Below are positions 1 through 64,000 of a stretch of DNA of 64,000 nucleotides, piece after piece. The notes beneath the pieces are model-generated. The model saw nothing but the letters and a program-made list of their open reading frames with translations. It did not search any database and was not told where the DNA came from. Made by a program: the position numbers and the translations under genes. The stretch is from Polytrichum commune. Its lineage: Eukaryota > Streptophyta > Polytrichopsida > Polytrichales > Polytrichaceae. Within the stretch, counting starts at the first letter, position 1; each line of letters begins with the position of its first letter. Location: contig OX485805.1 of the NCBI GenBank assembly GCA_950295325.1, forward strand, positions 57,250,758 through 57,314,757, read 5' to 3'.

Positions 1-3000
1 AAAAGTATTGTTTGCCCAATTAAGTTTCAAAATTTTGGTCGCAATACACTTTTTCTTCATATCTCCTACACCACTTGAAAAAACTTGTTAAAATTTGCCC
101 ATATCTCTTGCATAACAATTTCAAATTAAAAAAATATATATATATGCCCATATTTAATAAAAGAATGAATGTGATTGCATAAGATTTCATATTTCAACAA
201 AAACCTTAAAAATAATGCTCCACTAAATATGAAATTTAGTGTCCTTTGGTATTTTATGTCACTAAGGTAACTTTTTGGATGACATTTCTTATGAATAAGT
301 GAACAAATATTGTTATGGATGGTGGATGAGTTCATCCATTGACCAAAACCCTGCCTTCCATTGTCAGCAACTTGGGATGAAATATTGTCATGGATGATTA
401 AAATTTGGATGAAAACCACTTGGATAAGTAACAATAATTGCAACACTGTAAATCCATATCCCCCCCCCCCCAAAAAAAAGGAATGACAAATAATATGGGG
501 TTAACAATTAGTGTTGGTGACACTACACGGCGGTTTACACTTAGTATTGAGCAAGACAATCAAAATTGGTGACACTTAATATCATATTTAGTGTAGTTTT
601 TGCACAATCTAGCTCCAAAAAAATTCTCATAAGACACTTTCTTCTTCAATCCTACATTTCTTTAAATATATTGCTAAATAAATTCCATGTCCTTTGCAAA
701 GAGACTAAAAATCATCATTTTCTTTTTGGTATAAAGGCGGTACTTTATTTGATTTCCCATCTTTTCTTAGTTGGACACAAATCCTAATGAATGCAAATTA
801 TGTGTGATTGTTGAGGACATGGACCAAGTTTTTAGTACAATGTCTTGCAATTTCATATTTACCCATATTGTTTGCAATGACTTAGGATGAATTCTGAATA
901 TAATGTGAACCCCTTCTACACCTAATATCCTACAGTGGACTACCAAAACTACATAGTCTTGTGCAAAGATGGGAATTATTTTTTAAGAAACAACAATTTT
1001 ATAAGGTGATTAAAAGTAATTTGACAACATGTGTCTATATTGTCCAAAGTAACTTGGCATAATTTTAGAATTATCTTGTGCCAAATCGGCTATCAGGCTA
1101 CAAATGTTGTTCTTGGAGCCAAGTCGGGGGTTTGTGGCACTCAAGTAAAGTCATCTTGTAACAAAGTCCAGATATGTCCATCAAGAGGCTCAAACGAAAC
1201 TTAATTTAGGCAAAAGTCTTTGATAAGGCGTGTAAAAACCCTTGTCACCTCCTAGATATTATGGAGCATTTTCATTAATTTGTTCATTAGCAAATAAGTA
1301 ACAAGGGACCATGATGTGGCTTTTGACACTCTATGCATGTTTTCTAACCTCCCATGCATCACTAGATCTATGAATTTATTTCCATTAATAAAGTAGGTGT
1401 TCATGCGTGTAAAATGTGACAAGGGACTATGATGTATGGTCATAGATAAATTTATTCTTGGTTATTTCATCATTTGGTTATGCACATGCAATAATTTTAA
1501 TATGTATGTATGTTAAATCAAAGCATATTGGTTTTTGAAGAATTCAAATCATTATAAACATACATTTATCACAATGTATAATCATGCCCATTACAATGTG
1601 AGTTGTGCATAATGATATGAGATAAATTACCATTGATTTCAATTGTATAACATTGTTATGCATTAAGTAATTGAGTGATTTTGATGAATTGTTGATGACC
1701 CTGATGACCATCGTGATCATTCCACCCAACATTTGTGGTAATAAACCAAAATGAATCATTTAATTAGCGATCCACAAATATCACATACTCATGAATCTCA
1801 AACTTTGTAATTATACATGATCTTAGATGTTTCTTAAATCAATTAATATCTTCATCTTTAAACATTATGAATAAGAATTTTTATTTGTTTCGGATAGTTT
1901 ATCATTGGGAATAAAAATCATTCCCCCCCACAAAGAAAAAAATAAAAAATAAAACACACCACAACAACAACAACAACAACAACAACTTGTGAGAGTAGCA
2001 AAGATGGTTGATTGCATTAAGGGCATTTTAGCAAATTGTATGTCATAAATTTTTAAATATCAAATAATGATAATAAAAAGAAGAAACATGAAGTCAAGTG
2101 TGGTCTTAAAGAAAATTGGGGGAAAAATTAGCAAGGTATTCTTATGAAATACAAGAATTGGAGTGATATGACAGGAGAGATTATCAAGATGATCTTAATG
2201 AAGATGATATCACCAAAATAATTGAAGTGAACCAATCTAATAAACTAAGAGAAGCACCAACTTGTCAAAGAGGAAGAGAAACAAATAAGACTTCATCGAA
2301 TAGGATGAACAATAATAATTCCAAAAAGAAAGAAAACAATGTACAAATGATAACAAGAGCAATGAATTCTCAAAGGAGAAGGAGAAGGAGAACATGATGA
2401 CCTTAAAGAAACAACATATATATAACACCCACATGAAGATCTAAAGAGAAACAATGATGGAGTGTGTAAGGCTTGGGTGTGGCAATTACAAAGAGGAGGG
2501 AAGAGCAAGGCAAACCCCTATAAGTAGTTTACGTGGCATGTCACAAAGTTTGGAAAGTCGCCAACCAAGTGTGCTAACTTGAGCAATGTTGGAATTTGCC
2601 AACATGCATATATTATTATCCCGCACGAGACGAGGGACCGTCTTATTGATCATTGCTTCTTGTAACGATATTGACATTATCATTGACAAGATGAAAGCAA
2701 ACAAAAAACTTTCTAATGATGACAATATTTGAGTGTCACGATCTCCAACCAAATCTTACAGTATAATATTTAGTAATTCAAGTCATGCCAAATCTACCAA
2801 AGTGAATTCGTAAGAAACCTTGGATAATAGAGTTACGAACTAATCACATATTTACATAAAAGCCCACTAGAAATACAAATATGGTAACTTCTCTCAACTC
2901 AACAACAAAAAATACTACAATGCAAAAGGTGTCAAAGCCACAATGGGACATTCAAAGGTCAAATATGATAGTTACAGTGACACATCTAGCATTGATCTTG

Positions 3001-3111
3001 TGGTAAAGGAGTCAGATTCGTTTGTTCTTGTTCAATGCAACATGCCAAACCCTCCATACTACGAGTTCCACAACCTCCAACACTTCATTAGGTCCCTAGG
3101 TTGTGGTATTG
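1..3111. other. AT-rich intergenic DNA, no gene recognised
   Basis: No open frame here resembles a known protein and all are short. The stretch is AT-rich with homopolymer runs and one ACA/CAA microsatellite at 1961-1986. No paired terminal repeats were recognised. Confidence 0.6.
1961..1986. repeat. (ACA)n microsatellite
   Basis: About nine uninterrupted ACA units in AT-rich flanking DNA. It is not in a recognisable coding frame. Confidence 0.95.
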
Positions 3112-3135
3112 TTGTTTGCTAGGCACCACGGGCCT

Positions 3136-3146
3136 TGGCTTGGTGG
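3136..3146 (+). promoter_or_regulatory. Pol III A box of SINE family 1
   Basis: TGGCTTGGTGG fits the tRNA A-box consensus TRGCNNAGYNGG allowing the one-base-shorter form. It lies 16 bp from the SINE 5' end. Confidence 0.75.
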
Positions 3147-3178
3147 TTAGGCTCATGGCCCCCAATGAGGAGGTTGTG

Positions 3179-3189
3179 GGTTCTATTCC
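3179..3189 (+). promoter_or_regulatory. Pol III B box of SINE family 1
   Basis: GGTTCTATTCC differs at one position from the tRNA B-box consensus GGTTCRANNCC. Its spacing from the A box is normal for a tRNA-type promoter. Confidence 0.75.
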
Positions 3190-3513
3190 CCATGCCGGCG
3201 TGGTGCTCACCACCTTAGTCCACCCAACTATGGTGGGGGGTCCTTGGACCTTGTTGTATGGGTACCTCAAAGCCCTTTGGGGGGATACCATGTCCGGTAT
3301 CTTCAAGGCACTAGTGGCTAGCTAGGAACTAGTATAGTGTGTCACTATAGTGTCCATCCTCGAAAGGGGAGAGTAGTATTGTCCCAGTGTCCCCTTGTCC
3401 AGTGGCCATCGGGTTCATTGGCATTACGAACGGACACTTTATTCACGCCGGCCCCTTGTTAAAAGGGACCGGAGTTTCTCTTTCTTTCTTTCTTTCTTTC
3501 TTTCTTGTTTGCT

Positions 3514-4248
3514 TCCTCAAAGTCGAATGTGGTGTTGCTAGTTGCTTGGGTCTCCAACACTAACTCTACAATGATGCACGTGTCCCCAACAATCCGCGAA
3601 GGTAGATTCCCCAGAGAAGCTAACACCCACTTCATCCATGGTCACAAGCTTAAGAATGGAAGCAAGAAATGAAAAACCCTAAGTTGCATTAAAATCACCA
3701 TGGTCCCTAATAATTTATTGCTACAAGCACAAGAGCGATGGGAGTAACCATAGCTACACCAACTATCCAGCAATCCAAAATCAACAAAATATACAACAAA
3801 CCATTTTTGCATATGAAAACACTAAACCATGGCAAGAAATGTCGGTGAGTAACCCGGTGATGACAAGAAAAACACCTAGAAAATCCGCAATGGCCAAGAT
3901 CACCCCCAATCTAGCAAAAGACAATAAGAAATCCCAACCATAAAATCCTATATGCTTGCTTGAAAGTGCATACTTGAAACCACCTTCTATAAAGTTGTGG
4001 AAGCACCACAAACTTGTCATATCTTGCACCGCTAATGGCACCGCTAAAATGAAGTGCATGTAGTCACACCTCTGAGGTACTTCTTAACCCTTATTACCCT
4101 CTTGAACCCCTCTTGCTCACACTCCACAATGGCTAGGGGTGTTCCTCTTATGCACCAACACTCCATTGGTAGGGTTCCCTAACCATTCTACAATACCCTA
4201 TATTGCGTAGGGTAGTAGGGTATCTCCCCTACTAATACCCTCACCCTA
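3514..4248. other. Intergenic, no gene recognised
   Basis: Short open frames only, none recognisable. The right part (about 4190-4247) has a local imperfect inverted repeat built on ACCCTA/TAGGGT, next to the following MITE. Confidence 0.55.
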
Positions 4249-4249
4249 A

Positions 4250-4816
4250 GGGCCACTTCACACACAAGGTTGAAGGCCCTTGACCATGGCAATGTAAGAG
4301 CTCTCATTGGTCGAAAAGGCAGAGACCGTCCAAGTTCACTTCACGGTAGGAGGTGAAGGCCTAAAGGCCTGAAGAAAAGTTCGTGGATGAAAAGTCTACA
4401 TGGAGTCCTACATGGCAGGTTATGGATAAGGGTGCATGGTCTACCGGAATTTGCGTTAGGGCCACCTCCAAGAGGTGGGCCTGATGAAAATTCCGGTAGA
4501 CCATGATTTTAATTTTTTTTCCCCAAGATGACATATTTCAAGGCATATCCTAGGACACACAAAACACCACCAAGAAATACTCTTAAATTGATAAAGTCTG
4601 AGACATATTATTTTAAACTAAATCCTCCCCACTTTTCCCGCCAACAAAACATGCAACGGTCCCGCAACATGGTCCATTCTCACTTCACGCTATGCTTGAG
4701 GGCCCGTGACTACATAAAATGGCTTTCCCAACACCCATGGTACGGCCTTTGGATGAGAGTCAAGGATCCCTCACCAATACAAGGTCGCGGCTCTTGGCTC
4801 ATGTGTGAAGTGGCCC
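4250..4816. mobile_element. MITE family A (Tourist/PIF-Harbinger-like), copy 1
   Basis: The ends form a terminal inverted repeat: GGGCCACTTCACACACAAGG at the left and the reverse complement of GGGCCACTTCACACATGAGC at the right. The next stretch is also shared (...AGCCSTGACCATG). Flanks are TAA at the left and TAC at the right, a plausible decayed TTA/TAA 3-bp duplication. The interior matches the copies at 6001, 23543 and 42483. It is non-coding. The centre holds a perfect 18-bp hairpin (4435-4505) not seen intact in the other copies. Confidence 0.75.
4435..4505. repeat. Perfect 18-bp inverted repeat inside MITE A copy 1
   Basis: The arms CATGGTCTACCGGAATTT (4435-4452) and its exact complement (4488-4505) enclose 35 nt, which itself pairs as GGCCACCT/AGGTGGGCC. 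In the other family copies the same place has only partly matching arms, so these arms have probably been homogenised. Confidence 0.85.
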
Positions 4817-4817
4817 T

Positions 4818-5604
4818 ACGTTCCCACATACCGTTACCGTACCCCTATTTCGTACCCTCAAAACTCCTATATATTGTACCCATCCGACATTGGAAAGTAC
4901 CTCTAAATTAGTGGACATCATAAGAACGCGTGGAAGCCTATTTGGTTGTAATTCCTTTGTAAATGGACGGCAAAGATTTGGAGAGGTGACTTATGTATTG
5001 ATAACGTGTGAACATGCTCTTAATGGCATCGACTCCGATGTGCGCAATGGACAAGAGAAACGCACTGACAAGCTCGATGAGCCATGACAATATTATAAGC
5101 AAAAAGTTAGTTGTAGCCAAACTTCTAATATATATAGGGTCGTAGATTTATATATCCAACTCTAGTCAACATGGCCAAAAGGTAACCACCTTCGCTAGCT
5201 ACCAGAGTCCCACTTGTCCCTTTAAAAAGTACCACACTTGAATCTCCCACAAGGAACATGTGGGTACAAAAAACATGTCCATTAGCCGATCCTATATATT
5301 GTCCCTTCAAGCCACATTGGGATGGATGAAAGTGGGGATGCTCAACCCACAAATGCATCCATGGGCTTATGTTTGGGGTCAAAAAACGCATCCGTGCCGT
5401 GTTCAAGATTGAAGCCCTCATATGAGTTTCGTTTTGAAGGGCTCTCGAATTTTCAACGCTTCAGTTGAAGGGTTAGTTCAAATCCAAGACGTCGATCTAA
5501 GGTTTCTTATGAATTCACTTTCTAGCTCTATTTCCATAGTCAACTTGTCCAAAAAGATTGATTCAAAGGTTATAATATTATTCATTGTGTTTTCGCCTAT
5601 GCAG
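4818..5604. other. Intergenic, no gene recognised
   Basis: Only short unrelated open frames on both strands. No domain, repeat pair or RNA signature was recognised. Confidence 0.55.
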
Positions 5605-5723
5605 TGGATGAGTTTACATAGACATCACAGATCCCTAGCCATTCCCTTTCTCTCTCTCCCTTGACGATGACCCTATCAGAGTCTGATAACATGAGATTCG
5701 TGACATCTACGTAAACTCATCCA
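5605..5723. mobile_element. Small MITE, family D
   Basis: This 119-bp element has inverted ends of about 28 bp. The left end reads TGGATGAGTTTACATAGACA and the right end, read inward, TGGATGAGTTTACGTAGATG, both followed by TCAC-GATC/AATC. Related single ends occur near 5890 and around 55160-55390. No clear target-site duplication was found. Confidence 0.65.
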
Positions 5724-6000
5724 TCATGGAGGAAGGGGCTCCAATGAAAAATAAACAACCCCCCTACAAAGTTGAGGGCTGATTCATTTCAATTGAACTC
5801 CACTTGACTAATTTAAGGGCCGTGATGCAATTTATGAAGTCAGCCCATCTAAAAGTAGTCATCATGGACTATAATATAAATCACTACATTTTCACCGTTG
5901 CGGTGGATGAGACACCACAAATCTCTAGCAGAGTCCGATATGGACACATGAACTTAAATACATACTATACAACCAGATACCACCCACTAGACTTATGTTA

Positions 6001-6479
6001 GGGCCACTTCACACACGAGCCAAGAGCCGTGACCATGAAATTGTGAGAGACCAAAAGAAAGTGTCCAAAGGCCAACCCAAGACACCTCCAAAACCATGGA
6101 GTGTGGTCACGGATCCTCAAGTGTAGTGTGAAGCCACATGTGACCGGGCCCTCAACCAAGTGCTATTTCAATGATTTTCTATTCATGTGGTTCCTCACAC
6201 ATGATGAAATAGAATAAATCAACGATTGTCACCGTTCGGAGTGCCATGGTCTCCTGGTTTTGTGTTAGGCCTACCTCCACGAGGTGGTTGTTGAAAATAG
6301 TCCAAGTGACCATGAAACATGATCCATTTGATGCCATATAGGAATCCATGTAGACTTTACATCTATTTGGCATTCACATTCTTCGTTGAAGCGAACTTGG
6401 ACCGGCTCCACCTTTTCCACCAATGAGAGTACTTGAAGTGTAATGGTCACGGGCTCTCAGTCTCAAGTTTGTAGGGCCC
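6001..6479. mobile_element. MITE family A, copy 2 (opposite orientation)
   Basis: The left end is GGGCCACTTCACACACGAGC and the right end, read inward, is GGGCCCTACAAACTTGAGAC followed by TGAGAGCCCGTGACCAT. The left flank is TTA and the right flank TTG. The interior aligns in reverse with the 23543 and 42483 copies (shared blocks around the CTCATTGGTGGAAAA and CATGTTTCATGG motifs). Non-coding. Confidence 0.75.
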
Positions 6480-7140
6480 TTGGGCCCCCATGATATAACC
6501 GTAAGGTGCTAAGGCTTACTTTGGTGCTAACTACAGTTTTAAGAAATTGTCAAAAATTCCCTCAATTTCAACGTATTTGTGCCGGACTTCTTAGGGTTCA
6601 AATCCTATCCCCCATGAGCATAATATTGTTCGATTGAGTGATCAAGTTGGGTGGGGCCATAAATATGTCATGTAAGGTGCCAAAATTATACTTTACGGAT
6701 GTTTCTCAGTAAGTAGATTCAACTTGAAAAATGAGTATGATTCAGGTGAAGCTTTGTCACTGAATATTGTTAGAATGAAACGGTTGATAGCATTTGAATA
6801 ATGTTATGAGGGTGAAATCAAAGACTTATCAATAGAGTGATCACTTCCTAGTGCAGTGAAGGAAATCAAACCATTATATTTGATGTGTCATCATCTTTAG
6901 ATATTAGAAATAGGACGTCAAACGTATTTTTTCTTATTCTTTTCAAACGTAATTATCCTACCCACCATCAACCAAAGCAAGAAGCACCTTACAATAGTGC
7001 ATGAGTTGAGAGCTCAAATGTGCATTTTATAGGAGTTTGATGGTTGGATTTGACAAGCATCCATCCAAAGCTCAAACTATTGAGAGCCTAACCAATCTTT
7101 AATCTCAAAATAGTCCAAGCAAGTGTAAAGGGTCATGTTT
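6480..7140. other. Intergenic with isolated B-box-like motif
   Basis: No gene recognised. A GGTTCAAATCC motif at about 6596-6606 resembles a Pol III B box but no convincing A box precedes it. From about 6990 the sequence resembles the GAGAGCT-containing repeats to the right. Confidence 0.5.
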
Positions 7141-7365
7141 AAAAGTGAGAGATCAAGGAGGAAATCATATATCATAGTAAACAAAGAGCATTCATGAAAA
7201 GCCACATAATCGTTGAAAGTCCATTGGCATGGGGCTCATAAAACAAGGGCTTAGGATTTCGACCAAGAGCTTGTCATACTCATTCCACATAGGATCCATT
7301 AAGGGGCCATCTAAGCGTTGTAAGTCTAGTAAAAGCTTCAAGCTCTCAAGTTGAGAGCTTGTGTG
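7141..7365. repeat. Direct repeat, left copy
   Basis: This segment (AAGTGAGAGATCAAGGAGG ... CTCTCAAGTTGAGAGCT) recurs about 0.9 kb away at 8058-8257 with scattered substitutions and small indels. The pair brackets MITE family B copy 1. The right end carries GAGAGCTTG motifs that also occur in the element at 48162. Confidence 0.75.
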
Positions 7366-7506
7366 TAAGGCCCCCTTCACACTAGTGCTCGAGGTGAGAG
7401 CTTGAACTTGCAAATTTTGGGAGTTCAATATTTGGACTTGATAGGCTTTCATCCAAAGCTCAAGCTATTTAGAGCCCGACCAATCTTCAAGCTCAAAGTG
7501 GATTGA

Positions 7507-8050
7507 GCAAAGTACACCATCTATGACATTTAGTGTCACATGCGTAATAGTGCCACTTACCCTATTTTGAGGCGTATCCTAGATTACATCAATGATTAAT
7601 AACTTCACCATGAATGTCACCTCACGACACTTGGTGTTCAAGTACGCTTACTAATATCTTGGCATGAATATAGTGTTCAATAGTGTTATGAGGTGCATGC
7701 CTATGTTTCACAATGGTCTACAAGTTGACTAAAGTGTACACAAATGACACGTGCCATTAGTATGCTCAAGAATAGCCTCCTCTTGCATACTAAAATGTAA
7801 ACACATGAAACTTGCCATTAGTACACTCAAAGAAATCTTCCTCTTGCATACTGAAATGCAAGACTATCATCTAATGTATCTTGATCTACTACTCTAAATG
7901 TCATTATGTAGATATTTTTGACTTTAAGAAGTTCCTTATGTTGACTAATGGAATCATATTGGCAAGTAGCAAGCGTGACACTTGAGACCTCTAGGCATCT
8001 AGTTTAGGCCCTTCGGTGTATGTGACACTAAAATACCATAAATGGGGTAC
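7507..8050 (-). mobile_element. MITE family B, copy 1
   Basis: The inverted ends are built on ACACCATYTATGGTATTTAG followed by TGTCACAT. The interior aligns in reverse with the elements at 35697 and 51318: shared blocks include GGGCCTAGACTA/TAGATGCC, GAGGTCTCAAAGTGTCACAT and the CACTAATGNCAAGTGTC segment. Non-coding and about 0.54 kb long. Confidence 0.7.
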
Positions 8051-8057
8051 TAGTCAC

Positions 8058-8257
8058 AAAGTGAGAAATCAAGGAGGGAATGATAGTAAACAAAGAAGCA
8101 TTCATGACAAGCCAAGAACAATTGAAAGCCCATTGGCTTGGGGCCCACATAATGAGAGCTTGTCAAAGTTATTCTATATGGGATCCATCAGGGCGCCGTC
8201 TAAGTGTTGTAAGTCCGATAGAAACTACAAACTCTCAAGTTGAGAGCTCGTGTGTAA
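8058..8257. repeat. Direct repeat, right copy
   Basis: Diverged duplicate of 7141-7365. A short open frame present here is not conserved in the left copy, so it is not treated as a gene. Confidence 0.75.
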
Positions 8258-10434
8258 AGTGGATTTGAATGAACAAACATGCGTAAGAGGCATCCCCTGT
8301 AAATGAGGAGGTTCCTTACTTCAAGCTCTCAACTCCTGCACTATATCATTTATGGTATTTCTTGTCATTTGCAATTCTGTGATTGTTTGATGAGAATGTA
8401 AATTCTAAATCTAAAAAATCCACAGTGAATAGTTATAAATAGTAAATGGCATTAACTACCCTAAACAATGTAGTGTAAAAGGGGCCTAAGTTAAGTGGGG
8501 TTGAGAGAACAAGCATGTGTAAGAGGCACCCACCAATGAGAAGGTTCACTTCTTTAAGCTCTTAGCTTGAACACTACATTGTTTATGGTATTTAGTGTCG
8601 CTTACTATTTGGGATTACACAATGTTACAACTCCTTGCTCTAGACTCAATTTTTACCATGAATAATGAAATCGGAGGTTTCAACATTATAGGACATAAAT
8701 AATTTTACTCGGTGAATTATAGTCACAATAAATAGGAATACAATTAATAGTAATATATAGTTTGCATGCTAAGGTTGTGACCCTATTAACTCGTATTTAA
8801 GTAAATATTGACATATATTCAAATCTAGACCTTTGGGTTGGTTCAATCTATGGGTAGATCCGTCGATACACGTATGATATACCTAAATTTGATGGGAGGT
8901 ATGTGAATCCTTATCAATTACTTGAATGTTGGTATTAAAATACGATGGAAAAATCAAATGTCTAACTTTTGATAGTGAAAATACAATCAAAATAATTTTT
9001 ATAATATTATCATAATCAACTTTGCATATTCTATTAGGGGATTCTACCACACAATCCTATTTTTAGATCTTATGATATAGTTGAGCATGTTAAAATTTTG
9101 GACTTGCATTTTAATCCAATTTTATTTAAATATCAGTTTATTATAGGCATCATCAAGTCCACAAAAAGTCTTGGCCATGGAATAGATCATGAATCATCTC
9201 ATCTAGTTAGCAACTGTGAATTGTGTTAGATTGTCATTTGATGTTTAGGATTGGAATTGAGATGTAAAAGTTGTAAGAGGTCAAAGTGAAAATTGTCCTT
9301 CTCTTTACATGATCACATAGGCCTTCTCCTTTTGGTTAATTAAAATTGAACTTAAGATGAGATCTACATTTTCAGCACATAGTCTTGTCTCATCATAACA
9401 CATCCTTTTTGGTGTCCATTCTTCACTACTACCCACACCATATAAGGTAGTAGTGCCTTATAAGTAACATATTCCTTTTGGCAACATATTTTTTTCATCC
9501 ATAAACCGTCAAAAAGTGAGTGCAACAGTGCCATCAAGGAAGTCATTGTAAACAATGATTATCATATGTGGCATTGTGCACAAAATAGCACCACTTGGCC
9601 ATTCATAGTAACGGCGTAAGAAGGATGCAATAATGCTACAACATCAACTCTTGGCCAATCACAATGGCTAGTCGAAGATTAATCACTTAATAAGGTAATG
9701 TAAGTAGTGTTCCACAAAAAGGGGGACAACACCTTCATTTAATAGAAGACTCTCACTTGCAATAAGGCCGATTTTGTGGATGATTCTCACATGGCAATCT
9801 AGTATTAATGGATCCTCCTAGTGGATAGTAAAAGACTCATTTCTTAAATCAAGTTTGCAATTTATGTAAATTGCATATGAACTTATTTAATTTTGAATCT
9901 TTTTTCGTAGACTCTTTATAGTTTTGCGCATATGCATAAATGTCTTAAAAAAATCCACATATTTAACTTTCTTCAAATTGAATTAGTCTATGAAAATGTT
10001 GCTTTTAGGCTCAACTACCTTACCATTCAGAAAAAGGCCTCTGAGTAGGAAGATTGACCACCTAAGCTCCACATATCTTAGGTCACAACTTGCATGCAAC
10101 CTACTCCAAGGAACTAAAGGTAGAGAGGGATGGGGTTCCTACTGCATTACTCTACCCTCAATATCACCTGAAGAACAATATGAACAGTAGATGTGACCAC
10201 AACTTCCAAGACCATAACTAGTTATGCATCCAAGTGGAGGGCACTCCTAACAACTCTCTTGCGCTTTTCTGTACATGAAAATGACATTTCATCCCTAACC
10301 TAAAGTTCACATCCATGGACAAACGATTATGTCCCATATTGGGCGAACATCGAAAAAGATGTCTCATTGCTATTGCAACTCGTCATCCACTCTACTCTTG
10401 CCCGTTATGTAGTCCATAATGCTCACCTTAGTTT
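8258..10434. other. AT-rich intergenic DNA with MITE-C fragment
   Basis: No gene recognised. Around 8575-8690 one arm of MITE family C is visible (TTTATGGTATTTAGTGTC, CTTACTAT). The rest shows only short random frames. Confidence 0.5.
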
Positions 10435-11580
10435 CACACAAACAATCCAAGGTTGCCTCTAGGTAAGTTTTGTACAATAGAAGTGCCTAATTCGGTTGCT
10501 TACCTTCATTGAACAAGTTTATATTTGAGTGGTATGTGGCATGGCGCCCGAGAGGTGGACTCTTCATTGGAAACCTAAATGGTGTGTGTGGGTGACTATG
10601 CAATAAAACCCCCTATATACAAGAATTTCATAGAAAATAAATAAAATGTTTATGTACTATGGTAGGTTGGAAAATGGACTCATGTATTTATACTAAGCTT
10701 TTCAATTTAATGAGATAAATGCCTCCACTACATACACAAAATATATATCATAAAATAATTGGGCCTTTATTACATATACAAGTCATTGGAAACTATTACC
10801 ATATGACAACAATGGATGAAACTAATACATTGATCATCACTTTTTCTTCTTAACCTTAGGACCCCTTTTGTGAATATGCATTTACTTCAAAATTCTTCAC
10901 AACCTTTGTAAGTGCACATAGTAGAGAAAAACAATACCTCTCCCTTATATATACTATGTACGCTCCCTACCCCAGGGACCGGAGTTTCTATCTATCTATC
11001 TATCTATCTATCTACTATGTACGCTAATGCCTCGAATAATACCCCTTATTACACTCATGTTAATACATACATGGTATAAAGAGTCCACCCCCAAAGTATG
11101 GTGTGGCTCCAAAAATGGATGACCATTGTAAGAACGGATATCAAAAAGACATGTATTTAGAAGAGATTGGACTACATGCTCAAAAAATGATAACCATTGT
11201 AAACTTAACAATCAACATAATTAGACGGACCTGCATGACCATTTCATGAGCATGAGAATCTTCACTCCGATATTGAGTAAGATACCATAGTACCTCTACC
11301 ACTTTGGCTATTTATAAGAAAACAGTAATTGCAAATTCTATTTAAAGATTCGACAATCCCGAATTTAAAGGAAAAATCAAAATCTTTCATATCAAATTGT
11401 AAGATTTAAAGACTACAATTTCAAAAAAAAAATCGGGTTTTCCTTGAAATAGTTTAGTCAGTGCTGAAGTGGTAAAGGTACTACGGTACCCATATGAGCT
11501 CTCAGAGGAAAGCAACCACGGCCTTGATTCGGACTTGTTGATTATATCATGCTAATCGTGTGTTTTCATGTCCTCGGAGA
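10435..11580 (+). repeat. Dispersed repeat R1, copy 1
   Basis: Blocks in this segment recur in the same order and orientation at 42130-43250: GTGCCTAATTYGGTTRCTT, TTGAGTGGTATGTGG, the ATRCCAAAAGGAYATGTRTTT block, ATCAACATAATT, GAGCAYGAGAATCTTCA and GTGGGCTAGTCRG. The two copies differ by insertions: this one has extra DNA at about 10560-11120 including a SINE fragment, and the other carries a MITE. It has no recognisable coding content and the element class is unknown. Confidence 0.65.
10965..11012 (+). mobile_element. SINE family 1, severely 5'-truncated copy
   Basis: Only 48 bp of the SINE 3' end are present: part of the hairpin (CCCT, loop, AGGG-A-CCGG), GAGTTTCT and a tail of about six TATC units. 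It is flanked by a perfect 13-bp direct repeat TACTATGTACGCT at 10952-10964 and 11013-11025. This is a clean target-site duplication showing that even this fragment was inserted by target-primed reverse transcription. Confidence 0.9.
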
Positions 11581-12148
11581 AATGGGCTAGTCAGAAGAAG
11601 AGAAGAAGTCCCTTAAATAACATGATCAACATCTTGGGCTTTACGATATCTATTAATCTCTGTAATGTCTCCTGCTGCACCAAATTTGGCAAACTTTGCA
11701 ATGCTTGCGACTGTGGCGGATGATGGGGAAGTAGCTTTGAAGCCAAAGAGATGGAGGAAGAAGGAGCTGCGCATAAGATGTGCATAATGATGGAGATGAA
11801 TACTTTGCAGACTACATTGGGCGATGAGAACAACAGCACATGATTTTAGAGTAACTTTCCATTTAATTTCTTGTAATGTACCAAGGAGCTTCAACACGTG
11901 CGATCGATCGATCGATCGATAAGCCACGTTGTGTATTGGGTGTAGGTAAATGAAACCCACACAAATTGCCAGATAAACTGAACTTCATTAGGTGCTGCTG
12001 CAAGTGAATGAGCGATCGAACAGCAGACCACATATAAGAGATTGACAATGGCTCATCTCAAAAATTTGCACAATGGCACTAAGAGGTGAAGAAATGTTTG
12101 GGTTTGGATCTCTAAGAAAACAATGGGACTTCTGTTGAGCTGTTGCAG
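11581..12148. other. Gene-island edge, no exon assigned
   Basis: This lies downstream of the cysteine desulfurase pseudogene on its strand. Minus-strand open frames of 82 and 115 codons occur but are not recognisable. The C-terminal catalytic-cysteine region of the enzyme was not found here. A (GATC)n run sits at 11901-11920. Confidence 0.45.
11901..11920. repeat. (CGAT)5 microsatellite
   Basis: Five CGAT units, self-complementary and rich in GATC sites. Confidence 0.95.
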
Positions 12149-14463
12149 TTAGTGTACACAGACTCGAGTACCAAGGAATACATCATACGCTCGAATGCGG
12201 TCCATGCCAATCTCGTTAAGGTCGTCAAGTTGCTCAATTCCCTTGACATGTCGCATATCCATTCTAGAATGCAACACTTCCTTAATCAAGACCTCTGGTG
12301 ATTCACTATCCCCGATAACATATGTGACCCATGTGAGTGGATATCAAATGCTCAGCTGTACTAATCAGTGAATTTGGGTTGAGATAATATTGGGCGATGA
12401 TACAAAGAGCCTTGACGAGGATATTGCACTGTGAATCCACTCAACTAACTGTGTGGGTGGCCTGGCGTATGTCAAATGAACAAGAAAAACATTAGTAATC
12501 ATCTCTCCTCTTCCTGCACAGCAATTACATTATGTGACTAATAAGACAGTTTGGGACTAAAATCTGCATCCATTCAGTCATGACCCTGCATTTCAATTAT
12601 ATATCTATATAAACAATAGAAACAAAAAATGAAAAATTGATTGTGATATTGAATTACATCCCACAAGAAAATGAATCAGCACACAAGCATGCAAGGTCCA
12701 GTTACATCGAACGTGAAGTAACTACCTCGAAATGGTGGCATATCATCAAGAATTTCCATCTTGCCACAAAGGAATCCTACACCTATGCAAAATGTGCCAA
12801 GAGTAGGACATGAGATTCCATGGACCCATTTCAACATTCTCTGTTATAATGCATGCAGGAGACCAACATGAATATGATAGCAAAGATTTCTTAATATGGC
12901 ACTTCAACTCCTTCAAGATTTAGTCCCAATTCACAGGATGGACTTCAGAGTTCACTCCATGATTCTGAGTGATGAATTGAACTCTTGGCGAATGGGTTTT
13001 GCCTCTACTTTGTGGGATGATGCAACCAGAAAGTCAATGCCCAAGGCTTGCACATCCACAGGCATATGTGGTACACTCTGACACTCGTCCACTAGAACCA
13101 AAATTTTGCGCCCACTCCACTATATCAACAATAGAGTTCATACATCCTGTTGCACGCAGAAAATTCAGGCATACCCTTGTCAAAACATTAGCATAACCCT
13201 CTTGAAATCTGCGAGTCGTGTTAACCGTATGAAGTAAAATTGTCGAACACACCCAAAATGTTGGAGACATGGAATAAGGACACAATCTTGATCCTCTCAT
13301 TAAGAAATTCCTTGAGATGCTCCAGATCTAAAGTCTCATCAGGTATCAGATGCACAAATCTCAAGACCGCTCCTGTCTTTTGCCCTCATAACTGCCACGG
13401 AACTAAGCTGCTGTGATGCTTAGCCACACTCAATAACATCTGTGCAACATAAATAAAACAGGGACTCTTTCGCAATACCAAACCCAAAACCTTCGATACA
13501 GTGGATTCCAAATTACCACTGATGGCGGCTTTACGAGGGCTGCGGGTAGCCATGCAAGAAACACTGTATTGTTTAATTTCAAGAACTACTAAGGTCATTC
13601 ATCCAGGGGGGTCAATTTTAGGAATTCTCTAGATTGTAACAGAAGATATGTCGAGGGTTTGGGATGGAGGTGATAGGTTTAGGCCTCTCACCTCGTCTCC
13701 TTCCACTAATGCGTTTTGACTGCGTTAATGTCAACTTATTGAGCACAAAGAATGTCACAAACAGGACACTTTCTCTCAGTGGAAACTTAGAATGTCACAA
13801 AGTGGACAAATGAATGTGACATTAAATCCACTGGATTCCAGCAGTGTTCCTTGATGTTGGCCATGCCTCATGAACATGCGACAAGGTTAATTGGCCTCAC
13901 TTGCATTGCGAGTAAACACAATATCTCGATCGCTAGGTGCGTTGATGAAACTTGCCACCTTTTTCTTGGCTAAATCAAATCCATCTGCTGCTTTTGCACT
14001 GAAAGAATGCCACCAGAAGGAAAGATAAAGAAAAGAAGTCTATTGAATGTAGGGATACTGGGGGGTCGTCCATCCTAAGTATTCTCAGAAATGCAGTGAG
14101 AAGACAGAACGTACTTGGTGACCTTTCACATCTTTAACGCATAAACTTGTGAAACTACGAGAATCATTCAAACATATAATGGCTGAAAGGGGAAATAAAG
14201 CTTCATGCATTTTGTAGGTGTTTCTAATTTCTGAAGCGAGTTGAAGTAAAAGATTAACCTTAAGGTATGACATACACCACAATGAACATCTGAGTTGTAG
14301 CCAAGTTCGTAATATTCTCGGAATGCACTGAAAATATAAATTGGGTTTTAGGATGTTGCACTATTATCTAAATATACACAAGCCTAGACCCGTTGACGTC
14401 CGAAACCAGACACTGAACGCACTGTAAGTCTAATTCGGACCCACATTCAGGCAATGTTGCCAT
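12149..14463 (-). pseudogene. Plastid-type cysteine desulfurase (NFS2/SufS-like) pseudogene
   Basis: Minus-strand segments match the class II cysteine desulfurase family in order. They are DVNGSRLVY...LDNSATS and YNSDVHCGVCHTL (about 14400-14259), [19 protein letters not shown] (exon from 13998), SVAKHHSSLVPWQ and KTGAVLRFV...HVSNILG (13439-13253), DIVEWAQNF and [17 protein letters not shown] with the PLP lysine (13146-13009), GVGFLCGKMEILDDMPPF (to 12726), GRGEMI...VFLVHLTYA (from 12513) and IGMDRIRAYD (to 12149). Several junctions keep GT/AG sites, so this is a decayed genomic copy, not a processed one. Damage: TAG after LVY from a 2-bp insertion, TAA in ATSQ, a frameshift before NLVA and a stop after it, TGA after VPWQL, and an 8-nt deletion before VDECQSV. 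The family enzyme releases sulfur from cysteine for plastid Fe-S clusters. The transit peptide and the C-terminal active-site cysteine region were not found. Confidence 0.88.
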
Positions 14464-14691
14464 AGCGGGGAGTTACATGTTGTCTGTAATCGTGGCTTTA
14501 TTTCTCTGAAGTGCTAGAATTCATGATTTTCTCGCGCTCGTGTGCTAAAACTATTGCCCTTCATGATACCCATACAAACTGACATGGGTAAAAGATTGCT
14601 AGTTTCATGAGCGAAACAAATTATGATACGACATATTGTTCCAGGAGTGAAAACATACGGGTAGTTTTGCCAATCTCCTTGCAGTACTCAC

Positions 14692-15183
14692 TTGGTGTTC
14701 CCTTTTAAACATGATCATTGAACTGCTTTTGCAATTCACAATGTTGTTCGCATCAAGTTCCTTACCATCCAAACTTTTAAATGCTTTGCTTATATTCCCT
14801 TTATAAATCTCATTCTCACTCATCCACTGCATCACTGTTCCCAATCCAGTGGTCGGCAACACCACATCACATCCATCCAGCAAGAGACCCAAACCCTGGA
14901 ACACTTCTTCATCTTTACTTTGAAAAGAAATGACATCAACAAGATTCCAATGCAAGAAAATCGAAAGACAAGTGAGGAATGAGCAAGATTCGAGAGTCTC
15001 TTCACACCTCACAAGACTCCACAAGATTTCACGAGCAATCAGGCATTGATTGCAAAGCAACAAAGACCAGCATTTGAATTCCATATTTCTCAAATCAAAA
15101 GCAACCCAAGATTGAAGGTTATCAGTCGGGACTGATGAGAAGAGCGTTGAATTTGGTAAGAAGTTTGAGGTTGTTGCCAAATT
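14692..15183 (-). CDS. Unidentified exon-like open segment (164 codons)
   Basis: An uninterrupted 492-bp frame on the minus strand is bounded by a T-rich acceptor (TTTTTTGTTGTTTAG, ending at 15184) and a strong donor GTGAGT (starting at 14691). It is therefore a phase-preserving candidate exon. The predicted peptide is Leu- and Cys-rich in its middle (MEFKCWSLLLCNQC, around residue 34) and includes FQSKDEEVFQGLGLLLDGCD and MSENEIYKGNISKAF. I do not recognise the family. It lies immediately upstream of the cysteine desulfurase pseudogene on the same strand. It could be part of a separate gene, a lost neighbour, or chance. The first ATG in frame is at 15084. A TATA-like TATAAAAATAG lies further upstream near 15275. 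Confidence 0.35.
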
Positions 15184-16429
15184 CTAAACAACAAAAAATT
15201 GAACCAGGGATAAAAATGTACATCATCGGACGACCCCAAAAAGAGAGGTGATGTAGTCATGCTACATGGTGCTATTTTTATAGCACACCCTAATCTTCGA
15301 AAATATAGTCCCATGATGATGTCTTCATCATATCAAACACTACGAAAGTAACAATCTATTGTCTTATATGATGTTATTTGCTCATGTTGGAAATTGGCAT
15401 CTTGTTCAATTTGTTCATAAAAAGGTCGCATGTTCATCACATTTGCAACTAAAAAGTTCGAAGAATGCAAAATTTAATAGTAACAGGCTTCAGGAAGCTT
15501 GATTATTGTTGTGGGCTAGCCATCCACATCTTTCTCTTCCACTGGCTCTTCATTCAAATCTAATCCCAAATGGACTTCTTTACCCCATGGCAAATCCACA
15601 AACTCGGCCATGCCTTCAACACATCCCTCCCGTCACACCATTCAAGATTAAACCTAGGCTGCAAGAACAATCTCTGCAATTGCAAGTCATTGATCGATTG
15701 CAAGATTCAAGAGATGATTACCCCCTAATCTGAATCAATCAACAATTATCACTCCCCTAGCCCAGCTCTGAATCTAAACCTAATATGGAAAGGAGAGGAA
15801 TCCTTATACCCAAGACCCCTAACTCAGCTAATTTTTCTTCATTTTGTACTTGGAAAAGCTCCCCAATCCCAAGCACATTCTTAGTGTGGGTCCCACCACG
15901 TATGCACAACAATTAACTCAATTATATGACAAATGATAGAGGTAGTTATTAGAGTAATTATAAAGTAATGAATCAGAGTGCCATCCATGCTATTAGAATG
16001 ATCGCTACATGACATACATACCCAATACTTAAACAATTAATCGGTTAAGCAACGCACTTGAAACTAGCCATATTTTATAATTAAAAATCACAATCATTAT
16101 ACAAAGTGGTGAACTTGGTCCAAGAATATTGAATACAAAGTGTAATATTTACTATTTTATGTTATCTCTAAGAGTCAAACAATATATGTATACATGAACA
16201 AATTGATATTATAATCAATATAAATAATAATAAATAATAACTTCAATGTTTTGACACCGACATGCAATATCCAGTCACCAACTCATGTCCACTCCTACGT
16301 GAGAGTGGGAGGCGTGGAGGTGGCTTAGTGTCTACTTGCCAAATTGACATAAATAAATGTTGAAATGAATAATACAATAAAATTATTTATAATGAAAAGC
16401 AATTGAAACCAGGGGTTTAGTCCCGCACC
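15184..16429. other. Intergenic, no gene recognised
   Basis: The left end may hold the promoter of the exon-like segment (TATA-like motif near 15275, minus strand). The rest is AT-rich with no identifiable protein or repeat. Confidence 0.45.
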
Positions 16430-16700
16430 TTGAGTTTATGAGAATTGACACAAAGTCATCAAAGTGTCTTAAAGCTTTAATTACCATACACAAAACGTAG
16501 TGCAAGGCTATTAAAAAGCATATTCCTATCTTTGTTTGACCAGGAAGGGTGGACCAAGCTAGCCTTGCATAGGCCAATCCATGATTTAAGACAGTGAGTC
16601 CCATGTGCATACCCTAATTTAGATCCTAAATCCTCTTGTAGTTTGAGATGTGAAAAGAGGAGGTCCCAAAATTTTCACCCAACTTTCAAAACATGCTCCA
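16430..16700 (-). repeat. Dispersed repeat R2, copy 1
   Basis: Read on the minus strand, this segment aligns with 33500-33790 (+). Shared blocks are AGCATGTTTTGAAAGTNGGG, CCTCCTCTT, and ATTGGCCTATGCAAGG followed by TNGNTTGG. Both copies have an open frame across the central block with a similar peptide (LAYARLAW here, LAYARLVW there), so it may be a fragment of an old coding element. The family is not recognised. Confidence 0.6.
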
Positions 16701-17159
16701 ATATACGACAAGCTCTCAATAGAAAGGTTCCATAAATAAGGATAAAAACCACGGTTTTGCCCCTCTTCTAAGGGACTTTTACGAATAACTCTAATCACCC
16801 ATAGGGATCCTTGAAAACCAAGTATTTGGAGGGAGATCAAAAGTTTTCCAAAGGACACCAAGATAACTCAATGATCTTCTTCACACACCAAATAGAGTTG
16901 AATTTATCAAGAATGCACATATGAGCTACAGGATGAGTCTTAATATAGATACTCTTGTTGAATGTTTTGCAAATCATTGCAAATATCTAAGTCAACAAGA
17001 GATCTAACATGACTTAGTGCAAGTTTGGCACATGCCACTCCATCCACATTCATAAATTATGATAGATTTGGTGGTCATATGTGTAGTGTGACCTACCCTT
17101 TGCATTTGTATAGTGTGGTCCAAATTATACACTATCATGTACGAAAATAGCATGCAACG
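16701..17159. other. Intergenic, no gene recognised
   Basis: Continues leftover open frame on the minus strand without recognisable homology. No other signal was seen. Confidence 0.45.
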
Positions 17160-17370
17160 CTACACTAAATATTGTATTTAGTGTTACTTACTATTCAGAA
17201 TTACGCAAGACTATAACTATTTTATGTATTTCTCATTTTTTGTCGACAAACGTCGAATTGCTTGTTTGGACATTATAGAACATTAACAACTTTACTTCTT
17301 TAAAAAGTTACATTCGTAGTACAATGATATAGCATTGTGTAACTCCAAATAGTAAGTGCTTTAGTGTAGA
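17160..17370. mobile_element. MITE family C, copy 1
   Basis: A palindromic element of about 210 bp. The left end is CTACACTAAATA...TACTTACTATTCAGAATTAC and the right end, read inward, is CTACACTAAAGCACTTACTATTTG, then GAGTTACACAATGCTATA. The left arm has an extra 11-13 bp. Non-coding. Confidence 0.65.
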
Positions 17371-17591
17371 TACACTTGAATCTTCAACCACTCACTAGGT
17401 TCTCATTCTTCCACTTTTAAATATAAGTAAGCTATTGATTAAAAGCAATTGCGAATGCAAATCCAACGAGCACCAACTTACTTTTTAAGTTCAACAATTG
17501 AGGGAGAAAATAATATTTTTTAAAAATTAAAAAATTAAAAAAGATGACGTATCATCCCGAGTCACTTCCTTGTCGTGAAACCACCACATTT

Positions 17592-17820
17592 CTAGTACAA
17601 TGTTTATGGTATTTAGTGTCACTTACTATTCGGAGATACATGGTGCTATAGCTACTACTGAAAATGTAAAATTTTACCAAGCAAAGTCATTCATGGTCTA
17701 CAATGTCCGAACAACCTACTCAACTTTTGTGAGTAAAAATTGAAGTCAAAAGTACGAAGTTCTTGCATTGTCTAATTCCATATAGTAAGTGCCACTAAAT
17801 ATCATAAACGGTGGAGTGTT
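17592..17820. mobile_element. MITE family C, copy 2
   Basis: A palindromic element of about 229 bp with arms of roughly 50 bp (17592-17645 and 17767-17820). Both arms contain the GTTTATGRTATTTAGTG motif followed by CACTTACTAT. It is only 220 bp from copy 1, and the arms resemble the ends of MITE family B. Non-coding, and it could fold as a long hairpin RNA. Confidence 0.75.
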
Positions 17821-18118
17821 ATGTGCTCATGACATCTACCCCATAATTTTAGTGTCAGGTTTTGAGGGATATTTTTATTTGAGGCTCTATATTGTGTGCA
17901 AAGGCCAACTACCAAGAATGTGAATGAAACATTAATGAGTTGTTCATCCATCCATCCATGTTTTGGATGAAACTCTTAACTGCTCCAAGTTGCCACATCG
18001 CAGTTGGCTAGCGAGAATCAGTTAGAGCCACACCGTTCGTGGCCCCATTTAAGGTACATCGACATGGGTCCTAAATGGCTACTTTTCTTTTTTCTTTCTT
18101 TTTACATGCCCAATTCTA

Positions 18119-18194
18119 GATAGATAGATAGATAGAAACTCCGGTCCTCTTTCGAGGCCGGCGTGAATAGAGTGTCTGTTCGTCTTGACTAAAA
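18119..18194 (-). mobile_element. SINE family 1, 5'-truncated copy
   Basis: On the minus strand this 76-bp fragment has the shared 3' end: GAACAGACACTCTATTCACG, the hairpin CCGG-CCTC-GAAA-GAGG-A-CCGG, GAGTTTCT and about four TATC units. The 11-bp target-site duplication GCCCAATTCTA occurs at 18108-18118 and 18195-18205. The hairpin sequence differs from the full-length copy but still pairs. Confidence 0.9.
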
Positions 18195-18757
18195 GCCCAA
18201 TTCTACTACTAAGGGTATAGAACAAATCCGGCTCAACGCCGTAAGGTAGATATGAGGAAAACGGTATGAAAATAAGTTGATATGGCCAGAAAGAGTGGTT
18301 TTGTGCAATATTTTTTGAAGATGGAGTAGAGGAAATGATGAGGAATGCAAGTTGTTTCGTAATTTTATTTCCTGTAAATAATTAGTTACATTTTCTCAAA
18401 GAGGCATGTAAGTTTAAACCCCTATTTCTACACTAGAGTCTCCCTTATCTGAGGATCAAAATAATCTACTCTGCATACAAATGCACATGAAACGGTTAAC
18501 TCAATGGCACCCAAAAGTGATCGCAAGTGGTGTGAAACAACATTTGTCTAACCAATCATTGCATCCCACCTATTATTGCATCCTTCTTAGGCCACCACTT
18601 TTACAATCAACCATTTTGGGCCCACACGATAATTGTTCTACCTCCACTCCACGAGTTATTGATATTTAGTGTATGTGTTTATATTTAGTGTATTAGACAC
18701 TAAATAGGATATTTAGTGTAGTATACTCCTTGCGCAATTGTACCTGGTCCCTAGTAT

Positions 18758-19018
18758 ATAAATAAATAACCAACGTCAGGCAATCCGATGTGAAGTTGAG
18801 CCCATTGGTTCTACCTTGCTCAAGAATCCTCTTGGTGCAGGGTGGGGTTTATTGCCTACCTTGCGGTGGGTGGGCTCTTGACTTCGTACCTACCTAGCTA
18901 GTTTTAATCTGTCACGTAAAGTGAAGATTTCACAGCGGGAATCGAACCGCCGACCACTCCATTTGGAAATATATACCTCTCCACTATCACCCAGTAGTTT
19001 AGGGTCATCTTGGACCTA
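18758..19018 (-). mobile_element. SINE family 2, copy 1
   Basis: A 261-bp tRNA-derived SINE on the minus strand. The A box TAGTGGAGAGG is at 18976-18986 and the perfect B box GGTTCGATTCC at 18938-18948. The 3' end has a stem-loop (ACATCGG, ATTGC, CTGACGT) and a tail of TTTA/TTAT units. The flanking duplication GTCCCTAGTAT (11 bp) is at 18747-18757 and 19019-19029. The body is unrelated to family 1. Copies at 27436 and 62061 confirm the ends. The long plus-strand open frame starting at 19010 overlaps this element and is not credited as a gene. Confidence 0.9.
18938..18948 (-). promoter_or_regulatory. Pol III B box of SINE family 2
   Basis: GGTTCGATTCC matches the tRNA B-box consensus exactly. 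It is 27 bp from the A box (18976-18986), within the normal range. Confidence 0.85.
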
Positions 19019-19029
19019 GTCCCTAGTAT

Positions 19030-22000
19030 TATACTAGTGTGGGCACTTTATTGTAGACAAAAACTCGTTTCGCATGTTTGCAATCACAAAAGCACTTATG
19101 TCATTGTAAGTTCATTCCGGGGATGTGATACATGTGAAACTATGGAGATGAAGGCCTTGTATAAGATAGATGGACCCATTTTTGTTACATGTAAAGCAAT
19201 TCCACATAAGTTTAGTATAAGTGTGATATTGGAGCAGTTTTTCATAGGTATGGAAATTGATATCACGAGATTTCCACAAAAACGTCACAAATTATTTCCA
19301 ATTTTCAAAATTATCGTAAATTTTCAAAGACAAGGTTCTCTCCCAACCCGTATTCATAGCATAGACCTACTTATTTCCAATAATTGGGAGAAGAAAACTT
19401 CAATACAATCAATGCCGTTTACAAGGAACCCTAAAACCATGCCTTCTTGACTTGCTTTTTCCATCACGTCGTACCTGTAAAACTTCAAGGCCTTTTCCAC
19501 CATGCTAGAAAATGACAACTGCATGTGTTGAAATTTCACGGCTTTAGAGGACCCTATGTATTAAGATTTAGGGGGGGGGGTATCGGGAATGGGCTTGTCT
19601 ACCATAGAGTATAAGCAAGAACGGAATATCAATAGAATTGCCAAATAGGAGACCCTTAACAATCAAATGAGCGGTAGAAGAATATACAACATATGCACTT
19701 AGACCATCATATGTGTTATTGATGTCCATAATTGTTTTTTTAAACATGTCATACATATTGAACAAGAAAATGGCACGTATATTATTTGCCTTGCTTTCTA
19801 CAGCCCGTCTTAAACCCGTGCAGTGAATTGCAATAGTTCCGTTGTAATGACACCTTTGGTTTTAGAGCCGGGTCCACTTGTCTTCGTCATTGTGTCATTT
19901 ATAAGAGAGTGCAAAATCGCTCATTGGAGACCATGTGTTGCTTTTCAACGTCTTACCACCACAAAGAAAGCTATGAAGCTTCTCATACAGTCACTATGGG
20001 AGTTGGTGAGATGCAACTCTCAAGTGAGCAATGAGAATGGCCACCTAAGGATCCAAACGTCATAATTTACTAGTCTATTATGTCATAGGGCTAGTCAGTG
20101 GTCCTGGGCAGTAGGAGCAGTCCCTCTTGATAAGGAAGTGCACCTTTTTCCAAATTGTATTGTTGTCGATAAGGATTTTTCATTTCACTAATAGTAACTT
20201 TGTTGGATGCAATGTATTGCGGTTTCACCAATACATACAAGATAATAACTCCTATCAAGATGAAAACTCTTCCATTGGTGTGGGCCAATTGTTGGTCCTG
20301 GTGTGAGCATGGTATTAGCAAGTGTATGGAGCTGACTAATCTTGTCTTGATTAGACTTGTCACAATAGGTAGTGTCACACCTATTGTAGAGTCAAGTTAA
20401 GTATAGTAAATGACAACATACATCCCTATCCAGGGTCTTGATAATCTCTTAGTGTAATGTTATGTATGTCATCGTGTATATATATCCTCTGTTAAGTAAA
20501 CACTTGTAGTGACTCCTGTTCAGTATTCAGAACATCATCTACAAGTCATTTCACAATTTCTACTGAGTCATGTATGTGACCAGTTTCAGGTCTTAGGATA
20601 TTACCCCCAGGCTACCAGTATCCCACGAGCTTTTCAATTCATAGGCAAATATTTCTCCATACTGTGTATAGCTAATATGCAATAAGCCATACAGAGTAAT
20701 GAAACCTCACGTGGTTCTCAAGTCTGCTTAGTGAAAAAGTCTTCTATATTCAAATCTGTCTGGCCAGTTTTGTTCACAGTTGATTGATCCAATCAGCAGT
20801 GCTTGGGTATACTCATATTATTTGTACAATCAGTACAAATAATGTACCCTTTTCTTTACACATTTTTTCATATTTTTTCAGAGAGTAAAAAGGAAAAGGC
20901 AACTGTTAAGATTAACCGAATCCAACATATCTCCCCTATCTGATTATCTCTCACACGGTTAGCACTCCAACCAGGAGAATATAGATACTGATACAATGCT
21001 TGTTGTAATAATTTGTTACGTCCAGTAGCCCTTAAGACGTTTGCAAACTTATCACATATTTAATGTCTTCAACAATTTATTCTGAAGATTATTTTGTGAG
21101 TGCTCAGTACGTAAGAACATGGTACACTTAGTTTTGAGCAACATAACCCATTCAGTTTTTCCTTCATCTCCTTTCTCTTTATAGTTTCTGTCAATCTATA
21201 AAGACTCATTGACTTCGTCTTCAAGTGACCGAACTTTTACAGTAAGCAGCCCTGATGTCTGGAAAGAAGATTATTAGCAAGAATCTACAATAGAAACTCT
21301 CCGCAGTCACTGAGTGATTATATTGTGATTATTTCACCTGAAAGTCTTATATCAGTCCCAAAAACAGGTGGTAAACATTTTGTAGAGTGTTTATGTGGAG
21401 TGTGATTATCAAGAAAGATAGTACCCATCATCAATTTTCTGGGTATCACATAGAGATTTCTAGAACAATTTCTAGAAAGAATTGTGAAGGATGGACAAAT
21501 TTCTTCGGATGGTGCACCGCACTTGTAGAAGAGGTCCTCACCTGTGCCCATGCTCCCCAACATTACCAAGAAATAAGTTAGTAGAGCGTACATCAGGTGT
21601 AAGCGGACCTTCTTACTTGTTATCGATGTCAACAAGGTTATTTCACCTCCTAGGAAGTAGGTATCATTCACCATATTCAATACAAATAGTTGCATATATT
21701 GAAAAGATATATGAACATAAAATCTTGAATCAAGAATATGGTTAGATGGCTGATTATCCCATGTGACCAAGAAGTGTAGTCTTGTGAATTTTCAGAGAAT
21801 GTTCTGTGGCTACACCTTGAATTCGTCTTGCGATGAGCTAGACTTGGTCATTGTAGAGATGCACTGGGATCTTGACTTACAGTATACAGGTGAATATTTA
21901 CACAGAGTCACAGACTGAAATCACTCAGGCTTCGGACACTTCTATGGAACCGAACTCTCCTGTTGAGAGACTTGTGGTAGCATCACACAGACAGGCAGTA

Positions 22001-22194
22001 TCTTACTTGTACGCCGAAGCCTACTCATAAGGGGAACTCAGGCTCGAAGCCTCTGCAGTAATACTCTTACACTAAGATCGAGGAAAGCCTGTCAGATGAT
22101 TTCCTGCCTTCCGGCTCCTCTTTTTATACTTATATTTCGTTTCTTTTTCGGGCAGCCCACAAGGATTTTTTGGGGGAGCCCATAGATCAAGATG
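19030..22194. other. Repeat-like intergenic region, possible decayed element
   Basis: Open frames up to about 150 codons occur on both strands (for example 21318-21770 minus), none recognisable. The part 20400-21300 has a compositional look of a long terminal repeat or decayed transposon, but no terminal TG/CA pair, primer site or direct repeat could be established. An 11-bp perfect hairpin (ATTATTTGTAC, 5-nt loop) lies at 20817-20843. Confidence 0.35.
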
Positions 22195-22219
22195 TAGAGA
22201 GAGAGAGAGAGAGAGAGAG
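22195..22219. repeat. (GA)n microsatellite
   Basis: About twelve GA dinucleotides. Confidence 0.95.
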
Positions 22220-22792
22220 CACTTCACCTTATCATAGTTACGAGCTCTTATGTCAACCCTGGTTGGGTTTACGAAGCAAGGCTGTGAGACAAATGTTGGA
22301 GAAGGAATTAGCGTTGGCCGGAGGTCATAGATGGGGAAAGATATCTTTGTCCTCATTTGGATTTTCTTTGCCAAATAAAATAAGATTTCCAACTTTTTGT
22401 TTTTGTGAATACATTTGGTTGCCACGTAAGCTCATATTCGAGATGACATGTATGTGCATAGGCTTTAGCCATGTGTTTAGTTCATTACACATTTACGGTG
22501 TTTTCCTATGAGTGGTCCATTAGTGAATGATTGCCCATTAACACACACTCACACATTGAATAATGTCTAGGTTACGGTCATTACCATTATTAGTGTGAGC
22601 GCATGACACTAGAAAACGTTGTCCTAAAACACACTTCCTATTCAACATGGATTTTCATTAGCACATGGTCCCATTGACAAAAATTGAATGTAGTATATGA
22701 CAATTATAGATTGGACTTGATGCTTATGAGTGGGTCGTATCCCAAATTCTAATGACCACCCATGTCAAATTAGAAATATGTTATAGGAGCAA
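22220..22792. other. Intergenic, no gene recognised
   Basis: Only frames of about 110 codons or less, unrecognised and low in complexity near the GA run. Confidence 0.45.
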
Positions 22793-22913
22793 GGGGTGAC
22801 TTAAACCCAAGGCCTAAACCCAAATCCCATGGGAACTCCGAGCATAAGCCACCTAACAATGGAATAGTACTTAGATGGGTGACCTTCCTAGCACTTTATT
22901 TCATGTGCACCCT
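22793..22913 (+). pseudogene. 5S rRNA-derived relic
   Basis: The 121-bp segment aligns end to end with plant 5S rRNA (about 120 nt). The clearest matches are ATCCCATGGGAACTCCGAGC followed by ATAAGC, equivalent to the conserved ATCCCATCAGAACTCCGAAG, and TAGTACTTAGATGGGTGACC followed by TTCCTAG, equivalent to the 5S C-box region. The last bases GTGCACCCT match the 5S 3' end. The 5' third is poorly conserved. A functional 5S gene is unlikely given the changes. It is a single dispersed copy, so it could be a stray pseudogene or the head of a 5S-derived SINE. No tail or clear target-site duplication was found. Confidence 0.75.
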
Positions 22914-23542
22914 ACCACTTATGGTCCAATCAATCATATTATCATAGTAGGAGAATTTGGGTGAATAAAATATTTTCAACCAACCATGTGATAACTTAGG
23001 GGAATAACTTTAGAGGATATAGGTGTTGGCAATCTTGCCAACACCTATTGAACATTTCACCTTCCAAAGGAGAAGGTAGTCTTCAAGGGGCCTCTAATTC
23101 TCGTAATGCCCAGTTCAGGATTAAATATAGACTTACACCAACTTCAAATGAAGCAACACCATACATCATGCCGGTTTCAACATTGGAGTTGTCTTTCTTT
23201 AATACTATACCCACACTAGGACCAACAAGTGGCCCATAGCTTTGGGATAGTTTTCCATCTTGATAGGAGTTCTTGTCTTGTATGCAATGAAGAGAGATGA
23301 ACTTTCCCTATCAAGAGGGACTCTTGATGATGTCAAGGAGTAACGACTGCCCCTAACGTGGCCGTGGCATAAGTGTTATAATAGCCCACCCCCACTTACT
23401 AGTGCTCGCCACCAATGAACGGTTCCTATCAACATTGGTTACATCCAATGGCTTTCAGTAGCCAAACCAACTCTAAAAATGACCCTTGATGGTAGAAGCC
23501 ATTCATTGGTTGCCCACACCACAAAGTGTGGGCATGCCTTGA
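22914..23542. other. Intergenic, no gene recognised
   Basis: No coding or repeat signature recognised. It ends at the left border of MITE A copy 3. Confidence 0.5.
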
Positions 23543-24046
23543 GGGCCACTTAACACACGAGACTGAGAGCCCGTAACCATTACACTCCAAGCACTCTCAT
23601 TGATGGAAAAAGCGGAGCTGGCCCAAGTTCAGTTCACACTACACTTGAGGGACCAACAGAGTATGTGAATGCAAGATGGATGTAAAGTGTACATGGATTC
23701 CTACATGGCATCGAATGTATCATGTTTCATAGTCACCTAGACTAATTTCTAAAACCACCTCTTGGAGATAGGCCGGCCTAACACCAAACCATGAGACCAT
23801 GGCACTCCAAACGCTCACAACCCGCTGATTTCTTCAATTTTATCATGTTTGAGGACCCACAAAAATAGAATGTCACTGAAATAGCATTTGGTTGAGAGCC
23901 CCGTCACATATGACTCCACACTACACTTGAGGGTCCGTGACCACACTACATGATTTTGGAGGTGTGTTGGGACGGCCTTTGGACACTTTCTTTTGGGCTC
24001 TCGCAACATCATGGTCACGGTTCTTGGCTTGTGCGTGAAGTGGCCC
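23543..24046. mobile_element. MITE family A, copy 3
   Basis: The left end GGGCCACTTAACACACGAGA and the right end, read inward, GGGCCACTTCACGCACAAGC are imperfect inverted repeats of about 38 bp, each followed by an AGNGCCNGTAACCAT/CCGTGACCAT block. The flanks are TGA and TAA. It is closely similar across its length to the copy at 42483. Non-coding. Confidence 0.8.
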
Positions 24047-24680
24047 TAAGGCCACTTGTCCTAGTAAGGTAGAGGGTGCTTAAACCAACACTTTAAGCTA
24101 TTGCACATACATATGGCTATATGGTTGATACATAAAATATATATTCATATTAGCCTTTGGGCTAAACATACGTACCAAGAAAGAAAAAATATTTTTAGTC
24201 TCAATTGAATATTCGATGAATATTCAAAGTCAAAACTACTAGCTTCCTTAAACCAATCCATAGGCCCCGTGTATGGTCACCTCACATATGATGAGGACCC
24301 CCACCTTCATTGCCTAGAACCAACACAACATAGTTGGGTACTAGACCCAAAGTACATCAAAGCCCAAGTAGTAATGGTACGCAAAGCCACACGGCTACCT
24401 CCACGATCCCACCCAGTTCGCTTGCAAAACCATCACCATGCATCCTGGGAACCAACCCCCTTGCATCCCGGGAAATGACCCTTTTGTGCTTTGTGGGCCT
24501 ACCTCCTTGGCGTTGTGAATAGAATGGCTAGAATAGGCATTGACAAGCCACCTTAATCCCACCTTGAACCAACCCGAGATAGAATGGAGCATGTTACCTA
24601 GCCTACATGGAGGTAGTGGAGGCCGCTATGAGGTGGCATCACTGATGGCACCTAAAACCGTCATTCCGTGAGCCTAGAGA
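24047..24680. other. Intergenic, no gene recognised
   Basis: Overlapping short frames on both strands in a moderately GC-richer stretch. No family recognised. Confidence 0.45.
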
Positions 24681-25060
24681 ATCACCACCCATCCTGAAAA
24701 ACGGATGACTTGAACTTATATTGTGAGAGGCAGCTTGCAAAAGTGCCCCACCCATCCTGCAAAATGGATGATTTGTTGATAGGGCCGGCTTGGAAGTTGA
24801 GGTTGGCTTGCAAATTGGGGTCATTTTGCAAGTCAGAGCTCCACCCCCAAAACAAAAAAGGAGCCCCCTAAACAACAAAGGACAAACTCCATATTCCTCT
24901 CCGATTTCCAAGGTGCCAATGAGATTCATCTTGCTTTTGTTTCTTCCTTGTTTTATCACCTTGTATACAAGTCATGGGTGGGTCACCCGGCTTGCAAACC
25001 GGATGACTTGAACTTATTGTGAGGATGATCCACCCTGCATTTTGTAGGATGGGTGGTGAT
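24681..25060. mobile_element. MITE-like element, family E
   Basis: The ends ATCACCACCCATCCTGAAAA and, read inward from the right, ATCACCACCCATCCTACAAA are inverted repeats enclosing about 380 bp. Internal copies of CGGATGACTTGAACTTAT occur near both ends in direct orientation. No target-site duplication was identified, and the small frames inside are not recognisable. Confidence 0.6.
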
Positions 25061-25494
25061 GTAAAACCATCAAAATAAAGAGGGCTTTTGGTTTACTCTA
25101 TTGGTGTCAGGTGGGCAAGCAGGTGTAAAAGGCAGGTGGTACGATTCCAAGGAGTGCGGGGGACAGGGGGAGCGTCCCATCAAGGACGGCCCCATCCGTG
25201 CATGGTTCTACTGCAAGGCTGTCCTTGTCCTTGAGAATTGTCCTAGCGAATACGGATGAAAACTGTTGTGTAGGGATGGATGACCCTCTTACTTTCAACG
25301 TTAGCTTCGGAATGGGAATCCATGGCGCCGTGCCCGACTGAGCCTACTAGGTAATAATGGAGTCAAAAAACGGTTTCAAATATACGTTTTCCTTTATACG
25401 GTTGGCTCCAAGTGAATGAGTGAGTGAGTGAGTCCATGCAGTCCGGGAAGTTGACATTATGTTTATCATATAATAATCAATATATGTTTGTTAA
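25061..25494. other. Intergenic, no gene recognised
   Basis: A minus-strand frame of 63 codons is present but unrecognised. A short GAGT tandem run lies near 25416-25432. Confidence 0.45.
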
Positions 25495-25700
25495 CTTTCA
25501 TTCAACTCCGCCAGAAAATAGCCCGTCCAAAGGGTTGCAAATCTAATATGATAGTAGCTCATGGCCCGATGAGAAGCTATAGATTAAAGTATTTTCCTTG
25601 AACCTTGTGGCTTGGTTTTAGTGACATGGAAAGCCCGTGCCGCCAATGGGCTGCCCTTGAGGCTCATTTCCATGTGCTAGAATGTGGTTTTAGGACAACA
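25495..25700 (+). repeat. Dispersed repeat R3, copy 1
   Basis: Aligns with 27100-27300. Shared blocks are CNAGAAAATNG, AGGGNTTGCA, GTGACATGGAAAGCC/GTCACATGGAAAGCC and CCATGTGCTAG followed by AATGNGGTT. Element class unknown. Confidence 0.55.
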
Positions 25701-27099
25701 AATAAGATGCGGTCCCATTGACTTATGTGTGCGACTCGCCCCCACTGACCTATATGCATCGATTGTTACGATTAGTGCTCCCATTGATATATGTAACTTA
25801 CACTTGCAACCACCACCAATTTTTTACTAGATTTTAAGACTCCTAGGAAAAATAGCAAGACTTTGTAGTCCTTCGGAACGATACATCGAAACTCCATGTT
25901 CACTCATACAACTTTCCAACACATGTTTAGAGAAAATCACTCTGTCAGTTACCATCCACAAACAATTCTAACTTGACGTCATATAACTTGGAATGCCTCC
26001 TCGCTCAACATCGTCATGCTAGACATCCAAAATCTAGTAACCTACTCATATACACTCCTAGCTATTATATATATATATATATACAAGAGGCCAAACTTAC
26101 AGCCACCGAATCCTCAAAACACGTACAAGACCAATTCCCACATACAATCTATTTTTGAATAACACACAAGCTACACACCAAAAAACGACTTATAGAGGCT
26201 ACCAAGGAGGACTTCTCATGCTTATTCATAACAAACATGCATACCCAAACAACCTATCTACAGTAACTACTCATGCAATGATATCACCATTCCTCCAAAT
26301 ATTTCACATAGCTAACCAACCCCTTCAACTATGACTACTAATTAACTTATGTATACTATCATACAAACCTCGGGGGGTTCACTGGCGAAAATCGTAGAAC
26401 AACGTGCAATAAAAAATAGGGTCCAATATATTCATTGTAGATGAATTTTGGAAAAAATGTACATGTAAAATAGGGGATTTTAAAATAATGAAACATGTTT
26501 ACATGTAAAATACCATCACATATAATATTTTAAGCTTTTTACATGTAGAATACCACCACCTTATAATCTTTTGTGCAAGGTAAATAACCCCCCTAATAAA
26601 TAGGTCCCGAACGCACGTGTATGCAAAATATAAGAGGGACTGAACCCCCCGAGATACAAACAAAAAACATACTAGTCATTTCTACCATCCAACATGCCAT
26701 TGCTGACCAAATAAATACCCACCCTTATCACACATACATTCTCTACGAAGACTTCGGCCGAGATATTGCTTTCATTGGTAGACAAAATGACCACCAAATA
26801 ACACCACCACACATACTAATGTATATCCCAACACATACTACCTTCTCCAAACAAGAAGGGCACAACTACACACAAAACATGTGGACATGGAATTTTGGTG
26901 AAATCTAAGTATACAATTTCAAATGTTTTCCTATACAATGTCATTTGAGACATTTCCTTAACATTTTTCTGAAGTCTATAAAACCTCAAATATATGTCCT
27001 ATAAAATATCGGAGGTTGACAATGTGTCAATTTTTAAAATTATCATCCTTTCAAATATTACATTTAAAACAAATCTATAGACTTTCAACTTCATTTTTG
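25701..27099. other. AT-rich intergenic DNA
   Basis: No gene recognised. It contains a (TA)n tract at 26066-26083 and several short direct repeats of the ACATGTAAAATA type around 26460-26560. Confidence 0.5.
26066..26083. repeat. (TA)n microsatellite
   Basis: Nine uninterrupted TA units. Confidence 0.95.
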
Positions 27100-27300
27100 G
27101 AAGTTGATCTCATCATGTTTATTATATAATCGAGGCGGCTTGTGGTTCCCACTAGAAAATGGAAAGGGATTGCATGTCTTATAGGCGATAAGTATGGAAC
27201 ACGTTTTTCTTTAAAAGTTTGGGGTTGGTAGTCACATGGAAAGCCATGTGGCCATGGTGTGGCCTCGAGGCATGTTCCCATGTGCTAGTCACTAGAATGC
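27100..27300 (+). repeat. Dispersed repeat R3, copy 2
   Basis: Diverged relative of 25495-25700 in the same orientation, 1.6 kb away. Confidence 0.55.
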
Positions 27301-27435
27301 GGTTGAAGCTTAATAATGGGGTTATGGTTGCAAGGACCTAATTGTGTTATTTTTTCTATTTTAAATTGTTTTTCTATTTTTCTTTTTAAACGTGGAGCAT
27401 GTAAGATGAAAGCTTAGGCACCACAAACCATGGTA

Positions 27436-27691
27436 AATAAATAAATAACCAACGTTGGGCAATCCAACGTGATTTTGAGCATGTTGGCCCTACCCTGCTC
27501 AAGAATCCTTTTGATGCAGGGTGGGATTTATTGTCTACCTTGTAGTGGGTGGGCTCTTGGCTTTCTACCTACTTAGCTAGGTTTTCCCGTCAAGTAGAGA
27601 GAAGATTTCACAGCGGGAATCGAACCGCCAACCACTTCATTCGGAAATGGGTACCTCTCCACCATCACCTGGTAGTTTACGGTCATCTCGG
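27436..27691 (-). mobile_element. SINE family 2, copy 2
   Basis: A 256-bp minus-strand SINE with A box TGGTGGAGAGG (27654-27664) and perfect B box GGTTCGATTCC (27616-27626). The 3' stem-loop ACGTTGG-ATTGC-CCAACGT is fully paired, followed by TGG and a TTAT/TTTA tail. The flanking 16-bp direct repeat ACCACAAMCCATGGTA (one mismatch) is at 27420-27435 and 27692-27707. This copy is the best preserved of the three around the promoter. Confidence 0.92.
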
Positions 27692-27707
27692 ACCACAACC
27701 CATGGTA

Positions 27708-28500
27708 CAATATATACACATCATGTAAGCTGTAAAATAAGACAATAATCTTTGTCCTTTGCCCTTGTTATGGAATACCGCTAGGGTTCATTTGAGTTTA
27801 GGGCCTTGATCAAGTGCGAACTTTCTCTCTCTCTCTCTTTGCAACTATGGTAAGTTTTATGTGCCTTCAAGTGAGAGTTCGTTACACCTCACAATTATCA
27901 TCATGCTCTCAAATTTATGGAATAGTTGGCATGGACACATAACTTGGGGCATACTTCCATGTTCCATGTGCATGCCATCAATGGCGAAGGAAATTAGACT
28001 TTAAATGCTATGGATGTGATTTTCTAACATTTTTTGGCCAAGCATTTTCATAAGTGTTGTCATTGTCATTGATTCATTTTGAACATGAGTGGAGTCCTCA
28101 AACTTTATATCTAAAGTTTTAGAAAAGATTAATTACATGATTAGGTGATTTTTGGAATATTTAATTGAACGAATATGCCATCATTAAAAAAAAGTAGTAA
28201 TGTCAAATCGAACAATCTTGTGTCTCAACCCACATGTTTATGCGCATAAAGTTTTATAGATCAAATCATAGACATGTATTTCTAAAGTAGAGAGGCGGTC
28301 AACTCCCTCTGCAAACTTCAACTTCTTGTTTGTCCTTCCGTTTCTAATTTTTTTTTTAATGGTTTGATTCCTTTTACAATGAAGCTTCTTTGTGTATGTG
28401 TCACCCATAAAAGCGGTATGAATAATTATCATTATTATTATAAATCAAATTTTTTCTACAATAGTGTCATATATGAATTTATTGTCCTCCATGTAAAAGT
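27708..28500. other. Intergenic, no gene recognised
   Basis: AT-rich with a short CT tract near 27823-27839. No recognised content. Confidence 0.5.
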
Positions 28501-28574
28501 AAAGCACACTTCCATGCTAAAAACATGGATTTAAATTATGTCATTCAATTCGGCCACACATGGAAGTGTGCTTT
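28501..28574. repeat. Perfect 16-bp inverted repeat
   Basis: The arms AAAGCACACTTCCATG (28501-28516) and its exact complement (28559-28574) enclose a 42-nt AT-rich loop. It could be a tiny MITE or a hairpin RNA. No duplication flanks it. Confidence 0.85.
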
Positions 28575-31500
28575 GATTAATATGTACATCCCTTGTGTAA
28601 ACCTTGCTCCACCTTTATGTTAAGTCACACGTATCCTCATGAGGGTGTGTCTTGAGACATTGGGATTGTCATTGAGCTCCCGTGTTGTGAAAATAGGCAC
28701 GTGGCTCGATGACTAGTCCAATGCACTTCAACTCCACAACAAGATACTCATGTGTGCTCGTTCGGCATGGAGGTGAACTTTAGGGCACATGGATTTGATA
28801 TAGTGTGCACTGCACTATTTGTCATTGGCTAACATTGCTTGGTCTGTAGATCCAGGGTGGTGGGCCTAGACCTCGGGAACCTATATACAATGGAAGAGGT
28901 GGTGGTGGTGAGGCCATTGCCCCTCCGTTCCCCATTATCCTTTCCCAAAGAACACTCTAACATAAATAGCCATATGTCAAAGGACCCCCCCCCCAAAAAA
29001 AAGAAACAAACATGTGACAATAGAAGTAGGAAACGCATGTGAATTTGGGGGGGGGGGGGGGAGCTAGGGGGGTTATGAACATGGACATGGGCATATATGC
29101 ATATGGTGGGTACAGACATGCATGGGGCATATGTGATTGCATGGGTTGACATAGAATATTAATTCGTATGCACATGTGTATTGGGTCGGGACAACACATG
29201 TCCAAGCTAGTGGGATACATGGTGCTACATAGATACTACACCTAAAGCCTGTGGAAATCATTCTATGTGTCATAAAACAACAATTATCCATTTATAAAAC
29301 ATTATGAGGGTGTCCCTAGCAGTTATGTTCAATTTGGTAGAATTCTAGTTCATTTTGAGAGAAAAATTAAGTAACACTACCCAACGGAGTCCAACTCCTT
29401 AAAGAAAAATAATTCAACATATATTGCACATGAATTATCATACTCAATATAAGCAAGATGGACTCACATTCACATCGATCTTTGAACATCGATGTGTTTT
29501 ATGTATATATTCTTTTTCTTTTTAACACTAGCCATTCGCAAGCATGTTAATTACATGTAGCGGTTATAAGAAACATGACAACTTGTTAGTTATTTTTGTT
29601 CGTTTGAAGATGCCTTTAAAGTTTGGCCACCCTTTGTAAATTGGGAATGGACATCATTGACTTATTTAGTACCTAGTACAAGAAGACGGTTTTGGTACTA
29701 AGTAGAAGAATAGTGTCATAGAGCCCACCATGGCGAGAAGTTGGAAATGGCCATATCGGTGAACGGCCTCACATTCATACTAGGTACAATCAATGGTCCT
29801 TTTTAAACATGTAATACACTAAACATGACATCTTGGTTGGGTCACAATTTTCATTACATATTAGACATTATTATTTAAATACAAAATTAACACAAGTAGA
29901 CCCTAATGGATCGTGATCTTTAAATGTCAACGGTGTACTTTGAAAGTTGAGATAATTAACAAACATGACTTTCAATGCTCAAATGTTGTCACACATTTAA
30001 AGAAACATTTTTGTGGAGAATCTTTAATGTTACATTCATGAAGTTGAGTGTTGAATGTTAACATCTTCACATGCTCATAAACCATGTTTTCACGTGATTT
30101 AGTTCATAATGAGGGACTATCTATTGGAATTGTGTTCAAAGGACCAAAGGTAGCTTTTGTGCGCCAATGTTTGTAAGGAATTGTAACATACAAGGATGTG
30201 TAAAAATTATGTGTAGGATCTCTCTCACACACACATATAAAAGTTTCACGAAAAAATCATGTAATAAATGAAAAAAACCCAAAGTTGATTGGTACATTAT
30301 GGTAACAATACCAACCCTACTTGTTCACCTCCACCCTTAAAATCTTATGAGTTTAGTTGCCCATGGGTGTCGAACTACATACCACATAGAGTTCACTAAA
30401 ACCACCCCATCATGCATATATGCCCAACTTCGTGACGCATATATTAGTAAACACCAAAATATTGTACACTCGTTGGCCAATACATGGTCCTAGACCTAGA
30501 CCCTCGATGTTTCTCCCCAAAAAAAAATCCACCTCCGATATGAAGCAACATCACTTGTCCCATAGACATGCTCCGTAAAATTGCTTCGGTTTAATTTCTC
30601 TCTCTCTCTCATAAATGAATCAAACATGTAACAAAATATAACCCTAAAGGCTTATTACTTTAGGGTTGGGTAAGTTTTGCCAAACAAATATCCACCATAG
30701 ATCCGGTTCTATACATCTATAAACAAGGATTGTTACCTAATCATATATTAAGTGAATGGCCATATAGACTCTCCTTTCAAAGGCTAAGTTATAGTGGCAT
30801 TTTACCCTAACTAACTTATGGCATTAGTGTAAGTCGTGCAGACTTGTGGGAGGTGTACGCTACCTCCTCAATTTTCGATCACACAATGTTTAAATGGCTA
30901 AGGAACATGTAGAATACTCATTGATAGTTTGGGTATTCAATGATACAAAATGTATGAATATGCCGTACTTGATTGTGTGACATAGATAACAATTGGGATA
31001 TGTTGTTATTCACCTCATATACGTTACTAACCCATTCTTTGAACTTGGTTGGTGGCATGGGCACATGTGAGGCGGGCCCTTCACAAATTCAACAACACTC
31101 TTAGGTTTTGTATATCATCTTCTTTCAAATATATTATGTGTATTATGCTTAGGTGTTCTACAAAATGATGAGGAATACATAGCATTTTTTTATTTGTGAT
31201 TGAACCTTGGAGTACATTTTGAACGTGTCTTAAATACTTTCTTGGGTTTGACGTTGTAAGCATTGGATATGGCATGTAACAAATTGTTTAAGGGTACAAA
31301 TGATACGACCTTAGTAGTTTGGATGCTCAAGGGTTTTAACTTTTTAGATACATACCAAGTTGAGACAGTGACAAAAGTATAGAGATAATTATGCAATGAT
31401 ATGGTCATGAGAGATGGTCCCACCCACCCTCATGGGTTTTGAAATATACATAAATATGTAGAAGAATGGTTTGGCCTTTGAATAAGAGGATGTATTAAGA

Positions 31501-33499
31501 AAGAACTATGCTTGAAAATAAGCTTAGATCTACTCAATAAATGCCCAACTCTCTCATAGAATCAACTTCTCTTAAATTGGTTGCATTTTCATCATGATTT
31601 CAACTTGTTTATTTATTGGAGGTTCCTAGTAGAGGAATATTAATAAGTTAACAAGGGTTACTTTTCTTGGAAATGACTACATATCAAGTTTTCAATAATA
31701 TATTCTCATTCTTTTGTCTCCCAAAGGCCCATCCATTAGGGCTTATTTGATTTTCAAAGGTTAGATTTGTAAGACCAAATGGTATGATCCATTGGTATGT
31801 AGTTTCAAGAATATCCATACAAGTGACAAATGATCTATGTTTAGTATGTGATGCTCGTTTAGAAAATGGGACAACAATGGCATAAGAACGAAATGGGAAC
31901 TTCAATGTTATGTTAATAAGTGGCATGTGATGTTTGTTCACCAATCCCTTTACCTAGGATTGCGTGGACATGTGGGCACATGGTTGGCTTTCTTATGGTT
32001 AATGAGCGATAATAACAATTAAGACGGGTCTCATTTACGCCATGGTACGCATTGAATCCTCGTTCAATTCATTCACTTTATAACACATCATCAACTTTAC
32101 AAAAATTGTCCAAGAGTTTCCTTGGGCTATCATGCTAATTGTCAATACTTGATTCAAGTAAAAGAGTACCCTAATTATGAAAGATAAAACATAACCAACA
32201 TGCTAGAAACAAAGATTTCGGAAATTAATCCTAAAGATATTGTGCTATCTATCTTGTGTACACAACACGAATAACACACATCATAGATGAGCCAAAATTA
32301 TATGATTGGCATAACTTATTGATTTCTATGGAGGTTCAATGTTGTGAGAAATGACTTGTGGACACTTTTAGGTGTCAATTATATTTGGTTGGGATATTCA
32401 TGTAAATTTGGAACTATAGGTTCGACAATTCTACCTTAAAGAGATACACCACTCGAAGATTGAAAGTTTATGGAATGATAACGTAGGGGAAAAAGGGTTC
32501 ATCGGTTGGGAGGCTAACTAGGAACCATAAACACCATAGTAACACCCCTCCCCACTTAAACAAATGTTTTTTAAATACTTATAAAAACTTTCAAAAATAC
32601 CTCCAACTAGTAGTAAAGAGGATTGGATTGATGACGTAACGAGCAACTTTTGTTCTTAGATAACTTGAAGGGTTGAATGATCAACGCCTCGTCTCCACCG
32701 CATGTGACCTATGGATGACATACTCGTACATGATTTTCTCTATTAAAGTACAAATTTAAAGAGCATATCCAACACTAGAGTGATACGTCAAGTATGTTCT
32801 TGGCAAATTTATTAGACAAGACATGTCCCATCCCAAAAGTTCAAGCTCACAAGACTTTTTACAAGATGTTACTTGTAGAAGATAGGGAACCTCTTCAATT
32901 TATTACGGGAATTGTAGCTCCCTATCATTGGTTGTCTTCCGCTAAATAGTATTGTATATCACAATAGTAGATTTTCAATTCATATTCATAGATTTCAAAC
33001 CCGTATATTGAAAGAGAACCAATAGTACTTGAATTGCAATTACTATAGCAGTTGGTGTCTTGAGAATATTTTTTATTTACATGTTATATATGTCTACAAC
33101 AATAATTAGTATTATATTAAGAAGCACTTAGTAACTTGTTTGTTTAGGTTATGTTTGAGGATTGATATTACTACACCAACATTCCCTTTGAGGTAGATTC
33201 AGAAAGGACACTAAGGACACTTAAGAGGGGAGTCCCACCCATTGATGATGGAACGTAACATGCAATTTATTTTTATTGAAACATGTTGTAGATCCCTTGA
33301 TAGTATGATAATTACGTCAACTTTATGCAATCATGTTTTGGCTGACGTCAAACACGTCCGCTTTAATTCAACAAAAGTGGAGGGAGGGGGGCGATGGCAC
33401 TTAAACTATCCTTAAACATCAGAGCTATGTGTAAAGTCATTCAAAGATGGACAAATGTATGAGGTTGACCCTTCTTTGAGAGAATTTCCTATACATTGC
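28575..33499. other. AT-rich intergenic DNA, long anonymous stretch
   Basis: No gene, RNA or paired repeat recognised. A C10 run at 28985-28994 and a G15 run at 29047-29061 face each other 52 bp apart. Minus-strand frames of 64-86 codons between 31081 and 31944 lie near one another and could be remnants of an old coding element, but I recognise none. Confidence 0.45.
29047..29061. repeat. G15 homopolymer facing a C10 run
   Basis: Fifteen consecutive G. The complementary C10 at 28985-28994 allows a short G:C hairpin. Confidence 0.9.
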
Positions 33500-33790
33500 T
33501 TGTCATGTGTCAGAGCATGTTTTGAAAGTAGGGTGAAATTCCTTGAACCTCCTCTTGCTATTTCGAAAACTTTGAGATAACTCTAGAACCTAAATAAAGG
33601 TTTTTTAATGGGATCTACGGCCTTGAATCCCATATTGGCCTATGCAAGGTTGGTTTGGCACAACACCCATCCTTGTACGACGAGCTATAAATTTAGTTTC
33701 TTTATAGCCCGACACCACTCTCTGAGCATGTTCATTTTAATTAGTTTATCAAGTACTGAGCTTGAGTTACTTTTGATGCATTATTGTTGG
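33500..33790 (+). repeat. Dispersed repeat R2, copy 2
   Basis: Counterpart of 16430-16700 in opposite orientation. A 124-codon frame starts at 33608 with ATG GGA TCT and overlaps the shared block. The corresponding frame in the other copy is also open, but no protein family is evident. Confidence 0.6.
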
Positions 33791-35065
33791 TGTTTCAAGC
33801 GTATAGGTGAGTTTACTCATGGCAATTGCACTTTTAGTTCGGACTCAATTCTTGAGTACGAACAACATAAGACACATGTGGGCCTTATAGGGTCACTCTT
33901 CTTGATGAGACACATTTATTTGAGTAGTACATGGCAAGGTTGTAGTCAAGAATGGACAACAAAAAGCCATGTGTTACACTGAGATTGATCATTGGACTAT
34001 TTGCTCAAAATATAGACACTATTCTAGGTTCAATGTTTTAACATGAATATAGTAAGGGCTTATGTGATCACTCAGTAAAAGAGGTATAGAACCTGCATTC
34101 TGACCTCTCGTTAACCTCTAAAGAATGCAAGGTGTATTTATATTTTTGTTTATACGAAATATGTGACAATTGTTATGAACCCCAACAATTATTAGAACAA
34201 TATTTTTATATATTATGTGGTATTCAATCCTTGTGTAGCACAACTTTTATAGAGATTAAGGATTTTTTCTTCTTCATATATGACATTGGTGATTGGATAT
34301 ACATGGGTACATATTTGAGTCTAGTTCATCTATACAAACTCAAATCTTCCTATAATCAATCTACATGTATATGTCGTATGAATAAAATATCAATGGGTTT
34401 GTTTCGGTCTAGAATATCGTTGAGTGATCTTAATATCTAGAAACATAGACAAGCCTCTTGGACATCAATGGGTTAACTAGATGAGACGATCCTCAAGCAA
34501 ATCCAACGGCCACAATTATATGTGGAGCTAGAAGTGCCAACAATAGGGTCCGCCTACCTTACACGTACATACGTACATACTATGTCCAAGAAATGATGAC
34601 TACGGATATGATATTTTTAAAAAGAACCAAAAATCTACGCTACACTAGAAGCAACTCCAAGTCTAAGAGAAAAAGAGTGAAGGCTTCACCCAAAAAAATA
34701 AGGTTCTATTACAAGCTACCTTCCCCGCAAAGTATTTCCCCACAAGTCATGCATTGGATTGTGCACACAATGTGAGGGCGTAATTTTTCTTTCTTTCTTT
34801 CTTGGATTGTGCACTTGTGTGTCACAATCACTTGGGATGAAAAATAAATAAAAAATAAAAAATAAAGATTGGTTCAAAGAAGAAGAAGAGGGATCGCGGT
34901 CAGAGTTTTTATGCCACTCTTTCTACTGTAGCTTTATTTCTTAGCGTTAGCCAAATGGCCAAATGGCCGTATGGCAACCCACAATAATATCACCGTCCAA
35001 AAATCCCTTAGAGAGAAGGAGTGTGCGATGCATCATCTTGAATGCACCTATTGGCATGTGATTTA
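33791..35065. other. Intergenic, no gene recognised
   Basis: Plus-strand frames of 60-102 codons, AT-rich and unrecognised. A short CTTT run lies near 34788-34802. Confidence 0.45.
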
Positions 35066-35347
35066 GGGTTGCTTTTTACACTATAGCTTGAGGGCCCTTG
35101 GCCCATGCATAGAAATTATGTGATTGATTAAGAAGTCAGCATGGATACGTGGACTGTTTATTGATATCAAGTGTCCATAAAATATGTTGTGGTTTCTCAA
35201 CATGGTCCACTTTCACTTTACACTAAGCTTGAGAGCCCATCAACTATGTAATTGGATTCTTATTTTCCACAGTACAACCTTTGGATGGTTTTCAAGGGCC
35301 CTTAGGTTTTCATGGTCAGGGGTCTTGATCCGTGTGTAGAGTGGCCC
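35066..35347. mobile_element. MITE family A, short copy with intact TTA duplication
   Basis: A 282-bp element whose left end GGGTTGCTTTTTACACTATA and right end, read inward, GGGCCACTCTACACACGGAT are family A termini. Exact TTA triplets flank it at 35063-35065 and 35348-35350. This is the duplication expected of PIF/Harbinger (Tourist) MITEs and the best evidence for the family's class. Confidence 0.78.
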
Positions 35348-35696
35348 TTAGTAACCTCACTTGGATAGTATGTATGAATCAAAGACCCCTACATTCACAT
35401 ATTAAAATTTGAGATTACTTCCAGGTTTGAAAAACAAAAGACAAACGGAACATTGATGTTCATATTTACATTGACTTGGGATATCCATTCACCATCTCCT
35501 ACACATGGCCACATGGACATGGGAGAATGTCATGGTCATGATAGATACACTCACCTTATTCCACTTGAGTCTTTTAAAAGTATAAGATTTTCAACAATAC
35601 GATTGCCTAGTACACTGCATTTAATTACATTATACGACGTGTCACTCAAAGAAGAACGTACCTGACTAATAATAAACACATGGGCAACACTAACGG
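35348..35696. other. Intergenic, no gene recognised
   Basis: A short stretch between two MITEs. A 70-codon plus-strand frame is unrecognised. Confidence 0.45.
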
Positions 35697-36175
35697 CCAC
35701 TTTACACTATACCATTTTTATGGTACTTACGGAATTTGCAAAGGGCCTAGACTATGTAGATGCCTAGAGGTCTCAAAGTGTCACATCTACTCAATATGAT
35801 ACTATTCGTCAACATAAGTAGCCATCTAAAGTGAACATATTTATATTATGACATTTAGCGTAGCACATTGGAATGTTTGAGGTGATAAGTCTGCACTTTA
35901 TTATGCAAGAGAAAGATATTTTCTTTGCATACTAGTGCCAAGTGTCAATTGTGTACACTTTGGTCATATTGCAGGCCATTGTGTAACATATGCATACACC
36001 TAAGAACATTGTTGAACTTACTCGTGTTGCCAAGATATTTGTATGCACATTTGAGCGCCAAATATCATGAGGTGACACTAACGGTGAAGTTGTCGATCAT
36101 TATTGTAACATAGCATATGCCTCAAATTAGGGTAAGTGACACTATTATGCACTATCATAAACAATGTAGACCTCG
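35697..36175 (+). mobile_element. MITE family B, copy 2
   Basis: Aligned with 51318-51900 in the same orientation. Shared blocks are GAAGGGCCTA/AAAGGGCCTAGACTA, GATGCCTAGAGGTCTCAAAG, TCACAT...AATATGATACTAT, CATATGCATACACCT-like text, and GGGTAAGTGACACTATTA near the right end. The ends are less conserved than in copy 3. Non-coding. Confidence 0.65.
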
Positions 36176-36975
36176 AGGGCCTTAACCGATGATATACACA
36201 TTACGTGATTGGTCTAGAAGTCGAAGACTATCCAAGTTCGCTTTACACTAGACCTTGAAGGCCTTAGGGACAAAATAAATTTGATGTCGTACATGGCACC
36301 AATTGGATGATGTTTTATGGCCTACTAGATACGGTGTTAGGCCTATAAAAAAAAAGGCAAGTCTAATGTAAAATTATATTGTTTATAAGTATTATTGTGG
36401 CCCACTATAAACTTGTCATACCACAATAATTTTGTCAGTGTAACTTGTCTTAATCCACACCATTCTTGATTCCACAATATTATGTGTTCAAAATTAGGAA
36501 TGTGGGATCAATGTTTTCTACACAAACATGAAATATTGTGGAGTGAAAATATAATATCAAATCTATAATGTTATTGCAAATTTTTATGGATTTTAAATTT
36601 GAAAAAAAAACATTATTGATTTACAAGCCACCCTAATTTTCAACCCACACATAAAATACGGTGGGCCATGATATTTTCTACCTACGCAAATTTTCAACCC
36701 TTAGTACTAGGTGTAAACGGTGCAGTGCCCATGGCAAACATTATGATTGTCATTGGCACCTTAAAATAGTACATTTCCCTCATGGGGTCGCGGACTTCCT
36801 AAGATATTGGATTGTTCATAAATATGTTGCATATCCTCAACATGGTCCACTTTCACTTTACAGTGTGCTCAAAGGGCCCCTCAGTTGCAAGATTGGGTGT
36901 TTATTTCTCATGATACAACCTTGGATGATTCTTATTTCATGGTCAAGGCTTTTGGTCTGTGTGTAGAGAGGCCCT
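36176..36975. mobile_element. MITE family A-related long or composite copy
   Basis: The left part (CTTGAAGGCCTTAGG, CATGGCACCAATTGGATGAT) and the right part (TGGTCCACTTTCACTTTACA, GTGTGTAGAGAGGCCCT) match family A sequences. The middle is unrelated AT-rich DNA, suggesting an insertion or a longer family member. The boundaries are approximate, and the element abuts MITE B copy 2. Confidence 0.5.
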
Positions 36976-39900
36976 CATGATGGGTTTACATTGTGGTATG
37001 GGTCAACCTCCCCTCCCACCCCCCCCCTCCTCTTTATCTTTGAAAAGTAGTAGGTTTGGCTACATGCTAAGTTTAGAAGCAATCAAGGTGGCAAGCATAG
37101 GATTTTTTGTGGAGTTTAGGGTGGCTACAGTTAGATGAATTAAAGGGAGTATTTGGTGAATGCACATAACCTATGTATCAATTTGGGTACGTGGTGACTT
37201 CTAATTGTACATGAAAGAAATCCAAGGCTACATGTGTGCTCTGATAAGGTGAACAATGGCCCCATGTATAAAATAATAAGTGGCCCTAGATCTATATTCA
37301 CAATCTACAAGTGGCCACACACACCACAAACTAAGGGGGAAGTTGGCTACGTATTGAAAGTGGCTACAAAAACAAAATTAAATACAAATAAAATTGCAGT
37401 AGCCCCTTAAACCTCTTGAGGTTTCCAAGCTCAACTAGCTTGCAAATGTACGAGAGGATCAACATGGACATATCATACATTTCAAACGCTTAGCAACATC
37501 TTAGGCCAACTAGTGTTGCACCAACTCTCTTAATAGCAATGTGCACTTAAATTGCACCAATTTGCACACATAGAAGATGATCAACATAGAAACATCCTGC
37601 ACTTGAAGTACCTAATGCATTTCTACACTCAAAAACATAGGACCAACCCACTTAAACAATAGCGCATCCAAAATGAACAACATTGCTTAAAAACCCACTC
37701 ATACAATCACACATACAAGTACAAATAGGTAGGTTGGCGCCTTCAAGCACCACCAATGTGTTCCACTCCGAAACTCGAAATTTGGTGCCCAATTTTCTTA
37801 AAACTCCACTACAATCACAAGGTGGCGCCACTAATTGCCACTACATGAATGAAGAGGCTACAAGGTACAAGTTGAAAGAGCAAGAGGGTGGCGACCATAG
37901 GGGTGGAGAATGGATGAGAAAGCAACAACTCCACTCAGCCCACCCAACTAAACCCTAGGCGACACGAGCCCTTGGATGGGAGGACAAACTCCATCTATAG
38001 CTCACAGTGGGGCTCATTTGGCTACTCTCAATAACGAAGCTCAGAGGCGGGTCTTAATTTTTAGGCAACTCCATTCCACCCATGTGAAGCTAGTTGGCGC
38101 CACCTCCTACCCACAAAGAGTAGAGGTGGTACCTTCAATGGCAAAAATATAATTTTTTTAAAGATGTCTGTGTAAATCGATTACTTCATTGTAGCAAAGT
38201 GGGTACTAGTAATTGGAAACAAAAGGGTTGGTCCAAGTCCAAGGAACTTGGGCTCCAAAACATCCCTTGAATGGACCTTACTTTCAAACTCAATATATGA
38301 ACCCATGCTTAAAGAATGGTTCCTCAAACTTTAAGGAGAGCATTTTCTTGAGTGGGGACTGCTGTGATTTGATAGGAAAGTGATGCCACATTGGTGCCAC
38401 CTCATTTTTTTCATACATTGGACCCAAACACAAGTGTAGACTCCTTGGGTCAAATGTTGTGCTCATGACCAACATGATCATTCGATTTTAGAGTTTCTTT
38501 GGTCTTGGACCTTGGTGTAAATCCACCCTAAGTATATAGGTCAGCTCTTGAATGTAGTTTCTATATGCCATGGACATGAATTTTTGATACATTGCTAGAA
38601 GTTGGTGTTTGTATATAGTAACATGTACATGTAAAATGGATCGACCACAATATTGGAAATCTCCAAAACTCATCACAAAAACACAAGGATAGAGTTTGCT
38701 TCATCTGGCAGGCCATCATTTTTGGATCTTTGGTGTTAAGTATTTGACCCAACAATTTTGGCCCAAATATTTAGATTAAATTTTACACAATGAAATTGCC
38801 AAATTCTTCCATATTGATGTCTCCCAATGAGGATGAAGTACTAAAATCTCTCTCTCTCTCAAGGTGCATTCCTTGCTTGCCACATCACATATCATTTGCT
38901 ACTTAAGGCTCCTTTTATACTATTAGTCATTTTGCAAGTATGTGTTTTCTTTTTAATATGTAAAATGACCTCACGATTATGACTCATGGCTACATAAGGT
39001 ACATGGGTCTCAAATGGTTACTTTTTCCGACTAGCCCACTATCTATCACTTGCTGCATATCCATGGATATGTAGCAAGTGATTAGTAAGATATCATTGCT
39101 AAATTGGTGTCATTGCCACTTTCCTTACAGGTTCAAGAACTTATGTATTTCTTAAACATTATGAATGTGAAGATTTGTGTGTTCATTAATCAATCATATA
39201 TGTCCTTCCATTACTTTGACTTTTGAATCTAAAACAAAGATCATATTTTGAGCGTGCAATGCTTTCTCTTTTAAACACAAGTATTTTTTAATATTCATTT
39301 TTGGAGACACAAAAAACCACACAACACTCAAGTACAAGCGTCTGATCAAGATAAGTAACCAAATTAGACACGCATGCCTTACATAAACAAGTCCAATAAC
39401 ATATTGCTCTTAAACCTTCCAATATTTGCTTGTTTTCAAGTAAGATTGGTTTCTTACTTCAATTTCTTATTTGGCAAGACATGCCAAAGAATTTCACATT
39501 ATTCTTATTTGATCCAAAATATATTTATTCACAAATGTTGGGTCCATAACAACCTAGCATGCATATGAGTAACATTATGGTATAGCTTTGGACCATCACC
39601 AAAGTAGACCACATACAAAGAAACTCTTCATTTATGCTTTGCTTCCTCAAGATGCACAACATATATCACATGGTCTTTGCCAATACTTCTCTTCCACTAT
39701 ATGCTTATTAAAATTTACTCCTTTCTTGATTATGAAACTATATAGTGGAAAAGAACAAATGGTAGACCATACAATTCATGTATTGATGTTAGTGTATTTC
39801 AATTTTATTTTTTCTTGTGTAGCTTTGAAAGGGTGAATGTGAGGGGTGAATGTTCACAACACCTATTGAGGGGGAGGGCATACCACAACAACTCAGGGGG

Positions 39901-40886
39901 ATCACACCCCCTTACATTTTGTAACCACGTACGATAATGGGGTATTTAATGGGGGGATATTTATGCACATCTCAATATTTTTATCCCTCCCTATTTGTAG
40001 ATATAAAACTACTTTGACGTACTTTTTAGCACCCTATATCTATTTGTCATTGTTTATAGAGGCTGTTTTTGACAACGTTTCTTTTATAAATCTTATAAGT
40101 ACCAAATAATGGACATAATACTATAGCATTGCAAAATCAACTATGTGAGCAACAAATGTTCCATACCATCCATCTTGTCATTCAATCGGTTTCAATTAGT
40201 TATACCAATGCTAAACCATTCAAAGTCTCATTCAAAACACAACCAATAGCACTTGAATACTAGTCTAAAGGTTACCAATAAACATGTAGATAACAAAATG
40301 TACAAGCTAGCATAGACAAGTTGTAAACGTGGATAAAACAAAACAAGAATTACAATCAATTGTCACAAGACATGAAATTTTGCACAACTATATACTTCAA
40401 GAAAAAAATATAGTACCTTGAAAGTTAACTCATTATCTTCATACATTTGAAAAGTTGAATACATGCTTATTACTTCAACCATCCAATGCTCATTTATAAA
40501 TGACATCTTTGAATGAAGCAAGAGAATTTCATAGATTAAATAACACCTACTAACTTAGAAAACATTTTCTACAACAATCATTCATAATTTGTACACTAGA
40601 CAAAAAAAAAAAGTTATTTTGTGGTATGAGTATGAGGTCACAACGAATATCCTACATCGCTATCAATTTCATGTAGATTTTTCAACAAACTCATTCAAGG
40701 AGTTCTCATCAACCGGATCAAGCTCAATGACAACCTTCTCTACATCAAATGACATAGTCACTGTGCAAATTATGCTATCTTCATCAATCCAAATAAAATC
40801 CGAGTGGTCATATTTGAATTTGAAGTGTCCATGAATTTTTCTAAAATAATTAAGAAAGACCATAAAACCGATTCCGACAATACTTG
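36976..40886. other. Intergenic, no gene recognised
   Basis: No recognisable gene. Around 38990-39040 there is a fragment (GGGCTAGTCGGAAAAAGTAA, on the minus strand) shared with the right end of repeat R1 and with about 18040-18075. A 64-codon minus-strand frame at 40669-40863 is unrecognised. Confidence 0.45.
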
Positions 40887-40897
40887 TTTGTTTACCT

Positions 40898-40982
40898 ACC
40901 AGGGCATCGGGTCATTGACATTACGAACGGACACTTTATTCACGCCGGCCCCTTGCTAAAAAGGGACCGGAGTTTCTATCAA
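40898..40982 (+). mobile_element. SINE family 1, 5'-truncated copy
   Basis: This 85-bp 3' fragment (ATTACGAACGGACACTTTAT ... hairpin CCGG-CCCCTT, loop, AAGGG-A-CCGG, GAGTTTCTATCAA) is almost identical to the end of the full-length copy at 3121 apart from its near-absent tail. The 11-bp target-site duplication TTTGTTTACCT lies at 40887-40897 and 40983-40993. Confidence 0.9.
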
Positions 40983-40993
40983 TTTGTTTACCT

Positions 40994-42129
40994 TTGTTCA
41001 CCTCCCATTTGAAACGGTCAATAAGATGCTTGCAACTTCCCCGCCTTGTATTTACCTTTTATCTCATTTTCATAACTCGTCATATACACCACGTGCCCCG
41101 GTCAACTCCATTGAGAACACATGTAGGTTGCGAATTTTTGAAAGGTCTTGCCCTAGTCCTCTTAACAACTGATTTAACTGTAAATAGAATAATTGTCGTA
41201 CTTCTCTACATAAAATACACTCCACAATTTATCATAAGACCCAACAACATTCTCTCTGTAGAAGATGAAGCATTGATGTAATCATCAACATCTCGTCTTT
41301 CTACGTTCACATCTAGGTCTTGTAACTCTTCATCTTTCTACATTACACATTCATGAAGGCGCCTGAAATCAATAGCATGTCGTCGAAAAACGGGCAGTGG
41401 AAGGGGAAAATCAAAGAGTTGGAGTTTGAAATCGACTTTTACCGCACTAGAGCATAGCAAGCCGAATATTCGGCGCTCATGAAACACCTTGTGTGAATGC
41501 TATGGAGCAAAAAAGAAAACTTCAAAAAATATGTTTTACCTACTGCCTTTGTGCCACACTTCACAAACGCAAGACCTCCTACCCGAACGCTTCACCGCCT
41601 TCGCGCCTCAAATCCTAAGCAATCCCAAGGGCCATTGAGAAGTTAAAACATTCCTTCCCCCAAAAAAATCCACAACATTTCCCTCCATACTAACGCTTTT
41701 CGTTCAAATTTGGACATAATTTAAACAATATTCATCCAAGTAGTCAAACCCATAATTATTCTATTGATCCTACTACATACATTTGAGGGGATCCAATATC
41801 TATGACCCTTTTTTTTCTACTGATTACTAAAATGGAGGAATTATTCACCACCCTATTTTACATATAATCATGTAGGGGACATATTTCCAATGCTATGGTA
41901 TATCTAACGAATTTATAAATTTTATCTCAACGAATTAAATTGACCCTATGTTTTATCTCACGTGGTTTCTAAAATTCCAATAGTCACCTCCCCGAGCACA
42001 ACAATCATGCGAGACATCAAGACGATATCAAAAATATTGATCTTTTAGAATAAGGGATTGCAGTGGCCTTAATAAAGATACATGCTAATATCAAATTGAT
42101 GGTCCAATTGGAATAAATAAAGAATTGAG
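40994..42129. other. Intergenic, no gene recognised
   Basis: Short plus-strand frames at the left (62-95 codons) are unrecognised. AT-rich toward the right. Confidence 0.45.
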
Positions 42130-43250
42130 ACTACCTACATGACACTAAGGTTGATGTGCCTAATTTGGTTACTTCTCTCTTAATCAACCACCTAATTTTG
42201 AGTGGTATGTGGTTAGGCATGGCTCCGAGAACGAATACCAAAAGGATATGTGTTTAAAAGAGACAAGTGTATAAAACCGTTATAGACTGAATAGTCAACA
42301 TAATTGTGGGGGGACCTATATAACCACATTCTGGTGCCCTACTAGATTGCGGAGGGCCATGGAAATGGGCCGCTAGACTTCCATGTGCCCACTAAAGCAC
42401 TTAAAAACCTACAAATGCCTACCACCAAAGGATTGAATACCGGTTTAAGGAGGAGGATGTTTTAACATGGAAAAAGAGATTAGGGCCACTTCACACATGA
42501 GACTGGGAGCCCTTTGACCATTGCACTTCACGCACTCTCATTGGTGGAAAAGGTGGAGCCAGTCCAAGTTTGCTTCATACTACGCTTGAGGGACCAACAT
42601 AGTAAGTGAATGCAAGATGGATGTAAGGTCCACATGGATTCCTACACGGCATCAAATGGATCATGTTTCATGGCCACTTGGACTATTTTCAAAAACCACC
42701 TTTTGGAGGTAGGCCTAACATAAAACCGGGAGACCATGGCACTCTGAATGCTCACAACCGTTGATTTATTTGATTTTATCATGTGTGAGGACCCCCATGA
42801 ATAGAAATTCATCGAAATAGCATTTGGTTGAGGGCTTGGTCACATATGGCTTCACACTACACTTGAGGATCCCTGACCACGCTACATGAATTCGGAGGTG
42901 TGTTGGGACGGCCTTTGGACACTTTCTTTTGGGCTCTCACAATTTCATGGTCATGGCTCTTGGCTCCTATGTGAAGTGGCCCTTTGTAGCCAGTTGACAC
43001 ATACGAACTCGACCTCACCAAATCCCATCTACATTTGGGGCGAGTCTGTCCCTTATTCCCACTAGAATCCAGTGGGCATGAAAACTCACCCTCAATGAGC
43101 ACGAGAATCTTCAGCTTGATAACGAATGAGATATTATGAGGAAAGTGGCTATGGCATCCATTTAAGATTCGCTAAGCATCTTGTACTAATCATGTGTTTC
43201 ATATCCTAGGAGAAGTGGGCTAGTCGGGAAAAGTAACCATTTAAGACCCA
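42130..43250 (+). repeat. Dispersed repeat R1, copy 2 (interrupted by a MITE)
   Basis: Colinear with 10435-11580 through at least six blocks. MITE family A copy 4 (42483-42982) and adjoining sequence separate the ATCAACATAATT block (about 42297) from the GAGCACGAGAATCTTCAGC block (about 43100). Confidence 0.65.
42483..42982. mobile_element. MITE family A, copy 4, nested in repeat R1
   Basis: A 500-bp element with ends GGGCCACTTCACACATGAGA and, read inward from the right, GGGCCACTTCACATAGGAGC. It is the closest relative of copy 3 over its whole length. The left flank is TTA and the right flank TTT, a partly decayed duplication. Non-coding. Confidence 0.8.
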
Positions 43251-43506
43251 CCTACCTTGCATTATGAAATCATCAAAGATACCAAACCTATGGAAAGGTA
43301 AACAAACATTTGAAGGTTTCAATTTAAAATTAGGTTAGAGAGGGGACCTCAGACATAGTATTTTTGGTTTGTGTTATTGGGGATTCTTTTCTCCTCATTT
43401 GGGCCCCTTCCATAGGGGCTTTCGAAAATTGAATCATTGACCTGAGCTAAAGTGTCATATTTAGTGTCCGCCAGATTTCCTACCTCCCACCTAATTATGA
43501 AACCAA

Positions 43507-43530
43507 GTAGGTAGGTAGGTAGGTAGGTAG
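43507..43530. repeat. (GTAG)6 microsatellite
   Basis: Six GTAG units about 40 bp before the gene-like leader region of SAUR gene 1. Confidence 0.95.
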
Positions 43531-43567
43531 CAAGAGAGTGGTCGGTAGGAAACGACCTCCTTAGAAA

Positions 43568-45222
43568 ATGGCCTCTCCGCCTTCCTCCCTTCAAGGCCAC
43601 CGAACCCTTGCTCAGTCTTTCTTGCTTTCTTCTCTTTTTTTGTCTGTCATTGGGATACTTCTCGTCGCTCCGAACTCATCCTCCCTCGCTTTTGCATCTC
43701 TCCAGAACGGAAACGAGGCTTTTCAAAACACACAGGAAAAGAATTCCGCAATTTTACCAAGTTTTTAGAGCTTTCTTGAACGTGCAGAGAGCAAGCTAGC
43801 AGGCTTCTCCGTGATGTGACGGTTGTTGGATCTTGTTATCGTCTCCAGGAGCGTCTCTGGTTGAGATTCTCTCTATAGAGAAGAGGTTTGTGACGTTCTA
43901 CAAACTTGTTCGATTTTTTTCTGTTTTGTTTTGTTTTCCCGTTCTTTAATGAGGTAGGAGAGTTTTCTTGAGCGGGGAAAGTGTAATCGTATGTAGTGTT
44001 CGTTTTTTGCGGTCATAGTGATTAAGAAGCGGTGTTTGTATGAGAGCAAGTGATTTTCAAGCAGGTTGGCGTGTCGTTTGAGATTAAAATTCTTGCAGTC
44101 GACTTCGGTCGGTCCGTGGCGGTGTTAAGCGCGTAGGAAATCGTCCAATAGTCGCTTGGCACATTCTTAAGTGCTATTTTGTTTATGTTTTTAATTTTTA
44201 TCCTGTTGCGAAGATATATTGTAGTGGGAAATTTTAGTCTTCTTGATTTTTTTTTTCAAACACGTACTTATCACTGAGTCGTGTCCGTGACGGCCTGGAG
44301 AGAGATAATAATAGATCTGCGTAGAATTCGATCTCATGTCTCATTGTAAGCCCTGCTCCATATTATTCTCTGATGATAACGATGCTTTGAAACTGTCAAA
44401 AGTATTTGTTATTAGTAGTAGAAGCTTATTTGTTCGTCCGGGTAATCTGCCTTGGAACGTACAATAGTTTTCATTGTAGTTCTTTCTCTTTTTTTTTCTT
44501 CTTTCATATCTTTGAACCATATGTTTTCGATCCGTTCCATCTTGTTCTCTGATGACAGCGAAGGTTTAAAAATTGTCAAAAATATCTGCTATTAGAGTGG
44601 GGATTTGTTTGTTCGTCTGGGTTAACAACCTGCCCTGGAACGCACGATCGTGCTTTCTCACCTTTTTCTTATTTCATAACTTTGTTTGATCCATAGGTTT
44701 TCCTATTCGCCAGCCGCCCCTCCACGCATCTGATGTGGTAGGTGTCGTGTACGGAAGATCAGGGGGATCCGACTCTGTATTTGAATCAAAGAAAAGAAAA
44801 GAAATAATTATTCAGTGTTGGAAGGCGTCGAAACTCATCGAGGGGTTAGGGGAGGCTTTTCCGCTTGTGTGTTTTGAGAGGCGATCACATCGTTTGCTAC
44901 TATTGTAAATACGCTTGAAGGGACCTTTCATGGTGACATAACCAGAATATATAATAGATTTTATCGTGTCGCATATGTCCTCCATGAATTCTCAGCATCA
45001 ACAACATATATTTATACGGAATATCGGGTTTCACGAACCTCGAATTCCACTCCTCCCTTTTGAACAATAACACTTGTCATCCCTCCCTCCATTTTGTACT
45101 ATATTCATTGAGTTATCATAGTTTCTTGACATTCTATTGCTCCCAATCCCCTGCCTACGGTAGTCTGGCAAAGTAGACTGCGGCTTCTTCTTGAATTGTT
45201 TTTTGAAACAAGCAACATCATC
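43568..45222 (+). promoter_or_regulatory. Upstream region of SAUR gene 1 (possible long leader or promoter)
   Basis: Composition changes here to T- and CT-rich sequence more like genic DNA. A 66-codon frame starts at 43568 (ATGGCCTCTCCGCC) with a hydrophobic stretch near residues 18-34. It is unrecognised and may be an upstream frame, a short exon or chance. A tandem duplication lies at 44353-44705. A TATA-like TATATTTATA at 45007-45016 is about 205 bp before the SAUR start. Whether the region is promoter, spliced 5' leader or both cannot be decided from sequence. Confidence 0.4.
44353..44705 (+). repeat. Diverged tandem duplication, two units of about 175 bp
   Basis: Unit 1 (44353-44531) and unit 2 (44532-44705) share CTCTGATGAYARCGAWG, CTGTCAAAAGTAT/TTGTCAAAAATAT, TTTGTTCGTCYGGGT and CCYTGGAACGYAC in the same order. 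Both lie within the upstream region of SAUR gene 1. Confidence 0.75.
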
Positions 45223-45732
45223 ATGAGGACGCACGGGATGCCCGAGAAGATGCATAGGGCCTTGCGGAAGCTCCAGCACAACATTATGAATGCCCAGGTT
45301 CTGAATTACCACAGTCTCCACCATCATCATCATCACGCAACTTCAACGAAAAGATCAGCAGGCGGATCTCAAAAGAACGAGAATAATTATTTTCAAGGCG
45401 GGGAGTCAATCAAGCAGTTCCTGGATAATTGTGAAGACGTCGCTCCGCACGATGTTCCTGAAGGCTTCTTGGTTGTGTATGTGGGCGAGGAGAGGCGCCG
45501 TTTTGTGATCAGTGCCGATATTTTGAGTCACTCTGTATTTCGGATGCTGCTGAACAAGTCGGCCGAGGAGTTTGGGTTCAAACATGAGGGAGGGTTGAAC
45601 ATTGCATGCGAAGTGGTGTTTTTTGAACACCTATTGTGGCTCATCGAGACGAATGATCCTTCACTCTCTAGCATGGAGATTGACGAACTTGTGGGCCATC
45701 ATGCCTACTCAGAGTACCCGCCATTTGACTGA
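45223..45732 (+). CDS. SAUR family protein 1 (small auxin-up RNA), 169 aa
   Basis: A single uninterrupted exon of 169 codons ends at TGA. The first ATG (ATGAGGACGCACGGG) is used; an upstream frame extension has no ATG. Residues 77-142 form the SAUR domain (Pfam auxin_inducible): VPEGFLVVYVG, ERRRFVIS, SHSVFRMLL, EEFGFKHEGGLNIAC and FFEHLLWLIE are all in place. The N-terminus is basic and amphipathic (residues 8-22), followed by a His run (33-38) and a Ser/Asn-rich linker. A short acidic tail follows the domain. Characterised SAUR proteins bind and inhibit PP2C.D phosphatases, keeping plasma-membrane H+-ATPases active and promoting cell expansion; that role is inferred here. Lack of introns and length fit the family. 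Its nearest gene is SAUR 2, in convergent orientation 7.7 kb away. Confidence 0.95.
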   Translation: MRTHGMPEKMHRALRKLQHNIMNAQVLNYHSLHHHHHHATSTKRSAGGSQKNENNYFQGGESIKQFLDNCEDVAPHDVPEGFLVVYVGEERRRFVISADILSHSVFRMLLNKSAEEFGFKHEGGLNIACEVVFFEHLLWLIETNDPSLSSMEIDELVGHHAYSEYPPFD

Positions 45733-46563
45733 TTTGACTCAAGCTGGCCGACCTTTTAAAGCAAATATTTGGCTATTGTATCTCACTTGTTCAAAGATAA
45801 TGATGAAATGTTCAAGCCATTCCATTATGTGAATTGGCCATATTAGTTGTGTTTTGTTGGGAAGATACGCCGACATTCTAGCTCTATTCGTGTATATAAG
45901 GCGGTTTGGCTTTTTTGTTTGTCATAGATGAAGTTCTTTGTTATTTGTTATTTTTCCTGTCATAGCATTTTGCGTGTGCAAGACATAGCACACACGATTC
46001 ATTCTGCATGCTGATCAGTCTCATTGCTCAAATGTTTGCCGTGTCAATCATTTTAAATGGACATGTTTCTGATCATCTGCAATTGACATGGATGTCATAA
46101 TATCATTTTGTTGAATTCCCCTAACTTTTCTTTTAAGTTCAGTGTGAGATTATGTTGTTGGCGGGACCTGGCATGGTTGAAGTTCTAACACGAAGTTGTA
46201 ACAGAAGAAAGTCCCCATTTCTATGATTCACTGTGCAGTTTTTCGCAGTTGCAGTAACTTTGGACCGCGGTTCACCCCTTTCTGGTGTACTTTCTTTTGA
46301 TGAGCACTTTCCGAGGCACATGTGTGTGCCTCTTTTTCAAAAGCCCTTAGACATCACTGCCTAAGGGCTGCTGGAACTTGTTGCTGGTTGGCCTTCTCTT
46401 TTTAAATGGTTTATTGTGATGATTTGGGTGGAGCTTGGGGTGATTGAATCTTCATTTTAAGTGCTCAGACCGAGAGGTACACTACTTATCTGATTTAGTG
46501 TGGCATGAAATAGATGTGCCATGTTCAGAGTGGTTTCTATGACTTGTCATGTAACAGGAAGTA
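45733..46563. other. SAUR 1 downstream region
   Basis: This probably contains the 3' untranslated region. A 9-bp hairpin (AGCCCTTAG, 10-nt loop) lies at about 46341-46368. No further gene recognised. Confidence 0.45.
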
Positions 46564-46696
46564 TAGGGGAATGGTCACTGGTAGGGCATTTCCGGCTTGT
46601 AATTTGGGCGCCAATTGTGAGCGACGGGAGCTGCAAGCAAACCAAACGGGCCCCGAATTACAAGCCGAAATTGGCTGACCAACGAACATTCCCCTA
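46564..46696. mobile_element. Small MITE, family F
   Basis: A 133-bp palindromic element with arms of about 49 bp. The left arm TAGGGGAATGGTCACTGGT and the right arm, read inward, TAGGGGAATGTTCGTTGGTC both continue with CGGCTTGTAATT. The central loop is about 34 bp. It lies 0.8 kb downstream of SAUR gene 1. No clear duplication. The open frames crossing it on both strands are by-products of the palindrome. Confidence 0.8.
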
Positions 46697-48161
46697 CGGG
46701 ATCTGGCCCGTAATTACCCTTGAAGACCCCCACAATATTGAGCCAAGAGTTGATTACTTGTCCCACGCCGCTTCTTCTCCGGTTGCCATGCAGTGAATGC
46801 AAGATCTATTACTTGGGTTGATGATGAATAGTGTGAGCCACTCTAAATCAGATATGTTGTGTAGTGACACGATTGCACTTGAGAACCATTCTGATTGATG
46901 TTGACATTGACCATATTTGGATGGCTGGATGCGTGTTTTTGAGAATTTGGGACACATGCGATATTTGTAATTTTTCAATGTCTGACCATTGGCCACCTCG
47001 TGCTTGTGAAGGTGACTGACACATGCAAAGAGGAGCACCTGCAAACAATGTGAAATTTATCGAAGACAAGTTACTCAACAACTTCAGGCCGTTTCAAAAC
47101 AAGAATCCAATCGCATGAAGAAGAGGCACATGCAGACTCTGCATTTGAAGGTACTCTAGAAAGAGTTTCACCCCACTCCAAGAACGTCGGCACTTCTTGG
47201 TTGCGATTGCTCTGCAGGTATGTTTCAAACTACTAAGCAAAGAGCAGAGTGCATGTGTTGGAAAACTCTGTTATTGTGGATGTGAAAAGGACTGGACATA
47301 AATGAGTCCATGCAACGGAGAGAAAGAGATAGGTACACCGAGAAAGAGACTTGGTGCATTAAATTTGAAGACCAGTCATTGTCTCCACTTGAGAGATGCC
47401 ACCCAACCAGTGTATTTTCTACAGTTTGTTTGTTTTCATTTAAAAAGAATTAGTGAACATGATTTTTTTCAAAATGTTCAATTGACTCTAGAGCCAGTGG
47501 ACTCCATGGTATACAAACTTCTCTACATTTGACACATTCCTCTGATGATTTACTATAGATTGAGTCAAGGGCAAACTATGACGCATGTTACGATTCTTAT
47601 GAGCAAAGATTTGAGTTTATTTGTGATGGTATCATTTGGAAATTCGTTTAAGGTGAGGGAAGCACTGAAATTATTATGGAATTCTGGTTTAAATGGCCAC
47701 CAAAGAGAACAGTCCATACAACACTTGGTTTTATCTTGTGATCACATGCGAAGCAAACTATTGCTCGAGCAGTAACAGGTACCACTGCTTGCAATAATTC
47801 TCCACCCACAATAATTCAAGAATTCATTATACCTACTTTGTTCACTTATGAGGGCTGATTTTGGTGTCCACAGAACCAAGCGACCAGGGAGTTGCTAACT
47901 ATGTAAGTTATTGGTAGCATCCAATTGATACAAAGTTGCATCATCCGTGGAAATCCCGTTCGACATCTCATGTTATGGTGAATTCCACATTTGTCCTGAT
48001 CTGCAAGGTAGATGCACCCGTTTGCAACAACCGCCATAAGGTAGCCTGAAAACATTGAGCGGAAAGGCTGAGCTTCTAGGAGTACGCACTGCAAAATTTC
48101 AATGATTTGGTCCCTCATCCCCGTGCATTATCCTGACACTCTTTAAAATAAGCTCTTATAA
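46697..48161. other. Intergenic, no gene recognised
   Basis: Less AT-rich than average. Minus-strand frames at 46754-47081 and 47846-48118 (up to 96 codons) are unrecognised, and their codons show no family signature. Confidence 0.4.
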
Positions 48162-48596
48162 AGCCCCCTTCACATCAGCTAGGTTGAGAGCTTGAAGAAA
48201 TCAGCCTTCCCACTCGCAAAGAGCCTCCGGTTCAGACTTCACCCAATTCCAGGTTTGTACTTGTGTTTTCAACTCGAGAGCTTTGCCAAGTGTTACAATG
48301 CTTAGATGAAGTCTTGATAGATCTTATGTGAGAAAACTGTGACAAGCTCTTAGTCACTATCCTAACCTGTCTCATGGTCATTGCTTAGGAATGTCGAGAG
48401 TTCAAGCATTCTTTGATTTATCACGATGTCTCTTTCGCTTATGTGACATCACCTCTAAGCATGGCCTCAAACTATTGAGGGGCTTGAAGTAAGGTGAAGC
48501 TCTCAGTAATGTGAGCTTCGAATGAAAGATTGTCAATTCCAGATATCAAACTCCCATAAATTGTGAGCTTGAGCTCGACTACTGTAAATGGGGGCT
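48162..48596. mobile_element. MITE-like element, family G
   Basis: The left end AGCCCCCTTCACATCAGCTA and the right end, read inward, AGCCCCCATTTACAGTAGTC are inverted repeats. Each is followed by a GAGAGCTTG/GAGCTCAAGCTC motif that also occurs in the 7.0-8.3 kb repeat cluster. About 435 bp long and non-coding. The flanks (TAA, AAG) do not give a clear duplication. Confidence 0.62.
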
Positions 48597-51050
48597 AAGT
48601 TAGGCGTAGCAAGTTCAAGTTCCGACACATGGCATAGTACGTATTACATTATTGGTTGCTGTGACTTGAAAGCCAGCCATGTTCCTTTAGCTTTATCAAT
48701 CAGGAGATTAGGTATAGAATAAATTCTCCACCCAAAAGGTCCCCCCCACCCCCTGTTTCAATATCTTCTCAAGTACCGGAATATTATGGGAGAGTTATCC
48801 TCTCACTCAGCATGGCTTTTGGGTGTGGGAGGTGGGTTTTTTATTTGGCATACAACACCTTCAATATTGGGTGCATGCTTGGAGGTAGTGTGGATATTTT
48901 GCATTGGATTTTTGTGGTCGAGAGGGGGTTGTTACTAGAATAACGTTTGTAAAGACACGAGTGGATTTTTCTTACGAAATTGACATGTGAGACACGGGGA
49001 TATGATGGGAGCATAAGGTTCTGGTGGGAGATTGCATACTGTAATAAGACTTCTATAACAAAGACAAAAAATGCCTTGGGGCTTTGTGAATGAAGAATGT
49101 TCATATTGTAATTAGGGTATTAGCCGGTTTAAGAATGTTCTCAAGAGCCGTTTGGCTACATGGGCTTTTAAAACCGATTTTGTTTCATTCTGGTTCATTA
49201 AATGGCCATATTGATTTGGACATTCTAACAAGTAGTAAAATGAGTTTGGCTCTCAATGCACTAAGGTAAGTTACTCTTCATTCAATTTCAAATTCCATCT
49301 CCAAGCATGCACCACAAGTGGATAGGAGAGTTTTATTATTGTGTGCAGGACAACTAATGGAAATTCAACTCAAGACAAAATGTCCCATTGAGTTAAAGGA
49401 TAAGTATGGTGTTAACATGGGATTTGAGTGGGTCTCTCAATCATGGCAAGAGTGTCATGTGGGAAAAAAGTAAGAATACTAATTTACAAAATATTGAGCA
49501 TGGCACTTATCGGGAAATTGTGCCCATTATATTTGCAAAGGATTGTAGTCAAGTTTCTTCAAAAAATTATTAGAGTTATCCTTTAACTCCCAAAGGCTGA
49601 GAATGACTTTTTTTTTTTGTCTAGGCAATCACTTCTACCCAACTATACCAACATGACCATTTATGTTATAATCCATGTACATGATTGAAAGTTTGTGTGG
49701 ATATTTCTAACTTTAGAAAGGGCCATCCATACAGTCAAATCCACCCTAAGAGGTACAAATTTTGGGAGATTTCACTTTGACCTCTGGGGATGAACGTAAT
49801 GGGACATTTAACACGGAGTTAGTTGTTTAAATTTGCATTTAACACCTTCCATGATCTACAAATGGTTGTTTAAGTTTTCGATGCATGCTCGGAGGTAGTG
49901 TGAAGGTTTAAAGACATTGATAATGTTCTATTTCGGTTCATTGAAAGTCAAAAGGCTCATTTTTACATGCCAAGACGTGCTTAGGTGAGTTCAGCATCCT
50001 TTGGTCCCTCAATGAACCAAAATATGATGCTCTTCAAGTGAATTCAAATACTACCTATGAACATGACACGCACCACAAGTAGAAGAAAATTGTTTCTTTT
50101 GTATGTAAAACAACCAATGGGAAATCAAAGGGGGCCAACTCTGCCCAAATAGTCCCCGTTGAGGTAAAGGATAACTCTAATCTGTGAAATACTGATTCCC
50201 AATGATGCTTACAAAACATCAAAGCTTCAAACATCCATTTCAGTAGAGTGATGCTACCACATATAATTGAAGCGCAGGAAGAACGAACAAAGATAAGTCA
50301 AGGATACGTTTTGCGGTGCAGAATTGAACTTAAAGCTTATATTTCTTACACGGCACTTCAGTTGGTAAGGGGGGTTCGAGAACAATGAGTGCAGAATTCA
50401 TGGGGAAATGCACTGCCATTGCTTTGTGCAAGAAATTTGTGCCTTTTGAGTACCAGAAGTGTACTCTCCTCGCCACATGGTAGGGTTTTGGTATCATAAC
50501 AATACTCCACTAAGGTAGCAATACCATAACCCATGAAAATGAGGTGATTTGCATTGAAGATCTGGTCTGACAATCATGAGATAATTTTCCAAGATAGACG
50601 AGAAGGATTCATGAAGAATGCAAGTTGTTTCATATTTTTTTGCCCTACACAAAAAATGCTACAATTTTTCAAAGTGGAAAGTTGTCCAACCCCCTACTCG
50701 TTCACTAGATTCTCCCTACACCGAATACGGTAATCCGCATTTCTGTACATAACATTGCCTAAATCGTTTACCTCATGAGTACATAAACACTTGCATCCCA
50801 TTGGCTACACTAAGTGTACATGCATTGAAGTTGCCGCCGAGCCATGATCCGTTTTAGGAATGGCACTTCACCATTATGACGGCAGTCTAGTGCACGGCTA
50901 GAGGGTGGTTAAAGGGTTATGGTATTTCTACCTTATAGGCCAATGAACCATGTGGTTGGGCATTATGCCCCTCTTACTATGGGCCTCCCTTCCAAAATGA
51001 AAAACACTTAGCTTCAAAGTATTCATTTCATGACACTAAATTCACACTTA
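48597..51050. other. Intergenic, no gene recognised
   Basis: Short frames only. Segments such as GCATGCTTGGAGGTAGTGTG (near 48870) and GCATGCTCGGAGGTAGTGTG (near 49888) show a diverged internal repeat about 1 kb apart. Confidence 0.45.
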
Positions 51051-51150
51051 CACTAGTAAGAAAGGTGGGTCTACATGACACGTCAATCTATCAATCTGGA
51101 CATTTCGTGTTAGATTGGCGTGTCATGTAGACCCACCTTTCCTACTAGTG
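51051..51150. mobile_element. Near-perfect 100-bp hairpin element (mini-CACTA-like)
   Basis: Two 40-bp arms (51051-51090 and 51111-51150) pair at 38 of 40 positions around a 20-nt loop. The ends read CACTAGTA...TACTAGTG, and CACTA is the terminal sequence of CACTA transposons. The flanking triplets are TTA and CTA, a possible decayed 3-bp duplication. It could equally be a young small-RNA precursor. The near identity of the arms implies recent origin. Confidence 0.75.
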
Positions 51151-51317
51151 CTAGCTAACTGTAACTTTGTTGTAGCTTGTATTTAATTGAAGCTACATGA
51201 ACAATATTGTTATTATTAGGCTATTAGCCTTCCTTCGTTGGGTCCCATGTGCATGCTGGCATTTGTCAAGCAAGTCGACTCTCAAACACACTAGTTGGGA
51301 ATGTTAAGAATTTGAGA

Positions 51318-51900
51318 GCCTCTCACTATGCACTCCCCGTTTAGAAAGGGAGCAATACACCGTTTGTGGTATTTAGTGTCACGTACACTATTTGCGAAGG
51401 GCCTAAACTAGATGCCTAGAGGTCTCAAAGTGTCACATCCTTGGTTGCCAATATGATACTATTTGTCAAAGCAAGTAATTTTCAAAGTGAGAAATTATTT
51501 ACAATACAACTTTGAGCATAGCACATTGAGATCCTTTAGGTGATAGTTTTGTGTGTTAGTGTTCAAAGAGAGATATTATTTGAGCACACTAATGGCAGGT
51601 GTCATGTGTTTACATTTGAGTATGCAAGAGGAGGATATTCTTGAGCACACTAATACCAAGTGTCATTTGTGTACTCTTTAGTCAACTTGTAGACCATTTT
51701 GTAATGTAGGCATACACCTCAAAACACTACTGACCATATTCATGGCAAGATATTAGTAAGCACATACGAACAAGTGTCATGAGGTGACAATAATGGTGAA
51801 GTTGTTGATCATTAGTGTATCCTAGCATACGCTTCAAAATAGGGTAAGTGAGACTATTACGCATGTGACACTAAATACCATAAATGGTATCGTGAGAGGC
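51318..51900 (+). mobile_element. MITE family B, copy 3
   Basis: The best-preserved family B copy. The left end has GCCTCTCACTATGCA, then, after about 27 bp of extra sequence, CCGTTTGTGGTATTTAGTGT. The right end, read inward, has GCCTCTCACGATACCATTTA followed by TGGTATTTAGTGTCACATG. Interior blocks match 7507-8050 (reverse) and 35697-36175. Non-coding. Confidence 0.72.
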
Positions 51901-52795
51901 TAAATACTATTATAAGTGTGGCAGCCCAAATATTAAAAATAACAATAATTAGGCTAACGATTCCCCCTAGCACTCCTTATCATTGGTTATTCCTACCTCA
52001 GGATGCAACTCAGATCTAACTTAATATACTTGGCCACTATCTTCCATTTCTCAAGCATCCAAGTGTTGCAATGACTAATCTACTTGGCTATGGCATGCTA
52101 TGTCTCCAACATTCAAGTGTGGGGGCGACTTACCTACTTGAGAACCATTTCACCCTACTCGTTACATGCAATTGTCCACATGTTGAATCAAATTCTCCTA
52201 CAATTGCACATGGATAATGAATTGACCAATTTTTCTCCCCCCCCCCCCCCCTCTCTATATCTTCACTTCTAGTGCTCCCCATTAAAGAAAAGAAAAGAAA
52301 AGAATAGCAAAGAAATTGCCATCTCACAATTGGGACTCCTAAAAGGTTTCGTCTCATGTAGGAAGCTCAGGACAGAAAATCATAACTTAGACATGAATGG
52401 AAGGACATGAAATGTAAGAAAGTGCTTGTGAAGAATTTCCAATTAAAAAGAAAAGACTTGTCGTACCGATTCTAAACAGCTTGTCGATTTCCTTCTCAAT
52501 AAAAAGCTTCTGCCAAGGAGATCTAGTAATTAATTCACAATATAACAGACGAGCTAGATAGAAAAGAAAGATGAGTCTACATCAGTTAAACATTTGTTCC
52601 AAGATGCTCTAAGTATTGTGAAGGCCACACTGCAATAAGTGTTAGAATTTGATTTTCAGACGAGGCATAGTAGATTCAAATGGTGTGAATTGCACATGGA
52701 TGTCTGCAATAACTGGTGTTATGATGTCTCTTACAAACAGGGCTCTGCAAAGTTGATACACTAAATAGTGACCATGCATAAGCCTCCGGAAAAAG
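51901..52795. other. Intergenic, no gene recognised
   Basis: Contains a C15 run at 52237-52251 followed by CTCTCT, and an AAAAG-rich tract near 52286-52303. No gene recognised. Confidence 0.45.
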
Positions 52796-53085
52796 AAAAA
52801 TAGTCGTTACAGTGTTATGAACACTACTCACTAAGGCCCGGTCGCAGAACACCTGGCTATGGAGTTTCTGTACATGCCTGGCTTTCACTTGAGCTATCAT
52901 CTCATCCAAATCTCTAGAACTTGTTCTAGAAACTGAAAAATAGTCGTTATAGTGCTATGAAAAATAGTGGTTACAGTACTTCCTAAGGCCTGGTTGCAAT
53001 AAACCTGGCTATGGAGTTCTTTTACATGCCTGGCTTCCACTTAAACTATCATCTCCTCATCTCTACAATTTGTTTTAAGAAACTG
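52796..53085. repeat. Tandem duplication, two units of about 140-150 bp
   Basis: Unit 1 (from 52796) and unit 2 (from 52936) share AAAAATAGTCGTTAYAGTG, CCTAAGGCCTGGTTGCA-type text, ACCTGGCTATGGAGTT and TACATGCCTGGCTTYCACTT in the same order. It lies on the 3' side of SAUR gene 2. Confidence 0.85.
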
Positions 53086-53447
53086 AAAAAGAGAAGAAAA
53101 AAAAAAGGGCAGATAATAAAACATTGAGTTTCCTGCGAGGCGGCCCCACTGTTGTGGAGAAAAAATTCCTCTCCTGCCACCTTCCGTCGTGCGCTTTAAA
53201 AAATTAAGCTGCAGATGAGTCTGCGCGTAATGTAAAAGCTCGCGGCTCAGGCTGGAGGAGAAGAATGTACCTCCAGGCGTACTGCTATTTCAAGTACTCT
53301 TTCATGAAGCACTGCAATTTCAAGAAGCCTCTGCAGTTTTGATTGCGGTGTCCTGGCTTGCAGCATCTTGAACGCGTCGACCTGCTAGAGAGGACAGTGT
53401 CGTATTCCTGGATAATTAGTCAAAGCAAGCGCAACGCAAAGACGATG
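53086..53447. other. SAUR 2 downstream region
   Basis: Probably includes the 3' untranslated region of SAUR gene 2 (minus strand). An A-rich run is at 53096-53106. No other feature recognised. Confidence 0.45.
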
Positions 53448-53924
53448 CTAGCATCTCGCTCCTTGTGGATTGGAACGATCTGACACGATGAGCTCTGCTT
53501 CTTCTGCAGACTGCGCCGTTGCACCTTCAAGCCACCACAGCAAGTGCTCGAAGACCTCTGGCTTGCAAGCGACACGTAAACCGCCTTCGCATTTGAATCC
53601 AAACTCTTCTTCAGATTTCGCTAGTAATTCCCGAAAGACGCTGTGTTTCAGGTACGAAGTGTGGATGACAAACCGCCTCCTCTCGTTCCCCACGTACACT
53701 GGGAGACAACCGGCTGGGACATCTGGCAAAGGACTGGAGCACTCGTCCTCAGAATCGTAGTGTGCATCCGGCAAGCTTCCCCACGACCGTCTGGAGCTTG
53801 CTAAAGAAGCAGATTCCAACGAGCATGAAGAGGAGCCAGCGCTTTGGCTGCTGCCTTGCAGGCTTTGGCGTGATTTCGACAACACCTTTTGCACAAAACC
53901 TCTGAGCTTTTTCGATGCCACCAT
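53448..53924 (-). CDS. SAUR family protein 2 (small auxin-up RNA), 158 aa
   Basis: An intronless frame from ATG (context AACCATGGTGG, favourable for plant initiation) to TAG. The N-terminal basic helix MVASKKLRGFVQKVLSKSR is typical of one SAUR subgroup. Residues 20-50 are very Ser-rich and 55-66 acidic. Residues 68-133 are the SAUR domain with VPAGCLPVYVG, ERRRFVI, LKHSVFRELL, EEEFGFKCEGGLRVAC and VFEHLLWWLE. The tail is short. Compared with SAUR 1, the domain is clearly homologous but the N- and C-terminal parts are unrelated, so the pair is not a recent tandem duplicate. The expected role is regulation of PP2C.D phosphatases and cell expansion, by family knowledge only. Open frames on the opposite strand here are shadows of this gene. 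Confidence 0.95.
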   Translation of the reverse strand: MVASKKLRGFVQKVLSKSRQSLQGSSQSAGSSSCSLESASLASSRRSWGSLPDAHYDSEDECSSPLPDVPAGCLPVYVGNERRRFVIHTSYLKHSVFRELLAKSEEEFGFKCEGGLRVACKPEVFEHLLWWLEGATAQSAEEAELIVSDRSNPQGARC

Positions 53925-54925
53925 GGTTCACGTCAACACTACTGGCGCTCTACAGCTTCAACTATTGCCAGACTGTTGCTACAGCTTGAGAATATCTCTT
54001 ATCTCTGCTGTAGAACTATAGCATCAGAGGGAATCTACTCCACCGTTTCCCGTAGCTCAATTCACAGACATGCAATTCGCGGATATCTCAACTAAAGGTT
54101 GGCTGTAGGCTCAAAGGAGGACTTAGATAAGTGCACAGACTAATGGCAGAAACTCCACGCCTCGGGATGCTAACAGATCGAAGCTCTTAGAGTGAAGTAG
54201 AGTATGCAACGATCTTCCAAGGAACCCTGTCCGGTTCATATAAGTACCTATGCTCCTGAGTAGTAGACAATGATGTTACGAACACACGTGGAGACTCGAC
54301 AGTATGGACAACAACAACAGCTTTGAAACTTCCTATGCCAAATCACTCACTCCGCGCAAATTACGCCTTCTACTTGTACAACGGAAACTTCAGTTCCCTG
54401 CAGTTACCGAAATTCCAACCACGTCGGGGAAAGACACACGAGTCTTGATGGACCTACAATAAATCTTGCGGCTAGTCAGCTCCCAGATTTAGGGAAGTCA
54501 CCGAATCCCGGGGCCGAGGTCTCGCACTTTCCCGTGTAGATGAGCGACCCGAGTCTTGAAGGGATGAGCAATGCACTCTTTTTCTCTAAACGCCTACCTC
54601 TTGGTTCCACTCGTGCCTCGAAGCGGGCTCGAAGCTAAGCCTCCTTCCTAGATAGAGATATACACCTCACGCATTCAGAGAAAAAAATACACCAGATAAG
54701 TAGGAAAAATCGGTAGAGTCGGGTTCAGATCCTGCGTAGCTTGCTAGTCGAAGAGAATTTGACAAGAATTGGCTTGATTTGTGTGAGAGGAGGTGGCCAT
54801 GGCGGATGTGGCTATGGTCATCGAGGTGACAATTGGTGCGACGCTGGGGAAGAACCGCAAGTTAAATACACCGAACAAGGCGCGTATTAGTATAATCGCG
54901 GTCGTATGTATTATGTTATCTACGT
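53925..54925 (-). promoter_or_regulatory. Upstream region of SAUR gene 2
   Basis: More GC-balanced than most of the window. A TATA-like ACTTATATGAACC motif on the minus strand near 54234-54246 is about 310 bp before the ATG. No canonical TGTCTC auxin element was found close to the start. A B-box-like GGTTCAGATCC near 54724 lacks an A box. Confidence 0.35.
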
Positions 54926-55830
54926 AGAGCCAATGAGAGGGCCTGGGGCTCTGTAATAGGAGAATGAACGACGTTCGTCGTCATATCAGCTTTTCATCCG
55001 ACATCTGTCCTATTGACTGCAAAGTGTCACCATTCCATAGGTGTCGTGCTTTAGGTGTCACAATTTCATCCAACCCATTCTATCCCGTTATCATCATACC
55101 GAAACTCATCCACCAACCCTATTCACAAGAACTAAACATACACACGGCTAGGGGTTTGTGGTGTCTATGTAAACTCATCCACTGAAAAGGTGAAAACGTA
55201 CTGAATTATATTATGACATGTAAATGACTATTTAAGGCTATTTGACTTTAGAAAAAGGGTCAGAAGCCCTGAATTAGCCTAATGTTGTCAAATTGGAATG
55301 TACTGGCTTTCAATCTTGTAGGGGACCTTTTTAACTGGAGCCCATTCGTTCATGATGAATGAGTTTACGTAGACGCCACGAATCCCAAGCCAACACACAC
55401 ACACACACACACAACTGTTTAACGTTGTGACCTAAAGTATTTCATGTACATGAGCAATATGTACCAGTGAGAGGGCCTGGGCTCTGTGGCAAAAGAATGA
55501 TGTTTGTTCATCTAATCATCTTCTCATTGGACATCTCCTCTATTGCTTGCAAAGTATCATGTTTTCATCCATCCCATTCTATTGCGTTATCATCATAGTG
55601 AAACTCATCTATCAGTCCTATTCATACCCATCAAACCCTCTTCACAAGAAGCAAACATAAACAATTGATGATATCGCAACCTAAGGTATTCTATTTACAT
55701 GGAGAATATACCTAGATACCAATGAGAGAATCAATGGCTTTGTGACAATAGACTAATGTTTTTAATGCAATCATTATTTCATTGGACGTAAGTTGTATTG
55801 AATGCAAAGTGTCGCAAGCTCGTAGGGTAA
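54926..55830 (+). repeat. Three diverged tandem copies of a repeat
   Basis: Unit 1 (54926-55160), unit 2 (55468-55660) and unit 3 (55720-55815) each begin with CCARTGAGAGRG/CCAATGAGAGAA. The units then share a GGCTYTGTRRYA block, CATYGGACATCT-type text and TGCAAAGTRTC. Units 1 and 2 also share CCCATTCTATYSCGTTATCA and GAAACTCATC. MITE family D ends occur between units 1 and 2 (near 55160-55190 and 55360-55390). Confidence 0.7.
55393..55413. repeat. (CA)n microsatellite
   Basis: About ten AC units. Confidence 0.95.
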
Positions 55831-58800
55831 TAACCCATAGCATGTGCGTGTATAGGATAGTATATAGTAATAAACCCCATGTGTATACATGTCAAATTTG
55901 ATTCTTGTTTTATATATGCACACATAACAAGCTTTTGAAAATGATCTTTGTGAATATATCACTCACAATTATTCAAATATAAATATCTCAAAATACCATA
56001 ATTATCTTCTTAATGTTGTAAAATTTTAGCATATCATCATAACATTAAAAGGGATTTGAGCCCTTCGGAGGACACTCTCAGCCTTGTTCTTCCTTATTCT
56101 TGTCCTTTCCTGGACCTTTTTCTCAAATCCTTCAAAACCAAGGAAGCAAACTTCAAGGGTTCAGAATGTATTCATTTCTTCGTGTTAAGGAGGCATATTT
56201 GATACCATTATAAGCATATTAGTAAACACATTCTAATGATATATTGCTCATCTCATTTGATGGAGAAATGAGCCTATTGTGCGTTATCAAAGTTTTGGGG
56301 TCCTTCAGCCAATAGATCAATTTAACGGGCAATTGCTATTTTAAGAGTAAACTAGGATGAGCATGCTCATGTTCAAACCCCTCAGCTGTAGGTTTTATAG
56401 GGATCCAACCTGCAATCATAGGGGTTATAGGCTTTGGGGCATGATTGCCGAGGTTGAAATTTGGAGACCATTTCAACCCTACAAAACCCGTGGGGCTGAC
56501 ACTCTCCAAATATTAGAAATTATATGCGACCAAAGATGGGGTCTTTTTTCATGATGGTAATTAAAGTGGCTTCAGAATAAAATAGGCCCCACACAATATG
56601 TGACTTCGAGTTCAAAATAATGTAGGGTATTATTAATTTCATAAAATTAGGCTCATATTATTTCTAAGATACCTTGGTATAAATTTTTGTGCAAAAGGGT
56701 AATAGTGTATACATCCTCCCCCCTCCCGTCCCGCCCATAATGGATGAAAATTTGCCGGCATATGAAAAATGGGTGAAGAACGTTGGATGATGAGTTAGGT
56801 CATGCTGTTGCATTTTTAGAGTTTGGTGTATACGAAGGGTAAGAGGCTAAACGGCATTGCAACGAATTATTGGCTCTTCCTTTTGAGATGATTCCTGAAA
56901 ACCCTAAACAAGTTCATTTGTTGATTTATAATAAACATATGGTACATGAAAATGACTAACCCCAACCTTTCAAAATATCAAAAGTTACTACAAAATATGA
57001 AAAATATGAAAATTACCTAATTGAATGGATCGTTTAATTGCTTGTGAGCTAGATAATTACCCCCCCCCCCCAATTAATTTTTTTTTTAAAAACCCAGCTA
57101 CACCCTCACCGCACGTGGTTCCTCTGAGACACACTAAGTTTTAGCCCCATGACAAAATCCTAAATCTCTATACATTTCAATTAATATTGATGAAGATTTG
57201 TCCTCTACAAGCCTCTAAAATCATGCCTTCTAGAAAGGTATTGTGCTATGAGCCCCTAGACCATCCACCTTCAACTAGGCCCCACCACATAAAATTCACA
57301 ATAAATGCATATTAACTTTGCTTTTTTAAAATAAAAAATAAAAACATATTTTAGAATTAAAATATTATCTTTTACAAGCCTTTGGAAGTAAAACCTTTAG
57401 GTTTTAAAATTAAGTAATTCCATTATTGTTGAAATCGTCTCTTCTAAATTTCTATGAAGGCATTCTCCTAAACAGGATATTGTCCCATTCTATTTGAAGG
57501 AAATGGTTGCTTAATAGGCCTATGTTAAATGGGCACTACCAATATGATCTTGCGGATCATCAAAAAAAACTCTGAGCATTCCAAAAAAATTAGTGGGTAC
57601 TACCTTTAAACGATCCTCAAAACTTGATTATAGGGGTCTAAAAGGTCATTATGTTAATTCACAGACTTTATGGGCATATCCTAAAAACTTGGTTACGTGG
57701 GCGTGTTCGTGCTCATGTCCTAGCTTCCCTCTCCAAGCGTCTTCAATAGGTGCAATGTGCATGAATCTGTAAGGGGGTCTAAGGTAGGGTCCCATTCCAA
57801 GGAGAAGGGAAGGAATGTTACAAGTTCTAAGGGTCCAACAGGGTAGCAAGTATATATGCAATTGACAACAATCTCCTAACTTGGTGCTAAAGTACCACTT
57901 GGCACCCGCCTTTACTGCTTTGCATGTCAGGGTTAGTATCAAATGTGGAGCACTTCGATAGTGGGAGCAAAACAATGTCGTGGTTGTTGCTTGCAAACAC
58001 AAGCCAAAACCTCATGTTAGACATGGACTATATGAAAGTTGGTTGAGAGGGTTTAGCTGGTTTATTCACATGTCCCAACATCTATTACAACCACATATCT
58101 GCCCATCAGAAAGGAAATGGATTTGGATCAAGGACCCATCTATGCAGATTCGTCCAAGCGGGTGAAAGTGTTAGTGAGCCATGTATAGTTCGTACTTTAC
58201 TTCTTATTGATCATTCACGTATGAATTGGTGTTGTGATTTCCAATCAACAAAGTAATGTTCGAAGAGCATATATTGCTTCAAAAAACATGAAAATTTTTC
58301 CTTACACTTTTATTATCGTGAGATTGTAGGCACATGTGATAGAACATTCTCAAGGGAGCATGGCTATTTGTATACATATTATGTTTTCAAATAAACATAT
58401 GGTGTTGGATATGTCAATACACTTCTAATATACCTTATTTTTAAGAAAGATATGTAATTCTTAATGAAAACAAAATATGATGGGGAAGGGAAAAAAAAGA
58501 AAAAAAAAAGCTACTTTCTAATGTTAAATCTATGTAGTTAAATGATAAGTAACAAAAATTTAATAGAAACAATTGCTACAATATTACCATAATCAACTCT
58601 ACATATTTGATCAAAGGATCCTTCTTCACAGTTACACCAGAGGATCCTACAATAAAAAAATCAACATCTTCTAACTATGGATTTGGACTAGTCCACTATT
58701 AGTTATATACCAAGTTAATCCATCACCTCTTATTTGTGTTATAACGATCTTTATGTTCCATACCCACTTTCAAGCTTGGCATATAAACGATTGCATTACC

Positions 58801-61800
58801 AAGTTCCTAACCTCCAAAAGAAAATTGTTTTCTTTAGTACGACTAGTATTAAGAATGAGAAAATCCACACCGATACAAATGGAAAAAATACATGCCCATA
58901 ATTTCAAACCTTGAAATTATCCAAAACACGCTAGGATGTCGATGATATGAAGTGGTCCCAACACAAAGCAAAAGTATTGCCGTATATGAAGAATCCCTAA
59001 ATTTAAAAAAATTTAAAAAAATAGAAATCCACGTGCTGTAAAGGAAACGTGTTGGGTTTTTGTGGAAGGTGCAATGAATAAACCGGATGCCCTCAAAAAT
59101 CGGTTCATGATGCCCTTGCACGTGGACACTTTGAAGTAAAAGGCCGTGTGTAGGTGGAACTAAGGAAGGCTTAAACAAGGAGTGATGATAGTAGTGCTCT
59201 ATGGCCATGCCACTCACGCACCGCTTCAATATATATATATATATATATACCATATGTACATTGTGGTTTGGATTTGAAGTTCCCAATGCCGCATGAGCAT
59301 TGGCTAACAACCATTGGAGTGAAGAAGCCACATGTGGATGGTTATTCAGAAACTTCATCCAATTGTATAGACACTCATTCACAAGTGGACGATTTTACCC
59401 AATTTTGATGTGTTCAAGGAAGTTCAGGGCTATTCCACTCAAATAATTGTATAACATTCTATTTTCTATCATTAGGATTGCAAATCACCAGTGCATAGCT
59501 GGATTAAAAAATCACTGGCCACACTTGCTTTCAAGCATGATTTGTAGGTTTATATTATACGTGACTCGACATATTGTCAAGTCCTTTCAATAGGCATTTA
59601 GGATTAAGGAGACATGGTAATGATACATGTTTGTCATCTGCAACGTGGAAGAAGCTTGAGGCGATCTTGGAAGTTAACCCATCAAATTATGTTGAGCTTT
59701 CTTTCCATTTTGGTTGTGATTAATAATGTTGAAAATGTCCTTAGGGAGAATTTGCCAATTTTTCATCATGTTCTCAAAATACTCAATACTTGAAATTATG
59801 GATTGTAACGATATGTCTTAAAAAAATTCAAGGTTTAAAGCATACTTCTACTCTTGTGATTAACATCATAGAATTAAATTTAACATTCTATTTTGGTTAA
59901 GAAATCAAACTATTGTTATTGTGTTATACAATTACTCTTCATATTAACTTAGGATGAATCACCAACAAGAGAGTGACACGCTTGATTCTTACACATTGAC
60001 AATTGTTCTTGATAGATGTAATTAGTAGTAATATGAGGACTTGGGTATGGTGTTGTGGTACACAAGACTTGCAAGCGTGCACCTCAAGTGGGAGCCTTTC
60101 GTGAAGTTGTAAGAGGTTCAAGATTTGCACTTGAGGGAGCAAAATTAGATTTTTGAGAAAGAAAGAAGCCGCAAACAAAGATTGTTCATAAAATAAATGA
60201 AATGAGCAATACATTCATATACAACACGTTTGGGATTGGCATCCTTTATCTCTCTCTCTATTATAGATGATGCCAACTCCAAACATCTTGGCACAAATGA
60301 GGGACACTTTATTTTTACCAAAGCGACGAGCTTATATCTAAACCCAAGTCGGGCTTACAAAGCATGACTAGGACAAATGTTATCGCATCCTTTCAGATGT
60401 GGTCTCTTTTGATATACACGAGGGGGTCCGAGAGAGGGCCCTTTTGTTGGGTTGAGGTTGTATAATACTGCATTGTGTGTATTATGTGGGTACCCTGAGG
60501 GTAGGTGTTATAATGGCAACACAGGTGGGTCACTCTAGGAATTTTTGCGCATCACATGCGGTGAAGGGGTGTTTGTTTAGGGGCTATATACTTCCAAGGC
60601 ATTGATTAAAAATTCCTTGTAATTACGTAACTCTCTAAATCGACCTATTTGTTTGCACCCTACATTTACTTATATTTCCCATCCAATGTAATTTATTATA
60701 GTCTATGATCCTTTTAAGTAATAAAGAGTAATCCATGTCCATACATACCATTGCAAGCATACAAAATCCTTGTCCATACATACTATTGTAAACATGGTTC
60801 TTGAAGTCATGAACTTCAAAGGGACTTAAGAAAAAACGCAACCACATCACACTTGCATATCATACAAAACCATATCAACAATTAAAATATTGTACATCAT
60901 ATACATTACAAAAGTGCAGGTGTATTCACCAAAAATAAAATAAAACTAGTGTGTTAAAAAACACAATACCACTCTGTAGGAGTCTATGCACAAGCACAAA
61001 GAAAATCCTATACGAGTACCCAAAAACAACAATGATGTTAGAATTTGACAACCTCTTGCAAATTCATAATCCTCCTAGATCCCAATTCATGGTCTTACTA
61101 AGCATAAACCCTAGGATCCTGATCTTCAACCCCCTATATTAGCTCTATCATGGATTGTCTACTTTTAACATACCCTTCATTATTTGCAATCCTTTTCTAA
61201 ATTTTATTTCGAATGGATTCAATTCTCCCTATATTATGCCACACTCCGTTTGTAAAATTACACTAAGTGACCCGCCCGTGAGTGGCGAGGTGCCTTTGTT
61301 GGTTCCAATACATGTTGATATGTACATTTCAAACTTATTTATCGATCCTGCAAGTGCAAAAGTACACCCACGATACATTTACAAAAACCTCGAGAAATAT
61401 GATATGCTTACGTTTGCTAAAAATATACTCCATTGCGAAACTATTGAAACTCCATACCAACTTCCCTAGACACACATTTCACATAACATCACCCAACATT
61501 GCCTTCATGTTTTGTGGGTCTTGGAACCACCCTTGCATTGTCCTCCCATTATTCGCCCCCTTTCTAGTGTACTAAGGTTGACTACTATGGCTTAGGCAAG
61601 GCCACGAGACTAGCAACTGTGGATGTAGGGGCAAGATCCACCGGCTTATAAGGGCCTTGCTTGCACACCAACCAACCAACATGGTGTTAGGCCTATATAC
61701 GGCCCATGTTCATGTATATTTATATCTCTCTAGGACGGTTCTAGACCCCACATTAGGAAAGATCCATCCTTCGTTCTCGGCTCTCAAACTAGAAAGGGTG

Positions 61801-62060
61801 CAACATTAGAGTGTGTGGTAATGTTACGTACTTAGCCAATGTGGCGGCTAATACGACAACATTACTATGTCTTCGAGCATGAATGCATTCCAACAAGACC
61901 CAAGAATCATATATATATATATATAAGGGTGCTAACCGGTTAAGGGATGGTTGCCGTTCGTGAAGGGACAAAATAATAGATGCTAGGCTCGTTGACAAAA
62001 TCGGTCACTCGTAGCTTTGTTGTGATCGTACATTTCAATATTCGGAGACAAGGCGCTGCA
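55831..62060. other. AT-rich intergenic DNA, long anonymous stretch
   Basis: No gene, RNA gene or paired repeat recognised in about 6 kb. Low-complexity tracts: C12 at 57060-57071, (TA)n at 59229-59249 and 61909-61925. The longest frame (58849-59382, minus, 177 codons) crosses the TA tract and has no recognisable domain. Confidence 0.45.
59229..59249. repeat. (TA)n microsatellite
   Basis: About ten TA units. Confidence 0.95.
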
Positions 62061-62328
62061 TAAATGAATAGATAAATAAATAACCAACGTCGGGCGATCC
62101 GACGTGAACTTGAGCCTGCTGGTCCTACCCTGCTCAAGAATCCTCTTGGTGCAGGGTGGGGTTTACTGCCCACCTTGTGGCAGGTGGGCTCTGGGCTTTC
62201 TACCTAGTTTTTTCCGTCACATATAGAAAAGATTTCATTGCAGGAAACGAACCGCCAAATACTCCATTTGGAAATGGGTACCTCTCCACTATCACCTGGT
62301 AGTTTAGGGTCTGACTCATCTTAGACCT
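62061..62328 (-). mobile_element. SINE family 2, copy 3
   Basis: A 268-bp minus-strand copy with intact A box TAGTGGAGAGG (62281-62291) and a B box with one change, GGTTCGTTTCC (62243-62253). The 3' stem-loop ACGTCGG-ATCGC-CCGACGT is perfectly paired, then TGG and a TTTA tail. A degraded flanking repeat is likely (CAAGGCGCTGCA at 62049-62060 and CAAAACGGTGCA at 62329-62340, three mismatches), suggesting this is an older insertion. Confidence 0.85.
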
Positions 62329-62340
62329 CAAAACGGTGCA

Positions 62341-63218
62341 GATGTAAGTTTTAGCCAAAACATGATAGGATAATCTTACGATTAGAAGGGGGTGCGTGAC
62401 ATCCCAAGGACCATGGTTAAAGATGCACAAGGATGGTGAAGAGTAAGAAAAGGTGGAGCTAGATGATTGCTTCTTGGTAGCGTTCCCACACTCGAATATG
62501 ACCGGCTATGGGAGCATTGAGAGTTCTAATGCAATCATCAACATTCCCACCAACAACTAATATTCTCCTCCCATTCCAATGTACAGTCTAACCTTGATAA
62601 TGTCACCCTTGTTAATGGGACACCTTGATACTGTCACCTAAAAGTTTGAAACCGATTTTCTTAGTGTAAAACTCCCTCGTTATTATCCCTATCACCCTTG
62701 TTAATGTCACTATTTTTTTCCAAAATCCGTAGTGTAAATGTGATAATATCAAATATGGATGGATTGTATGTGATGGTTGGATGGACATATTGTAGTAGCC
62801 AAAAGGGTCATGAGCCACCCCTGTGATAAATGCAATGTTATTCAAAGGGTCATGAGCCGCCTCTGTGCACCAACCCTGAACGGTGCTGTCTATACACGGC
62901 ACTCAAAGGTGTTGTCTTTGACGGCGCTGCCAAGACTTCTTGGCCTCTATGCACCCCACCTTCCGTCACATGTGTTCATCTATGTGTCTTTGAGGGTTTC
63001 AGCTTGTGTGAAGTAATTTAGGATGTTAAGTTCTACGGTTTAGCTGAGCTGGTACAGAGTAGTGTCGACTTAAGCTAAATTAGTTCAATTGGTTTGCAAT
63101 GTAGAAATCTCAAGATATGTGGCACGGTCTTCACTGTTTCTATAGTCAATAGTCGCATAGGAGAATCTAGTAAGATCATAAGTGTTAGCCGCTCATCCTA
63201 AGTGGGCATTCAATTAGG
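62341..63218. other. Intergenic, no gene recognised
   Basis: Short imperfect local repeats (GGGTCATGAGCC at about 62806 and 62849; CACCCTTGTTAATG at about 62606 and 62686). No gene recognised. Confidence 0.45.
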
Positions 63219-63416
63219 AACAATCTTCTAGATTAGTTAGTCAAGCTCATAAGTAGAAACAATCTTCTAGGTAGGTTAGTCAAGCTCATAAGTAGAAACA
63301 GTCTTCTAGCTAGGTAGGTTAGTCAAGCTCATAAGTAGAAACAATATTCTAGCTAGGTAGGTTAGTCAAGCTCATAAGTAGAAACAGTCTCCTAGGTAGG
63401 TTAGTCAAGCTCATGG
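63219..63416 (+). repeat. Minisatellite, five units of 39 or 43 bp
   Basis: Units start at 63219, 63258, 63297, 63340 and 63383 with AACARTCTTCTAG and end with GTTAGTCAAGCTCATAAGTAG. The first two full periods are 39 bp and the next two 43 bp; the difference is one extra 4-bp CTAG/GTAG step inside the unit. The first and last units are the most diverged. Confidence 0.92.
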
Positions 63417-63758
63417 TCGAGCTCACTTGTATATAATGAACCATTGTTCATTTGGAATTTAAATGCACACTTTCTATCATAGGCTTGTGTTTCTTCATGC
63501 AGTGCAGGTGTTCTTCGTTGTGTTGTTGTTGTTGTTGTTGTTGCTACATTGGAAGCTAGTGATTGGCTGGTTTTTTGCTCTTGTAAGCCTTCGTTGGCAT
63601 TGTTGCATAGCTTTGTGAATTCGGTAGCGTATGAATTATTAAGGACAAGGTGCGAGATGTATGTCAAGTAATTGGAGTAAGAGTAATTGAAAAGACAGAT
63701 GAGCAGTGTGCGAACTTGCTTTGGCTAACCCGCATTTTGAACAATGTGTGCATTGCAG
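63417..63758. other. Intergenic with (TTG)n tract
   Basis: A TTG/GTT microsatellite at 63520-63543 lies in a minus-strand frame that reads as a Thr run. No recognisable gene. The right end could be an intron if the following open segment is an exon. Confidence 0.4.
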
Positions 63759-64000
63759 GTTGACGAGGGTGTGGTTGGGCACATTCGAGACTCTCACCGC
63801 CAAGCTTCACCGCTGGTACTTGCAGTCGCAGCAACAAGAAGGCCAACCAGTAGGGGAGTCAAAACCCTCGCAGTCGCTCACCTGCAGTCGCAGCAATCGA
63901 ACCTGGGCATCTACCACAGGAAAACGGGCAAGCAGGAGGAGCCCAATTGGGTGCGCAACGTCGAGTTCGCCACCAGCCTCTTGACTCGCAGCCTCAGCCA
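63759..64000 (+). CDS. Unidentified GC-rich open segment at window edge (possible partial exon)
   Basis: After a plausible acceptor (TGTGCATTGCAG, ending at 63758) one frame stays open for 80 codons to the window end. It includes LGIYHRKTGKQEEPNWVRNV and EFATSLLTRSLS. The composition is markedly GC-richer than the surroundings. A second frame is also open until a stop near 63984, so frame choice is uncertain. The 12-mer CAGTCGCAGCAA occurs twice. I do not recognise the protein. It could be the start of a real gene to the right, or a GC-rich transposon fragment. Confidence 0.3.

What the first reader, a model, noticed from the sequence alone, without database searches (positions are those of the whole stretch)
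3121..40982. SINE family 1: one full-length tRNA-derived copy and three 5'-truncated copies, each with target-site duplications
The copies at 3121-3504, 10965-11012, 18119-18194 and 40898-40982 share one 3' end but have different 5' break points. They are flanked by exact repeats of 9, 13, 11 and 11 bp. Heavy 5' truncation with variable duplications is the signature of LINE-driven target-primed reverse transcription, and is seen less often for SINEs than for LINEs. The tail unit also varies: (TTTC)n, (TATC)n or nearly none. I do not recognise the body as a known plant SINE.
Basis: partly seen in the sequence, partly recalled or inferred. Interest (0 to 1): 0.72.

Follow-up and report, generated by a model that had tools for sequence, protein, structure and literature searches.

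The report
Plant SINE sharing a retroelement tail
A plant genome carries one short "jumping" tRNA-like element and three tiny fragments with the same tail, which look like ordinary products of a LINE-type copying enzyme that recognises a small RNA hairpin; the fragments may come from that enzyme's own gene rather than from the short element.

Summary
Four copies share one 3' end, have different 5' break points and are flanked by exact duplications of 9, 13, 11 and 11 bp. A covariance-model scan finds these four and no convincing fifth. The 384-bp copy has A- and B-box-like motifs in the right place (15 of 4000 model sequences score as high) but matches no tRNA model. The three short copies hold only 48-85 nt of this tail, so they may equally be 5'-truncated copies of the partner LINE; "truncated SINEs" is not shown. 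c3 differs from c1 more than duplication pairs differ, which suggests more than one source. A second SINE family of the same design (hairpin plus TTTA repeat; three near-full-length copies) lies in the window. No LINE reverse transcriptase was recognised in the window. The genome search did not complete in 15 tries, so copy number, partner LINE and organism are unknown. Verdict: probably an unnamed plant SINE of known kind.

The parts
3112..3120 (.). 5' target-site duplication of copy 1 (TTGTTTGCT)
   Evidence: exact match with 3505-3513
3121..3504 (+). copy 1 (c1): full-length SINE, 384 bp
   Evidence: bounded by the exact duplication; A/B boxes near the 5' end, hairpin and repeat at the 3' end
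3137..3146 (+). A-box-like motif GGCTTGGTGG (7 of 8 fixed positions)
3179..3189 (+). B-box-like motif GGTTCTATTCC (8 of 9 fixed positions)
3445..3475 (+). 3' hairpin of copy 1 (-15.7 kcal/mol)
3479..3506 (+). (TCTT)7 tail, overlapping the 3' duplication by two bases
3505..3513 (.). 3' target-site duplication of copy 1
10952..10964 (.). 5' duplication of copy 2 (13 bp)
10965..11012 (+). copy 2 (c2): 48 nt, starts at the base of the upper stem of the hairpin (5' arm of the outer stem absent), (TATC)n tail
11013..11025 (.). 3' duplication of copy 2
18108..18118 (.). duplication of copy 3 on its 3' side (11 bp)
18119..18194 (-). copy 3 (c3): 76 nt of 3' end, hairpin with GAAA loop, (TATC)n tail
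18195..18205 (.). duplication of copy 3 on its 5' side (11 bp)
40887..40897 (.). 5' duplication of copy 4 (11 bp)
40898..40982 (+). copy 4 (c4): 85 nt of 3' end, hairpin nearly as in copy 1, repeat tail nearly absent
40983..40993 (.). 3' duplication of copy 4

Best explanation
These are non-LTR retroposon insertions made by a LINE enzyme of the stringent type. Inferred steps: RNA polymerase III transcribes the 384-bp SINE from its internal A and B boxes; the reverse transcriptase of a partner LINE binds the hairpin next to the RNA 3' end; the target is nicked; the 4-nt repeat tail pairs with the nicked end and primes copying; copying stops early or runs to the 5' end; staggered cleavage leaves 9-13 bp duplications. 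Shown here: shared 3' end, conserved hairpin, repeat tails, duplications, variable 5' ends, box-like head. The long copy is a SINE. The three short copies are truncated products of elements with this tail, either the partner LINE or SINE subfamilies, and come from at least two and probably three source lineages.
For: Exact duplications on 4 of 4 copies. Hairpin ACGCCGG...CCGGAGT in c1, c4 and c3; the upper stem appears as CCCTT/AAGGG (c1, c4), CCTC-GAAA-GAGG (c3) and CCCT-ACCCC-AGGG (c2); shuffles of each upper hairpin are as stable in 2, 3, 0 and 5 of 5000 for c1, c4, c3 and c2. Named structure on three rows: 93.3% of cells paired against 16.7-56.7% when slid by 1-3 columns, one pair with a change on both sides. 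Box score in the first 100 nt: reached by 15 of 4000 model sequences. Sources: c1 and c3 differ at 6 of 48 body sites, duplication pairs at 0 of 44 (Fisher p 0.017). A second family of the same design in the window. Stringent LINE proteins of zebrafish bind such stem-loops (PMC4176376, abstract).
Against: No QGxPxSP-type RT motif in the window (0 hits; the looser YxDD pattern gave 13 scattered hits, none beside it; motifs recalled), and none of 17 stop-to-stop ORFs of 110 aa or more looks like an RT by inspection, so the partner is hypothetical. The box score is not unique at window scale: 8 of 20 model windows (one strand) hold such a pair, and 4 pairs in the real window that belong to neither SINE family score as high. 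No tRNA match. The head occurs once in the window, so it is not shown to be repeated. The covariation count alone is not significant (reached by 168 of 500 shuffles). c1 and c4 do not differ significantly (1 of 52, p 0.54). The copies' duplications were recognised by exact match, which biases the comparison of divergences.
Confidence: 0.78

Rival explanations
1. One reading: one SINE family, with the three short copies being 5'-truncated copies of the same SINE.
For: c4 matches c1 over nearly its whole length (93.5% over 77 columns; 1 difference in 52 body sites). All share the 3' end and have duplications.
Against: c2 and c3 carry other hairpin versions, and c3 differs from c1 at 6 of 48 sites. 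In the second SINE family of the window 0 of 3 detected copies are reduced to a 3' stub.
Confidence: 0.4
2. At least one of the short copies is a 5'-truncated copy of the partner LINE, and only copy 1 is surely a SINE.
For: Short copies hold only the part SINEs can share with LINEs; most LINE copies are 5'-truncated (PMC3747384, passages).
Against: No LINE recognised in the window. No short copy reaches far enough 5' to show LINE-only sequence.
Confidence: 0.55
3. Copy 1 is not a SINE but a LINE-derived or other non-autonomous element whose A/B boxes are chance matches.
For: No tRNA model match; head seen once; box pairs of equal score occur in 8 of 20 model windows.
Against: The boxes sit at the 5' end of an element whose boundary is fixed by the duplication (15 of 4000). 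Longest open stretch is 67 codons.
Confidence: 0.12
4. Chance: unrelated simple repeats with accidental flanking repeats.
For: c2 alone is weak against the model (E 0.096).
Against: E values down to 2.6e-26; duplications on 4 of 4 copies.
Confidence: 0.01

Closest known systems
Tobacco TS SINE and its RTE-clade partner LINE (PMC3747384, passages)
   Same: tRNA-derived plant SINE; last ~100 nt shared with a LINE; short-unit repeat tail instead of poly(A)
   Different: TS ends in TTG repeats; here (TATC)n or (TTTC)n. The partner LINE was not found here. Sequences not compared: no TS sequence was at hand.
Maize ZmSINE2/ZmSINE3 with LINE1-1_ZM (PMC3747384, passages)
   Same: conserved 3' hairpin with compensatory stem changes
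   Different: those tails are listed as poly(T) or poly(A), and the partner is an L1-clade LINE. The conserved CGAG 3' of the stem reported there is not seen here; here AGTTTC follows the CCGG arm. Sequences not compared.
Sauria SINE / Bov-B and plant RTE insertion signature (PMC13295347, passages)
   Same: repeat tail whose letters match the first letters of the duplication (here TT with TTTC, TA with TATC, in the 3 copies that have a long tail)
   Different: the T stretch about 10 nt upstream of the duplication is not seen (no run of three T in -13 to -7 in 4 of 4 copies)
Chlamydomonas SINEX-2 (PMC3747384, Tables 1 and 2 as shown)
   Same: 4-nt repeat tail (CTTT)n, the same unit as in copy 1; LINE-related 3' end
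   Different: promoter listed as unknown there; RandI-type partner; a green alga. Sequences not compared.

Membership tests
tRNA-derived SINE | internal A and B boxes near the 5' end | tested here: met
   A 7 of 8, B 8 of 9 fixed positions; 15 of 4000 model sequences of 100 nt reach the score; but 8 of 20 model windows hold such a pair somewhere. Box consensus recalled.
tRNA-derived SINE | head recognisable as tRNA | tested here: not met
   ARAGORN 0 genes; Rfam 0 at gathering score; no tRNA match among 3 matches up to E 10 in 3110-3520. Drifted SINE heads often fail this (recalled).
tRNA-derived SINE | flanking target-site duplications | tested here: met
   4 of 4 copies with the tail, including the 1 copy with the head
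tRNA-derived SINE | no coding capacity, no internal Pol III terminator | tested here: inconclusive
   longest open stretch 67 codons; no TTTT in 358 nt, but 1350 of 5000 model sequences also lack it
tRNA-derived SINE | dispersed multi-copy element including the head | tested here: inconclusive
   head occurs once in 64 kb; genome search unanswered in 15 tries
stringent-type SINE/LINE pair | conserved 3' hairpin plus short repeat tail | tested here: met
   upper stem in 4 of 4 copies, outer stem in 3 of 4, c2 being cut short; pairing drops when slid, covariation count not significant; tails
stringent-type SINE/LINE pair | a LINE with the same 3' end in the genome | not tested
RTE-clade (Tn-TA) insertion signature | duplication begins with T; T stretch about 10 nt upstream | tested here: not met
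   first letter T in 4 of 4, but no T stretch at -13 to -7 in 4 of 4
L1-type plant SINE with poly(A) tail | poly(A) tail; target of the TTTT/AA type (recalled) | tested here: not met
   tails are TTTC/TATC; duplications begin TT, TA, TA, TT

The most novel reading that the evidence does not exclude
The repeat unit of the tail is set at the target: the copy landing on TT carries TTTC and the two landing on TA carry TATC, so pairing between the nicked target and the RNA end would choose, or rewrite by slippage, the tail. Two hairpin SINE families without detectable similarity (TATC/TTTC and TTTA tails) in one plant genome would then mean two stringent LINE lineages at work side by side, where the review passages seen name only three flowering-plant SINE/LINE pairs.
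Probability: 0.12. Interest if true: 0.55.

Novelty: new member of a known kind. Interest (0 to 1): 0.33.

Why it matters
Plant SINE/LINE pairs are few: the 2013 review names three in flowering plants (PMC3747384, passages), and a table in a 2022 review calls tRNA SINEs mainly found in angiosperms (PMC9033089, passage). Two hairpin-tailed families in one 64-kb plant window give a direct way to look for the partner LINEs and to test stem and loop recognition in plants. The organism was not identified, so the taxonomic weight is open.

Tried and rejected

Searches elsewhere: 3'-end patterns in viral contigs gave 0 matches. Plasmids gave no match with the 384-bp copy. The one match in genome contigs (Roseovarius) does not continue into the hairpin or tail and was rejected as chance.

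The first hairpin register (model R1) was out of register and paired only 44.8% of cells; it was replaced. R1 was not used for any search.

A second Fisher figure, based on 9 of 66 mismatches, mixed tail differences in and used a wrong denominator (the blastn row has 55 identical of 70 columns). It is not used; the 6 of 48 count is.

The fold of the whole element is more stable than shuffles (z -2.78; 1 of 100 as stable), but no tRNA cloverleaf was recognised in it; it is not used as evidence.

Papers: the listings of searches (6 of 6, 2 of 2, 20 of 22, 15 of 151, 20 of 35, 4 of 4, 12 of 56 and 10 of 26 papers shown) hold no title or abstract start that describes this family or fern or moss SINE families of this design. 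PMC11490119 was looked at by passages only. SINEBase and Repbase were not available. Two papers looked up by id are not held.

Full report
What was checked. The four copies, their shared 3' end, their different 5' ends and their exact flanking duplications of 9, 13, 11 and 11 bp are all in the sequence as stated. Random placements with the same spacing reach those duplication lengths in 27, 16, 15 and 13 of 3000 cases, so four out of four is far from chance. blastn of the long copy returns the other three; the rest of its hits are a TTTC simple repeat or have E of 0.069 and above. A covariance model of the 3' end built from c1, c4 and c3 recovers c2 at E 0.096; the next match, at E 0.64, is a reverse-strand match to c1's own hairpin. 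c2 is therefore the weakest copy by similarity, but it has the longest duplication, shares GGACCGGAGTTTCT with all the others, and shares 31 identical bases (tail included) with c3.

Anatomy of the long copy. It starts at 3121, just after the duplication. An A-box-like motif lies at 3137-3146 and a B-box-like motif at 3179-3189, each one mismatch from the (recalled) consensus used. Only 15 of 4000 model sequences of 100 nt reach that combined score. At the scale of the whole window such pairs are not rare: 8 of 20 model windows, scanned on one strand, hold one, and in the real window four pairs that belong to neither SINE family score as high. No tRNA gene or tRNA model matches. There is no sizeable open frame: the longest open stretch is 67 codons. 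The most economical reading is a tRNA-type SINE head that has drifted.

c1, c4 and c3 share an outer stem (ACGCCGG with CCGGAGT, with small bulges) and differ in the inner part: CCCTT/AAGGG in c1 and c4, CCTC-GAAA-GAGG in c3. c2, which lacks the 5' arm of the outer stem, has a third inner version, CCCT-ACCCC-AGGG. Shuffles of each inner hairpin are as stable in at most 5 of 5000. With three aligned rows the formal covariation count is weak (one pair changed on both sides, reached by 168 of 500 shuffles), but sliding the partner by 1-3 columns drops pairing from 93.3% to 16.7-56.7%. The 5' break of c2 lies at the base of the inner stem. The hairpin runs into AGTTTC and a 4-nt repeat. Stringent-type LINE proteins of zebrafish bind such a stem-loop (PMC4176376, abstract), and one L1 lineage of grasses has one with compensatory changes (PMC3747384, passages).

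What the short copies are. They contain only 48, 76 and 85 nt, tail included. This is within the stretch that SINEs can share with partner LINEs (about 100 nt in tobacco TS; PMC3747384, passages), and most LINE copies are 5'-truncated (same source). Sequence in the window cannot tell a truncated SINE from a truncated LINE. The hairpin versions, and the 6 of 48 body differences between c1 and c3 against 0 of 44 between duplication pairs (p 0.017), indicate more than one source lineage; the duplications were recognised by exact match, which biases this test. c4 is close to c1 (1 of 52, p 0.54) and may well be the same lineage. In the window the QGxPxSP-type RT motif has 0 hits and a loose YxDD pattern 13 scattered ones (motifs recalled), and none of 17 stop-to-stop ORFs of 110 aa or more resembles a reverse transcriptase by inspection. 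No profile search for RT was run over the window, so degraded LINE pieces could have escaped.

Target and tail. In element orientation all four duplications begin with T. In the three copies with a long tail the first two bases of the duplication continue the tail (TT after TTTC in c1, TA after TATC in c2 and c3). The product of window dinucleotide frequencies is 0.0005, but a match can arise in more than one way, so the true chance is several times higher, and c4 does not show it. [quoted passage not shown] The T stretch about 10 nt upstream that marks plant RTE insertions in that paper is absent in 4 of 4. The clade of the partner LINE is left open.

A second family. On the minus strand at 18754, 27433 and 62069 lie three copies of about 260 bp with a B box GGTTCGATTCC (GGTTCGTTTCC in one), a 3' hairpin with one compensated pair (reached by 162 of 500 shuffles) and a TTTA repeat tail. 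Two of three have duplications of 7 bp or more (11 and 8 bp). A model of its 3' end finds no further copy in the window (next match E 0.34). Family 1 has 3 of 4 stubs, family 2 has 0 of 3: a hint, with very small numbers, that the stubs of family 1 come from something other than a SINE.

Limits. The genome search did not answer in 15 tries, and no plant collection was at hand. Two SAUR genes (Pfam PF02519) point to a land plant; the species is unknown. Whether the family is already in Repbase or SINEBase could not be tested.

Noticed in passing
18754-19030, 27433-27705, 62069-62325 (minus strand): Second tRNA-type SINE family, about 260 bp, 3' hairpin with a compensated pair and TTTA repeat tail; exact duplications of 11 and 8 bp on the first two, none of 7 bp or more found on the third.
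   Followed up: partly
5998-6480, 23535-24054, 42482-42983: About 500-bp repeat, 82-85% alike, with terminal inverted repeats containing AGGGCCACTT in the last two copies: a MITE-like DNA element.
   Followed up: partly
7516-8049, 51356-51888, 35734-36151: Second MITE-like family; inverted ends of 24 nt (92%) at 51359-51382/51865-51888, and a 61-bp tandem repeat at 7728-7858 in one copy.
   Followed up: no
45196-45732 (+) and 53448-53924 (-): Two SAUR (auxin-responsive) genes, Pfam PF02519 at E 7.5e-28 and 6.1e-26: the window looks like land plant DNA.
   Followed up: partly
63215-63414: Minisatellite with a unit of about 40 bp, about 5 copies.
   Followed up: no
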